IMG/VR virus record: IMGVR_UViG_3300042545_000320
Location: 1-35,937 of that record
Origin: a virus
Direction: 5' to 3' (one strand)
Length of the DNA: 35,937 bases
In this document: positions 1 to 35,937 of the stretch, piece by piece
Layout: the number at the start of each line of letters is the position of its first letter
How positions within the stretch are numbered: the first letter of the stretch is position 1
The notes under the pieces: model-generated
What the model was told of the DNA's origin: nothing
The model's input: the letters and a program-made list of their open reading frames with translations, nothing else
Databases searched by the model: none
Made by a program: the position numbers and the translations under genes

Positions 1-762
1 GCCGCCAATACCAATTCCGGCTTTCTGAGAGACGTACTTAACAATCGCAGAAGAAGTCGCATTTATGGAATCCAGACTGTCATCTGTTTCGATAAGTACG
101 CACGAACTAAACTGGCGTTGAGGTGAGCGGACTCCTGCCATAATAGGAGTAGGCAGACTAATATCAAAAGTACTGATTGCATCATATAATTCCTTTACCC
201 ATTTAATTCTATCCGTCTTATAATTTTGAAAGAGTGTCATAGCAATCAACATGAATGCCATCTGAGGAGTTTCGTAGAACTTGTTTGTCACACGGTTACG
301 AATCAGATACTTGCCACGGAATTGTTCCATAGCAGCATAAGTCAGTAGGTTGTCGCGCTCATGGTCGATGTAACGATTGAGTTCGTCCCACTCACCACTT
401 GTATAAGATAATCCCAATTCTGGATCATAATATCCTTGAGTCATCACTTTAAGGTAATGTTCGTTCAACCAATCAGGCTCATACCGACCATAGACTTCTT
501 TGCGAAGATGGTAGTTGATTAGACGACCAGCGACATACTGATAGTTTGGATGTTCTTCATCAATCAGATCAGCAGCTGCTTTGATCAGAGTTTCTTGAAT
601 GTCAGTTGACTTGATGCCATTGTAGAACTGGATATGCGTTTTAATTTCAAGATCAGAAACAGAAACTCCAGTCAAACCTTCGCATGCATAATTTGTAACT
701 TTGTGGAATTTCTCGATATTCAATGGCTCTTTGGTACCATCACGTTTCGTCACTTGAATCAT
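1..762 (-). CDS. nrdA: Ribonucleotide reductase class I, large subunit (N-terminal part, cut by window edge)
   Basis: Catalyses reduction of ribonucleoside diphosphates to deoxyribonucleotides with a small NrdB-type subunit. The 254 codons visible begin MIQVTKRDGTKEPLNIEKFH, an ATP-cone regulatory domain over about residues 1-90. The start of the catalytic domain follows, including the SSCVLIE segment that holds the first conserved redox cysteine and a later AGIGIGG stretch. The reading frame is open to base 1, so the C-terminal two thirds lie outside. ATG at 762 is preceded by AGGAAAG at good spacing and overlaps the end of the upstream small gene by 23 bp. Its place next to thyX fits a nucleotide-supply cluster. 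The family call is firm; allosteric type and partner cannot be seen here. Confidence 0.93.
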   Translation of the reverse strand, partial: MIQVTKRDGTKEPLNIEKFHKVTNYACEGLTGVSVSDLEIKTHIQFYNGIKSTDIQETLIKAAADLIDEEHPNYQYVAGRLINYHLRKEVYGRYEPDWLNEHYLKVMTQGYYDPELGLSYTSGEWDELNRYIDHERDNLLTYAAMEQFRGKYLIRNRVTNKFYETPQMAFMLIAMTLFQNYKTDRIKWVKELYDAISTFDISLPTPIMAGVRSPQRQFSSCVLIETDDSLDSINATSSAIVKYVSQKAGIGIGG

Positions 763-907
763 GTTTGCTCTTTCCTAATTTAACTTTGCCATCATCATCG
801 ATAGTCCACACCAATTCTGTAGACTCGTCCCACCCCAGATCTTCCATAAGATCTGGGGGGAGCTCTATATATAATCCTTGTTCATCTTCCTGAACAGTTA
901 TTATCAT
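740..907 (-). CDS. Small AbrB/MazE-like DNA-binding-type protein, 55 aa
   Basis: A 55-codon frame starting MIITVQEDEQGLYIELPPDL and ending in a charged tail (SSDET). The pattern of a beta strand, then IELPPDLMEDLGWDEST, then a VWTIDDDGKVKL strand resembles the swapped-hairpin fold of AbrB/MazE/SpoVT proteins, in which an 'I-LP--L---LGW--G' segment is typical. No toxin partner is adjacent: upstream is a 69-aa hypothetical and downstream is nrdA, which it overlaps by 23 bp. Many phages carry such lone AbrB-like genes. Coding status rests on the tight overlap and the family-like pattern. A role in regulation is inference. Confidence 0.65.
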   Translation of the reverse strand: MIITVQEDEQGLYIELPPDLMEDLGWDESTELVWTIDDDGKVKLGKSKHDSSDET

Positions 908-916
908 TAATTTAAA

Positions 917-1126
917 TTATTGTGCTTGTAATTGTTCTTGCGCTTGTTGAATCAGCTTCTTTATAATCGCATCAACAACACGATGCGGAAGCTCTTGGAG
1001 TCCAGCAACAACTACGTTCAATTCATTGATATCCAGTGTCAATGTGACAATTGGTGCAGCTGCTGGTTGGGCTTGCGCTTCAACAGTTGGCGTTTCAGTT
1101 TCTACATTTTCTACATTATCAGTCAT
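917..1126 (-). CDS. Conserved small phage protein, 69 aa
   Basis: Starts with ATG at 1126 behind an AAGGAG ribosome site. The first about 25 residues are acidic and low in complexity (TDNVENVETETPTVEAQAQP). The rest (about residues 27-69) is a compact alpha/beta segment, VTLTLDINELNVVVAGLQEL followed by an amphipathic helix rich in Gln. The 'L-I-E-N-VL-GL-ELP' pattern is common in small proteins of T4-like phages, often beside structural genes. I do not know its function. It follows the 126-aa gene by 16 bp and shares its acidic TPTVEA-type linker, so the two may be made and used together. Confidence 0.7.
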   Translation of the reverse strand: MTDNVENVETETPTVEAQAQPAAAPIVTLTLDINELNVVVAGLQELPHRVVDAIIKKLIQQAQEQLQAQ

Positions 1127-1142
1127 TATATTTTCTCCTTAA

Positions 1143-1523
1143 TTATGGGGTATTTGCACTTGCTTCTTCTGCAGGTGCTTCTACTGTTGGTGTTTCTTCC
1201 ATCCATGGAAGAGTTGGGGTTATTACAGTTGGATTTTTACTAGCTTCGATTTGGCTGGCTACGCTTTGTTCGTAGGCTGCAACCTGTTCTTCGCCGAGGG
1301 CATCATGCACCCAACCAATCACTTGTTCTTGTGTCAAATCAGCGAATGGAGTAAATTCTGTGTCTTCATCAATCTGAATTCCTACAGAACCATACACATA
1401 ACCAGTATGAGTATCGTCGGTTCCTGTCAAATTCCAATGCACATTGAAGACTACGTTTGTTTCATTTTCATATTCTGGGTAAGCTTCAAGTTGAACAACT
1501 CCCCATGTATTTGTAATTGGCAT
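1143..1523 (-). CDS. Conserved phage protein, 126 aa (DUF7936-like)
   Basis: N-terminal about 100 residues contain NTWGVVQLEAYPEYENETNV, VFNVHWNLTGTDDTHTG, YGSVGIQ and FTPFADLTQEQVIGWVHDAL. The same order of motifs is seen in a widespread small protein of T4-like and other marine phages that I recall as DUF7936. The last 27 residues are a Pro/Glu/Ala-rich tail containing TPTVEAPAEEA, matching part of the neighbouring 69-aa protein. ATG at 1523 follows GAGAGGAA. A NATAAATA-type late promoter box lies 19 bp upstream, which suggests late expression and perhaps a virion-related role. Function is unknown. Confidence 0.75.
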   Translation of the reverse strand: MPITNTWGVVQLEAYPEYENETNVVFNVHWNLTGTDDTHTGYVYGSVGIQIDEDTEFTPFADLTQEQVIGWVHDALGEEQVAAYEQSVASQIEASKNPTVITPTLPWMEETPTVEAPAEEASANTP

Positions 1524-1541
1524 ATTAATTCCTCTCTATTA

Positions 1542-1549
1542 TATTTATT
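1542..1549 (-). promoter_or_regulatory. Candidate T4-type late promoter box (AATAAATA)
   Basis: On the minus strand the sequence reads AATAAATA, followed by ATAATAGAGAGGAATTAATATG. It matches the NATAAATA consensus of T4-like late promoters, where it acts as the -10 element for the late sigma factor with no -35 needed. Distance from box to the ATG at 1523 is 19 bp, shorter than the 25-29 bp seen at the other boxes in this window. Confidence 0.4.
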
Positions 1550-1550
1550 C

Positions 1551-2219
1551 TTATTCCATATCATCTAATGCTTTGATGACATCAGGGAAGTGGTGGCCGA
1601 TAATGTCCCAGCACAGTTCGGCAATGATACGGTGTTCTTTCTGAGTCGCCATGTCCATACGCAGCTGACAGTAGTGAACCCAACTACGAAGTGTGCCAGT
1701 CACAATCATCACAGACTCGGTATTACCTTCAGGAAGAACTACGCGAGCCTGTTCCTTGGCGATACCATTTTCGATAGCCCACTCATAAGCATCTAATGCA
1801 GCATCAGTAGCAGCTACCTGTCTCATCGCCCATTCTTCTTGCAGGCGATGGTCATCGACCTCTACTGAGTTCTGTCTGTTCTTGGCATCCTGGAGGCGTG
1901 CTTCCCGTACAACAAATCCCAGATCCTGGGTTGGATCGGCGTAACGCTGACTGTACTCTTGGAATGAGAAAGAACGATGCCGCAAAATCTGGCGGGCAAT
2001 ATCTCTTGTTGTTCGGATTTCCATTGATACATGTATCATCTCCAAAGGCGACCAATGCTTGTTCTTGATTAAATACTGAACCAGCTTGGATGCTGTTGCT
2101 GTGTTGTTCTGGTTAGACGGATTAGACACTCTTGCTGTCCAAGCCACCAATTCGTTTGCAGTAGTGCATCCTGTATACGCACTCGGCTTAGTGATGCCGA
2201 TCAAATTAACTTCACTCAT
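1551..2219 (-). CDS. thyX: Flavin-dependent thymidylate synthase ThyX
   Basis: Makes dTMP from dUMP using FAD, NAD(P)H and methylene-tetrahydrofolate. The 222-residue length is normal for the family. The signature RHR-x7-S is present as R80-H81-R82 through S90 (RHRSFSFQEYSQR), and the following NTESVMIVTGTLRSWVHYCQ segment matches the C-terminal substrate and flavin region. ATG at 2219 overlaps the stop of the upstream 50-aa gene (TAATG), indicating coupled translation. T4 itself uses the unrelated Td enzyme, whereas many marine T4-like phages carry ThyX. It sits with nrdA in a nucleotide-synthesis block. Confidence 0.95.
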   Translation of the reverse strand: MSEVNLIGITKPSAYTGCTTANELVAWTARVSNPSNQNNTATASKLVQYLIKNKHWSPLEMIHVSMEIRTTRDIARQILRHRSFSFQEYSQRYADPTQDLGFVVREARLQDAKNRQNSVEVDDHRLQEEWAMRQVAATDAALDAYEWAIENGIAKEQARVVLPEGNTESVMIVTGTLRSWVHYCQLRMDMATQKEHRIIAELCWDIIGHHFPDVIKALDDME

Positions 2220-2371
2220 TAATCATCCAATCTATATAATTTCACAAATTCTTTACGTAGGACTTCCGCTTCCTTTAGATTATCGCGCATACCTGTAAGA
2301 TCATGAATGCTTGTTGCATCAATTTTAGTAGCTAACAATCGAGATCTAGTATCAAGTTCTTCTTCACTCAT
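2219..2371 (-). CDS. Small hypothetical protein, 50 aa
   Basis: Reads MSEEELDTRSRLLATKIDAT and ends EFVKLYRLDD. It is highly charged and predicted to be helical throughout, with no recognisable domain. Support for it being real is positional: its ATG overlaps the stop of the 41-aa gene before it (ATGA), and its own stop overlaps the thyX start (TAATG), so the three form an unbroken translational relay. The function is unknown. Confidence 0.6.
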   Translation of the reverse strand: MSEEELDTRSRLLATKIDATSIHDLTGMRDNLKEAEVLRKEFVKLYRLDD

Positions 2372-2493
2372 TTTTTACCCTTTATATGTGCTTCACAATA
2401 TCTCTGACCATTCGTGGCTTTGTCGCCAAGAAGAGTGACCTTCCACACTTCTCCGCTTGCAGTTTTTATTTCATATTCATCAATCTTATGCAT
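2368..2493 (-). CDS. Small hypothetical protein, 41 aa
   Basis: Reads MHKIDEYEIKTASGEVWKVT and ends RYCEAHIKGKK. It looks like a small beta-rich domain with one cysteine near the C-terminus. The start overlaps the end of the Asp/Asn-hydroxylase-like gene by 8 bp and the stop overlaps the next start as ATGA, filling what would otherwise be an unexplained gap before thyX. I recognise no family. Confidence 0.5.
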   Translation of the reverse strand: MHKIDEYEIKTASGEVWKVTLLGDKATNGQRYCEAHIKGKK

Positions 2494-3193
2494 TGTTTCT
2501 GTAGATGTCAACTCTTCCAGTTTCTGTATTAGCAGTGTAGGCGATTGTTCTATTGGTGCGATACAAGTTAGTTACTGGATATTCGCCATATCCACCAGAA
2601 ACAATGCATTCCTGAAAATCATTGGGCAGCACATCGACGATCAGATATACTGTTCGAGTTAATCCGCGATTAATTTCAGTGTGAATATTGATATTATCGA
2701 ATTCATACACTCCACCAACAGGCAGCGCCCCTTGGAATCCATTAATTTCTACAACATCATCTGCATTGGTTTCAAGAGCAACAATATTCTTAGAAACAAG
2801 AGGAACCAAAAGACAATCGCCATCTCCGTGACGATCAACTTCCGATTGAGGATCTAATTGTGAATAATATGCTCTTACTGCAACTCCATTGTGGTGCGCC
2901 TCAATCTGTTCAACGAGAGGTTTCGCAAGCGCCCATAGCTCTGTGTCCATGTGAAACTTGTCAACAAAAGGATCAACATCTTGGCTGTGTTTCCAATCGA
3001 AATTAGGATCAACAAACCATTTAAAGATAATTGACTTGGTAGCGCCCAAGCCCCAAGCAGGGTCTTCCTGTCGTCTGGTGTCTAGAGCCCAAATAGGATC
3101 CTCATCAGGCGGCATGTTGGCAACGATATCAGAAACATCATAATCGAAAAGATGAACCTTTAAAGTATCATCGGTGAAATTACGCATCTTCAT
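2486..3193 (-). CDS. Aspartyl/asparaginyl beta-hydroxylase-like 2OG-Fe(II) oxygenase
   Basis: A 235-aa protein with a double-stranded beta-helix (cupin) pattern. Metal ligands appear as H122-x-D124 (EVDRHGDGD) and H171 in FDNINIHTEINRG. R180 follows at the position used to bind 2-oxoglutarate, before a final TVYLIVDVL strand. The phrase 'EFDN...H...N.G...R..LIVD' is characteristic of aspartyl/asparaginyl beta-hydroxylases, which hydroxylate side chains of proteins. Substrate is unknown; a phage or host protein is likely, free nucleotides less so. The first ATG (3193) is preferred because AAGGAG lies 10 nt upstream; the second ATG is 6 bp further. It overlaps the 91-aa gene by 14 bp. Confidence 0.75.
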   Translation of the reverse strand: MKMRNFTDDTLKVHLFDYDVSDIVANMPPDEDPIWALDTRRQEDPAWGLGATKSIIFKWFVDPNFDWKHSQDVDPFVDKFHMDTELWALAKPLVEQIEAHHNGVAVRAYYSQLDPQSEVDRHGDGDCLLVPLVSKNIVALETNADDVVEINGFQGALPVGGVYEFDNINIHTEINRGLTRTVYLIVDVLPNDFQECIVSGGYGEYPVTNLYRTNRTIAYTANTETGRVDIYRNNA

Positions 3194-3455
3194 TGAAAGA
3201 AAACTCCTTGACTGTTTGAAACTGTGCTTTGCTCACGAATCCAATATCAATCAAATGATCCACACGACTTGATGCATCAGCATAATCAACATATACTCCA
3301 TCATCGAACCACCACCAGCGATCGAGACCTAGCGGCCACCTCGGCTGACGACGATACTCAACCAACCACTTACCGTCTGTGCGATGGATACGCAACTTAG
3401 TAATTTTGATATGGTCAAATTCTACACCATATTCGTTTGCGACAAGATCGCTCAT
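3180..3455 (-). CDS. Conserved hypothetical phage protein, 91 aa
   Basis: I chose ATG at 3455 (MSDLVANEYG) rather than the upstream ATG at 3467, because GGAGG sits six bases before it and it overlaps the primase stop as ATGA. The protein has a striking aromatic core, YRRQPRWPLGLDRWWWFDDG, followed by VYVDYADASSRVDHLIDIGF. This Trp-rich pattern recurs in small proteins of T4-like phages, but I know no function. Translation is likely coupled to primase. Confidence 0.7.
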   Translation of the reverse strand: MSDLVANEYGVEFDHIKITKLRIHRTDGKWLVEYRRQPRWPLGLDRWWWFDDGVYVDYADASSRVDHLIDIGFVSKAQFQTVKEFSFNEDA

Positions 3456-4468
3456 GTTTTCCTCCATGCGGCGAGTTTTAGCGTCGCCTCTAATTCTTTA
3501 TAGCTGCATTTATTTATTAAGTCAAGCAATTTATTCGTCGTCATACCAGATAAAATCATGTCGTTGATGTCTTTTTCTACAACATCATCTGGCCAGATAC
3601 AAACTGTGTAGCCCTGATCAATTGTTTTCTGTATTCGTTTAACAATATCCTTGTTGCGAGGCTCGTTGTCAAATATAACTACAGTCTTTTCTGTATCCAA
3701 CCAATCCTGATTAACATCTGCTCCAGCCATAGCTAAACAGTTAGGCAGAAACATACTATCGATTGGACCCTCGACCATGTATACGGTCTTATTGAAGTCA
3801 ACCTGATCAAGACCAAAGACTTTGCTGTGGTCGCCGCGAATCATAATCGAATAGTAACGGATTTTAGAATTAGGATCAAACGAACGACCCTGATATCCAA
3901 ACATCTTACCGTCTGCATCAAAGAACGGCATAACCAATCTTGGCTCGTCGCCCTTGGTCAAATCAAACTTATCAGGAATCATTGTATTTGTCCAAGCACA
4001 AAACTTAGGAACATAATACAGCCTGAAATGCTGTTGAGAGGGGATGCCTCGCTTTAGAACATAATCTCTAGCAGGATGACCAACTGGCAGCTGCGAGATT
4101 TTCTTGACCTTCTTTAAAGGTGCGTTAGGATCCCCAGGATTTAAATACTCATGCTTGAGCGGTTTCGCTTCGATAGGAGCATTGGCTCTCATCTCAGCAA
4201 ACAATTCTAAGTCATATTCTTTTTTAAGAGTTGGGTCTATGTCTTTCAGCAGACTAGAGACAGATCGAGTGCACCCACAGTTGTGACACTTCATTAGAAT
4301 CTTATTCTTCTGTTGGAAGAAGTATGCTCTTTTCTTATACAGATTCTTTTTAGAGTCGCCACATACAGGACAACGACTGTTGGCTAGGTAAGGGTTAGTC
4401 GACTTGACCGTAAACATTGGTATTCTGGCAGACAACATCCCCAGATACTTCGCATCAATCCAATACAT
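3452..4468 (-). CDS. 61: DNA primase, T4 gp61-like
   Basis: Synthesises RNA primers for lagging-strand replication together with helicase gp41. The 338-aa protein opens with a zinc ribbon (C33-x2-C36 and C61-x2-C64: CPVCGDSKKN and CHNCG). A TOPRIM-type catalytic domain follows, with YMVEGPIDSMFLPN holding the conserved Glu and VVIFDNEPRNKD holding the acidic metal-binding pair. The length matches gp61. A strong promoter lies just upstream (4498-4525), giving it a transcript start separate from the structural genes before it. The stop overlaps the 91-aa gene. Confidence 0.92.
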   Translation of the reverse strand: MYWIDAKYLGMLSARIPMFTVKSTNPYLANSRCPVCGDSKKNLYKKRAYFFQQKNKILMKCHNCGCTRSVSSLLKDIDPTLKKEYDLELFAEMRANAPIEAKPLKHEYLNPGDPNAPLKKVKKISQLPVGHPARDYVLKRGIPSQQHFRLYYVPKFCAWTNTMIPDKFDLTKGDEPRLVMPFFDADGKMFGYQGRSFDPNSKIRYYSIMIRGDHSKVFGLDQVDFNKTVYMVEGPIDSMFLPNCLAMAGADVNQDWLDTEKTVVIFDNEPRNKDIVKRIQKTIDQGYTVCIWPDDVVEKDINDMILSGMTTNKLLDLINKCSYKELEATLKLAAWRKT

Positions 4469-4497
4469 AATATTCCAATCATCAAAGGCTACATCCC

Positions 4498-4525
4498 ATT
4501 ATACCCTAAATCGAAATAAAAGCAA
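4498..4525 (-). promoter_or_regulatory. Promoter for primase transcription unit (TTGCTT-N16-TATAAT)
   Basis: Minus strand shows TTGCTT (4520-4525), a 16-bp spacer and a perfect TATAAT (4498-4503), preceded by TAGGG. The same TTCTTGCT...TAGGGTATA layout occurs upstream of gp43 (26552-26580), so it is probably a phage-specific early or middle promoter class. The TTGCTT element resembles the T4 MotA box but lies 1-2 bp too far upstream for the T4 spacing. Confidence 0.75.
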
Positions 4526-4539
4526 GAAGTATTTTATGG

Positions 4540-4893
4540 CTAGAAGAGTTTTATTCCTAAAACCTTGGACAATATATATCCAGCTACTGTGGCCATACCA
4601 ACAACAATCCAACGCCATTTGTTGAGATCATTTAGTTTGTCGCTTATCTTGGTAAGAAGTTGGTTCTGAGCCTCGATCTTCTTTTCTAAATCAACCTTTA
4701 GAGTATTAATATCCTCTTTGAGCTCAGTCCTAAAGTCTTCCATACGATCATAAATCTTTCCGGTATTATGATTGCTTTCCTCTCTGTGCTTTTCCATTGC
4801 AGTGTTCATTCTGTCAAGCGATGTGTTCGCTCTTAGCATGTCATTTTCAAGCAAAGAAATTCTTGTGGATACAGACGGATTCTTTTCAACCAT
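4540..4893 (-). CDS. Coiled-coil protein with C-terminal membrane anchor
   Basis: A 117-aa protein whose residues about 10-90 form an almost continuous heptad-patterned helix rich in Glu, Lys and Leu (RISLLENDML, LDRMNTAMEK, DLEKKIEAQNQLLTKISDKL). A single hydrophobic segment follows at about 94-113 (WIVVGMATVAGYILSKVLGI). This topology recalls hemolysin XhlA-type phage proteins and other tail-anchored lysis or exclusion proteins. It starts 2 bp after the preceding stop. No catalytic motif is visible. Membrane location is well supported; role is not. Confidence 0.75.
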   Translation of the reverse strand: MVEKNPSVSTRISLLENDMLRANTSLDRMNTAMEKHREESNHNTGKIYDRMEDFRTELKEDINTLKVDLEKKIEAQNQLLTKISDKLNDLNKWRWIVVGMATVAGYILSKVLGIKLF

Positions 4894-4894
4894 T

Positions 4895-5623
4895 TTATTT
4901 GTCTTTCTGCTTATTGAGAACTTGGTTGCCGATATCGATCAGGCGACCTTTAGTGCTCTTTGCGAATCCTGTTGGGTTCTCAGCAGTTTTTGAGTTTGAT
5001 GCAATAAGTTCTTTCTGGTTCTTGACAGTGTCTTCCTTGACATCATCAGCAGAAACCTTATACAGAGGATGCTTCATAGCCTTTACGTCGGCATCATCCT
5101 TTGACTTATGTTTAGAAACAACTTCGGTTCCTTTCTTCACAACCCAATTTTCTTTGGTCATGAAGTTTTGTGGACCAACGCCAGAATCTGAAGCCTTGAT
5201 CTTTGTGTTTTTCTTGTGGAAATTTGCAAAGGATTCCATATTTACTGCTCCAGTTATTTTACGTGGGTTTTGTGGTCCGACTCTGTTGGATACTCCGGAA
5301 CTCGGAGCCTTCACAGCAGGAGTTTCTGAATGAGGTCCAAGCACCGAGGCTCTTCTATCTAGGGTATGTTTTTGGACTGTTTGTGTTCTGACCAAATCTG
5401 CATTTTTTCTTTGTTTCACATCAGCAGACATTTTGGATTTTTCTCTTTGTTGCTGGGTGTCTGGGTCATTCTGTTCGCCCATAGCAGCGGCAACATATTT
5501 CTTCTGCATCTTTTTAGAAACAGGAACAGTGTTCTTGTCGTCACCAGCGCCAGCTACGCCAGCTACGCCTGTGCCGACACCAGCAGCGCCACCATCTTCA
5601 GCGAATTGTTTGAACGACTTCAT
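4895..5623 (-). CDS. Putative internal head protein with capsid-targeting-like N-terminus
   Basis: A 242-aa, lysine- and alanine-rich, low-complexity protein. It begins MKSFKQFAEDGGAAG, which closely parallels the T4 internal-protein capsid-targeting sequence MKTYQEFIAEA, with FAE as the candidate cut site for the prohead protease (T4 consensus (L/I)xE). After a Gly/Ala linker the body contains KKMQKKYVAAAM, WVVKKGTEVVSKHKSKDD and MKHPLYKVSADDVKE, with no known enzyme motif. It starts as ATGA over the stop of the preceding gene. A packaged or scaffold-associated role is inference from the N-terminus and from similar N-termini on other proteins of this window. Confidence 0.6.
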   Translation of the reverse strand: MKSFKQFAEDGGAAGVGTGVAGVAGAGDDKNTVPVSKKMQKKYVAAAMGEQNDPDTQQQREKSKMSADVKQRKNADLVRTQTVQKHTLDRRASVLGPHSETPAVKAPSSGVSNRVGPQNPRKITGAVNMESFANFHKKNTKIKASDSGVGPQNFMTKENWVVKKGTEVVSKHKSKDDADVKAMKHPLYKVSADDVKEDTVKNQKELIASNSKTAENPTGFAKSTKGRLIDIGNQVLNKQKDK

Positions 5624-6012
5624 ATCTTCTTTAATACCTTTATTATGTTTTCGTCGCTATTGATATCAGAACAATCTATTTTTTTGTTCGTGATACCAAT
5701 ATTAATAACTGTATTTGGCAAATAGCCAAGAAAATCTAAGAACGGTTTCAAATATTCGTAGTGTTCAGTCATTCTAAAGAATAACATTCTGGTAGCAGGA
5801 ACAACTCCGAATACATTATAAAGAACAATGATATGATTTAATATCAATCGTTCTTTTAATTCGCCACTCTCTTGGTACTTGTTGAATAAACGCTTGAGAT
5901 ACTTGAATCTTTTTAAATCAGAAAAAAATTCCTCTGTGTCGAAACACTCGGGATTATCATAGTGTCTAGCAGCATACAGAACAAAATTGGTTTCATCAAG
6001 GCTATCGTTCAT
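5620..6012 (-). CDS. Conserved T4-like phage protein, 130 aa
   Basis: Contains NFVLYAARHYDNPECFDTEE, DLKRFKYLKRLFNKYQESG, LKERLILNHIIVLYNVFG and ATRMLFFRM. This order of motifs is typical of a widely conserved T4-like phage family (I recall it as DUF7207). I chose ATG at 6012 (MNDSLDETN) over the more upstream ATG at 6051: relatives begin just before NF-LYAA, and this start lies 1 bp after the previous stop, although no strong ribosome site is visible. All-helical, no catalytic motif; it lies among structural genes. Function is unknown. Confidence 0.78.
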   Translation of the reverse strand: MNDSLDETNFVLYAARHYDNPECFDTEEFFSDLKRFKYLKRLFNKYQESGELKERLILNHIIVLYNVFGVVPATRMLFFRMTEHYEYLKPFLDFLGYLPNTVINIGITNKKIDCSDINSDENIIKVLKKI

Positions 6013-6013
6013 A

Positions 6014-6481
6014 TCAATTACCGATTTTTCGGTATACTCCATCATAGGCAACCCAAGTATATACCTCTCCGATAGAGGTCAGACTTGTAGTATTACCAAC
6101 AGAACCGCCTGTAGCAGCTTCAATTGTTGTAACAGATGTGTTGCTTGTTGTTACAATTACGCTGTATGGTCCAGGAGCAATACATTTGATTGTGAAGATC
6201 TTATTGTTTGCACCTGCTGGCAAAGTGACAGTAATGTCTTCACCAGCAGTGTTTGGGTTGCAAAGAATAATATCAGTCGAAAGATTGGCAACGAATGTAT
6301 CGTTGGCAACAAAAGTTACTGCTCTTGTACTGGTTACTTTATTGGCAACGTAGCTGTAGATTGTGTTGGCTACGACGACGTATGTATTACCATCCGCCCT
6401 CTCGATCGCAAACAAGTCAGTATCAGCGACACTAGCAGTGTTTGACGTCTTGTAGATATCGCTGTACTTTTTACCTGCCAT
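6014..6481 (-). CDS. Putative virion (tail/fibre-type) structural protein, 155 aa
   Basis: The N-terminus (MAGKKYSDIYKTSNTASVAD, then TDLFAIERADGNTYVV) matches the start of many T4-like phage structural and fibre-like proteins. A beta-rich, Thr/Val-rich body follows (ITVTLPAGANNKIFTIKCIA, VTTIEAATGG), ending YTWVAYDGVYRKIGN. The ITVTLPA...K segment is common in fibre tips of marine phages. It lies 23 bp after the 272-aa structural gene and just before the conserved 130-aa protein. A structural role is likely; its exact place in the particle cannot be told. Confidence 0.7.
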   Translation of the reverse strand: MAGKKYSDIYKTSNTASVADTDLFAIERADGNTYVVVANTIYSYVANKVTSTRAVTFVANDTFVANLSTDIILCNPNTAGEDITVTLPAGANNKIFTIKCIAPGPYSVIVTTSNTSVTTIEAATGGSVGNTTSLTSIGEVYTWVAYDGVYRKIGN

Positions 6482-6504
6482 TTAATCAATTCCCTCTATA
6501 ACTA

Positions 6505-7323
6505 TCAGGCGTCAGGGAATACTGTATCTTCAGCGTCCGCACCAGCATTGTTCATCGAGCGAACAACAGCAATATTTTCATACTGAACGCGACCAGAACG
6601 ACCACCGACAGTGATGCCAGCAAGAGTTCCGCCTGTAGAAGCAACAGCATTCGCGCCGAACGTAGCACCCGAACCACCTGAAGCTCCACCAGTCGAGTTA
6701 GCAATAGTAACAACCAACTGGTTATTTGCGGTCGTGTTAGCAACTGTTCCTGAGTTCGTGACTGTGAAAGTCAGAGAACCACCAGTAGCATTGGTCGAGA
6801 CTGTTGCTGTAGCATTGACGATCGCATTTGCAACTGTAACAACGTCGGTGTTGCTATAGCCTGTCGCAGTTCCTGTGTAGGTGATCACAGTGACATGCTT
6901 TTCGCGATTGAAACCTGCAACAACGACAGAAGCATTAACGTAGCCTGAACCCAGACCACTACCGTTGATGCCAACGGAAACAAGATTTCCTGTAGCATTT
7001 GCGGTCAGAGTTGCTGTAGCATTAGCCGAACCATTCGAAACAGTGATAGTGTCACCTGTCTTGAACCCTGTTCCGCCTGTTGCAGTCATTGCAGTGATCG
7101 GACCAGTGCCAGTACGAACGATATTCCAACCTGGAGTCACGCCCTTAGCTTTGACTGTTGCTTCTGTTTGGTCAACGCCAAAAAGACCAGCAACCTGCTT
7201 GTCGACAACTGCATTTGGTGTATTATTACTGAAGATCGTATTGCCACGATATTCAGTGCCAGCAATAACGCTTGTTTGTCTTGGTGCATTATTAGCTTGG
7301 TCTAGTTTTCCCCATAGAGCCAT
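6505..7323 (-). CDS. Virion structural protein of the marine T4-like type, 272 aa
   Basis: Opens MALWGKLDQANNAPRQTSVI and closes with GRSGRVQYENIAVVRSMNNA followed by an acidic tail ending VFPDA. Both ends are hallmarks of a structural protein common to cyanophages and other marine T4-like phages. Between them are TGF-x-TGDTITVSNGSANATATL and two further related Gly/Ala/Thr-rich beta segments, probably repeated beta-sandwich units that decorate the particle. The Ala/Gly/Thr content is far above the window average. An AATAAATA late-promoter box lies 26 bp before the ATG, in line with late expression. Confidence 0.8.
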   Translation of the reverse strand: MALWGKLDQANNAPRQTSVIAGTEYRGNTIFSNNTPNAVVDKQVAGLFGVDQTEATVKAKGVTPGWNIVRTGTGPITAMTATGGTGFKTGDTITVSNGSANATATLTANATGNLVSVGINGSGLGSGYVNASVVVAGFNREKHVTVITYTGTATGYSNTDVVTVANAIVNATATVSTNATGGSLTFTVTNSGTVANTTANNQLVVTIANSTGGASGGSGATFGANAVASTGGTLAGITVGGRSGRVQYENIAVVRSMNNAGADAEDTVFPDA

Positions 7324-7338
7324 TTCTAGTTTCTCCTG

Positions 7339-8433
7339 TTATACTTTATATTTATTGAAGTAGTCAACGACTTCCATACTACCCGTCGAGACATTGAGCC
7401 AATCTTGGCGCTGTTCAGGGGAAATGATGGTGATATTTGAAGCATCTTCAAACATCTTGCGTTTCTCGAAAGTTTTTGCCATAACATCAAGTACAGCAGA
7501 TTCAACAGCTGGAACTCTCTTGTTGACCGAAGTAGCATTCATAGCGTCGCCAGACTTGCCTGACTTCTTGTAGATTTCACCAGTCTTTGATTGTGCGATT
7601 TGATCAGCACCACCCATTGAAGTGTCAGTCATGCAACCTTCACTTTCTTCCTTGGCAAGTTTTCTAACTGCAGTCAAAACGCCCAAAGAACGCTTTACAG
7701 CTTTGGCATCTTCTTTTTCGCCAGCAGATGAATCTGTGTCGCCACGCTCGCCTTGCTCGAATCCACCCTTAGAAGCCAAATTGCTGATCGACTTTTCGCT
7801 GCTAGGAGCTAGGGATTTGATCACATAAGAATTGAGAGTTCCCTTCGACAATTCGTCAAGTTCTTCAGCTTCTTCCTTGGTCAGTTTATTAACAGCGAGT
7901 TTAATACCCTTTTCGCGCTTGCCCATGTCCTTAAAGTTCTTGCTCGACTTTTCGTCTGCAGCAATCTTCAGGCCAGCTGTAACACCTTGACTGCCCATTT
8001 TTGTGGCAGCCTTGTTGATATAACGACCCATTGTATCCTTTGAAAGTTCATCAATCTGTTCTGCGTCTTCTTTGGTCAACTTCTTGACAGCAGTTTCAAT
8101 ACCTCTATGGCGCTTGTCGAGCTTTTTGCCTAAAGATGCGACATGCTTTGGGTTAGCGGCCACATCAGCTTCTTTGTGACCTTGTCTCCAAGCAGTTAGA
8201 TCAATAGAGTTTTTTGCTTTATTGATATAGCGACCAAGTGTTGGCTTTGAGATCTCATCAAGATCTTCAACTTCTTCAGCAACTTTGTTCTTACCACGAA
8301 GAAGTTTGAAGTCATGAGCATCAACCTTGCCATTCTTGTTGGCATCAATCTTATGCTGATTACCTTTTAGTTCATCGATCTGCTCGAACTTCGCTCGAGC
8401 CTCCGACAACTTCATTTTAATGAATTCTGACAT
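7339..8433 (-). CDS. Repeat-containing putative internal head/scaffold protein with EF-hand, 364 aa
   Basis: Start MSEFIKMKLSEARAKFEQID is set by GGGAG six bases upstream. Residues 30-41 (DANKNGKVDAHD) form a canonical EF-hand calcium loop. Three repeats of about 65-75 residues follow (units begin near 53, 122 and 187). Each opens with a motif of the form E-[DEQL]-[LI]-DE-[LI]-SK-x-T-[LM]-G-x-YI-x-KA and closes with R-x-x-GI-x-x-AVxKLTKE. The protein is rich in Lys and Glu. A perfect TATAAATA late promoter lies 25 bp upstream. Proteins with this SK-TLG-YI-KA repeat occur in marine T4-like and ViI-like phages, beside structural genes. LSE near residue 10 and [LI]DE in every repeat resemble T4 prohead-protease sites; this is inference. 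Confidence 0.7.
   Translation of the reverse strand: MSEFIKMKLSEARAKFEQIDELKGNQHKIDANKNGKVDAHDFKLLRGKNKVAEEVEDLDEISKPTLGRYINKAKNSIDLTAWRQGHKEADVAANPKHVASLGKKLDKRHRGIETAVKKLTKEDAEQIDELSKDTMGRYINKAATKMGSQGVTAGLKIAADEKSSKNFKDMGKREKGIKLAVNKLTKEEAEELDELSKGTLNSYVIKSLAPSSEKSISNLASKGGFEQGERGDTDSSAGEKEDAKAVKRSLGVLTAVRKLAKEESEGCMTDTSMGGADQIAQSKTGEIYKKSGKSGDAMNATSVNKRVPAVESAVLDVMAKTFEKRKMFEDASNITIISPEQRQDWLNVSTGSMEVVDYFNKYKV
7349..7356 (-). promoter_or_regulatory. Candidate late promoter box (AATAAATA)
   Basis: Minus-strand AATAAATA, 26 bp upstream of the ATG at 7323, with AGGAGA in between as ribosome site. Matches the NATAAATA late consensus, and the spacing equals that of the TATAAATA boxes at 8458, 13628, 14800 and 27372. 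Confidence 0.5.
7648..8277 (-). repeat. Three tandem coding repeats (SKxTLGxYIxKA units)
   Basis: Protein-level tandem repeats at residues about 53-121, 122-186 and 187-262 of the 364-aa protein. The heads are DEISKPTLGRYINKA, DELSKDTMGRYINKA and DELSKGTLNSYVIKS. The tails are RGIETAVKKLTKE, KGIKLAVNKLTKE and GVLTAVRKLAKE. The upstream 469-aa protein contains further copies near residues 138-156 and 252-272, so the unit has spread between neighbouring genes. Confidence 0.85.
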
Positions 8434-8457
8434 GTTATTCTCCCAAATTTTATTATC

Positions 8458-8465
8458 TATTTATA
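8458..8465 (-). promoter_or_regulatory. Late promoter box TATAAATA
   Basis: Perfect minus-strand TATAAATA, 25 bp before the ATG at 8433, in the short gap between two head-protein genes. It fits the T4 late promoter, in which this octamer alone is recognised by the late sigma factor with clamp-assisted activation. Confidence 0.75.
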
Positions 8466-8485
8466 ATTATCGGTATCTTATGATC

Positions 8486-9895
8486 TCAACGATACTTGGG
8501 CATGCCATAATCACCACTGTCTTTGTGGGCAGGTGTTGGCTCGGAAACAGCTTTTACGAATGCATCATGCGAAGCACTGGCTTTCTTTTGGAACGCAGCT
8601 TTATCTTGAGTCGTTCTGCGAGCAGCCATGTGATCATTAAATGCAGTAATATGTCTTGGGTGAATCTCATGTTTTTTGCCATCATCAAATTCTACATGAG
8701 AATTGATTGATGCTGCTTTGCGAAGTTGCATACCAAGAGCAACTGGCTCTTCTTTTGGCTTACCTGCAGAAGCTGCAGCCTGTTGGCGATGCCAAGCTGC
8801 CGAGCCTTCTTTGGCTGGGCGACCGCGACCTTCTTCGAGTTTCTTAAGAACACCAGTTAAAAATTTGTTTTCTTTCATGACTTCTTCCTTGGTAAGTTTA
8901 TCAGCTGCTCTTGTGATTCCTGTTTCGCGATTTTTACGGAGACGCTCTGCTTTGTCGTAAGTTGCTTGGTTGAATCTTTTGCCAAAGTGTCCTGTTTCAC
9001 TATCGCCTTGATATGCAGCGATTTTTGTCAGAGGAAGATTCTTTGGTGACATTACATTCTTTGGCTGTTCAGCACCAGATGCCTTCTTGATATATGAACC
9101 AAGAGTTCCCTTTGACAATTCGTCAAGTTCTTCAGCTTCTTCCTTGACAGCATTCTGACGAAGACTCTTGTAACGACGGACAGCAGCTTTTCGCTCAGAA
9201 GAACCACCAGGAGTTTTTAGAAGATCAGCATACGCCTTCTTGATTTCTGGATTTGTCACACCTTCATCAATTTCAACTTCTTCGTTGGTTTTCTTGGCCT
9301 TCTCAATTGTTCTGAGCGCACGGGCAGTGCTCTTCATATCTTTGTTCATCTTACCAAAAGACTGCGGCTTCTTTAACTTGCTAGATTTGCCATCTGGACT
9401 GATATCGTAATCTCTTTCACGCTTTCCTTTTAGATAGCGATGAGCCATATCAGAAGAAATCTCATCCATCTGCTCAACTTCTTCATTTGCTGGGAGGTGT
9501 GGAGTCACCTTAAACTTATGAAGTGGACCATTGGCATTTTTTCCACTCTTGTTGTATGCACGGATGTGAACGCTCGCGCCATCATTTTTTGTTACGGTGC
9601 CATAATGTTTGTCGCCAGTTCCTGGAAGATAGTAGTCGACATCATCATTTTTATTCATGTCCTTTGCCATATCAGGATGCATCAAACCATGAGAAGCATA
9701 GGCGCGATGACTATAATTAGCTTCAGCCATATAGTCGTCAAAGTTTTGTTGAAGATGAGACACAGCAGCACCTTCATGCGATGCGCCATGGTCAGCAACA
9801 GAGAAAGATGCCTTGATGTCACCGTCTTTACCTAGGACATGCGAACCTGACTCGTCAGAAAATACTGTTGGTTTCTTAAACATTTGTGTCTCCAT
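8486..9895 (-). CDS. Large repeat-containing putative internal head/structural protein, 469 aa
   Basis: N-terminal about 135 residues are a separate His-rich domain (HYGTVTKNDGASVHIRAYNK). Then come copies of the DE[IL]S repeat (EEVEQMDEISSDMAHRYLKG near 138 and EELDELSKGTLGSYIKKA near 255), with GITRAADKLTKEE as a repeat tail. From about residue 339 a segment starting MKENKFLTGVLKKLEEGRGR and continuing with MQLRKAASINSHVEFDDGKK resembles a stand-alone small protein of marine T4-like phages, so this gene looks like a fusion. ATG at 9895 overlaps the dps stop (TAATG). No catalytic motif is seen. A place in the prohead core or head interior is inference. Confidence 0.65.
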   Translation of the reverse strand: METQMFKKPTVFSDESGSHVLGKDGDIKASFSVADHGASHEGAAVSHLQQNFDDYMAEANYSHRAYASHGLMHPDMAKDMNKNDDVDYYLPGTGDKHYGTVTKNDGASVHIRAYNKSGKNANGPLHKFKVTPHLPANEEVEQMDEISSDMAHRYLKGKRERDYDISPDGKSSKLKKPQSFGKMNKDMKSTARALRTIEKAKKTNEEVEIDEGVTNPEIKKAYADLLKTPGGSSERKAAVRRYKSLRQNAVKEEAEELDELSKGTLGSYIKKASGAEQPKNVMSPKNLPLTKIAAYQGDSETGHFGKRFNQATYDKAERLRKNRETGITRAADKLTKEEVMKENKFLTGVLKKLEEGRGRPAKEGSAAWHRQQAAASAGKPKEEPVALGMQLRKAASINSHVEFDDGKKHEIHPRHITAFNDHMAARRTTQDKAAFQKKASASHDAFVKAVSEPTPAHKDSGDYGMPKYR

Positions 9896-10332
9896 TACTT
9901 TACTGTGGCTCTAAGCATCCAGCCATGCTTGTTGTGAATATCTAGGCGATCCTGCATAAAGTTCTCAATGCCCTTATGCTTTGGATCTTTTCCTGCTTCT
10001 GCGATCGCAGCAATAACAGAATCAATTACCTTGTCGTTATCAGACAACAGTGTTTTGATCATGGCGCGAGCATCAGGAACAGTTTCAATTGTGCCAATTG
10101 TTGATAATTCTTGGAAACGCTTATAGCTTCCTGGAGCATATTCATCAAGAGTGCGAATGTGCTCTGCGATTGCATCCACAGCACCAAAAACTTCGCTGTA
10201 GAGAGTTTCGAACAATGCATGATATTGTGGGAAATTATCCCCTTCTACGTTCCAGTGAAAGTAGTGAGATTTCAAATAGAATGTAAAGCTGTCCGCTAAG
10301 ACAACCTTTAGTTTGTCACCCAGTGTGCTCAT
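9895..10332 (-). CDS. dps: Dps-family ferritin-like protein
   Basis: A 145-aa four-helix protein matching the Dps/ferritin-like family, which oxidises Fe(II) with peroxide and stores iron in a 12-subunit shell, protecting DNA. The intersubunit ferroxidase residues are all in place: H26 in FHWNVEG, H38 and E42 in YHALFE, and D53 and E57 in VDAIAEHIRTL. It lacks the lysine-rich N-terminal tail used by E. coli Dps to bind DNA. It lies inside a run of putative head-protein genes, with ATGA overlap upstream and TAATG overlap downstream, so it is probably co-translated with them. Packaging or protection of phage DNA from oxidation during infection are both possible. Confidence 0.9.
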   Translation of the reverse strand: MSTLGDKLKVVLADSFTFYLKSHYFHWNVEGDNFPQYHALFETLYSEVFGAVDAIAEHIRTLDEYAPGSYKRFQELSTIGTIETVPDARAMIKTLLSDNDKVIDSVIAAIAEAGKDPKHKGIENFMQDRLDIHNKHGWMLRATVK

Positions 10333-10619
10333 TTCTTGCCTTCCATAATTGCCTTGACTCTGTCTGTCAGAGATTCCTCAGAGACAGTATCAACTTTGGC
10401 ATGTTTCTTTGCTTTTTCTAGAGCCGAATCAGCAAGTCTCCAATATTTAACGTGGTATCCATCGGAAGATTTATAACCGACTTGCTTACCGTTTTCTGAA
10501 TATGGCTTTACATATGGAGTTGCTTTGGCTTCTTTAATTGCTTCAATCTCGCTGGCTTTCAGATGAAGATTAGAACCATGTTTGTCAGTAGCAACTACGT
10601 AGCTGTCTAGCAGCATCAT
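10329..10619 (-). CDS. Hypothetical protein, 96 aa
   Basis: Starts MMLLDSYVVATDKHGSNLHL and ends SLTDRVKAIMEGKK, with KYWRLADSALEKAKKHAK in the middle. It is lysine-rich and mixed alpha/beta; I do not recognise the family. It overlaps the C-terminus of the 578-aa gene by 35 bp and the dps start by 4 bp (ATGA), so it belongs to the same coupled unit. A later start is possible, but no better ribosome site is evident. Confidence 0.6.
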   Translation of the reverse strand: MMLLDSYVVATDKHGSNLHLKASEIEAIKEAKATPYVKPYSENGKQVGYKSSDGYHVKYWRLADSALEKAKKHAKVDTVSEESLTDRVKAIMEGKK

Positions 10620-12321
10620 TCATGTCGATGTTACCCTTACCAGTGTATCCATCTTTCTTGATCATTACTCGATCGCCACGATGAAATTGACCAGCCTTTT
10701 GTGTATGACCTTCGTCACCATCATCATATTCGATTTCTTCGCAGTTCCAAGCACGACGAGACCAGTAGTTGGCCGAAGACTTGTCAGTCAGATTGCCTTG
10801 ACCGCCAGAACGAGCGCAATATGATTTCTTGCGAGCAGGAATATTCTTTTTAATGCTGAGAGTCTTGTCGCCGAAGTTTACCTTCTTAGCTTTGCCGTCA
10901 CCATCTGGATCGACATAGACCTTTGACTTCTTAACATCGCCAGCCATTGGCTTGTTTAGAGGAACTTTCTTGCCTTGATATGTGGCTTCATCAATCTCGA
11001 CTTCTTCTTTCGGAACACAATTAGGAACGGTCTTGCCGTTTTTCTTCTTGGTGCCTACAGGCTCGTAGCCTTTCCAGCAAGGATTATCGGTGCGCAGACT
11101 TTCACGAACAGGCTTAAACTTCTTGGTCTTTTCAGCAGTTGTTGGAATGCCATCCATAGATTGGTTGGCGCTGCCTGATTCGCCAGTTTCGCCGTTAGCA
11201 ATATCAGCAGCGAACAATCCCTCTGCCTTGATTCTCTTGCCACCGATGCGGCTAGTCTTCATTGCTTGTGTTGTTGGAGCATTTGACTCTGGAGCTTTTG
11301 GTGTATCTAAAGCACCTGTTCCCTCAATGTCATCATAACCCTCAAGGAAACCAGCCGACAGTTGGCGCTTCTTAGATCTACGACGCATTAGCTCAAAATT
11401 AGTCTGGTCGCTATCATCTTTTTTGTTCGAATCAAGACCAATATTGCCTTTGTCCTCAGGAGGTGGCAATTTGTTCAGTGGTGATTTCTTGCCGATGAAG
11501 TCACGAGCAGTTCTGGTTGGAATGGCAGGGACAGGATATCCACTTGCATCGCCACCAGCTTCGTTCATAGGTTTTGCTGTATTCAGACCCATACCATTAT
11601 GAAGGTCGTCATATAGTTCTTTGGCATGTTTATCTGACACGTGTGACGGAACAGCATTTGTGCGGAATTTCTTATAATCCCCTGCTTCAACTGTTTCTCT
11701 GCTCTTTGTTCCAGACCATCCTGCAGCACCAGTGGCAGCGGCATCGCGCTGTTCTCCAGCAGCAACTACGCTGATTTTCGGAAAATTGAAATATCCATGT
11801 TTGCCAGCTTCGCCATTGTATCTGTTCAGCAATCTTTCGTATTCAGATACGCGATCCGATCCAGCAACAACCATAAGGTGCTTGTGCCCCTTTTGGTGAA
11901 GTTCAGCAGCTTGGCTAAGGAGATTTGGTCTTTCCTCAGAAGCCATTTGAATGTTTGCTTTAGGGAAAAATCTTTTGGCGTGCTTTAGTTTTTGATCAGG
12001 CGTCAAAGGATTGCGAACGCCAGAGCCTGTCTTTTTCTTGATGACATCATGCGAACGAGTAAGTATAATATGGTGAGGTGCGCCATGAGCCTTAGCTAGT
12101 TGCATTGCTTTGTCGACAACAATACCATGAGAAGGTGTAGGAGGAGACATGCGCATCGGCGCAAGAACAACTGGTTTGTCACCTGGAGCTGATGGATCAA
12201 CAGATTCATTCTGTGTTGCACGGCTGACGATAACCTCGTTAGGAGTCTTGCCAGTAAGAGTCACATCTCTTTTTGGCTCTAACCCTAACTTTGCTCTAAT
12301 TTTATTAAGAAACTGACCCAT
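10585..12321 (-). CDS. Cytidylyltransferase-like internal head protein with Cys-containing C-terminal modules, 578 aa
   Basis: Residues about 50-225 resemble the nucleotidyltransferase (HxGH) fold. APMRMSPPTPSHG has T62-x2-H65 in the place of the HxGH signature, LMVVAGSDRVSEYERLLNR is the core strand and helix, and GWSGTKSRE with R208 matches the second (ISSTR-like) motif. A long disordered Lys/Pro/Asp-rich linker follows, then two short modules common in marine T4-like phage proteins: PCWKGYEPVGTKKKNGKTVP and, near the end, SYCARSGGQ with a later RRAWNC. The catalytic part matches a phage family often described as structural or scaffold-associated. Substrate is unknown. The C-terminus overlaps the next gene by 35 bp. 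Confidence 0.65.
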   Translation of the reverse strand: MGQFLNKIRAKLGLEPKRDVTLTGKTPNEVIVSRATQNESVDPSAPGDKPVVLAPMRMSPPTPSHGIVVDKAMQLAKAHGAPHHIILTRSHDVIKKKTGSGVRNPLTPDQKLKHAKRFFPKANIQMASEERPNLLSQAAELHQKGHKHLMVVAGSDRVSEYERLLNRYNGEAGKHGYFNFPKISVVAAGEQRDAAATGAAGWSGTKSRETVEAGDYKKFRTNAVPSHVSDKHAKELYDDLHNGMGLNTAKPMNEAGGDASGYPVPAIPTRTARDFIGKKSPLNKLPPPEDKGNIGLDSNKKDDSDQTNFELMRRRSKKRQLSAGFLEGYDDIEGTGALDTPKAPESNAPTTQAMKTSRIGGKRIKAEGLFAADIANGETGESGSANQSMDGIPTTAEKTKKFKPVRESLRTDNPCWKGYEPVGTKKKNGKTVPNCVPKEEVEIDEATYQGKKVPLNKPMAGDVKKSKVYVDPDGDGKAKKVNFGDKTLSIKKNIPARKKSYCARSGGQGNLTDKSSANYWSRRAWNCEEIEYDDGDEGHTQKAGQFHRGDRVMIKKDGYTGKGNIDMNDAARQLRSCY

Positions 12322-12340
12322 ATTTCGCTCTCTTTTTATA

Positions 12341-12356
12341 TATTTATCTATTTATT
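12341..12356 (-). promoter_or_regulatory. Two candidate late promoter boxes (AATAAATA, GATAAATA)
   Basis: On the minus strand AATAAATA (12349-12356) is followed directly by GATAAATA (12341-12348), ahead of the ATG at 12321. The first lies 28 bp from the ATG, matching the spacing at the perfect TATAAATA boxes of this window. The pair overlaps the stop of the upstream 414-aa gene. Confidence 0.5.
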
Positions 12357-13599
12357 ATTCTGGCGTGTTAGTGGGTTGACTGCGATTCTTTGACATAGCA
12401 AAGTTCGCAGCACTAAATGCTGGCTTTCCAGGTTCATCTTGGCGGCGAACAAACTTGGATATGTTATTGTCTTTATCAACAGAAACAAATCCTTCAGGTC
12501 CAGACTTCTGTCCGCCTAAAGAATATCCATATTGCTTGTTGTTTTCCAAAGAATTGATCAGAGTGTTCTTGGCTTTCTGCAGGTGATTGTGCAGTCTCAA
12601 TGCTCGCTCAATGTGCGGCTTGTTTACTTGAATATGTGCCAATCTTTGATCAAGCAGAGCTCTCTTGCGGTCTATAGCCGAAGGAGTTTTGAGTTTGGCA
12701 ATAGCCTTTTCTTCTTTTTCTCTGACATGACGCATGAAACCAGCATGAGTCGGAGCACCATTTTGCCTAATCTCATGGTTCAAATATGTTCCGATAGCAT
12801 CAGCATGCTGACCAACAGCATCATGGCCATGCTTAGGCATTGCTTGAAATTCTTTTTCAGCAGAATTCATATGATCAAGAAACTTCAATTTCTCTTCATC
12901 AGAATAGTGAGAAGAGTCAACAGGAACCTTGGTCGAAATTACGTGGACATCTGAATGGGATTTGAATCTAGCCAAGTTTGGCATGAATTTCGGACTCATT
13001 CCAGCAAGAGTATTAGTGCCATCGCCTTGATATTCAGTATGCGTTGACACACCAATCTTTGCGTTAGAAACCTTCTTGCCCTCTGTAGAGTTTTTGTCTA
13101 CATCGTATTTCAAGGTGTTTGGAGTGAAGGAATAAGTTTTACCTTCATCCTGCACATCAGGTTTAGTATACATAACATCGCCCTGATACACCTTATTTCC
13201 AGGAGTAACTTTAGGCAGATGCTCTAGAGCTGCGTTCATCTTCTCGACCAGACCAGGAGCATGACCGTGATTACGTTCAATATCTTCTGGTGTATAGTTT
13301 ATCTTTGGTGTCTTGTTGCCGATTGCTTTGGTTGCAACAAAGAATTTGCCATTTTCGGGATTTGTGCCCCAAACCAATGATGGACTGCCATCATCTTTTC
13401 TTCCGACTTTAACATCAGAAGGAAGTCCACGCATCGCATTGTGCATGCCAATGAGGTGTTTGACTGCATGGCGATAGCCATCTGCTCCATGCATATACGA
13501 ATAATCTTCGACATGAGTCGTATGCCCATGCACTTTACCCGAAGGCTCTTCGGTTTGTTGAGGAGCCTCCTCGGCAAACAATAGATTAAACTTTTTCAT
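12355..13599 (-). CDS. DUF6267-like internal head protein with ligase-type KxDG motif, 414 aa
   Basis: Begins MKKFNLLFAEEAPQQ, similar to the T4 capsid-targeting sequence with FAE as a possible cut site. Residues 60-190 contain K68-D-D-G71 (VGRKDDGSPSLVWGTNP), GKFFVATKAI, VYQGDVMYTK with D141, YSFTPNTLKYDV and KIGVSTHTEYQGDG. This set belongs to a conserved marine-phage family (I recall DUF6267). KxDG followed by a YxGD strand and later Lys-containing strands is the layout of covalent nucleotidyltransferases such as DNA/RNA ligases, where the motif lysine is adenylated. The C-terminal half is helical and His/Lys-rich. A late promoter precedes it by 29 bp. Ligase activity is inference. Confidence 0.65.
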   Translation of the reverse strand: MKKFNLLFAEEAPQQTEEPSGKVHGHTTHVEDYSYMHGADGYRHAVKHLIGMHNAMRGLPSDVKVGRKDDGSPSLVWGTNPENGKFFVATKAIGNKTPKINYTPEDIERNHGHAPGLVEKMNAALEHLPKVTPGNKVYQGDVMYTKPDVQDEGKTYSFTPNTLKYDVDKNSTEGKKVSNAKIGVSTHTEYQGDGTNTLAGMSPKFMPNLARFKSHSDVHVISTKVPVDSSHYSDEEKLKFLDHMNSAEKEFQAMPKHGHDAVGQHADAIGTYLNHEIRQNGAPTHAGFMRHVREKEEKAIAKLKTPSAIDRKRALLDQRLAHIQVNKPHIERALRLHNHLQKAKNTLINSLENNKQYGYSLGGQKSGPEGFVSVDKDNNISKFVRRQDEPGKPAFSAANFAMSKNRSQPTNTPE

Positions 13600-13627
13600 G
13601 CATTATTCCTTACTGTGTCCACAGCTC

Positions 13628-13635
13628 TATTTATA
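13628..13635 (-). promoter_or_regulatory. Late promoter box TATAAATA
   Basis: Perfect minus-strand TATAAATA immediately downstream of an intrinsic terminator and 29 bp before the ATG at 13599. Terminator then late promoter gives the 414-aa gene its own transcription start. Confidence 0.78.
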
Positions 13636-13637
13636 AT

Positions 13638-13667
13638 AAAAAAGGACAAGGAGTTTCCCCCTTATCC
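13638..13667 (-). terminator. Rho-independent terminator
   Basis: Minus-strand RNA folds GGATAAGG (13660-13667) against CCTTGTCC (13644-13651), with one U-G pair and an 8-nt loop, followed by a run of six T. The stop codon of the 370-aa gene is inside the left arm. It ends the transcript just before the next late promoter. Confidence 0.85.
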
Positions 13668-14774
13668 TAGTTTGAACGCACCAGCCATACCTTTGTGTGG
13701 ACCAGATGTGGCTTTGAAAATTTGGGATGCGACTTTCGTTGGCTTGCCCGTTTCCTTATGGGTTCCCCAAATTTCAGAAGAGATACCTCTGCCTTGTTTT
13801 ACATGTAAGTGCGCAAATTTATCCAGATGTTCGTTGGCAATATCTGCAGCATTATGGATCAGAGGAACTGCAGAACCATCGGATTGAACGTGGCCATGAG
13901 CAACAATATGCGGATATACAGTTGGAGCAGAAACTTGGCTCACTATATGTCTACGCAAATGAGCATCTTGGAGTTCTGGATTGTGTTGGTCTCTGCTCAA
14001 CCCCTGTTCATGCATTCTTGCCATTCTCTGTCTGGCATCAAGAGAAGAAGCTTCTGCAGCAGCAACCTTTGCCTGCACTTCAGGATCCTCAGACTTCAAG
14101 TCTTGCTTGTACTGAGCATGTCTTTCTTTCTTTGATCCTTCGTAGCCCAACTCTGTCATTTTAGAATCATGGTCTCGAGCTATTCTCGTGTAAGAACCTT
14201 TGGCATGACCAGCCTGAGATTCTAATGATTCTAATCCAGAGTTGCGGAAATTTGGTTGCTTTTCTGAACCATATTTTGCCGAAATAGGAATAAAGTTTCG
14301 TTCGCCAGCAGCATTCGTTGTGGTCGCGATAATGTCAGCGTTTGAGTTGACATCTTTGATTCCTGTTGTTTTTTCGTGGTCACCTGCTTTTTTATCTGTG
14401 TCAGCATTAGAAGTCCAGCTGACATCAGCAATCTTGTGACCTCCTGATCCACCAAGCATTCCCTGCCTACCGAGATGGTCTTTTACTGCATCAGCAGTTG
14501 CTCGCGCATGCTCGTGCAACTCATTATATGCTTCCTCGCCAATCTTTTCTCGAAGTCGATCGTGGACTTGCTGGGGAGTTCCGCCGTATTCTTCGTTCTC
14601 AGAACGATGGTGAGAGGGCAATTGTTTCTTACTATCATCTGTGTGTGACATATGATGTGCCAAAAGCAACTCAAACATTTTGCCTTTGTCATCATTTGAT
14701 ACTTTAGATGTGGCGGAGAGACTTGGTTTTCTCGCCTCATCCAGATAGTGTTTGTATTCTTTAAAAGATAACAT
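13662..14774 (-). CDS. Putative packaged nuclease-like protein with capsid-targeting-like N-terminus, 370 aa
   Basis: N-terminus MLSFKEYKHYLDEARKP resembles the T4 capsid-targeting sequence, with LDE as a candidate prohead-protease site. Downstream, KGKMFELLLAHHM (E35), NADIIATTT (D147) and FIPISAKYGSEKQPNF (K167) follow the order E...D...(S)xK of divergent PD-(D/E)xK nucleases, in which a Ser sometimes replaces the acidic residue before the Lys. The rest is helical and His/Gln/Ala-rich, ending KATSGPHKGMAGAFKLG. It is bounded by a TATAAATA late promoter and an intrinsic terminator, so it is a single late transcript. Nuclease activity is a weak inference; packaged status rests on the N-terminus. 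Confidence 0.6.
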   Translation of the reverse strand: MLSFKEYKHYLDEARKPSLSATSKVSNDDKGKMFELLLAHHMSHTDDSKKQLPSHHRSENEEYGGTPQQVHDRLREKIGEEAYNELHEHARATADAVKDHLGRQGMLGGSGGHKIADVSWTSNADTDKKAGDHEKTTGIKDVNSNADIIATTTNAAGERNFIPISAKYGSEKQPNFRNSGLESLESQAGHAKGSYTRIARDHDSKMTELGYEGSKKERHAQYKQDLKSEDPEVQAKVAAAEASSLDARQRMARMHEQGLSRDQHNPELQDAHLRRHIVSQVSAPTVYPHIVAHGHVQSDGSAVPLIHNAADIANEHLDKFAHLHVKQGRGISSEIWGTHKETGKPTKVASQIFKATSGPHKGMAGAFKLG

Positions 14775-14799
14775 AAGTCCCCCAGGATCGCATTTTTAT

Positions 14800-14807
14800 T
14801 ATTTATA
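14800..14807 (-). promoter_or_regulatory. Late promoter box TATAAATA
   Basis: Perfect minus-strand TATAAATA, 26 bp upstream of the ATG at 14774, overlapping the stop codon of the upstream 183-aa gene. It marks the beginning of the late head-protein region as read leftward. Confidence 0.78.
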
Positions 14808-15354
14808 AAATCCAGGAAGGTGCCTCTCTCTTTTTCCAGGCATGCATTCTAGCTTTGCCGATTTTGTAGTAGTTTCGATAGTTCGTAACGGGATCTTTGC
14901 TGATGATATACTCCTGATCCATACAAGATGGCATTTCGGTCATATCATATTCAGTCAGATTTAAAGGAGGAGACTGAAGCATATAGCCCAGTTTCTCTAT
15001 AGTTTTGTGCGTTTTCCCGTAACGATAGCTATACTCAGAACCAAGAGCAAGAAGATGATCGGCGAGCCAAACATAATTGCAAACAGACTCACGACACCAA
15101 ACAGCGCTAGGGTGATTAATATGAGTTGCATTATACATGACATCATTTCGGTTATCATCAAGCACCCAAACTTTCTTTTTTCTGAGTTTGTCTGTCGAAG
15201 GAACACGATATGTCACCTCGACAGGAGCACCGTCAAGCACACGATGAGCAGTGGAGAGAAGCTGTGCCGACTCAAGAATCATCTTGACGACATGCTTGTC
15301 AACCATCCACTCAGCGCATTGCTTGGGATCTTCATGAAGATAGAAGATATTCAT
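14803..15354 (-). CDS. Conserved phage protein, 183 aa
   Basis: I chose ATG at 15354 (MNIFYLHEDPKQCAEWMVDK), since relatives start with MNIFYL-DP and GAGTG lies about 9 bases upstream; longer frames would overlap the SGNH gene. Motifs include DKHVVKMILESAQLLSTAHR, THINHPSAVWCRESVCNYVW, YRYGKTHKT and a C-terminal DPVTNYRNYYKIGKARMHAW. Many phages carry this family, whose conserved His, Glu, Arg and Lys residues suggest an enzyme, but I know no assigned activity. It follows the SGNH gene by 7 bp. Confidence 0.82.
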   Translation of the reverse strand: MNIFYLHEDPKQCAEWMVDKHVVKMILESAQLLSTAHRVLDGAPVEVTYRVPSTDKLRKKKVWVLDDNRNDVMYNATHINHPSAVWCRESVCNYVWLADHLLALGSEYSYRYGKTHKTIEKLGYMLQSPPLNLTEYDMTEMPSCMDQEYIISKDPVTNYRNYYKIGKARMHAWKKREAPSWIL

Positions 15355-15361
15355 ATTTATA

Positions 15362-15775
15362 TCACTCGTATGCGTATGCAACGATGTCTTGCACAATATC
15401 TGAGGTTCTACGATAATTGGGATGCACCCTATCTTTGGTAGGAATACCAATAGCGCCTAGATCTACAATGGCATCAGGGAACTGTTGTGCAACCTTGCGA
15501 ATCGCAGCTGCTGCTTTTCGGTCATATGGTAGAATCCACACAACAAAGCCAACGTCTAATGATTCGCGAAGCTTCAGCGCATTCTGATAGTTGCGAGGAT
15601 TCATAGGAGCATTAGAGCCCATAGAGATTACCGCATGACCGCCTACCTTGGTGCCAGAAAACTTCTTGACAATAAAATCAGTATCAGCGCCAACCTTGGC
15701 ATAGATGCCACAGCTAGGTTCATACTTCTGTAAACCAACAGCGATACTGTCGCCGATATAAACACAATCCATCAT
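15362..15775 (-). CDS. SGNH/GDSL-type hydrolase-like protein, 137 aa
   Basis: The GDSIAVG block at residues 8-14 supplies the catalytic Ser10. SMGSN supplies the oxyanion Asn55, and DRVHPNYRR near the end supplies the D115-x2-H118 pair. These are the hallmarks of SGNH hydrolases (esterases and deacetylases). The protein is short for the family but has the same core. I prefer ATG at 15775 over GTG at 15781, because it overlaps the upstream small membrane-protein stop as ATGA and AAGGA is 9 bases away. No signal peptide, so it is probably cytoplasmic or virion-borne; substrate unknown. Confidence 0.78.
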   Translation of the reverse strand: MMDCVYIGDSIAVGLQKYEPSCGIYAKVGADTDFIVKKFSGTKVGGHAVISMGSNAPMNPRNYQNALKLRESLDVGFVVWILPYDRKAAAAIRKVAQQFPDAIVDLGAIGIPTKDRVHPNYRRTSDIVQDIVAYAYE

Positions 15776-15903
15776 GGCCACATTTCCTTATCATTTAACA
15801 TTTCATCACGTTCTTCGGGAGAAACCCGACTAACAATTACACTATACGCTGTATATGAAATTAAAGCAAGCACAAAAAGAAAGAGATATGTATTACTTGT
15901 CAT
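15772..15903 (-). CDS. Small single-pass membrane protein, 43 aa
   Basis: Reads MTSNTYLFLFVLALISYTAY and then SVIVSRVSPEERDEML, ending KEMWP. Residues 5-25 form one transmembrane helix with a charged C-terminal tail. The ATG follows AAGGTG at 5-bp spacing, overlaps the upstream gene by 11 bp and its stop overlaps the SGNH start (ATGA), so it is very likely translated. The function is unknown. Confidence 0.65.
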   Translation of the reverse strand: MTSNTYLFLFVLALISYTAYSVIVSRVSPEERDEMLNDKEMWP

Positions 15904-16159
15904 AATTCACCTTGTGGACATATTCCATCGCCTTCTCTGGCCCCCATTCTACAAGATATGGATGGTCTTCGAAAAACAGAACAGGAATTTCTTCATCTCC
16001 GATCTCTCGACAACCAACGATATTCTCGTCAATATGAAGCTGACCAAACTCATCTGCCTCGTTCATAGTGACAGTGTCTTTGGCATGTTCAGCGCTGTCA
16101 CAATCCACAACATAACGAATACGAAACATTGAAACTGTTTCAACAAGATATTTCGGCAT
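15893..16159 (-). CDS. Conserved phage protein, 88 aa
   Basis: MPKYLVETVSMFRIRYVVDC, then DSAEHAKDTVTMNEADEFGQ and VGCREIGDEEIPVLFFEDHP. This short alpha/beta protein has close-looking relatives in marine T4-like phages, where it is annotated hypothetical. The start overlaps the AAA+ gene stop (TGATG). The first about 60 residues are the conserved part and the tail is aromatic and acidic. No function is known. Confidence 0.8.
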   Translation of the reverse strand: MPKYLVETVSMFRIRYVVDCDSAEHAKDTVTMNEADEFGQLHIDENIVGCREIGDEEIPVLFFEDHPYLVEWGPEKAMEYVHKVNYDK

Positions 16160-17256
16160 CAGAGTGCTCCGAAGTAGTTAAACTTCTCAGTCTTTTCGCG
16201 AGTCAATTTGAGACGCGAGCCATCCTTCGACTTATATTCAAAGGTGCCAGTCTCGCCATTGATATTGATCAATTCAGACTGATGGAACGAATAAGTCACC
16301 TCGTCTTCGTTGTCTGGGTCGACCAACCAAGAAGGAATGCCGTCAGCATCCTCATTCACTTCGATGACGATAGTGTTTGAAGACAGAGGGTTGCGATTCC
16401 AGGTTTTAGTATAGAGAAATTTGTCTTCAACCTTCTGGCCATTCTCGGCAATCAGTTCGACCTTAAACTTGGTTTCAGATTGAGAATCATACTCAGGCTT
16501 CGCATTGAGAAGCTGCATGACCTGTTGAGGAGTTTCGCCGTAACGATTCATGTCTTCGACCATCGCCTTGAGCATATCGAAGTTGAATTGACTGAACAGA
16601 GAAGCGATCTTGACCATCTGTTCGATATAGCTCTTGTTTTCCAGATTGTCATTGCAATATTCTACAATGAATTCTGGATCAAGACCCTTGAAGTCAATCA
16701 TGTAGAAGATGCGTCCAGGACGATTGCGCATATGCTGGTCAATACGCCACTTGTCATTGCAAGTCAGAATGAACAGCTTCTTGCTAGGAAACACACCATC
16801 GAGCAGAGTCAGAATAGCTTCTTGCTGGCGCTGGTCGTAGACCTTCTCGAACTCGTCAAAGAGAACGATGCAAGGCTGGTCAATGTCAGCCATAAACTTA
16901 TTGAATTTGTCGCCATTCCATGCATTGTTGATGACGATGGTGGGAATGTCGTAACGATATCCGGAAATCGACAGTTCCTTGGCCAACAGAGTCTTACCAG
17001 AACCCTTCTCGCCAGTTAGCATTACGCCTGTCGAGTTAGGACGATCTGAAAATGTGCGGTGGATACGATCGGCATGCCGCAACGTGTCGCCGTAGTATTT
17101 CGAGAGAGGCTTAAATTTATCAGTTTCTTCCAGGAACAGATTCCCGAACTGATCTTCCTTGATGATGTAATTGCCTGCAGGAAGAGTCTCATGCAGATCA
17201 AGAGCAGCCTCATCCGAGACGCGATACGTGTTACCAGAACGAAGAAAATAAGTCAT
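16159..17256 (-). CDS. AAA+ ATPase, 365 aa
   Basis: Start placed at ATG 17256 (MTYFLRSGNT), which overlaps the previous stop as TAATG behind GGAAGG. After an about 70-residue N-terminal domain comes a standard AAA+ core: Walker A GEKGSGKT (82-89), Walker B CIVLFDEFE (129-137), sensor-1 Asn in LFILTCND (N167) and candidate arginine fingers in MRNRPGRI. A C-terminal part of about 110 residues is beta-rich and does not look like a typical AAA+ lid. Such stand-alone AAA+ proteins are common in T4-like phages; remodelling of a protein complex is the expected activity. Partner unknown. Confidence 0.85.
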   Translation of the reverse strand: MTYFLRSGNTYRVSDEAALDLHETLPAGNYIIKEDQFGNLFLEETDKFKPLSKYYGDTLRHADRIHRTFSDRPNSTGVMLTGEKGSGKTLLAKELSISGYRYDIPTIVINNAWNGDKFNKFMADIDQPCIVLFDEFEKVYDQRQQEAILTLLDGVFPSKKLFILTCNDKWRIDQHMRNRPGRIFYMIDFKGLDPEFIVEYCNDNLENKSYIEQMVKIASLFSQFNFDMLKAMVEDMNRYGETPQQVMQLLNAKPEYDSQSETKFKVELIAENGQKVEDKFLYTKTWNRNPLSSNTIVIEVNEDADGIPSWLVDPDNEDEVTYSFHQSELININGETGTFEYKSKDGSRLKLTREKTEKFNYFGAL

Positions 17257-17675
17257 TACGCAACCTTCCAATCATAATTATCTTGAGTCATTACAGACTC
17301 GCTTCCATCATACTCATCAATACGATATAGTGTGCCAGCACGAAGTTCAAAAATACGCAACTTAGCATGCTTACCATTAGCCTTGTCACCAAGTTCCTCT
17401 ACGACCTGAGCCAAAACAGGATCAGCACGGTCGATATCACGGTCACTAAAATACATAGCGTTTGATCGAGCGTAACGATCTGGACCCACAGGCGCAGCAC
17501 TTTCTTCAGCATTAATCTGCTCCCATTCTTCAGGAGAACAGAGATAGTAGTTGGTAAATCCAAACTTACTAGTAGAGGAATGCAGAGTGATGCCCTTAAT
17601 TTCAGCATAGCGCAAAATCGCTTCATCCGAAAGGCTGAAACCACCATAGCAAGCATTATATACAATCTTAGCCAT
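17256..17675 (-). CDS. Conserved hypothetical phage protein, 139 aa
   Basis: MAKIVYNACYGGFSLSDEAI, then RYAEIKGITL, YFSDRDIDRADPVLAQVVEE and LYRIDEYDGSESV. The 'I-NACYGGF-LS-EA---Y' opening and the 'DI-R-DP-L--VVEELG' and 'IDEYDG' motifs define a family seen in many phages and some plasmids, with no assigned function. ATG at 17675 is used rather than the in-frame TTG at 17681, given AAGGA 9 bases upstream. The 18-bp leader is identical to that of the next gene upstream. Confidence 0.8.
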   Translation of the reverse strand: MAKIVYNACYGGFSLSDEAILRYAEIKGITLHSSTSKFGFTNYYLCSPEEWEQINAEESAAPVGPDRYARSNAMYFSDRDIDRADPVLAQVVEELGDKANGKHAKLRIFELRAGTLYRIDEYDGSESVMTQDNYDWKVA

Positions 17676-17687
17676 AATCAAATATCC

Positions 17688-17882
17688 TTATTCACCAAGT
17701 TCAACAAAGGTGAAACCTTCTGGCATATTCCAATCATCAGGAAATTCACCATCTTCTACAATACGAACATTGGCATAACCGATACCAACAATTCGATCCA
17801 TATCTGTATAATGCAACACTTCAATATCACCATGCTCTGCGCGGATAGCTTCAAGATTAGCAATTAGTTCATTAATGGTCAT
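17688..17882 (-). CDS. Conserved small hypothetical protein, 64 aa
   Basis: MTINELIANLEAIRAEHGDI followed by EVLHYTDMDRIVGIGYANVR and an acidic end. The 'ELI-L--I---HGDIEV' pattern is common to small phage and plasmid proteins. ATG at 17882 is preceded by AAGGATATTTGATT, the same leader as the 139-aa gene. It lies in the small-gene operon that begins at the promoter at 18256-18284. Confidence 0.7.
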   Translation of the reverse strand: MTINELIANLEAIRAEHGDIEVLHYTDMDRIVGIGYANVRIVEDGEFPDDWNMPEGFTFVELGE

Positions 17883-17894
17883 AATCAAATATCC

Positions 17895-18224
17895 TTAGAT
17901 AGCAGTGAAGCCAAAAGAGGCACAGCGATAGAGAGTACCATCGTGGTCTGCAACAATGTCGCCAACCGACATTGAAGAGCAACGACCGAGACGTTTGACA
18001 CGAACGGTGTCGAGGTCGGCTTCCCAGAGGTTCATTGCACGGAAGGCTTGCTCGAAGCCATCGACATCGACGTCAGCAACGTGGGTGTAATATTGGAAAT
18101 TCTCAGCTTTGAAGGTGCTTTCGAAGCTGCGATCAAAGTAAGCCTTGATTTTGGGGCTGGTTTCATCGCGGTTAGCAGCGGCGATTTCGGCGTCGGTCAG
18201 CTGGATTTGGTAAACCTTGATCAT
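17895..18224 (-). CDS. Conserved hypothetical protein, 109 aa (YodL-like)
   Basis: MIKVYQIQLTDAEIAAANRD, a middle with VADVDVDGFEQAFRAMNLWE, and an end with SSMSVGDIVADHDGTLYRCA then SFGFTAI. The 'SMSVGDIV...G-Y---SFGF' ending matches the YodL-type domain found on plasmids and in phages, often in defence or anti-defence neighbourhoods. It is the first gene after a clear promoter with a 56-bp leader that is duplicated at 21283-21338. Function is unknown. Confidence 0.72.
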   Translation of the reverse strand: MIKVYQIQLTDAEIAAANRDETSPKIKAYFDRSFESTFKAENFQYYTHVADVDVDGFEQAFRAMNLWEADLDTVRVKRLGRCSSMSVGDIVADHDGTLYRCASFGFTAI

Positions 18225-18231
18225 TTCAAAT

Positions 18232-18287
18232 TTCCTTTTTCATTTCCTATTATTCACTCTAACCTATTTTTAAAAATAAAGCAAGAA
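18232..18287 (-). repeat. Duplicated 56-bp promoter/leader (copy 1)
   Basis: A 56-bp stretch identical at all but one position to 21283-21338. It contains the promoter, a leader with a short MKKE reading frame and the AAAAAGGAA ribosome site, so the entire expression signal was copied. Confidence 0.85.
18256..18284 (-). promoter_or_regulatory. Promoter (TTGCTT-N17-TAGAGT) for the 18224-leftward operon
   Basis: Minus strand: TTGCTT at 18279-18284, 17-bp spacer, TAGAGT at 18256-18261, then GAATAATAGGA. The TTAGAGTGAATAATA core is shared exactly with the promoters at 19961-19989 and 21307-21335, which supports function despite the imperfect -10. Confidence 0.65.
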
Positions 18288-18307
18288 TTATTTTCAGAAA
18301 AAAGAAA

Positions 18308-18526
18308 TTATTTTTCGGTCGCCTTACGGCTGAGTATGACTGCTCGTTCTAGAGCCTCTTCTCCATAATCATGGGCATATGGGGTGAATATGTTTTTTGC
18401 ACCATCAAACAGAACTGTTGCCAGCAAAAGGAGATCGGCATGGTCATCACACATACCGATCTCTGCTTCGATACTTTGTCTTATTCTGCGCTTGATTTCT
18501 TTTTGGTTTTGAGTCAGGCTAATCAA
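18308..18526 (-). CDS. Hypothetical protein with TTG start, 72 aa
   Basis: Translates as MISLTQNQKEIKRRIRQSIE, then MCDDHADLLLLATVLFDGAK, ending ILSRKATEK. The start codon is TTG at 18526, placed five bases after a perfect AGGAGG. No in-frame ATG exists upstream, and the first internal ATG would remove 24 residues. The protein is helical and charged, with no recognisable domain. An unusual start with a maximal ribosome site may set a chosen translation level. Confidence 0.6.
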   Translation of the reverse strand: MISLTQNQKEIKRRIRQSIEAEIGMCDDHADLLLLATVLFDGAKNIFTPYAHDYGEEALERAVILSRKATEK

Positions 18527-18567
18527 TGATGCCTCCTATAAGGTTGGCCGAAATGGCTCATTACAAT

Positions 18568-18723
18568 TTAGGATTTCTCGGAATCTTGAAGTTCTTGTTT
18601 GCGCTCAAGATCTAGAACCCAACCCTTCACAGGGTCATAGAAACTGACATTCCTACTGTATTCTTCATTGCTTGCAACACGATTAAACTCAGAATATTCT
18701 TTAAATGTCAAAATCTTTTTCAT
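18568..18723 (-). CDS. Small hypothetical protein, 51 aa
   Basis: MKKILTFKEYSEFNRVASNE then SVSFYDPVKGWVLDLE-type sequence ending DSEKS. ATG follows AAAGGA at 7 bases and lies 10 bp after the stop of the small membrane protein. The N-terminal TFKEYSEF faintly recalls the capsid-targeting-like N-termini in this window but lacks a clear LxE site. The function is unknown. Confidence 0.5.
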   Translation of the reverse strand: MKKILTFKEYSEFNRVASNEEYSRNVSFYDPVKGWVLDLERKQELQDSEKS

Positions 18724-18733
18724 TACGAATCCT

Positions 18734-18892
18734 TTATACTTCATCCCAATTTATTTCGTCAAGCTTACTCAATTGTGTTTTGACGTAGTGGTATGCCGCA
18801 AAAGCAGCAACTCCTGTCACGCCAAACACAGCTAAGAAGGCTACTTTCTTAGCGGAATTTAAATTTAACTTTTGCTTCGATATTTTCCACAT
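18734..18892 (-). CDS. Small single-pass membrane protein, 52 aa
   Basis: Reads MWKISKQKLNLNSAKKVAFL, AVFGVTGVAAFAAYHYVKTQ and LSKLDEINWDEV. A basic N-terminus, one hydrophobic helix (residues about 16-37) and an acidic C-terminal tail suggest an inner-membrane protein with the N-terminus inside. It overlaps the end of the secreted nuclease gene by 44 bp and its stop is 10 bp before the next start. Its position suggests partnership with the exported nuclease, perhaps as an anchor; this is inference. Confidence 0.5.
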   Translation of the reverse strand: MWKISKQKLNLNSAKKVAFLAVFGVTGVAAFAAYHYVKTQLSKLDEINWDEV

Positions 18893-19493
18893 TTGTCGTA
18901 GTCACCTTTCCTCCCTTAACGTTGTCAGCAATATATGCAATCATCGTGCCATCCTGAAGGTATACAATCTTATAGAGTTGGGTAGGAACAGGAACCTTGC
19001 GAATTCCAATGACCTTATTGTAATTTTCGTAGATAGCACCAGTGACAACATATTTGAATTTCATATCGCGAACAGCAACCTCAAGCAGACGCCAAGGTGT
19101 GCGGTTGACAGTTGGCTCCTGTGGAGTCATGTTCGTCATGAAGAAGGTGTCAGACATTTGCTGGTCGTCATTCGAGTTAGCAGCAGGAACCATGTGGCCA
19201 CGGTCATATCCAGTGTTTGTATAATCATCTGGAGTAGTAGGATCAGGGTCACGCTTGTCTGGGCGGAAGTCGTTCTTACGAACTGGCTTCCCAGTGCGAG
19301 GAGTTGCGATCTCAGTCGAGAACACATTGGCTTCTCGAGCAGGATCGTATACTACAGCATAGAATGAGTTACAAAGAACATTTGTTCCAGGAACTACGAT
19401 TTCTTTGCCATTAGGGAAGAACTGATCGCATGGTGATGCGAATGCAGCGGTAGGGAACAGCATAAATGCTGCTGCTAAGAATGCTTTTTTCAT
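18849..19493 (-). CDS. Secreted DNA/RNA non-specific endonuclease (NUC1 family)
   Basis: A 214-aa protein with a clear signal peptide (MKKAFLAAAFMLFPTAAFA, cut near residue 19-20). The beta-beta-alpha metal nuclease domain has the DRGH motif at 97-100 (YDRGHMVPAANSN) giving the general base H100, with FFMTNMTPQEPTVNR giving the metal-binding Asn. Two cysteines in the mature N-terminal part (22 and 41) could form a disulfide in the periplasm. It degrades DNA and RNA, so export keeps it from phage DNA in the cytoplasm. Possible roles are scavenging nucleotides, clearing DNA at lysis or destroying incoming competitor DNA in the periplasm. Confidence 0.9.
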   Translation of the reverse strand: MKKAFLAAAFMLFPTAAFASPCDQFFPNGKEIVVPGTNVLCNSFYAVVYDPAREANVFSTEIATPRTGKPVRKNDFRPDKRDPDPTTPDDYTNTGYDRGHMVPAANSNDDQQMSDTFFMTNMTPQEPTVNRTPWRLLEVAVRDMKFKYVVTGAIYENYNKVIGIRKVPVPTQLYKIVYLQDGTMIAYIADNVKGGKVTTTNVENIEAKVKFKFR

Positions 19494-19535
19494 TATTGTT
19501 TCCTCGAGGTAGTTTACTCTGCAGTATTTAGGATA

Positions 19536-19940
19536 CTAACCTCGACGCATTCTGGAGATTTCTTCTGCCTGTTCCTGATTGATTACTGGAACAGCATTGC
19601 TTTTGTGCATCGTAGCGATGCCTTTGATGAGAGAACCTGTATAGGTGTTTTCTTTACGAGCAAAGGTGACACCGATACCAGACTGAGAAGGATACTTCTC
19701 GCGATGGTCCGAAACATATCGCTCGGGCATGGCGACGCCACGAAGTTGTGGCTTATAGTTGCCCTGACGATATGCGATGTATTCGTCCATGGTCTTAGCT
19801 TTGATGCCGAGACGTTTACAATCTTTCTTGTGCGCAATCCAATCCATACAATACTGGCTGTATTTACCGCTGGTGAGTTTGGCTTTGCGCTTGCGAGTGT
19901 TCGTGGTCGTGTACGCATGAGACATCAGGTGCATCGTCAT
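19536..19940 (-). CDS. Conserved T4-like phage protein, 134 aa
   Basis: A basic protein (many Lys and Arg) beginning MTMHLMSHAYTTTNTRKRKA. The conserved C-terminal part is YTGSLIKGIATMHKSNAVPV followed by INQEQAEEISRMRRG. The '-IKGI-TMHKSNAVPVI---QA-EISRMRR' ending is a family signature in T4-like phages, without known function. Start at 19940 follows AAGGAG at 7 bases, directly downstream of its own promoter (19961-19989). Nucleic-acid binding is plausible from charge only. Confidence 0.75.
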   Translation of the reverse strand: MTMHLMSHAYTTTNTRKRKAKLTSGKYSQYCMDWIAHKKDCKRLGIKAKTMDEYIAYRQGNYKPQLRGVAMPERYVSDHREKYPSQSGIGVTFARKENTYTGSLIKGIATMHKSNAVPVINQEQAEEISRMRRG

Positions 19941-19960
19941 AATTTATCTCCTTATTATTC

Positions 19961-19989
19961 ACTCTAACGCGAATAGGAAAAAAAGTCAA
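19961..19989 (-). promoter_or_regulatory. Promoter (TTGACT-N17-TAGAGT)
   Basis: Minus strand: near-consensus TTGACT (19984-19989), 17-bp T-rich spacer, TAGAGT (19961-19966), then GAATAATAAGGAG. Shares the 15-bp TTAGAGTGAATAATA core with two other promoters of this window. The -35 overlaps the end of the HAD gene. Confidence 0.7.
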
Positions 19990-20615
19990 ACACTTTTACG
20001 GTTAACTGTAACTTTTCCTGTGATAGGATTATGCTGCACATGGTGAGCATGAAACACCACATCAGGATGATGCTGTTTGAGAGCAAGGAGATGGTCAAGA
20101 TTTTCCGTAGAGTCATCATAGAGATGGACTTCTTTGTATCCATTCTCCTTGACCAGATTGGATATCATCTGTGCTTTATTGACAGCAGCAGAACCACGAG
20201 GATTTAGATTACCAGAACGACGAACATGGATCTGGCCAATGTCAACGCCGAACTTCTTCAGGTGATCACCAAACTTTTTCTTGTCATCCAGATCAGAACG
20301 AGCAGTAACAATTTCAACCTTACCACCATTGCGATGGATTGCCTTCATCTTGGCTAGCATCGGACGGATAGGATAGGCTGATCTTTTGAACACGCTGGCC
20401 GACTTAAAGTCAGCAAAATCATATTCGTGATTAGGATGCAGTTTATGCGTATTAAACTGGGTATTTGACAGGGACATAACCCTGCGACCAGACTTCTTGT
20501 CTTTCACATGAACACGAAGCTTGTCATGGTCATGACCAAAGATCGTCTCATCCATGTCGAACGCATGGTAAGTGTTCGAGCTTTCTTGGAGATATTCTGA
20601 AAAAGTTTTGATCAT
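19986..20615 (-). CDS. HAD-like phosphatase with capsid-targeting-like N-terminus, 209 aa
   Basis: ATG at 20615 (MIKTFSEYLQESSNTYH) is chosen for AAGGA five bases upstream; the longer frame has no such site. The first 11 residues parallel the T4 capsid-targeting sequence, with LQE as a possible cut site. The HAD core follows at once: motif I FDMDET with D20 and D22, motif II VEIVTARSD with T104, and motif IV HLYDDST with D167/D168. HAD enzymes of this phage type are linked to nucleic-acid end processing (5' or 3' phosphate removal), though substrate cannot be read here. It lies 7 bp after the signal-peptide protein gene. Confidence 0.78.
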   Translation of the reverse strand: MIKTFSEYLQESSNTYHAFDMDETIFGHDHDKLRVHVKDKKSGRRVMSLSNTQFNTHKLHPNHEYDFADFKSASVFKRSAYPIRPMLAKMKAIHRNGGKVEIVTARSDLDDKKKFGDHLKKFGVDIGQIHVRRSGNLNPRGSAAVNKAQMISNLVKENGYKEVHLYDDSTENLDHLLALKQHHPDVVFHAHHVQHNPITGKVTVNRKSV

Positions 20616-20622
20616 ATATTCC

Positions 20623-20952
20623 TTAGCGATAACAATCGCATTTATAGTCATAGACATAAGTGCGAGGAGCAGGTTGACGGTATACTTCGTCTTGGTTGGT
20701 AGGACGAGGATCCTGATTCTGACGAGTAGAACTTACAACAGTAGCACCGACGATTAGTCCAACAAGAGCAGGAACGACCCAACGATTGCCTTGACGTTCG
20801 CGACGTTCATGGCGAGGACGACGGTCGTATCCGCGATGATCTCCACGATCGTAGTTGTGGTAAACATTCCGACCTTGATAGTCATATGGTCCAGCCACTG
20901 CGGCAGTCGGCAGAACAAGAGAAGCAATCAATGCACAAGCTATAATTTTCAT
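20623..20952 (-). CDS. Secreted or membrane-anchored basic protein, 109 aa
   Basis: Starts MKIIACALIASLVLPTAAVA, a good signal peptide with cleavage near AVA-GPY. The mature part is rich in Arg, Tyr, His and Asp (YDRGDHRGYDRRPRHERR), then a glycine-rich hydrophobic stretch (WVVPALVGLIVGATVVSS) that may cross a membrane, then a Pro-rich tail with paired cysteines (YKCDCYR). It resembles small host envelope proteins more than phage proteins, so it may have been acquired from a host. Function is unknown. Confidence 0.72.
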   Translation of the reverse strand: MKIIACALIASLVLPTAAVAGPYDYQGRNVYHNYDRGDHRGYDRRPRHERRERQGNRWVVPALVGLIVGATVVSSTRQNQDPRPTNQDEVYRQPAPRTYVYDYKCDCYR

Positions 20953-20979
20953 AACACGTCTCCTTTTTTTATATTTAGG

Positions 20980-21276
20980 TTAGATGACTTTACCATCGAG
21001 GATGAAGCAAGAACGACCACGCTCGTCACGGTCAAACACCAGAATGTTATCATTCATGAGGATTTGAAGAGGAGCCTCACCTTGGGCGTTGTAGGCACCG
21101 CCGAGACGAGCGAAGTAGGACTCAACCGAATAATGCTTGATCAAGGTCTTGACGAACTTAGCTTTGGTAACTGGACCACGGTGCTTGAAACGAGCAACGA
21201 ACTTGCGTTCGCCACCAGTGTTATAGTGAAGGTAACCACCGTGGTATTCGAAGTTAGCAGATTCAAACTTGGTCAT
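20980..21276 (-). CDS. Conserved hypothetical protein, 98 aa
   Basis: I start it at MTKFESANFEYHGG (21276), behind AAGGAATTGATT, rather than at the ATG at 21294, which sits only two bases after AGGA. Motifs are FEYHGGYLHYNTGGERKFVA, RFKHRGPVTKAKFVKTLIKH and YFARLGGAYNAQGEAPLQIL. The ending FDRDERGRSCFILDGKVI is beta-rich. It is driven by the duplicated 56-bp promoter/leader also present before the 109-aa gene. I recognise it as a recurrent phage hypothetical without function. Confidence 0.75.
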   Translation of the reverse strand: MTKFESANFEYHGGYLHYNTGGERKFVARFKHRGPVTKAKFVKTLIKHYSVESYFARLGGAYNAQGEAPLQILMNDNILVFDRDERGRSCFILDGKVI

Positions 21277-21282
21277 AATCAA

Positions 21283-21338
21283 TTCCTTTTTCATTTCCTA
21301 TTATTCACTCTAACCTAATTTTAAAAATAAAGCAAGAA
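21283..21338 (-). repeat. Duplicated 56-bp promoter/leader (copy 2)
   Basis: Matches 18232-18287 at 55 of 56 positions and likewise includes promoter, leader and ribosome site. Flanks diverge abruptly on both sides. Confidence 0.85.
21307..21335 (-). promoter_or_regulatory. Promoter (TTGCTT-N17-TAGAGT)
   Basis: Minus strand: TTGCTT (21330-21335), 17-bp spacer, TAGAGT (21307-21312). It lies in the gap after the gp41 stop and drives the 98-aa gene leftward. Confidence 0.65.
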
Positions 21339-21362
21339 GTTTTTTTCGGAAACAGAAAAAAA

Positions 21363-22742
21363 TTACTCCAGCTTGAGTTTACTGAAGTCCCGTTTCGCCG
21401 TTTCTGGCTTAGGAGTCTGCCCCTTCTGGAAACCAGACTCGTGGACGTTTTCCTGCTGCGAGTTGTCTAGATCATGCAGCTTCATCTTTGACCTCTCAAT
21501 CCCAACCACAAACCTGCGATGTGCGCTCAGGTCATTATACCGATTCTTGAGTTGCTTAATCATAATCTGCTTGCTGTCTTCAAGTTCCTCGGTGCTGATC
21601 AAAGCAAGGATAAGATCGGCAGTATGGGTGATGCCCATAGACTCGGAGGTGTTGGTCAGGTCAACGTCACTGTTGCCGTAGCCATCACGATTGTATTGAG
21701 TTGCCGAAACGATAGGAACATTAAACTCAACAGCCAAGGCACGTAGTTCCTCAGCAATTGCCTTGATATATCCATAGCTGTTCATCGATCCGCCCAGCTT
21801 GACACGAGCAGACGAACAGATGTTGAGATAGTCGATATACACAACATCAGGCTCAAAGTTCTTCTTCAGCTTCAACTCGTTCATGAGATGGCGGAAGTGA
21901 CCAGAACCTGCAGATGAAGTAGGATATTCTTTGATGATCAGCTTGCCCATCACCTTGGTATTCATCTTCTCAATCTTCTTGATATAAGTTTCTTTCGGAA
22001 GCAAATCAAGATCGTCCATCGAGATGTTCAACAGATTGCAGTCAACACGCTTGGCTGTTTCTTCTTCCGACATTTCCATGGTGATATACAGAACGTTCTT
22101 GCCTTGGGCAATATTCGCAGCTGCAAAGTGACACATGAACAGAGACTTACCGATACCAGTCGCAGCCATCAGGATGTTGAAAGTCTTGCGCTTCAGACCA
22201 CCCTTGGTAATGGTGTTCATCAGCTCAAGATCGAAAGGCAGCTTCGACTCTGTACGGTGGTAGTATTCATAACGATCGGCAGCATTTTCGATGAAGTCAT
22301 GGCCGATATCCGTATCGAACGAAACTGATAATGCAGTCGACAACAGTTCTGGGATTGCTCCTCGACCGATGTCTTTCTTCTTGTTGTCGATAATCTGAAT
22401 TGAATCCATAATCGCATTATAGATTGCTCGATCCTGACAATGCTTTTCGGTTTCCTCAAGAAGCCAAGCACTGTTCTCAGACTTGAGATTTTCTAGAGTC
22501 TCGACACGATCAGTCAGAGCCTTGTATTGGTCTTCGGTAAGACCCTTTAACTTTTCAATCGAAACTCCAAGAACTTCCTTAGTCGGCAACTTGTTGTAAG
22601 TCTCGACAAATGCATTGATAATCTTATAGAGCTGTTTCTCCGTGTCAGAAGTGAAGTAGTCGAGCTGCAAGAAGGGCAGAGCCTTTCGGCTATACTCTTC
22701 ATTGCAGATCAGGTTGTTTACGATTGTTTCTTCAAGTTTCAT
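21363..22742 (-). CDS. 41: Replicative DNA helicase, T4 gp41-like (DnaB family)
   Basis: Hexameric 5'-3' helicase that unwinds DNA at the fork and recruits primase gp61. The 459-aa protein has an N-terminal helical domain (1-150) and a RecA-like motor. Walker A is AATGIGKS (193-200), and later come DVVYIDYLNI (Walker B), VPIVSATQYNRDG and ITHTADLILALI, all typical of DnaB-type helicases. Length matches T4 gp41. ATG overlaps the uvsX stop (ATGA), the same gene order as in T4 (uvsX-41). Confidence 0.95.
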   Translation of the reverse strand: MKLEETIVNNLICNEEYSRKALPFLQLDYFTSDTEKQLYKIINAFVETYNKLPTKEVLGVSIEKLKGLTEDQYKALTDRVETLENLKSENSAWLLEETEKHCQDRAIYNAIMDSIQIIDNKKKDIGRGAIPELLSTALSVSFDTDIGHDFIENAADRYEYYHRTESKLPFDLELMNTITKGGLKRKTFNILMAATGIGKSLFMCHFAAANIAQGKNVLYITMEMSEEETAKRVDCNLLNISMDDLDLLPKETYIKKIEKMNTKVMGKLIIKEYPTSSAGSGHFRHLMNELKLKKNFEPDVVYIDYLNICSSARVKLGGSMNSYGYIKAIAEELRALAVEFNVPIVSATQYNRDGYGNSDVDLTNTSESMGITHTADLILALISTEELEDSKQIMIKQLKNRYNDLSAHRRFVVGIERSKMKLHDLDNSQQENVHESGFQKGQTPKPETAKRDFSKLKLE

Positions 22743-23821
22743 TCATCATCCATTGTTTCGAGTTCTTCATCCAGATCAACATGAACCTGATCTTCGCTCA
22801 TCATTGCGCCAGAGCCAATACAATACTTGTCTTCAATATACTTCTTGAAAGACTTAGACGACAGGATCGGGAGCCAGAAGTCAGCAGTGTACGTATCTTT
22901 CTCGCGATAGTTCTTGTCGAAGATCTCGCCAGTTTCCATATCAACCTTCTGATACCAGCCAATCTTCGGCTTGATCACGTGACCAGACGCAAGAGCCATG
23001 TCAAGCAGACCCGACCACTTGCTGATGCCATCTTCCCATGTTACTTCAACAGGAATCTTTGACTTTTCTTTGACGAAACGAGACTTCTCGACATTGATGA
23101 TGAAGTTATAACCAACGATCTCAGTGCCAGTCTTTTCTTGCTGACGACCGATGATGAAGATATTATCAGCAGAGTAGTAGATACCTGTGCCGCCCGAGAC
23201 GATTGCCTTCGGGAACATACCCTGTTCCATGTAGATGTGGTTGACAACAATCATCGGGATATCCTTCAGATTGAGATGCGGAGTAACCATACGGAACAGA
23301 GACTTGAGCTGCTTGGCACGAGTCATATCAGCAACCGACTTCTCGTTCAGAGCATCTTCTACTTCCTTCTTAGAAGCCAAGTTGCCGACCGAGTCAATCA
23401 CGATGATCACACGATCGCCACGAGCAATGGTATTGATCTGAGACATAATGTCAAACTTCAATTGTTCAATGTCAGTGATAGGAGTATGCAGAACACGATC
23501 CGTATCAATCTTGAATGATTCGAAATATGCTTGAGGAGTGCCGAACTCCGAGTCATAGAACATCATCACAGCATCAGGATACTTGTCCATATATGCCTTG
23601 GCCATCATAAGACTAAATGAAGTCTTGAAGTGCTTAGATGGACCAGCCCAAATTGTCAGACCTGGAGTCAGGCCACCGTCAATCTTACCCGACAGAGCAA
23701 TATTGATAGCAGGAACACTGGTAGGAATCATGTCCTTCTTGTTGAAGAACTTGGATCCGGAAAGGATATCGCTATCCTTGATGGTGGAATTCTTTTTTAG
23801 TTTTGAGAGTAATTCAGACAT
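22739..23821 (-). CDS. uvsX: RecA-like recombinase UvsX
   Basis: Forms filaments on single-stranded DNA and drives strand exchange and recombination-dependent replication. The 360-aa protein has the UvsX-type Walker A GPSKHFKT (60-67), where Phe replaces the usual Gly as in T4. MMFYDSEFG, VIIVIDSVGNL, and the loop-2 region VVNHIYMEQGMFPKAIVSGG also match. The C-terminus is acidic (LEELETMDDE), as in RecA. It sits between a 62-aa gene and gp41 with overlapping stop/start codons on both sides. Confidence 0.95.
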   Translation of the reverse strand: MSELLSKLKKNSTIKDSDILSGSKFFNKKDMIPTSVPAINIALSGKIDGGLTPGLTIWAGPSKHFKTSFSLMMAKAYMDKYPDAVMMFYDSEFGTPQAYFESFKIDTDRVLHTPITDIEQLKFDIMSQINTIARGDRVIIVIDSVGNLASKKEVEDALNEKSVADMTRAKQLKSLFRMVTPHLNLKDIPMIVVNHIYMEQGMFPKAIVSGGTGIYYSADNIFIIGRQQEKTGTEIVGYNFIINVEKSRFVKEKSKIPVEVTWEDGISKWSGLLDMALASGHVIKPKIGWYQKVDMETGEIFDKNYREKDTYTADFWLPILSSKSFKKYIEDKYCIGSGAMMSEDQVHVDLDEELETMDDE

Positions 23822-24009
23822 TAATCAACCTTTGGCATTGAGAGGATAGTTTCGATTAGCTCCAAAACTTCAGTTGGAGTGTTGGCCACAGTTCTAGAAA
23901 CTGCCCAGTCATCTGCAGCATCACGACCATTAACTTCAACCATGAAGCCATTGTCATACATATTCACAGTAAAGGACATATCTACTTTGGCAAGATTATC
24001 AATTTTCAT
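23821..24009 (-). CDS. Small conserved protein between gp43 and uvsX, 62 aa
   Basis: MKIDNLAKVDMSFTVNMYDN then GFMVEVNGRDAADDWAVSRT and an amphipathic helix EVLELIETILSM. The 'L-YDNGFM-EV-GRD--DDW' pattern recurs at this position (between polymerase and uvsX) in marine T4-like phages. The stop overlaps the uvsX start (TAATG). Location in the replication operon suggests an accessory role, which is not established. Confidence 0.78.
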   Translation of the reverse strand: MKIDNLAKVDMSFTVNMYDNGFMVEVNGRDAADDWAVSRTVANTPTEVLELIETILSMPKVD

Positions 24010-24020
24010 ATATTATTCTC

Positions 24021-26519
24021 CTAGGCAAAAAAATCATCGAGGGTTGCGACTTCTTCAGTTTTCCAACTGATGGCGTCGCAGATTAAAGTCAGTGGCTTTA
24101 GAAACGCAGCATTAAACTGACGGTCGTAGTCAATATGTTGTTCCAAATTAAATTGTTTGGGCAATACATTTAGGACGGCAAATACATCCTCGTGCAGAGG
24201 ATTGGGAACTTTCATGTAACAATACTTGATTTTATCTCCGTCCGTAATTGCATTATACTTCTTTTCTAAATTATTGTCAAGCAGTAATTTGTTAAAAAGT
24301 AGAGCACCACGAACATGGATTGGTGTTCCGCCACGATAGATATGAGTATCTGACTTGTAGTCAGTGAGACTCGAGCATCCACGAGGCGAAGCGATTTCTT
24401 CAAAGGACAGCTTGCCAAATTCTTCACGGAAACCGTCAATGAATTGAATCAATTCAAGTTGAGTTCCACGAATAATAATCTGCAACGCTTGCCTAATTTT
24501 ATTGCGACAGACTTCAGGAGTCGAGGATTTGACAGCCTCAATACCCATAATCTTCAGATCAGGTTCTTTATACCGAACACCCTCATTGTCCCAGACATTC
24601 AGAATGTATCGTTTCTTGGCAGTCCAGATACCACGGTCGGCAATCGCTTCGCGCTTCATCTTCATGTTCTGCATGTAGGCATTGGTATTGTCAGCTAATT
24701 CCTGAAACTTCTGATCGATAAAAGGTTCGAGCTTTTGTTGGCAGACTTTGTCGAGGAAGTTGACAGTTGTTTCTTTGTCTTTGTTTGGGCAAGCCATGTC
24801 AACCAAATCGCCGAGACGAAGATAGATCGAGTCAGTATCCGAAGCAATAACGAAACGCTTCTCTTTGCCTGTCAGCTTCGCAAGATAGGCATCCATCGCA
24901 TCACCAACATACCGAATACCATACTGACCAGAGAAGGTGATAGCTTCAGCAAACTGCAGCTTATACCAACGGAAGTAGACGTTACCAACTGCACCGAACA
25001 GAGAGTTGAGAATAATCTTCTTGGCCATCTGCATGTTATTACAGCGAGAGATCTCTGCTTCAATCGCCTTAGACTTACCTTCAGACTGCTTGCGCTTTTT
25101 CGCATCAGTCATCTTGTTCTTCCACATCGTTCGGTCGGCATACATCTTTTCGACCAGCTGCGGGAACATACCTTTCTCGTTCTTGTTCCAGACTGTTCCG
25201 TTGGCAGCAATCGCAAGATTTTCTTCTCGAGCATCCTCAAGTATGCTTGGTTTGATTCCATCCTTGAGTAGATTGTCGATTGAAGGGAAGTTAGGCAGCA
25301 TACCAGCATAAGTCTCAGGAGACATATTATATTGAACAATCAGGCTGGGATACAGAGAGTTAACGTCAAACGAAGCCACCCAATCGTGCATGCCAGTGAC
25401 AGGCTCAAGAACGAATGCGCCTTCAAACTGATTCTTCTTTTCTCCACGCTTGATCTGATTGACAACCATCTTCTGCTCGAGCATGAAGTTATGAATGATC
25501 ACATCCCAGAGCAACACAGAAGTAAAGGAATCTTCAAGATTGACCTTGGCATCATACGCGATCGCATACGCGAGCTCGATGAGAGCCATCTTCTCGTCAA
25601 GTTTCTTGACCAGTTCTACATCTCGAATGTTGTATTCGATGAACCGCTGGGGATCCTGCTTATACATACCAGCAAGAGTCTCAAATTCACTGTAGTCAAT
25701 CTTACGTTCGCCAAGTTCGACATAAGCAATATGGTCGAGGCGATAGTTTTCTTGCTTGGTATATGTAAACTTGGTGTAGAGACGTTGATAGTCTAGAGCA
25801 GATATGCCCATGATGTCATACGACTGTTGCTCGCGACCCCACATCTCAACCGACTTTTCTTTGAGCCAACCCCAAGGCGAAAACCCAGCAGCATACTCAT
25901 CGCCGAACAGCTTCTTGTAACGATTGACCAGATACGGAATATCGAAGAACTCAATATACCAGCCAGTCATGACATCAAAGTCAAACTGTTTCCAGAACTT
26001 CATGAATGCACGAAGCATACTCAGTTCGTCATCGTAGAGGAGCGCTTCTACATCATCGCGATGCTTCTTATATTGTAGAGTGGTGAACACATAATACTTG
26101 CCGCGAAACTCAACGGTGATGGCGTTGATAGCCTTGTCCGCTTTGTCAGGATTTGGGAATCCATCATCAGACTCGACCTCGATATCCAGATCGGCAACAC
26201 GAATCTGATCACGATCGTATTGAATTTCTCCTGGATAATAATCGTTCAAGAATGCATAGACCCACTTGTCCATGCCATAGATCTCGAATCCTGAGACTTC
26301 GTCATAAGTTTTGGTAAATTCTCTGGCTTCCTTGATAGAATCAAATTCTATCTTGTCGACCATAGCTCCAGAGATTGTTCTGTATTCTGGATCTGGCTTC
26401 CTTGACGGAACGAACAGATATGGGTTGTATGGAATTTTGGTCGAAACCCTGCGACCATCTTCATATCCACGAAGAAAAATAAAATTACCACGCAATGCTG
26501 CGTTGGTGTAGAATCGCAT
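24021..26519 (-). CDS. 43: Replicative DNA polymerase, T4 gp43-like (family B)
   Basis: An 832-aa family-B polymerase with 3'-5' exonuclease. Exo I is VADLDIEVES with D112 and E114, the same numbering as in T4, and Exo II/III-type segments follow (FDVMTGWYIEFFDIPY). Polymerase motif A is SFDVNSLYPSLI (near 384), motif B is KKIILNSLFGAVGN and motif C is ASDTDSIYL (near 560). The C-terminus EVATLDDFFA is a likely sliding-clamp-binding peptide, as at the end of T4 gp43. It starts behind its own promoter (26552-26580). No intein or split is present; the length is slightly below T4's 898. Confidence 0.97.
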   Translation of the reverse strand: MRFYTNAALRGNFIFLRGYEDGRRVSTKIPYNPYLFVPSRKPDPEYRTISGAMVDKIEFDSIKEAREFTKTYDEVSGFEIYGMDKWVYAFLNDYYPGEIQYDRDQIRVADLDIEVESDDGFPNPDKADKAINAITVEFRGKYYVFTTLQYKKHRDDVEALLYDDELSMLRAFMKFWKQFDFDVMTGWYIEFFDIPYLVNRYKKLFGDEYAAGFSPWGWLKEKSVEMWGREQQSYDIMGISALDYQRLYTKFTYTKQENYRLDHIAYVELGERKIDYSEFETLAGMYKQDPQRFIEYNIRDVELVKKLDEKMALIELAYAIAYDAKVNLEDSFTSVLLWDVIIHNFMLEQKMVVNQIKRGEKKNQFEGAFVLEPVTGMHDWVASFDVNSLYPSLIVQYNMSPETYAGMLPNFPSIDNLLKDGIKPSILEDAREENLAIAANGTVWNKNEKGMFPQLVEKMYADRTMWKNKMTDAKKRKQSEGKSKAIEAEISRCNNMQMAKKIILNSLFGAVGNVYFRWYKLQFAEAITFSGQYGIRYVGDAMDAYLAKLTGKEKRFVIASDTDSIYLRLGDLVDMACPNKDKETTVNFLDKVCQQKLEPFIDQKFQELADNTNAYMQNMKMKREAIADRGIWTAKKRYILNVWDNEGVRYKEPDLKIMGIEAVKSSTPEVCRNKIRQALQIIIRGTQLELIQFIDGFREEFGKLSFEEIASPRGCSSLTDYKSDTHIYRGGTPIHVRGALLFNKLLLDNNLEKKYNAITDGDKIKYCYMKVPNPLHEDVFAVLNVLPKQFNLEQHIDYDRQFNAAFLKPLTLICDAISWKTEEVATLDDFFA

Positions 26520-26551
26520 TCGATCACCTCATAGTTAAAGAGCCAATTCTC

Positions 26552-26580
26552 AATATACCCTAGAAAGGAAAAAATAGCAA
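26552..26580 (-). promoter_or_regulatory. Promoter for gp43 (TTGCTA-N17-TATATT)
   Basis: Minus strand: TTGCTA (26575-26580), 17-bp spacer ending CTAGGG, TATATT (26552-26557). The TTCTTGCT start and TAGGGTATA end match the primase promoter, suggesting co-regulation of polymerase and primase. Confidence 0.72.
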
Positions 26581-26591
26581 GAACTATTTCC

Positions 26592-27344
26592 TCAATCGAC
26601 GGAATATTCTTTGTCTTCAAAATTGGTCAAGTAGTCATTCAATTGGTTGATTTTTCCGAGATTGCGCAGAGCCTTATAGACCAGATTCTCTTGCGCAAAT
26701 TCTCCAGCTTTCTGGATTCCTGAAGATCTCATCTGGTGGAGTCTACCCTTCAGCTTTTTAATTTGCTGTGCCTTCTCTTTTGTTCCGTAGGCAAAGTCGC
26801 TTGTCATATGATCAATCTGTTTCGCATAATACTTAATCTTGCGAATTAGATTCGGATTTGAATACATCTGTTTCACATCGTGCTTCGATGGCTTCGAGAT
26901 CCACTTGTTGGTGATCAGAGAGTAAATTCCTTGAGCATCTTTTGGTTCTTGTTTTTCATCCTGAGCATACAACTCAACAGGATATCCTTTGATTCGGATA
27001 TTGGGATGGTACTTTGCCCAGAGAATCTTCTTGTCGTATAACCAGTCGTCGAGAATGTCTGGGTCTTTGATGATGTTTTCCATATCAACAACAAGATGCA
27101 GGTCGATGTCCGAGAAGTCGGTATAGTTGTAGTTACAGTTCCCGCCAATCAGAATGATGTCTTTGATGACACTGAACGGAATACGAGAGAAGTCTGCCCA
27201 GTCATGTGCGATTCGAATCAGAGCAGCATGAATCTTTGGGTCTAGCTTTTCTTTCTGCCAGATCGCAGGATTGAGCTGATCATGATACTGCAGAGTAGTA
27301 TCGAATTTAGATCTTTCGTTCAGGAATTCTGTAAATTTGAGCAT
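26592..27344 (-). CDS. Nucleotidyltransferase-fold protein with capsid-targeting-like N-terminus, 250 aa
   Basis: N-terminus MLKFTEFLNERSKFD resembles the T4 capsid-targeting sequence, with LNE as a candidate protease site. The core IGGNCNYNYTDFSDIDLHLV at about 66-85 has the GG/GS and D79-x-D81 pattern of Pol-beta-type nucleotidyltransferases, with PVELYAQ as the likely third acidic strand. The helical C-terminal half is basic (QQIKKLKGRLHQMR). A TATAAATA late promoter lies 28 bp upstream, so it is made late although it sits beside gp43. It could be an injected nucleotidyltransferase; the substrate is unknown. Confidence 0.75.
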   Translation of the reverse strand: MLKFTEFLNERSKFDTTLQYHDQLNPAIWQKEKLDPKIHAALIRIAHDWADFSRIPFSVIKDIILIGGNCNYNYTDFSDIDLHLVVDMENIIKDPDILDDWLYDKKILWAKYHPNIRIKGYPVELYAQDEKQEPKDAQGIYSLITNKWISKPSKHDVKQMYSNPNLIRKIKYYAKQIDHMTSDFAYGTKEKAQQIKKLKGRLHQMRSSGIQKAGEFAQENLVYKALRNLGKINQLNDYLTNFEDKEYSVD

Positions 27345-27371
27345 GGGGATCTTTCGTGTTAGAACTCGTTA

Positions 27372-27383
27372 TATTTATAAATA
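27372..27383. promoter_or_regulatory. Back-to-back late promoters in one 12-bp palindrome
   Basis: TATTTATAAATA is a perfect palindrome that contains TATAAATA on both strands (minus 27372-27379, plus 27376-27383). Leftward it is 28 bp from the ATG of the 250-aa gene; rightward it is 34 bp from the i-spanin ATG. It is the only visible promoter for the lysis cassette. Confidence 0.75.
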
Positions 27384-27417
27384 TATGAGAATTGAAATTA
27401 ACAAGAAGGCTTGTCTC

Positions 27418-27933
27418 ATGTTTAGTATGATCCCTTTTCCTGTCAAAATTATGGCAATCATATTCATTGTTTTAGGTGCTGCTGGTTGGGGCTATATGAA
27501 AGGCTCTGCTCATGCAGAAGTCGAACTGGCCAACTACCAAGCCAAAGCCGAAAAACAAATCTCAGAATTAAAAACAGAAAACACTACCATCTCTAGTCAG
27601 GTCACGACAGAATTTGTCGATCGGGTCAATACCATTCACGACAAAGAAACAGTCTATCGCGATCGTCTGGTAAACCTCGGCGAGAGCACCAACAACCTTT
27701 CCAATGGTTGGGTTGAGCTTCATGATGCCGCTGCTAAACTTGCTGATCCAGATGCGCAACTAGCTGGTGACAAATCTCCATCTGGCATCATGGACAACTC
27801 GGCGCTTGCTGTTGTGATGGGCAACTATTCAGTATGCCATCAAAACAAACAGCAGTTGATTTCTCTTCAGAAATGGATCACAGACAACAAGGCAGCTGTC
27901 GATAAAGTAAATGCAGAGGGAGCGAAAAAATGA
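27418..27933 (+). CDS. i-spanin (Rz-like) lysis protein, 171 aa
   Basis: I start it at ATG 27418 (MFSMIPFPVKIM), 8 bases after AGAAGG; the longer open frame has no ribosome site. Residues 8-27 form one transmembrane helix. A long coiled coil through the periplasmic part follows (YQAKAEKQISELKTENTT, TEFVDRVNTIHDKETVYRDR). The C-terminus has NYSVCHQNKQQLISLQKWI, as in Rz proteins. Its stop overlaps the lipoprotein gene, the classic Rz/Rz1 arrangement. Spanins fuse the inner and outer membranes at the last step of lysis and imply a Gram-negative host. Confidence 0.82.
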   Translation: MFSMIPFPVKIMAIIFIVLGAAGWGYMKGSAHAEVELANYQAKAEKQISELKTENTTISSQVTTEFVDRVNTIHDKETVYRDRLVNLGESTNNLSNGWVELHDAAAKLADPDAQLAGDKSPSGIMDNSALAVVMGNYSVCHQNKQQLISLQKWITDNKAAVDKVNAEGAKK

Positions 27934-28103
27934 AGAAGCTGATTTATATTATTCCTTTGGTAATTGCTTTGTCGGGATGCGCAGGAAAAACCAGACTTGT
28001 ACCTCAAGCATATATGCCAGAGCCACCAGAGATTCTGATGAAGTCTCCTAAAGAATTATCCACAATCAAACAACCAACAAAAACAGAAGGAACTCCAAAA
28101 TGA
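27930..28103 (+). CDS. o-spanin (Rz1-like) lipoprotein, 57 aa
   Basis: MKKLIYIIPLVIALSGCAGK has a basic start, a hydrophobic core and the lipobox LSGC with acylation at Cys17. The mature 41 residues are rich in Pro, Lys and Glu (MPEPPEILMKSPKE), typical of Rz1. ATG overlaps the i-spanin stop (ATGA) and its own stop overlaps the next ATG. An outer-membrane lipoprotein paired with the i-spanin is the best reading. Confidence 0.85.
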   Translation: MKKLIYIIPLVIALSGCAGKTRLVPQAYMPEPPEILMKSPKELSTIKQPTKTEGTPK

Positions 28104-28309
28104 AAACTCTCTTAGAAAAAATTAAGAGCTTCTTTATCTTCTTAGATGTCAATCATGACGGCAAAGTTTCAGCCGAAGATGCTGAAATTGCGAAGGCATT
28201 GGCAGAAAAGAAATTCAAAGAAGCCAACGAAATTATTAATGATGTGAAGGCAGAAGTTGCTGTTGTGAAAGAGAAAGTTAAAAAAGCAACAAAAAAGAAA
28301 GCAAAATAA
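28100..28309 (+). CDS. Small EF-hand protein in the lysis cassette, 69 aa
   Basis: MKTLLEKIKSFFIFLDVNHD continues into a canonical calcium-binding EF-hand loop at residues 16-27 (DVNHDGKVSAED). A long lysine-rich helix follows, ending KKATKKKAK. It overlaps the o-spanin stop (ATGA) and the putative holin start (TAATG), so it is translated with the lysis proteins. An EF-hand protein here is unusual. It could sense Ca2+ or bind the membrane through the FFIFL segment and basic tail, perhaps as an antiholin-like regulator (inference). Confidence 0.75.
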   Translation: MKTLLEKIKSFFIFLDVNHDGKVSAEDAEIAKALAEKKFKEANEIINDVKAEVAVVKEKVKKATKKKAK

Positions 28310-28758
28310 TGAACCCTCTATCATTTTTTTCAACACCACCCATTACTTCATTCGAGCAGTTAGAGCTTGAAAAGGGCAAGATTCAGCTAACCATCATGAA
28401 GATGGCTGCTACAATCCTTGGTATTATCATGCTAGCGGTTGTATTCATTTTTCTCATCGGTATGTTCATGCCAAACGAACTTATCGACAACAACGAAATC
28501 TTCAAAATCATTGGACCTGCATTCTCTACTATCGTAGGTGCTTTTGTCGGTGCGTTTGCTACTATGATGGGTATGAAGGTGACTGAGCTTGATACAAATG
28601 TCAAGACTCAAGAACTTGGCAAGACTGATCACAAGGCACTAGCAGAAGCGCATGTGATTAATGCACAAGCAGAGTCGATTGAAGCTGATACTGAAATTAA
28701 GCTAATGGCTGCTATTGACAAGTATCAAGATTCAGATGAAGACCACGGTCCATTCTAA
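28309..28758 (+). CDS. Putative holin, two transmembrane helices, 149 aa
   Basis: Two hydrophobic segments, at about 32-54 (MAATILGIIMLAVVFIFLIG) and about 65-88 (IFKIIGPAFSTIVGAFVGAF), are separated by a short acidic loop. A soluble acidic C-terminal tail with ELDTNVKTQELGKTDHKAL follows. No holin family signature is recognised, but the position between spanin genes and endolysin and the membrane topology make it the best holin candidate in the cassette. An inner-membrane structural role cannot be excluded. Confidence 0.62.
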   Translation: MNPLSFFSTPPITSFEQLELEKGKIQLTIMKMAATILGIIMLAVVFIFLIGMFMPNELIDNNEIFKIIGPAFSTIVGAFVGAFATMMGMKVTELDTNVKTQELGKTDHKALAEAHVINAQAESIEADTEIKLMAAIDKYQDSDEDHGPF

Positions 28759-28768
28759 GGAACAGCAC

Positions 28769-29953
28769 ATGACAAAACTAACAGAACATTTCGCTCTAGA
28801 AGAGATGACCGTCTCTCCAACTGCAAAGAAGTTGGGGATCCCTAATACGCCTACTGCTGAACACATCGAGAACATGCGCTATTGCTGCGAAAAGATTCTC
28901 GAACCTGTTCGTGCTAAGTTTGGTCCAGTCACAATCAACTCTTCGTATCGTGCTCCTCTTGTCAACAAAGCAGTTGGCGGTTCGAAGACTTCACAACACG
29001 TCAATGGCCAAGCTATCGACTTTGAAGTCAAAGGTGTTGACAACAAGAAGGTCGCTGACTGGGTTGCAGACAATCTTGAATTCGACCAAGTCATCCTTGA
29101 GTTCTACACTGCTGGTGATAAGAACTCTGGCTGGGTTCACGCTTCGATCAAGAAGGAAGGCGGAAACCGCAAGCAGCGTCTGATTGCTAAGAAGTCGAAG
29201 GCTGGCGGGACTCAGTACGTTCCAGTTGCGGACTTTGATCCATCAACGACTCGCGAAGCAGGAGCTCCTCAAGTAGCTGGTCCAGCAATTGCGAAGCAGT
29301 CGGCTGCTCCTCTAAAGGCAGCTGTGGCTGTTGCGGGTCTTGGTCCATTAGCTGCTCTCCAAACTAAATGCGGCATTGGTGCCGATGGTAAATGGGGTCC
29401 AGGTACTTATAAGGCTGCACGCGACTTCTTCAAACTGACCAATGGTCAAGCAGCTCACTTCTTCGGACAGTGCGCTCACGAGTCAGGTGGCTTTAAAGTC
29501 TTCTCAGAAAATCTTAACTATTCGGATAAGGGTCTCAATGGAATATTTAAAAAGTATTTTCCAACGATTGCGTCAACAGCTGGTTACGCTCGTAAGCCTG
29601 AAAAGATTGCGAACAAAGTCTATGCCAACAGGATGGGCAATGGACCTGAAAGTTCGGGCGATGGTTTTAAATATCGAGGTCGAGGTCCGATCCAGTTAAC
29701 TGGCAAGGATAACTACACTGCATTTGCTGCTTCGGTAGGCAGACCTGATGTTCTAACAAATCCAGATATTGTTGCTGGCGAGTTGGCTTTCGAATCAGCT
29801 CTGTGGTTCTTCAAAAAGAACAATCTGTTTGCGATTGCAGACAAAGGTGTATCCGACGCTGTCATTACTCAGATTACAAAACGAGTAAATGGTGGGACGC
29901 ACGGTCTAGATGATAGACTTAAGAAAACCAAACAATACTTTGCTTGGGGATAA
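28769..29953 (+). CDS. Two-domain endolysin: M15 peptidase plus GH19-like muramidase/chitinase fold
   Basis: Start ATG 28769 (MTKLTEHFALEEMTVS) lies 8 bases after AAGGA. Domain 1 (about 1-135) is a peptidase M15_3-type zinc peptidase with H77-x6-D84 (SQHVNGQAIDFE) and H124 (GWVHASI), expected to cut peptidoglycan stem peptides. A linker with ALQTKCGIGADGKWGPGTYK resembles a short peptidoglycan-binding motif. Domain 2 (about 200-394) is GH19-like, with catalytic E238 in AHESGGF and YRGRGPIQLTGKDNY near 302, expected to cut glycan strands. There is no signal peptide, so release needs a holin. Having both activities in one 394-aa protein is notable. Confidence 0.9.
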   Translation: MTKLTEHFALEEMTVSPTAKKLGIPNTPTAEHIENMRYCCEKILEPVRAKFGPVTINSSYRAPLVNKAVGGSKTSQHVNGQAIDFEVKGVDNKKVADWVADNLEFDQVILEFYTAGDKNSGWVHASIKKEGGNRKQRLIAKKSKAGGTQYVPVADFDPSTTREAGAPQVAGPAIAKQSAAPLKAAVAVAGLGPLAALQTKCGIGADGKWGPGTYKAARDFFKLTNGQAAHFFGQCAHESGGFKVFSENLNYSDKGLNGIFKKYFPTIASTAGYARKPEKIANKVYANRMGNGPESSGDGFKYRGRGPIQLTGKDNYTAFAASVGRPDVLTNPDIVAGELAFESALWFFKKNNLFAIADKGVSDAVITQITKRVNGGTHGLDDRLKKTKQYFAWG

Positions 29954-29960
29954 ATGATGA

Positions 29961-29983
29961 AGGGGGAGCCAAAAACTCCCCCT
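29961..29983. terminator. Bidirectional transcription terminator between converging genes
   Basis: An 8-bp perfect stem (AGGGGGAG with CTCCCCCT) around the loop CCAAAAA, sitting between the endolysin stop (plus) and the hsp20 stop (minus). The T-tract is weak on either strand (moderately T-rich on the minus side), but the GC-rich stem and location support termination of both convergent transcripts. Confidence 0.75.
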
Positions 29984-29993
29984 CCACTTTATG

Positions 29994-30470
29994 TCACTTA
30001 GTTTTAGTTTCTGCTAAGAATTCTGCAGGATCTGTAATTTCAATTTTCTTTGGCTTATTAGCCTCAGGAATAATTGCTTCCAGACCAACACGCAGAATGC
30101 CATTGAGAAGCTGAGCACCATTAACTTCGACATTATCTGCCAAAGTAAACGTGCGAGTAAACGGACGTTGGGCAAGACCTCTGAACACAAATTCGCCTTC
30201 ATCGGTTGATTGTGTGTTCCCTTTGATAACCAGTTTATCACCAGCCAACTCAAGTTCGATATCCTGCTTGCAGAAACCTGCAACAGCCATCTCGATGACA
30301 TAACGATTGTCATCAATCTTCTTGATATTGTATGGGGGATATTTGATTTCTTGGGCCATCTTAACTGATTGCTCAGCAGCTTCAGAGAGTTTCTTGACGA
30401 TTGGATCGAAACCGACTAGATAACGATCGAATGGAAATTGTAGGAATGTGTTCCCAAATTCAAATGCCAT
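29994..30470 (-). CDS. hsp20: Small heat-shock protein Hsp20
   Basis: A 158-aa alpha-crystallin-type holdase chaperone. PPYNIKKIDDNRYVIEMAVA begins the domain at about residue 45; GDKLVIKGN and FTRTFTLADNVEVNGAQLLN then GILRVGL are the conserved beta strands. The N-terminal arm (MAFEFGNTFLQFPFDRYLVG) matches IbpA-like proteins. Phage Hsp20 genes are common in marine T4-like phages near the replication cluster. ATG follows GGAGG at 5 bases. Confidence 0.93.
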   Translation of the reverse strand: MAFEFGNTFLQFPFDRYLVGFDPIVKKLSEAAEQSVKMAQEIKYPPYNIKKIDDNRYVIEMAVAGFCKQDIELELAGDKLVIKGNTQSTDEGEFVFRGLAQRPFTRTFTLADNVEVNGAQLLNGILRVGLEAIIPEANKPKKIEITDPAEFLAETKTK

Positions 30471-30482
30471 AGTTACCTCCTC

Positions 30483-30800
30483 TTACTTGCAGCGCGAAAA
30501 TAGTGCGCGATTTGAAAAGAATTCGTTCTTTGACAGAGCTGAGCTTTTGTCAGCATCAGCAACAGCAAAAAACTTTTTCTTGACAGTGCAACCAGTTTGC
30601 TCTAGTTCTAGAGTAGAGATTGTGCCATTTGCGTTTGTATCGAGACGAGCAAACAATTGTGTTCTCCAAGAACCAGCAACTGGAGTTACAACTTGAGTTG
30701 CAGCAATTTGTTTTAGTTCTGAGGCAGAGAGTTCGCCGTTTGCAAAGGCAGGGGTTGCAAGCAGAGTTGCGGCAATAATGCCGATAAGAGTATTTTTCAT
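30483..30800 (-). CDS. Secreted two-EF-hand protein, 105 aa
   Basis: Signal peptide MKNTLIGIIAATLLATPAFA, cleavage after residue 20. Two EF-hand loops follow: D54-E65 (DTNANGTISTLE, good ligands) and D82-E93 (DADKSSALSKNE, lacking the usual glycine). Cys71 and Cys104 could pair in the periplasm. A host-like EF-hand periplasmic protein in a phage operon is unusual. It follows the glycosyltransferase after a 70-bp gap and precedes hsp20 by 12 bp. Calcium binding is well supported; role unknown. Confidence 0.78.
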   Translation of the reverse strand: MKNTLIGIIAATLLATPAFANGELSASELKQIAATQVVTPVAGSWRTQLFARLDTNANGTISTLELEQTGCTVKKKFFAVADADKSSALSKNEFFSNRALFSRCK

Positions 30801-30833
30801 TATGTGCTCCTTATTAAGCGAGTTTTTAATTTT

Positions 30834-30854
30834 GATGTCCCATTAGGCGACATC
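30834..30854. other. Hairpin between glycosyltransferase and EF-hand gene
   Basis: GATGTC (30834-30839) and GACATC (30849-30854) form a 6-bp stem with a 9-nt loop in a 70-bp gene-free gap. Only the plus direction has a following T-rich stretch, although both flanking genes are on the minus strand. So this is more likely an mRNA stability or processing element than a terminator of the operon. Confidence 0.35.
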
Positions 30855-30870
30855 GTTTTATTTAGTGGAA

Positions 30871-31695
30871 TTAACCAAAAAATGAATCTAGTGCATTTTC
30901 AGCAGCCTGAATCTTGTTCGGCTTTACCATACGGCTATCGCGCAGCTTGAGTTCGGCGTGTCCTGTTGTTTCACGAATATACATCTTACAATATTCAGGG
31001 AAGGCATCGGCAATAATCTGAATGCTCTTCTGGACATATTCCTTGGTGCGAATATCCTGAAGACCACCTTCTTCTTTGTAGTAGCGAGACTTGACAGTAT
31101 ACTTGTCTAGACGAACGACAGCTTCATTCTTGATGTATTGACGAATAGAATATTCATAATCTTCGCCGTGGTTAGTGATACGTTCAAGGAAGTCGGCGTG
31201 TTCAACAATGACACCAAACATAGAAGCGATGATGTAGCAGAGCTCTGTATAAACACGATCCTTCATAAAGTATGCGTTGGCAGCTGCATAGATACCGAAG
31301 GTTTTGGCCCCAGCTTTTTCGCAAGCCTCGAAACCCTGGATGATAATTTCTTTTTCAAGATCCTCAACCCGACCAAGCTTCTGTTCGCTGATCTTTACCT
31401 GCACTTCTTCGATGTCATCATCAAACATCATCAGCTTTGTGCCTTCAGGATACCAACGCTCAATAAAGTTGCGCTGCGCACCAATAGTAGGAACACCTCG
31501 AACAATCTCAATATCCTTGGCGTAAGGATTATCCTTCAACGCATTCGCATATCGATCATACTCGCCTTCTTCCTGATCATTGACAAAGATCTTAATCTTG
31601 GCAGGGTCAATATTATACGACTCAAGAACTTTCAGAGTCTTGTTCTGAACAGTCTTTTCGCGATGATAAGAAGGGATAGCAATACAATAATCCAT
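30871..31695 (-). CDS. Glycosyltransferase, TET/JBP-associated (TAGT)-like, 274 aa
   Basis: Opens MDYCIAIPSYHREKTVQNKT, a GT-A-type start seen in phage glycosyltransferases associated with TET/JBP dioxygenases. Then come IKIFVNDQEEGEYDRYANAL, GVPTIGAQRNFIERWY and the metal/sugar-binding triad FDDDIEEVQV (D92-D94). It starts 10 bp after the dioxygenase stop, so the two are co-expressed. The expected role is sugar transfer onto a hydroxylated base in phage DNA; a protein or polysaccharide target is the alternative. The C-terminus AENALDSFFG closely resembles the polymerase and dioxygenase C-termini, suggesting a sliding-clamp-binding tail. Confidence 0.75.
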   Translation of the reverse strand: MDYCIAIPSYHREKTVQNKTLKVLESYNIDPAKIKIFVNDQEEGEYDRYANALKDNPYAKDIEIVRGVPTIGAQRNFIERWYPEGTKLMMFDDDIEEVQVKISEQKLGRVEDLEKEIIIQGFEACEKAGAKTFGIYAAANAYFMKDRVYTELCYIIASMFGVIVEHADFLERITNHGEDYEYSIRQYIKNEAVVRLDKYTVKSRYYKEEGGLQDIRTKEYVQKSIQIIADAFPEYCKMYIRETTGHAELKLRDSRMVKPNKIQAAENALDSFFG

Positions 31696-31705
31696 AATAT
31701 ATCCT

Positions 31706-33040
31706 TTAGAAGAAATTCTCTAGAGAGTTTTCCATAACCTGATTGACGATTCCGTCCTCATCTTCAAGACCTTTCGAGGCCAAGAAGTCACCCCACTCTT
31801 GGCTTTCCCACATCGAAGGCGAGACACCGTTCCAGAGTGGACGCTGCATAGGATGGTCTTTGTTTGTTCGACGAGTCTCAACGAACTCGCGACGAGCCGA
31901 CTCATACTGCCAAGATCTTAGATCTAGCATTTTTTCGCGGAAGTAGCAGACCAAAGAGATACGCTCAGCTTCTGCATTAGTTAGAACGATTGGGGTGTTC
32001 CCGTGAATAATTTCGTGATTGTTTACCAAAAGTAGATCTCCAGGACGGACGTTGACTGCAATCCTGAGTTCTGGAAAAACCAGATAGCCACCTGTATAAT
32101 CACCCGATCCAACGACCAGCAGATTACTCAGACCACTATCAAGATCGCCAGCATCACGGTGCGCAGCAGTGCGGAATGATTTATTGACTGTGATTGTTGT
32201 AAAGACAGTCTCAGGAACAAGGAAGCGAGGGTCAATTTTATCTGCAGCTGCACGCTGATTGCTCCACTTCAAGGGAAGCAGTTCTTTGTAACCACGATTA
32301 AGTGACTGTAGAAACGGAAATGATTTTTCGAAAGTTTCGAAGTTCTTCTCGGTGAAAGAAGTGGCGCGACCCCAAGGAATACGAGGATAGCGATCGTACC
32401 AGCCAGCAACACCAGAGAACACAGACTTAGCATAGTTCGTCACGCTGATCCACTGATCATGAACCAGTTTGGCCTGACGAATCTGTTCATCGTCAGATTG
32501 CTTGACCAGTTCGTAAGCCCACTTGTCGAACCAACCAAAATACTCTGGATACTTTTCGCAGACTTTGCTACGAAGCCAGACCCGACCACGAGTTTCGTCG
32601 GACGGAGCATTGTTGCCATATTTGAGTTTGATTGTTTCAAGAGTTTCGTCGGCAACGATTGCGTTGCGAGGACGGAGAAACCAGCTAAGAACTTCTTCTT
32701 CGTAGTCAGTCACCCACTCGCGACCGCCACGATGTTCAGTCGACAGCATTTCGCCACGAGGTCCAGCTGCCAGTCCACGATTCTGACTTTCTACTGCAGC
32801 TTCGCGTAGACCAGCGTAAGCGCCATCCTGTTCTTCTTGACTGAAGAAGTTCTTGCGGAACTTAAATGCGATGCGATTTTCATCTACACCATCTTCGGTG
32901 GAACCAGTAAGGGCAGAACCTGACGGAAAGTAACCATCATAATCTTCTTCAACTAGAAGATCGTAATGACTCTCATCAAGAAACTGACCAAGTAAATGCT
33001 CGCAGTTGTGTTTTTCTGTGGCAACAATTACCTTTACCAT
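31706..33040 (-). CDS. TET/JBP-like 2OG-Fe(II) dioxygenase, 444 aa
   Basis: The catalytic domain is at about 275-370. FTTITVNKSFRTAAHRDAGD contains H294-x-D296, SGDYTGGYLVFPELRIAVNV is the core sheet, IIHGNTP contains the second iron ligand H346, and ERISLVCYF contains R360 for 2-oxoglutarate. The 'N-sFRTa-HrD-GD' and 'HGN-p...ERiSlV-Yfr' phrases are those of phage TET/JBP enzymes, which oxidise the methyl group of 5-methylcytosine or thymine in DNA. Residues 100-250 form a helical, Trp-rich domain of unknown role. The last residues, MENSLENFF, look like a clamp-binding peptide. A consensus promoter lies upstream (33070-33098) and an AAGGAGATATA leader precedes the ATG. Substrate base is not determined. 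Confidence 0.83.
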   Translation of the reverse strand: MVKVIVATEKHNCEHLLGQFLDESHYDLLVEEDYDGYFPSGSALTGSTEDGVDENRIAFKFRKNFFSQEEQDGAYAGLREAAVESQNRGLAAGPRGEMLSTEHRGGREWVTDYEEEVLSWFLRPRNAIVADETLETIKLKYGNNAPSDETRGRVWLRSKVCEKYPEYFGWFDKWAYELVKQSDDEQIRQAKLVHDQWISVTNYAKSVFSGVAGWYDRYPRIPWGRATSFTEKNFETFEKSFPFLQSLNRGYKELLPLKWSNQRAAADKIDPRFLVPETVFTTITVNKSFRTAAHRDAGDLDSGLSNLLVVGSGDYTGGYLVFPELRIAVNVRPGDLLLVNNHEIIHGNTPIVLTNAEAERISLVCYFREKMLDLRSWQYESARREFVETRRTNKDHPMQRPLWNGVSPSMWESQEWGDFLASKGLEDEDGIVNQVMENSLENFF

Positions 33041-33069
33041 AAATGTATATCTCCTTATTCAATTTACTC

Positions 33070-33098
33070 ATTATATATGCAAAGAGAAAAAATGTCAA
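33070..33098 (-). promoter_or_regulatory. Perfect-consensus sigma70 promoter (TTGACA-N17-TATAAT)
   Basis: Minus strand: TTGACA (33093-33098), 17-bp spacer, TATAAT (33070-33075). It drives the dioxygenase/glycosyltransferase unit. The -35 overlaps the stop of the MazG-like gene, and a 22-bp AT-rich palindrome ends 6 bp further upstream. With this strength it is probably an early promoter read by unmodified host polymerase. Confidence 0.92.
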
Positions 33099-33511
33099 GC
33101 ACTTTCTTCATTTATAAATGAAGAATACGAAGTATCCCAAGGAAAGAGAACAGACTTCAAGTTAGGTTCCTCGTAGTTTGGACCCTTTTTAATTTTGCCA
33201 TCTTCTCGGTAAAGTGGCTTCCCGTCTTCACCAAGCTTGGTCATATTTGACCGCTGGACTTCAGCAAAGCATTTATCTAAATCAATACCGAATGCCAGAC
33301 CAGCACCATAAGTGACATAGAGAATATCTGTAAGAGCATCAGCCACTTCAACAATATCATTGTCCTTGAGAGCTTCGCGAAGTTCTTTTAGTTCTTCGGC
33401 AATCAATTTTACTCTTAGAGCTTGAACATTTCGTTTGGGAAGTTTTGGAGTATCCTTTACTTCTTGTCCAAACACACTCATAAATTCACGAACCATATTA
33501 AAATTTGTCAT
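33095..33511 (-). CDS. MazG-like nucleotide pyrophosphohydrolase, 138 aa
   Basis: ATG at 33511 (MTNFNMVREFMSVFGQ) is used, since it overlaps the regA stop as TAATG. An all-helical NTP-PPase core has the paired acidic motif E39-E40-x2-E43 (LIAEELKELREAL) and E55-x2-D58 (DIVEVADALTDILYVTYG), which binds Mg2+. This family hydrolyses nucleoside triphosphates to monophosphates, and in phages is linked to clearing non-canonical or host nucleotides or tuning dNTP pools. Its C-terminal codons form one arm of a 22-bp palindrome next to the following promoter. Confidence 0.88.
   Translation of the reverse strand: MTNFNMVREFMSVFGQEVKDTPKLPKRNVQALRVKLIAEELKELREALKDNDIVEVADALTDILYVTYGAGLAFGIDLDKCFAEVQRSNMTKLGEDGKPLYREDGKIKKGPNYEEPNLKSVLFPWDTSYSSFINEESA
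33104..33125. repeat. 22-bp perfect palindrome upstream of the consensus promoter
   Basis: A perfect inverted repeat with no spacer, centred between 33114 and 33115; each arm begins TTCTTCATTTA. It lies within the last codons of the MazG-like gene and ends 6 bp before the -35 box at 33093-33098. It could be an operator or UP-type element for the promoter, or an RNA hairpin at the end of the clamp-loader transcript. Protein coding alone does not require it. Confidence 0.7.
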
Positions 33512-33903
33512 TATTTCTTGTTTCCGATACTGTATTTCGCCAAGCACTGCCAATCACCCTTTTCCTTGTAGGAGATGATTTTAATGTGCGACACAGGAAC
33601 AACAGGTTCCTTTGTCTTTTCTTTGTCAACAACCTCAATCAGACCCCATTCTTCAAGTAGATTGGCAATAGTATTTCTACGAGCCTCATCATTTTCACAG
33701 AAGTCTGTGTTCTTTTTACCATCAAGCAGGAACAATTCCTTGAAGTGCATGATGTAGTATTTGCCTTGTTTGTGTAGGATATGACAAGATTGATAGAGAG
33801 TGTTGTTCTTTTTTGAAGCAACCCCAATGCGTGTCAGTGTTTCCTTAACGAGAAGGAAATTATCTGGGTCTATGAGTTTAACCTCTACTAAATCTTCAAT
33901 CAT
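33511..33903 (-). CDS. regA: Translational repressor RegA
   Basis: Binds the initiation regions of many early phage mRNAs and blocks ribosomes. The 130-aa sequence follows T4 RegA closely in order: FLLVKETLTRIGVA, LYQSCHILHKQGKYYIMHFK, DEARRNTIANLLEEWGLIEV and HIKIISYKEKGDW. It sits directly after gp62, as expected for the T4 cluster. Likely targets include gp44 and its own operon, but that is inferred from T4. Confidence 0.95.
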   Translation of the reverse strand: MIEDLVEVKLIDPDNFLLVKETLTRIGVASKKNNTLYQSCHILHKQGKYYIMHFKELFLLDGKKNTDFCENDEARRNTIANLLEEWGLIEVVDKEKTKEPVVPVSHIKIISYKEKGDWQCLAKYSIGNKK

Positions 33904-33907
33904 ATTT

Positions 33908-34294
33908 TTATCCGCCAGTTTCGAGTTTCTTTTTTATATTCTGGATTTGTTCAACAGTAAGAACAGAGAGGGCTTCCTCAGCTCTCTTGATGCTGTACCC
34001 ATAATATTGGGCAATATCTTTAGCATCTTGAGAAACAACTGTTTTTGCTTGCTTCGAAAACCTTTTCCTTCTATTTATTGAATTCAGAAAGTAGTCAAAC
34101 TGTTGGATATTGGATAGATGGAAGTTCTTATTCATCTCGTTTGCATAAAGAACAGAGTCTTCAAAATAAGAAAGAGTCTTATTTGTTATCCAAGGATTAT
34201 AATCCTTCTCTGCCAATTCTGGATTAGCTGAATTACGAATAATATCTTTCTTATTGTAAGAAACGTCAGTTATGTAGTCAAAGGGATTGCTCAT
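33908..34294 (-). CDS. 62: Clamp loader small subunit, T4 gp62-like
   Basis: Acts with four gp44 subunits to load the gp45 clamp. The 128-aa sequence contains NPFDYITDVSYNKKDII, DYNPWITNKTLSYFEDSVLY, ANEMNKNFHLSNIQQFDYFL and AQYYGYSIKRAEEALSVL, all in the order of gp62 proteins. It is shorter than T4 gp62 (187 aa), as in marine relatives. ATG overlaps the gp44 stop (ATGA), coupling the 4:1 subunits at translation. Confidence 0.92.
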   Translation of the reverse strand: MSNPFDYITDVSYNKKDIIRNSANPELAEKDYNPWITNKTLSYFEDSVLYANEMNKNFHLSNIQQFDYFLNSINRRKRFSKQAKTVVSQDAKDIAQYYGYSIKRAEEALSVLTVEQIQNIKKKLETGG

Positions 34295-35229
34295 TTGAAG
34301 GAGCAGGTTGACATAATTTCCAGGAATGCTGCTGCCAGATTGATTTCTGCATTAGCAACAAACGCTGCCTGATACTGATATTTTGCCAGAATCAAAATAA
34401 GATCAGGAATACTGGATGGCACCATCAAGTCATAGGCTGCATCATATAGACTCTTGAAGAGAACATCAGAGTCGATGTCAGAGTTCTCGCCGACCCACTT
34501 ACGAACAGCAGGGAAATCGCCATTCTTCATGAACCCGATGAGAGTCTTGAACGCTTCTTCCGAGAAGTTGGCTAGGATACCTTCATCGATGGCACCAGTA
34601 ACCGAATAACGCTGAAGTTCGTTTAGAACACGACGCCAGTCTGGATAATGGCTGGTGATGACAGCAGCAACAACCTTCTTGTCAAAGGGAACACCCTCGC
34701 CTTCAAGAATACCGCATGCACGCTTGAGGAACTGCGCAGCTAGGCTGGGCAGGTCGGCTTTCTTAATCTTGAAGTCGACAACCGAACAACGAGACTGAAG
34801 CGGATCAATGATACGATTCTTGAAGTTGCAGGTCATAATGAACCCACAGTTCGCCGAATATTCTTCCATGAAATTGCGGAGAGCTGGTTGGGTTGAGTTG
34901 GCATTCAGATAGTCAGCCTCGTCGAGAATGACATACTTGCGACCGCCAGTGAAACTGACAGCCGATGCATAGTTACGAATTTCGTTTCGAAGAACGTCAA
35001 TGTTACCATTCATTGAGCCATTGATCACGATATAATCGCAACCAAGTTCTTCGAGCATAGCCTTGGCTATCGTAGTCTTACCGCAACCAGCAGGGCCAGA
35101 AAGAAGAAGATTAGGTACATTTTTTTGGTTTACAAACTCCTGGAAAGTTTTCTTCAGTGTATCGGGAAGGATACAGTCGTCAACGGTCTTAGGGCGATAC
35201 TTCTCGACCCAAAGGAAATCTTCGCTCAT
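34291..35229 (-). CDS. 44: Clamp loader large (ATPase) subunit, T4 gp44-like
   Basis: AAA+ ATPase that opens the gp45 ring and places it on DNA. The 312-aa protein has Walker A GPAGCGKT (45-52), Walker B YVILDEAD with the DEAD box (103-106), sensor-1 IMTCNF and the SRC motif (146-148, LQSRCSVV) carrying the arginine finger. The opening FLWVEKYRPKTVDD is typical of clamp loaders. A long inverted repeat separates it from gp45, and its ribosome region reads GGAGATATATTATG. Confidence 0.96.
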   Translation of the reverse strand: MSEDFLWVEKYRPKTVDDCILPDTLKKTFQEFVNQKNVPNLLLSGPAGCGKTTIAKAMLEELGCDYIVINGSMNGNIDVLRNEIRNYASAVSFTGGRKYVILDEADYLNANSTQPALRNFMEEYSANCGFIMTCNFKNRIIDPLQSRCSVVDFKIKKADLPSLAAQFLKRACGILEGEGVPFDKKVVAAVITSHYPDWRRVLNELQRYSVTGAIDEGILANFSEEAFKTLIGFMKNGDFPAVRKWVGENSDIDSDVLFKSLYDAAYDLMVPSSIPDLILILAKYQYQAAFVANAEINLAAAFLEIMSTCSFK

Positions 35230-35254
35230 AATATATCTCCATCACAAAAAATAA

Positions 35255-35316
35255 TCCCGATCGGGAAGTTTTAGTCCAGATTTTCTTGCATGGACCAAAA
35301 TATTCCCGATCGGGAA
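35255..35316 (-). terminator. 62-bp quasi-palindrome between gp45 and gp44: attenuator-like hairpin
   Basis: Two copies of TCCCGATCGGGA (35255-35266 and 35304-35315; the second extended to TTCCCGATCGGGAA) flank an inverted pair TTTTAGTCCA / TGGACCAAAA with a 12-nt loop. The whole element is therefore nearly self-complementary. As minus-strand RNA it can form one stem of about 22 pairs (a G-U pair and a small bulge) or separate short hairpins. It is followed by TTATTTTTTG, which gives an intrinsic-terminator shape. It could lower gp44/gp62 expression relative to gp45. Function is inferred. Confidence 0.7.
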
Positions 35317-35325
35317 GGTTCACAA

Positions 35326-35937
35326 TTAAGCGAAAGTTGAATTGCTCTCAGTTGCAATCCAATAAACTACGCTGTCAGAAGAGAAGCGAGAGATCTTCTT
35401 GCTCGATACTTCAACGCTATAGTTGCCAGGAAGAATCTTCGAAAGATATTCAGGCTTAAACACAGCGGTAAATTCTCTATCGCAAGTTCCAAGTTCTTCA
35501 TTGAATTGATCACAACCAACATCCTTGCTCGCAAAGGCACGCATATACAGCTTTCCACCTTCGCCAACGATGGCAATTTCAGGAAGCTGAAGAACACCAG
35601 TTGCCTTGACCACCGAGCTAAGAGCTTCTTGCGTCAGATTAAAGACAACCTCTGCTTCAGGAAACTGAATTTCCTTGGCAGGTGCAGCAACGATGACATT
35701 TTCTTGGCAGAAGCGATACACAACCTTCTGCTTGCCACCCTTGATGATCACAGCGCTGTCATCAAATTCCAGTTCTGGATCCTTAAACAAAGAAATAACT
35801 GACAGGAATCGGTTGAGATCATAGATACAGAAGGACTTTTCGAAATTATCTGAGATAGTTGCCTTCGAGAGCAGAGTCTTGAGTGGCGAGATAGTCGAAA
35901 GAGTATTTCCTTCTGTAATCTTGATGCCTTGGTTAAT
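35326..35937 (-). CDS. 45: Sliding clamp (DNA polymerase processivity factor), T4 gp45-like, N-terminus cut by window edge
   Basis: Trimeric ring that tethers gp43 to DNA and, in T4, also activates late transcription. The frame is open to the window edge, giving 203 residues. FCIYDLNRFLSVISLFKDPE matches the T4 IYDLNGFL region, and SDSVVYWIATESNSTFA matches the C-terminal strand just before the stop. The middle contains VVAAPAKEIQFPEAEVVFNL and YLSKILPGNYSVEVSSK, as in gp45 proteins. About 20-25 N-terminal residues are probably missing, judged from T4 gp45 (228 aa). Confidence 0.93.
   Translation of the reverse strand: MNQGIKITEGNTLSTISPLKTLLSKATISDNFEKSFCIYDLNRFLSVISLFKDPELEFDDSAVIIKGGKQKVVYRFCQENVIVAAPAKEIQFPEAEVVFNLTQEALSSVVKATGVLQLPEIAIVGEGGKLYMRAFASKDVGCDQFNEELGTCDREFTAVFKPEYLSKILPGNYSVEVSSKKISRFSSDSVVYWIATESNSTFA

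Follow-up and report, generated by a model that had tools for sequence, protein, structure and literature searches.

Several genes in a genome fragment of an uncultured T4-like phage begin with similar residues, which raises the question of what this shared N-terminus does. The fragment analysed here (the window) is a complete IMG/VR record of 35.9 kb, IMGVR_UViG_3300042545_000320. It encodes T4-like replication and nucleotide-metabolism genes (DNA polymerase gp43, UvsX, gp41 helicase, primase, clamp loader gp44/62 and thyX), together with a sliding clamp and nrdA that were recognised by eye, and it has no near nucleotide match in annotated phages (the first 24 kb were searched). The initial annotation had proposed that six of its proteins carry N-termini resembling the capsid-targeting sequence of T4 internal proteins, and all six translate as written from their starts at 5623, 8433, 13599, 14774, 20615 and 27344 (these genes, and every other feature of the window for which we give coordinates, lie on the minus strand). 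The best reading of the data presented below, and one that we hold with considerable confidence, is that the shared segment is a T4-type capsid-targeting sequence that would be cut by a gp21-type protease and would mark enzymes as head cargo for injection.

The N-terminal tag and its T4 counterpart

To score these N-termini we used a motif model that avoids circularity, in that it was trained only on the N-termini of DUF6267 proteins from other phages, which were found through the window gene 12355–13599. Most of these homologues begin M-x-x-F-x-x-[FY]-[LI]-x-E. Within the window, the model gave scores of 17.2 for the start at 20615, 15.5 for 27344, 7.3 for 13599 (the window's own DUF6267 protein), 6.6 for 5623, 0.6 for 14774 and −3.1 for 8433. 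Besides the DUF6267 protein, three N-termini scored 6 or more, compared with a shuffle mean of 0.15, and the best internal methionine reached 6.7 (n = 214). By score alone, the cases for 13599 and 5623 are modest, and they lean on conservation in homologues. The proposed set is therefore smaller than first described: the model retains 20615, 27344, 13599 and 5623, a family pattern retains 14774 (see below), and 8433 drops out. The last of these, a late repeat protein (7339–8433) that starts with MSEFIKMKLSEA, had been listed as a weaker member; we rejected it as a tag carrier because of its low score and because its homologue on the related contig L143 has MSEFIRMKLSEARAK and no tag. The same gene holds the one defence match, a weak one, that PADLOC returned for the window.

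The tag that emerges consists of Met, two residues, an aromatic residue at about position 4, another at about position 7 and then [L/I/F]-x-E, and it very probably marks at least four, and probably five, proteins here. Its anchors, an aromatic residue at position 4 or 5 and Glu at position 10 or 11, are retained across homologues in two unrelated families, and the flanking residues drift. In both structure models described below, the tag region is disordered (residues 1–25 of the DUF6267 protein and 1–23 of the nuclease) and the bodies are confidently predicted. Ribosome-binding-like (SD-like) sequences precede the starts at 20615 (AAGGA before the ATG), 13599 and 14774.

How closely does this tag correspond to that of T4? 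The T4 IPIII tag is ten residues long, with targeting governed by positions 4 and 7 and processing by positions 8 and 10 (PMC9026906). When the model, which is blind to T4, was applied to 1296 T4 ATG starts, IPIII and IPII took ranks 1 and 2 (17.3) and IPI rank 5 (6.6); T4 Alt was missed (MELITELFDE, −7.1). There are no head genes in the window, so gp21 and gp23 were judged from relatives. In related contigs, the expected propeptide cut of the major capsid protein gp23 lies at FLTE|S, LLSE|T, TLNE|T, QLNE|T and similar sites, which the [L/I/F]-x-E sites of the tag match in being of the same L-x-E type. Of 12 related contigs, which may themselves be fragments, 7 encode a gp21-type protease (PF03420). 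The recovery of T4 internal proteins by a blind model, the coincidence of the conserved positions with those defined by T4 genetics, the L-x-E capsid sites and gp21-type proteases of relatives, and the over-representation of tagged enzymes in relatives' virions (see below) all bear out the T4 reading, and the identity of the tag with the T4 capsid-targeting sequence is well supported.

The likeness to T4 IPI, IPII and IPIII (MKTYQEFIAE|A) extends to the N-terminal location, the aromatic residues at positions 4 and 7, the L/I/F-x-E site and the layout, in which a disordered tag precedes the folded part of the protein. By contrast, these T4 proteins are small and inhibit type IV restriction enzymes (PMC12373910), whereas the tag in the window is found on larger enzymes with at least three predicted folds. 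T4 Alt, an injected ADP-ribosyltransferase, is also an enzyme that is packed into the head and trimmed; its N-terminus falls outside the model and its chemistry is different. As a type, the tag is already known. Two things about it appear new: the set of large enzymes that it marks, and its use to predict which enzymes the virions of aquatic T4-like phages contain.

Predicted enzymes behind the tag

The initial annotation held that several of the tagged proteins have enzyme folds, and this was upheld by a predicted RNA-ligase-like protein, a HinP1I/MspI-like nuclease, a HAD phosphatase and a probable nucleotidyltransferase. PDB sequence searches with four cargo families gave nothing useful, and the assignments come from structure models, family profiles and motifs.

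The gene at 12355–13599 encodes a DUF6267 protein (PF19782, 2.3e-80) with the tag MKKFNLLFAE|E, predicted to be head cargo. In a 25-sequence alignment of the family, which omits untagged members, M1 and E10 of the tag are invariant, although the tag can stand anywhere between 1 and about 13 residues from the enzyme body; some other DUF6267 members have no tag. The structure model (pLDDT 88) had no significant match by Foldseek alone, but its best structural matches (VIA-align) were all ligases, with RNA ligases first: a Naegleria RNA ligase (Z = 10.0; 186 residues, 3.7 Å), an RNA-editing ligase (9.2) and T4 Rnl2 (8.8), followed at lower values by fungal Trl1 (7.8) and T4 Rnl1 (7.6). Invariant motifs comprise K68xDG (K68, D70 and G71), EGxV and KxVxR; in motif V, K382xVxR is conserved and a second Lys is not evident. 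On this model, DUF6267, hitherto a domain of unknown function, resembles an RNA ligase: it shares the predicted fold, KxDG and EGxV with the ATP-dependent RNA ligases (Naegleria Rnl, T4 Rnl2 and T4 Rnl1), from which it differs in its roughly 10% identity, an extra helical insert and the altered motif V. Beside it, 10585–12321 encodes a cytidylyltransferase/NMNAT-like protein (phrog_3041, 4.5e-42; also phrog_455) without a clear tag. In relatives this partner adjoins DUF6267 or is fused with it, and in L015 and others the fusion is to a tagged DUF6267.

The gene at 13662–14774 encodes a predicted PD-(D/E)XK nuclease. Its structure model (pLDDT 84) matched HinP1I (Z = 11.8) and MspI (9.9), and the next match, which is unrelated, reached only 4.8; tblastn found no match in annotated phages. 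D147 and K167 are invariant in the family, and the third catalytic position is Ser or Gly. In HinP1I and MspI, Gln or Asn precedes the catalytic Lys. The window protein therefore resembles these type II restriction endonucleases in its predicted fold and its invariant D147 and K167, and departs from them in the Ser or Gly at the pre-Lys position and in bearing a phage-head tag. This tag is of a variant form, MLSFKEYKHYLDE|A. Homologues begin with F-K-x-[FY].. and then carry a second Y-[IL]-x-E-[AV] site, and this second site after the tag explains the odd MLSFKEYKHYLDEA of the window protein. Its low score is rescued by the family pattern, and from this sequence evidence we regard it as probably a member of the tagged set and as predicted head cargo.

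The highest-scoring tag, MIKTFSEYLQE|S, belongs to a HAD-superfamily phosphatase (19986–20615) that matches Pfam Acid_phosphat_B (3.1e-7) and the polynucleotide kinase family phrog_415 (1.9e-11). All four HAD motifs are invariant (D20xD22xT24, TAR104-106, K147 and DD167-168), and in the N-terminal region of its homologues essentially only the aromatic F5 and E11 are retained ahead of the conserved enzyme; on motif score, profiles and homologues, it is predicted to be head cargo. The tag MLKFTEFLNE|R at 26592–27344 has relatives in L093 (MLDFTQFLNER) and Cr30 (MRKFSQLLEDTR). The protein (phrog_36119) has no PDB or Pfam match; a GG-x9-SDIDL motif, read by eye, makes it a probable Pol-beta-type nucleotidyltransferase and predicted head cargo. 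Its homologue in the Synechococcus phage S-CREM2, ORF156, was detected in virions by mass spectrometry (MS), and the tag of that homologue is weak.

The remaining candidate, an Ala/Gly/Lys-rich protein encoded at 4895–5623, had no family match and no tblastn match in annotated phages, and its known relatives are confined to one contig, L143, with an identical MKSFKQFAEDGGAAGV. Its N-terminus, MKSFKQFAED, is tag-like by score, and it is a possible head protein. The proposed cut site fared less well: the segment reads F-A-E-D, with Glu at position 9 and Asp at position 10. In T4, Asp at position 10 stops processing but not targeting (PMC9026906), and cleavage of this protein is therefore uncertain.

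Tagged proteins in relatives and their virions

Across 155 related loci (1.32 Mb), which were picked through cargo genes and so are not a random sample, the tag was found on 203 of 1615 ORFs in 40 families, compared with 2 of 5878 internal methionines. By construction of the sample, 103 of the 203 come from the DUF6267 and HAD families; the other tagged families include adenylate-kinase-like, zeta-toxin-like and 5'-nucleotidase-like proteins.

If the tag directs proteins into heads, tagged proteins should be found in virions. We compared the T4 rule with three published virion proteomes, those of S-CREM2 (PMC10665884), S-SCSM1 (PMC9602691) and S-SZBM1 (PMC9146016). In S-CREM2 the rule fits six of 219 annotated proteins, and the list of 52 virion proteins includes five of these six (P = 0.003). 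Two of the five are hypothetical proteins; the others are a SAM hydrolase, an APH-like kinase and a cytidylyltransferase. In a further S-CREM2 virion protein, annotated as Cas9, the core motif is located at residue 19. Pooling the three phages gives 7 virion proteins among the 11 that are tagged, where 2.2 would be expected (P = 0.0016), and most of the signal comes from S-CREM2; in S-SCSM1 and S-SZBM1 alone, two of five were detected (P = 0.16). The published virion MS did not detect SSCSM1_30, SSZBM1_191 or SSZBM1_192, although their tags are perfect. The presence of tagged proteins in the virions of relatives is thus supported, and the tag marks many, but not all, of the enzymes found by MS in these virions.

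The cytidylyltransferase/NMNAT recurs in this comparison. It is found in virions with a tag in S-CREM2 (MKNFSSFLTEA), S-SCSM1 (MKSFLQFLKEA) and S-SZBM1 (MRFRQFIIEA). The cyanophages with this protein in their virions (the three above and S-SM1) are T4-like relatives, and the tag is perfect in the first three; the window copy has no clear tag. In S-SZBM1 the tagged cytidylyltransferase lies beside an untagged DUF6267 protein (MAKNTHLEHLEDD), and that DUF6267 was undetected in virions.

The tag offers a mechanism for a recurrent puzzle, the metabolic and nucleic-acid enzymes in purified cyanophage virions that have been reported as cargo or carry-over. The available sections of two of the proteome papers leave the choice between the two open and neither mention a tag nor offer a packing mechanism, and literature searches for a link between the capsid-targeting sequence and cyanophages returned only a T4 review. 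The first dozen residues are enough for a sequence-level prediction, which could be tested in cultured phages.

Candidate roles of the cargo and the timing of its synthesis

By analogy with T4, the tag would bind the scaffold core late in infection, so that the enzyme becomes enclosed in the prohead. The match between the tag and capsid sites suggests that a gp21-type prohead protease would then cut after Glu and free the folded enzyme, which, again following T4, would leave the head together with the DNA and enter the next host. There the cargo is likely to act ahead of phage gene expression, by repairing RNA or other nucleic-acid ends, by attacking host nucleic acids, or both; the predicted folds are compatible with repair and with attack.

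Two alternatives call part or all of this sequence of events into question. The N-termini could reflect chance, the composition of late proteins or another function, such as membrane or tail contact, in which case the MS detections would be carry-over of abundant late proteins. The proteome authors raise carry-over themselves, and the tagged proteins that went undetected (one of six in S-CREM2 and three of five in S-SCSM1 and S-SZBM1) are consistent with it. However, the threshold is reached so much more often by ORF starts than by internal methionines, conservation is restricted to the anchor positions, and a model blind to T4 finds the T4 internal proteins; together these make chance or carry-over a very improbable account. 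The other alternative keeps the tag as an address for the prohead but places the work of the cargo there, in core assembly, DNA end processing or packaging quality control, without meaningful injection. T4 IPIII mutants do have head-assembly defects (PMC9026906), and enzymes with nuclease and ligase folds could find DNA or RNA to work on inside the head. Yet T4 internal proteins and Alt are ejected (PMC9026906), three of the T4 internal proteins counter host restriction upon entry (PMC12373910), and cargo that varies as widely among phages as 40 families suits host-facing over structural jobs. We consider an in-head role unlikely, although less so than chance, and continue to favour delivery into the host.

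What the delivered enzymes would do is harder to say. T4 Pnkp and Rnl1 undo a host RNA-cleaving defence after they have been synthesised. The DUF6267 protein, the HAD phosphatase and the nucleotidyltransferase, all three of which are tagged, could form an RNA (tRNA) repair kit that undoes such a defence on entry. The ligases that head the structural matches of DUF6267 and the polynucleotide kinase match of the HAD protein point in this direction; the HinP1I-like nuclease is a misfit, Foldseek alone found no significant match for DUF6267, and its second motif V Lys is not evident. As an account of the whole cargo, we regard a repair kit as doubtful. A broader view, which we also take to be less likely than not, is that T4-like phages in the environment widely treat the T4 head tag as an interchangeable label for delivering whole enzymes, and that here the load may combine an RNA-repair kit with a restriction-type nuclease directed at the host genome, both acting before phage expression. 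The tag also names candidate first-minute effectors, DUF6267 among them, in abundant aquatic phages.

Late-promoter boxes had also been cited in favour of the tagged set. Exact TATAAATA boxes do lie upstream of 13599 (13628–13635), 14774 (14800–14807) and 27344 (27372–27379, 27 bp upstream), but they carry less weight than had been given to them: the reversed octamer ATAAATAT, near four of the five starts, does equally well, and the boxes therefore add little. For the same reason we made no use of a naive binomial value of 1e-6 and rejected the exact boxes as proof of late expression. The TATAAATA box is also found upstream of the rejected 8433. Late synthesis of the tagged proteins is plausible, if weakly supported; across the related loci, TATAAATA is found at 11% of tagged ORFs and at 4% of the others.

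Architecture of DUF6267 proteins

In the window, DUF6267 (12355-13599, minus strand) and the cytidylyltransferase (10585-12321, minus strand) are two separate genes, unlike in L015 (7842-9824) and similar phage loci, where a single protein bearing the capsid-targeting tag fuses both domains. In five further loci (L033, L042, L053, L054 and L064), DUF6267 is part of a longer protein, with ...WWKEQLTEV[IL]TETKANTH ahead of the domain; this stretch may contain a point of processing within the protein, at TE|T.

Other genes of the window and the proposed injected cargo

A Dps/ferritin-like protein (9895-10332, minus strand) adjoins the cytidylyltransferase within a run of probable late genes. The phrog_14168 nuclease (18849-19493, minus strand) is probably periplasmic, because its N-terminus resembles a signal peptide (MKKAFLAAAFMLFPTAAFA). 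The relationship of a third protein (30871-31695, minus strand) to beta-glucosyl-HMC-alpha-glucosyltransferase (phrog_842) hints that the phage DNA is modified; such modification, if present, could shield the phage genome from an injected nuclease.

Tags in other phages

SSZBM1_191 (S-SZBM1 122311-123125; L179) and SSCSM1_30 (S-SCSM1 44215-44535; L172), both in structural gene clusters, have MK[TS]FK[QS]F[ML]SESVNISGDFNGNL in common, and neither was detected by mass spectrometry in the virion proteomes of these cyanophages; SSZBM1_192 (MKTFKQYITEAKN) was likewise undetected in that of S-SZBM1. In ORF12 of S-CREM2 (L082 7704-10313), a virion protein annotated as Cas9, the tag core LRFASFMAEAA lies at residues 17-27 and not at the N-terminal start; either the start annotation or the tag position is out of the ordinary. 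Scored with the blind tag model, a 76-aa plus-strand T4 ORF in the uvsW region (L162:24711, NC_000866 position 114210; N-terminus MLLEFKQFLYEASIDEF) ranked third genome-wide, at 16.5, and is possibly an unrecognised T4 internal protein, or else a chance match.

Follow-up and report, generated by a model that had tools for sequence, protein, structure and literature searches.

A clamp-type C-terminal peptide on TET dioxygenases and TET-associated glycosyltransferases of T4-like phages points to probable tethering at the sliding clamp

In a 35,937-nucleotide stretch of viral DNA (IMG/VR record IMGVR_UViG_3300042545_000320; the whole stretch is the window below), a DNA polymerase and two putative base-modifying enzymes end in nearly the same residues, which raises the question of what this ending does on the latter. 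The family B DNA polymerase gp43 (DNA_pol_B; PF00136, 4.5e-29; PF03104, 1.6e-24), encoded at 24021..26519 on the minus strand, terminates in EEVATLDDFFA, the clamp-binding peptide ATLDDFFA occupying 24024..24047. The TET-associated glycosyltransferase (TAGT; 30871..31695, minus strand) terminates in AAENALDSFFG and the TET/JBP 2-oxoglutarate/Fe(II) DNA dioxygenase (TET; 31706..33040, minus strand) in QVMENSLENFF, with clamp-type peptides NALDSFFG at 30874..30897 and NSLENFF at 31709..31729, both on the minus strand. The translated ends of the three minus-strand genes thus bear out the endings listed in the initial annotation, ATLDDFFA, NALDSFFG and NSLENFF; its shared pattern stands too, while its exact form, [SAT]L[DE]xFF, gives way to the better-fitting [STNA]L[ED]x[FL]F with zero to two trailing residues.

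A tail profile was trained on 95 unique gp43 tails, to which this peptide type is common, and on nothing else. The gp43 homologues came from an alignment scan and comprise the best 80 of the matches listed; a single-protein gp43 scan returned 4 loci. The 8-bit threshold was fixed before homologues were counted, and the 6-bit label threshold of the identity and tree analyses was chosen afterwards. Only gp43 (18.1 bits), TET (11.7 bits) and TAGT (9.7 bits) reached at least 8 bits among 51 window genes, the fourth-best scoring −4.7, and when the window's 640 open frames of 30 codons or more were searched with the pattern, the same three matched and no others, in agreement with the earlier claim that no further window protein ends this way. 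The tail codons of the three genes differ (CTC/CTA, TTT/TTC), which rules out recent copying of the gp43 3′ end at the DNA level as their source.

Profile, active-site residues and fold place the window TET among the TET/JBP dioxygenases, as a putative oxidase of 5mC or T in DNA. It matches Tet_JBP (PF12851, 4.1e-26), and H294, D296, H346 and R360, which we take to be the HxD...H...R active-site residues, are invariant among 40 aligned sequences; Foldseek relates its fold to NgTET1, TET2, CcTet and CMD1. No C5 methyltransferase was recognised among ten window proteins scanned with Pfam. The glycosyltransferase fits the TAGT family by its sole Pfam match, PF20691 (9.7e-12), and a predicted GT-A fold with an acidic motif, in which D92 and D93 are invariant and D94 is found in at least 90% of homologues. 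Its Foldseek matches are glycosyltransferases such as AvpGT and TarS, its PHROG match is beta-glucosyl-HMC-alpha-glucosyltransferase (2.8e-14), and a scan of bacterial genomes returned no relatives. A strictly T4 alpha-glucosyltransferase-like system was rejected, since TAGT does not match the family of that enzyme, PF11440, and the T4 enzyme has no such tail.

The window also encodes the presumed receptor, the sliding clamp gp45, and its loader (PF09116, Gp44_lid, Phage_clamp_A). The gp45 gene (35326..35937, minus strand; PF09116, 5.8e-9) is cut at its 5′ end by the window edge; homology to the clamp structures of RB69 (1b77/1b8h) and T4 (1czd) was found with the L002 homologue as query. Loader subunits gp62 and gp44 lie at 33908..35229 on the minus strand (PF16790, 6.7e-10; PF21328, 1.3e-12), and the gp62/gp44, TET, TAGT and clamp genes form one row on the same strand.

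Both peptides sit on linkers that vary in sequence and length, as in gp45 sliding-clamp-binding (SCBM) proteins. Among TET and TAGT homologues, motif identity is 0.63–0.65 against a mean of 0.21 over the 12 residues just before it. The TET linker (about residues 424–437; 31730..31771, minus strand; 0.21 versus 0.63 for the motif) falls in a region of the predicted structure where pLDDT is 67 and then 57 across the final 14 residues. The low-confidence TAGT linker (about residues 255–266; 30898..30933, minus strand; 0.21 versus 0.65) belongs to an AF2 model with a pLDDT of 91.2 but values below 50 at residues 258–266. A divergent linker followed by a clamp-binding epitope is likewise described for T4 gp55 in PMC2988020.

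The tail is conserved and specific. With the gp43-only profile, at least 8 bits was reached by 92 of 108 non-redundant TET homologues and 46 of 60 non-redundant TAGT homologues, by none of 337 homologues of gp45, gp44, gp62, uvsX and gp41, and by 20 of 3479 other ORFs, among them several DNA-modification genes. Aligned homologue C-termini, to which the initial annotation had pointed, therefore retain the motif with the enzymes, and its proposal of clamp-tethered modification holds as far as a conserved clamp-type tail kept after a divergent linker. A 155-kb relative carries the tail in 4 of 194 gene-like ORFs (polymerase, TET, TAGT and a 109-aa ORF overlapping TET), and C48C1 in 3 of 198 (polymerase, TET and a D12 DNA methyltransferase); the corresponding count for DLP6 leaves out its gp43 and second TAGT, and the Cr30 stretch counted does not include gp43. 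Homologues lacking the peptide, which the annotation had set against its own proposal, do exist; for the most part they come from settings in which gp45 was not found, but one is from T6, a phage with gp45. On inspection of C-termini, T6 TAGT, T4 beta-glucosyltransferase and T4 alpha-glucosyltransferase (ending FDIITK) have no such tail, and 16 unique TAGT tails from contexts without T4 genes carry neither the gp43-type nor the QxxLF motif discussed below.

Unrelated modifiers carry the tail as well. At 8 bits it is present in 4/4 unique GT-B tails, 2/2 of a second TAGT-like family, 3/27 of ADDT, where many others are weaker look-alikes, and 3/21 of D12 methylases. It is not a mark of all DNA-modifying genes, an idea discarded on these ADDT and D12 counts and on the absence of the tail from T6 TAGT and the C5 methylase of Melnitz. 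Several tail-carrying ORFs match no Pfam family. Outlier TAGT and TET tails match the tail of their own polymerase: Cr30 has DLSSLF on gp43 and DLSKLF on TAGT, and L115 has DLSAFL on gp43, SLADFL on TAGT and SLAGFL on TET. Covariation tests gave p 0.018 (16 genomes) and p 0.0004 (49 genomes), values not controlled for kinship.

TAGTs from one clade of small phages end in QxxLF, 15 unique tails fitting Qxx[LMI]F. This ending corresponds to the bacterial beta-clamp motif, for which PMC4549789 gives QLxLF, for example in IS transposases, and is a predicted clamp-matched swap. Neither gp45 nor a family-B polymerase was found in 16/16 contigs of the clade, and neither PolA nor PolIII alpha in 8/8, although these records may be fragments. 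Because QxxLF forms a single clade on the TAGT tree (5 changes for three labels), the swap would be one event plus losses; many independent events are ruled out by the tree, and the Fisher p of 1.8e-7 for the QxxLF/FF split is inflated by kinship. None of 128 unique TET tails overall, those of the QxxLF phages included, has QxxLF, so at most one of the TET/TAGT pair would be tethered there. In some small phages, a C5 methylase bears QxxLF and the TAGT does not.

We consider it probable that the TET and TAGT tails are gp45-binding peptides that hold both enzymes on gp45, with modification close behind the polymerase. Their last six to eight residues would act as sliding-clamp-binding peptides of the gp43/gp55/gp33 type on flexible linkers, tethering TET and TAGT to the phage gp45 ring on newly made DNA, where a base would be oxidised by TET and then glycosylated by TAGT; with both enzymes so tethered, modification would follow replication. 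Sequence comparison across many T4-like phages supports a conserved clamp-type peptide at the end of both enzymes, and the comparative tests able to break the tether idea left it standing. From these data we infer gp45 binding, simultaneous occupancy and modification–replication coupling.

A less likely reading, to which we give perhaps one chance in six, is that the tails bind gp45 chiefly as a sliding tool-belt, for processivity or for scanning long after the fork, without fork coupling. Precedent comes from late transcription, in which gp45, working away from the fork, tethers RNA polymerase via gp55 and gp33 (PMC2988020, PMC7892883). Tails alone cannot separate fork coupling from processivity. 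The same-strand row of TET, TAGT and clamp genes, which favours co-expression with the replisome, speaks against this reading but is compatible with it. Binding to another replisome hub, such as SSB or a helicase assembly protein, is improbable: acidic-hydrophobic C-termini do bind other hubs in other systems, but the profile recognising these tails is gp43's own clamp tail. Moreover, T4 gp43, gp55 and gp33 motifs are reported to be interchangeable and to bind gp45 (PMC2988020), and the host-type form is the published motif QLxLF (PMC4549789), so that in either lineage the partner indicated is a clamp. Least credible is that hydrophobic C-termini are alike by chance or composition, or are inherited with the gene without function. 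Six-residue motifs are short, but the background (20/3479 and 0/337), strong conservation beyond linkers that are not themselves conserved, and the tail's reappearance on unrelated modifiers argue otherwise, and chance similarity was rejected on window-gene, per-genome and homologue counts with the gp43-only profile.

Beyond the preferred reading of tethering to gp45, we lean towards hypermodification often being an assembly line on the replication clamp, in which TET, TAGT, GT-B, ADDT and D12 methylase would independently gain a clamp-matched peptide, gp45-type in T4-like phages and QxxLF in small phages on the host replisome. If true, tethering would explain how every new phage genome is modified before host nucleases meet it. 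The seven-residue tail would offer a removable handle for testing replication-coupled modification and a sequence signature flagging unrecognised DNA-modifying genes, and a single enzyme family with either gp45-type or beta-type tails would allow a natural clamp-swap comparison.

T4, which has an annotated gp42, acquires its hydroxymethyl group at the nucleotide stage and not through a TET acting on DNA. A phage-encoded TET has reportedly been described by Burke (PNAS, 2021), and oxidation of phage DNA bases by a TET/JBP enzyme is likewise predicted here. The literature searched, which left out Burke 2021 PNAS, yielded neither a peptide common to TET, TAGT and further modifiers nor a clamp-matched swap. 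The initial annotation's assertion that clamp-tethered hypermodification has no described example is too strong, because an earlier report has T4 alpha-glucosyltransferase binding gp45 (Sommer 2004, as cited by PMC6024577), and PMC13216743 repeats the pull-down. That enzyme resembles TAGT as a DNA glycosyltransferase with reported phage-clamp binding, but belongs to PF11440 (PMC13216743) and has no tail of this kind, whereas TAGT combines PF20691 with the tail; PMC13216743 further argues that alpha-glucosylation dominance is not chiefly due to clamp binding. With T4 gp43, gp55 and gp33 the present enzymes share a hydrophobic-acidic peptide at the extreme C-terminus, a divergent linker and a gp45-encoding phage, but those proteins copy or transcribe DNA, and here the peptide is on base-modifying enzymes. 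The QxxLF clade shares Q1, L4, F5 and the C-terminal position with QLxLF of IS transposases, yet, unlike there, the motif belongs to a DNA glycosyltransferase of phages and is the equivalent of a gp45-type tail. Eukaryotic DNMT1, which carries a PCNA-binding motif according to PMC9690074, offers a parallel in that a clamp brings a DNA-modifying enzyme to new DNA, although it serves maintenance methylation and its motif and enzyme are unrelated to those of TET and TAGT.

The window holds a piece of the replication region of a T4-like phage, with minus-strand genes for gp45 (sliding clamp, partial), the clamp loader gp44 and gp62, RegA, a MazG-like pyrophosphohydrolase, a TET/JBP dioxygenase (TET; 31706-33040), a TET-associated glycosyltransferase (TAGT, PF20691; 30871-31695) and, further on, the family-B polymerase gp43 (24021-26519), behind which lie RecA-like and helicase genes named by eye from sequence. 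A small EF-hand protein with a signal-like start is encoded within this row (30483-30800), which is broken by four plus-strand ORFs (27337-29953), the last lysis-related-looking by eye. As the initial annotation had noted, gp43 (ATLDDFFA), TAGT (NALDSFFG) and TET (NSLENFF) share a C-terminal pattern found on no other protein in the window, closing just 3 of 640 open frames of at least 30 codons.

A six-column profile was built from 95 unique gp43 C-termini, with TET and TAGT kept out of training, and applied to C-termini, tolerating as many as three residues after the motif. It scored gp43, TET and TAGT at 18.1, 11.7 and 9.7 bits, the fourth-ranked of the 51 window genes reaching −4.7. At a cut-off of 8 bits fixed beforehand, scoring of C-termini from related phages, made non-redundant by the last 40 residues, found the tail kept in 92/108 TET and 46/60 TAGT homologues. 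The same profile retrieved 0/337 homologues of gp45, gp44, gp62, UvsX and gp41 and 20/3479 other ORFs of at least 100 aa in the relatives. A Pfam scan of 13 of these 20 returned two each of GT-B glycosyltransferases (one of them under the cut-off), TAGTs, ADDT amino acid:DNA transferases and D12 DNA methylases, plus a single AAA ATPase, the other four lacking a match; by family, unique tails reached 8 bits in 4/4 GT-B, 2/2 of a second TAGT-like family, 3/27 ADDT and 3/21 D12 methylases. The tagged genes near TET without a Pfam match (L060:1548-2333, L035:11320-12099, L012:7762-8403 and L066:8793-9833) are candidates for new DNA-modification enzymes. The TET/JBP gene is labelled "SNF2 DNA repair protein" in the records of phages DLP6, Cr30, S-CBWM1 and HTVC112P, apparently a spreading misannotation.

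Genome-wide, a 155-kb relative (G010) has 194 gene-like ORFs, of which 4 reached 8 bits: polymerase, TET, TAGT and a 109-aa ORF (L367:12118-12447; tail GSLEEFMV) that overlaps the TET start and has weak endonuclease VII/HNH similarity. Phage C48C1 yielded 3/198 (polymerase, TET and a D12 DNA methylase), and two parts of the T4 genome yielded 1/160, gp43, followed directly by the known binders gp33 (6.1 bits) and gp55 (2.7 bits).

Genomes with an unusual polymerase tail tend to show the same kind of departure in their enzyme tails. In one relative (L115), gp43 ends DLSAFLV, TAGT SLADFLV and TET SLAGFL; in Cr30, gp43 ends DLSSLFD and TAGT DLSKLF, with TET (GATLF) a poor match. By a statistic that ignores kinship, similarity inside genomes exceeded shuffles for polymerase versus enzyme tails (3.92 vs 3.57, p 0.018; 16 genomes) and TET versus TAGT tails (4.08 vs 3.75, p 0.0004; 49 genomes).

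Counting against clamp tethering, the tail is absent from T6 TAGT, T4 alpha-GT and beta-GT, HTVC112P TET and Indlovu TAGT. The complete 139-kb phage S-CBWM1 has PolA, and searches for a family-B polymerase and gp45 found neither; its TET is tail-less and its TAGT bears a mere weak look-alike, which fits clamp matching. Unique TAGT tails, labelled at 6 bits (chosen after the first scores), comprised 37 gp45-type, 0 QxxLF and 1 neither (Cr30) at loci with T4 replication genes, and 13, 15 and 16, respectively, where the retrieved stretch contained none of those genes. The QxxLF tails (QVKLF, QQTLF, QTQLF, QAKLF and others) agree at positions 1, 4 and 5 with the bacterial beta-clamp motif, given as QLxLF in PMC4549789. 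Family-B polymerase and gp45 were absent from 16/16 QxxLF records tested, and PolA and PolIII alpha from eight of these, all short records that may be fragments; the same searches found the polymerase in two and gp45 in four of four control records. On a tree of 89 TAGTs, the QxxLF sequences group into a single clade with losses, the three states needing 5 changes, so the tail switched once and not many times. No TET of that clade carries QxxLF. One locus (L121:7721-9294) encodes two tandem TAGTs, distant in sequence, each ending QxxLF. The background of QxxLF was 10/4033 ORFs, two of them C5 cytosine methylases adjoining tail-less TAGTs; these short proteins end QIGLFK and QTKLF (L305:2384-3025 and L331:9113-9712), as if the clamp peptide had shifted to another enzyme of the pathway.

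Both enzymes look intact from sequence and models. AlphaFold2 bodies are confident (pLDDT 86.3 for TET, 91.2 for TAGT), with low-confidence tails. The TET fold matches NgTET1 and human TET2, with H294, D296, H346 and R360 present in 40/40 aligned sequences; TAGT matches GT-A type glycosyltransferases, with invariant acidic residues. Most likely, TET and TAGT both bind gp45 remaining on new DNA and, so held, would modify it shortly after synthesis. That the tails bind the clamp is highly probable; that this binding serves modification close behind the fork is likely, if less assured.

The initial annotation knew of no described clamp-tethered pair of DNA hypermodification enzymes. This is too strong: binding of T4 alpha-GT to gp45 has been published (Sommer 2004, as cited), PMC13216743 repeats the pull-down, and one DNA glycosyltransferase held by the clamp was thus already known. 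PMC13216743 concludes that the alpha/beta ratio depends mainly on how the enzymes are expressed and how active they are, rather than on clamp binding. A literature search found no report of clamp tails on TET or TAGT; Burke 2021 lay outside its reach, and an earlier mention is possible. What appears new is the extension of gp45-type tethering to the TET-TAGT pair, plus a putative clamp-matched variant in other phages. Mean pairwise identity over the six motif residues is 0.63 for TET (91 tails) and 0.65 for TAGT (50 tails), and 0.21 over the 12 residues ahead, a segment that is not conserved. According to PMC2988020, the clamp motifs of T4 gp43, gp55 and gp33 are mutually exchangeable, and in gp55 a divergent linker of varying length joins the clamp-binding epitope, a layout with which the TET and TAGT tails agree.

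Follow-up and report, generated by a model that had tools for sequence, protein, structure and literature searches.

What are two identical palindromes doing in the short gap between the sliding-clamp and clamp-loader genes of a T4-like phage? The question arises from a 35,937-base IMG/VR virus record, analyzed here over its whole length and termed the window below. We take the window to be a piece of a larger T4-like genome, given its 36-kb length relative to typical genome size. The genes that frame the locus are the following:

35326-35937, minus strand: gp45 sliding clamp, C-terminal part (Pfam gp45-slide_C), open at the window end
34291-35229, minus strand: gp44 clamp-loader ATPase (Pfam Gp44_lid)
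33908-34294, minus strand: gp62-like clamp-loader subunit (PHROG 225)
33511-33903, minus strand: RegA translational repressor (PHROG 242)
24021-26519, minus strand: DNA polymerase, a window ORF

Architecture of the gp45-gp44 gap

The gap comprises 96 bp and contains TCCCGATCGGGA twice, in exact form, at 35255-35266 and 35304-35315, that is, 49 bp apart from start to start, as the initial annotation had described. When up to two mismatches to TCCCGATCGGGA were allowed, one further site appeared in the window, at 26185 (shuffled sequences gave a mean of 0.71 in all). The parts of the element, some of which recur in two other viral contigs treated below (L224 and L221), were as follows:

35303..35316, minus strand: box 1, TTCCCGATCGGGAA, gp45-proximal and 5' outer arm of a hairpin; a putative HipB-type operator palindrome by its match to hipBA operators
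35291..35300, minus strand: inner 5' arm, TTTTGGTCCA, from the fold; common to L224 and partly to L221
35269..35278, minus strand: inner 3' arm, TGGACTAAAA, from the fold; likewise common to L224 and partly to L221
35254..35267, minus strand: box 2, TTCCCGATCGGGAT, gp44-proximal and 3' outer arm of the hairpin, from sequence and fold
35246..35253, minus strand: U-rich tract, TATTTTTT, terminator-like and abutting the stem, from sequence and the census of gp44 junctions
35237..35240, minus strand: GGAG, which we take to be the probable Shine-Dalgarno of gp44

On the gene strand, the hairpin is followed by UUAUUUUUU, GGAG, and the gp44 start, in that order. Folding of the minus-strand RNA from 35230 to 35330 yielded -37.5 kcal/mol, where shuffled sequences gave -19.9 (sd 2.8), a z of -6.2, with a stem of 23 bp to which the boxes contributed 13 pairs and the inner arms 10. 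The quasi-palindrome and T-rich stretch noted at the outset were thereby borne out as a hairpin with a U-run on the gene strand, and the element has the stable, GC-containing stem-loop and subsequent U-run of an intrinsic terminator; a simple terminator scanner, restricted to loops of 3-8, flagged just the small box-1 hairpin in the window. The proposal that the RNA has two states stood in part, in that both fold, but they are very unequal: two small hairpins plus the inner hairpin reached -20.8 kcal/mol, 17 weaker than the long form. A fold of the small-hairpin kind (-15.6) is what can form prior to transcription of box 2. Rfam returned no above-threshold match for the window element (the best, mir-240, scored 25.6 bits against a gathering threshold of 67.5), and our scan of the gap found no sigma-70-like promoter for gp44.

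The same pair beside hipB and hipA in bacteria

Copies of the box were sought elsewhere, as the initial annotation had proposed, and were found in both bacteria and viruses. A scan of 84,980 species genomes for two TCCCGATCGGGA-type 12-mers 34 to 64 bp apart recovered at least 119 stretches from, by record title, many phyla. Among 163 neighboring pairs, drawn from the 119 bacterial matches listed and 11 viral loci, spacings of 50 bp (82 pairs) and 49 bp (50 pairs) predominated, while 13 pairs lay 39-41 bp and five 60-62 bp apart. These distances approximate whole helical turns, consistent with sites that look out from roughly the same side of the helix.

The ORFs next to the twin boxes fell into two clusters, a large one of HTH proteins of approximately 86 residues and another made up of long proteins. 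Pfam, run on three of the box-side proteins, identified HTH_3 on two of them and HipA_C together with Couple_hipA on the third, and the closest PDB structure to the HipB of the box-side cluster was Legionella HipB(Lp), 8ezt. Within 600 bp of the boxes, hipB was present in 102 of the 119 bacterial matches listed, 93 of which also had hipA, although this count is partly circular for hipB because the hipB and hipA models were trained on ORFs adjoining the same boxes (49 and 15, respectively). Neither gene was detected within that distance in the other 17 of the 119, and the twin box is thus not a strict mark of hipBA. In the 73 of the 102 listed hip loci that fit a relaxed form of the pair pattern, a promoter-like pair of hexamers lay between the boxes in 40, against 17 expected from shuffles, and in each of nine bacterial genomes searched whole the twin pair occurred at a single place. 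Since hipB and hipA neighbor the boxes in most of the listed bacterial loci, the twin box is, by gene neighborhood, the predicted operator of a widespread hipBA group, and the palindrome combined with a 49/50-bp spacing would provide a simple rule for finding hipBA operators.

The window shares both the word and the spacing of hipBA loci in many bacteria, with two boxes of the TTCCCGATCGGGAA palindrome set 49 bp apart, and its box 2 (TTCCCGATCGGGAT) deviates at the outermost base, like some bacterial sites. Its location is unlike that of a hipBA promoter, as neither hipA nor hipB was found in the window and the boxes are flanked by gp45 and gp44; the best match to a promoter between them was 7/12.

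Two further bacterial observations concern loci of other layouts. Boxes 40-41 bp apart and with no hipBA within 600 bp were seen at L097, L128, L131, L163, L180, L193, and L195, several of which are titled Gemmatimonadetes; perhaps these serve another regulator or are orphan sites. In L127 and L151 (Sphingobium), a further ORF adjoins the twin boxes on the side opposite hipBA, and looks to us like an AbiEi-type antitoxin.

Pairs without hipBA in viral contigs

With the relaxed pattern, IMG/VR yielded 39 viral contigs carrying 32 distinct elements. Spacing was again narrow (49 bp in 21, 50 bp in 16, and 51 bp in two, with none at 47, 48, or 52), whereas the same pattern at thirty control spacings of 53-82 bp matched six viral contigs in total. 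A single 14-mer matched in 28 of 30 whole viral records, each time as one cluster; many of these records are fragments, and one pair per phage therefore holds for the records as they stand. The hipA and hipB models found nothing in 51 viral loci with boxes, nor were HTH_3 and HipA_C detected in 27 whole viral records with the pair, the window among them, and tblastn of the box-side HipB against 50,697 phage records returned no match. The presence of pairs at hipBA spacing, combined with the absence of hipBA, leads us to read the phage copies as putative orphan HipB-type operators, carried at unrelated genomic sites:

Upstream of gp44: the window and L224
At the junction of B12-dependent ribonucleotide reductase and DNA polymerase genes: L086, L088, L226, L228, and relatives
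Upstream of terminase genes: L230, L242, and L246
Directly past a tRNA array: L221
After ClpP: L085
After a DnaB-like helicase: L087

Some other phage pairs sit among small ORFs, and the viral pairs have no common target gene. In ten loci of the reductase/polymerase type, identity was 0.99 and 0.96 in the two boxes, 0.75 in the spacer, and 0.46 and 0.42 in the flanks; because the boxes are so much better kept than their surroundings, they look to be under selection in this group.

A promoter-like pair between the boxes (at least 8 of 12) was present in 6 of 19 loci of a hand-picked viral set that included the window, showing no excess over the 8.7 expected. An inner hairpin in the spacer (z below -1.5) was found in 10 of 23 viral loci versus 5 of 73 bacterial ones (Fisher p 0.00014), the viral loci being those with the pattern among 24 hand-picked ones from which GC-rich, coding, and duplicate cases had been excluded; this p is too small, because the phage rows are partly related. 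The direct-repeat boxes TTACCGATCGGGAA of the RNR-type phages pair imperfectly, and the hairpin is therefore not common to every phage copy. The window and L224 have a clear U-run behind the stem, but most other phage elements do not. In L228, L231, L232, and L236, a canonical GC hairpin of its own, with a T-run, lies approximately 20-50 nt past box 2, and in these loci the operator pair itself is therefore not the terminator. Thirteen of the 32 viral elements fall within ORFs of at least 80 codons, some of them short or doubtful and one long (that of L247, with 771 codons), and some of the viral pairs may thus have no function.

Junction hairpins and the relatives of the window

We found a hairpin with a T-run upstream of gp44 in 32 of 82 gp44 loci, the window and L224 counted, against 1.5 expected from mononucleotide shuffles (ten per locus) at a score cut-off of our choosing; without these two, the census stood at 30 of 80 relatives (L001-L080). 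The hairpins of L001-L080 occupied the region 20-50 nt ahead of gp44; for most loci in the census the distance to the start codon was 20-29 nt, and the sequences were mostly unrelated. The excess identifies the gp45-gp44 junction as a recurrent place for a terminator-like hairpin; gene 45 of T4 itself is followed by a small UUCG hairpin, and DLP6 has a longer one. The attenuator or terminator reading offered initially gains to this extent. In position and U-run, the window element resembles these intercistronic hairpins and terminators of T4-like phages, but the arms of the others are unrelated sequence and not operators, whereas the window hairpin is built out of the putative operator pair, as is that of L224.

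L224 is a 4.5-kb contig whose gp44 is 55% identical to that of the window, and it carries this element in the matching position, directly before gp44. Relative to the window, two-sided changes that keep the stem were seen in a box pair (G-C to T-A) and an inner pair (C-G to T-A); a further inner pair was lost. Mismatched stem pairs numbered one in L224 and three in L221. The inner arms are common to the window, L224, and L221 only, and in L221, which comes from the same sample as L224, they are much the same and located past the tRNAs. The gp44 tree did not support a single gain of the element, as the window and L224 fell apart, requiring two changes, though L224 is on a long branch and unsure in placement. 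Because these two are not sisters and the inner arms of L221 are alike, movement of the whole element as one unit is possible; L221 and L224 might also be parts of a single phage. As a separate observation, positions 459-1818 of L221 hold five tRNAs, among them one with a CTA anticodon call that is possibly an amber suppressor.

Conservation in relatives, the check suggested initially, was accordingly found in hairpin position and in the distant L224, and not in sequence. The twin pair was absent from the 49 (of 80) gp44-relative records scanned whole, was not found in CRP-2, phiM6, DLP6, or Melnitz-3, and is lacking in L001 and L002, the nearest relatives of the window. Likewise, blastn of the window element against phages gave chance-level matches only, and a longer exact pattern of the element had zero viral matches.

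What the element may do

We propose that the gap holds an orphan HipB-type operator pair that was captured and merged with a terminator-like hairpin, an explanation to which we assign a probability of roughly 0.55. As DNA, each TTCCCGATCGGGAA box would bind the antitoxin and repressor HipB as a dimer, and the 49-bp spacing would set two dimers on about the same helix face, where a host HipB or HipB-HipA complex could bridge them, via HipA, as at hipBA promoters. With no hipBA in the phage sequence at hand, HipB would come from the host, and host HipB or HipBA, if the host has a hipBA with this operator, probably binds the phage DNA at the pair. This reading of the boxes as HipB sites is based on gene neighborhood; the operator pair proposed in the initial annotation agrees with hipBA operators in boxes and spacing. 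As RNA, the repeat and the inner arms would form a strong hairpin that, together with the U-run, partially ends transcripts after gp45, and might do so whether the operator acts as a decoy or as a switch of gp44. A decoy would keep HipB and HipBA on phage copies of the operator and shield HipB from Lon, so that the HipA toxin would remain neutralized throughout infection. This step draws on one in-vitro result, obtained with E. coli HipB on another operator, namely that a 21-bp operator oligonucleotide slows Lon decay of HipB to a half-life of over 200 min (PMC3376134).

A switch would work differently, with host HipB or HipBA on the pair blocking RNA polymerase at the terminator-like hairpin, such that gp44, gp62, regA, and later genes come on only once HipB falls, tying phage replication to the growth or dormancy state of the host. 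The position at the clamp-loader operon favors this role, since the element stands directly upstream of gp44 with its U-run ending 16 nt before the start codon, L224 has it in the same place, and the pair precedes DNA polymerase in a phage family unrelated to this one. However, other phage copies lie ahead of terminase genes, past tRNAs, and among small ORFs, the between-box promoter is not above chance in phages, and a phage would have little to gain from silencing its own clamp loader; we regard the switch as possible but doubtful. Because target genes are scattered and the promoter is missing, the decoy is slightly favored, and it is slightly more likely that the site serves the whole phage genome rather than gp44. 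Nor do we think it likely that the element acts only as RNA, as an intrinsic terminator or attenuator, or a hairpin protecting the 3' end after gp45, with arms palindromic by chance and no DNA-bound protein. The strength of the hairpin and its U-run, the junction census with its nearly always different sequences, the hairpins of T4 and DLP6, and the stem-preserving changes in L224 all agree with such a role, yet a terminator requires complementary arms and not a hipBA palindrome in each arm at hipBA spacing, and neither the viral peak at 49/50 bp over the six matches across thirty other spacings nor the preservation of boxes over spacer in ten related phage loci would be expected from it.

Phage HTH repressors are common, and a repressor encoded outside the 36-kb fragment of what is probably a larger genome could use the pair, its likeness to hipBA reflecting shared HTH specificity. 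The lack of HTH_3 in the 27 pair-bearing records, some of 42 to 79 kb, and of any tblastn match to the box-side HipB among the phage records makes this rather improbable. Least credible, and in our view very improbable, is a functionless remnant of a hipBA operon that the phage once had and of which the operator alone is left: operons with such an operator are widespread in bacteria, but the boxes are kept while flanks diverge in the ten related loci, the pair turns up repeatedly among unrelated phages, in a single cluster per record, and both boxes are intact where the promoter is gone.

For phages at large, we venture, with the odds against it, that several unrelated groups use hipBA operators as an anti-toxin DNA device. 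Replicating genomes would multiply HipB sites, holding HipB and HipB-HipA on DNA, protecting HipB from proteolysis, and keeping the HipA kinase inactive, and a hipBA-armed host could then neither enter growth arrest nor abort the infection. The T4-like phage would have packed its decoy into the terminator hairpin between clamp and clamp loader. HipBA is the classic persistence toxin-antitoxin module, yet what it does against phages is unsettled. Retention of orphan hipBA operators by phages would be direct sequence evidence that phages meet HipBA, and would suggest a counter-defense built from DNA sites and not from protein.

Relation to known operators

The word TCCCGATCGGGA was not found in any paper text searched, and phage-borne copies of hipBA or HipB operators, or operator decoys, did not appear in the titles and opening parts of abstracts covered. 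Three papers describe comparable arrangements at hip loci. E. coli hipBA has four operators of the form TATCCN8GGATA (PMC3376134), which resemble the phage pair as tandem palindromic HTH sites, there bound by HipB dimers with HipA, and differ in the word, in adjoining hipBA, and in the promoter that the phage pair lacks between its boxes. The hipBA1 and hipBA2 promoters of Caulobacter crescentus have multiple, regularly spaced HipB sites (PMC7029023), likened here by arrangement and not by letters, and those repeats are chromosomal and located at hipBA, unlike the phage pair. Legionella HipBST has three operators, O1-O3, inverted repeats at even intervals to which HipB binds (PMC10653801), which unlike the phage pair have 53-bp gaps and a longer, different site, and stand at the TA operon.

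Other ORFs near the clamp-loader genes

Two minus-strand window ORFs adjoin each other near the clamp-loader genes. The ORF at 31706-33040 belongs to PHROG 24024 (unknown) and has a weak match to queuine tRNA-ribosyltransferase, and the ORF at 30871-31695 is glucosyltransferase-like; it is possible that both are DNA modification genes.
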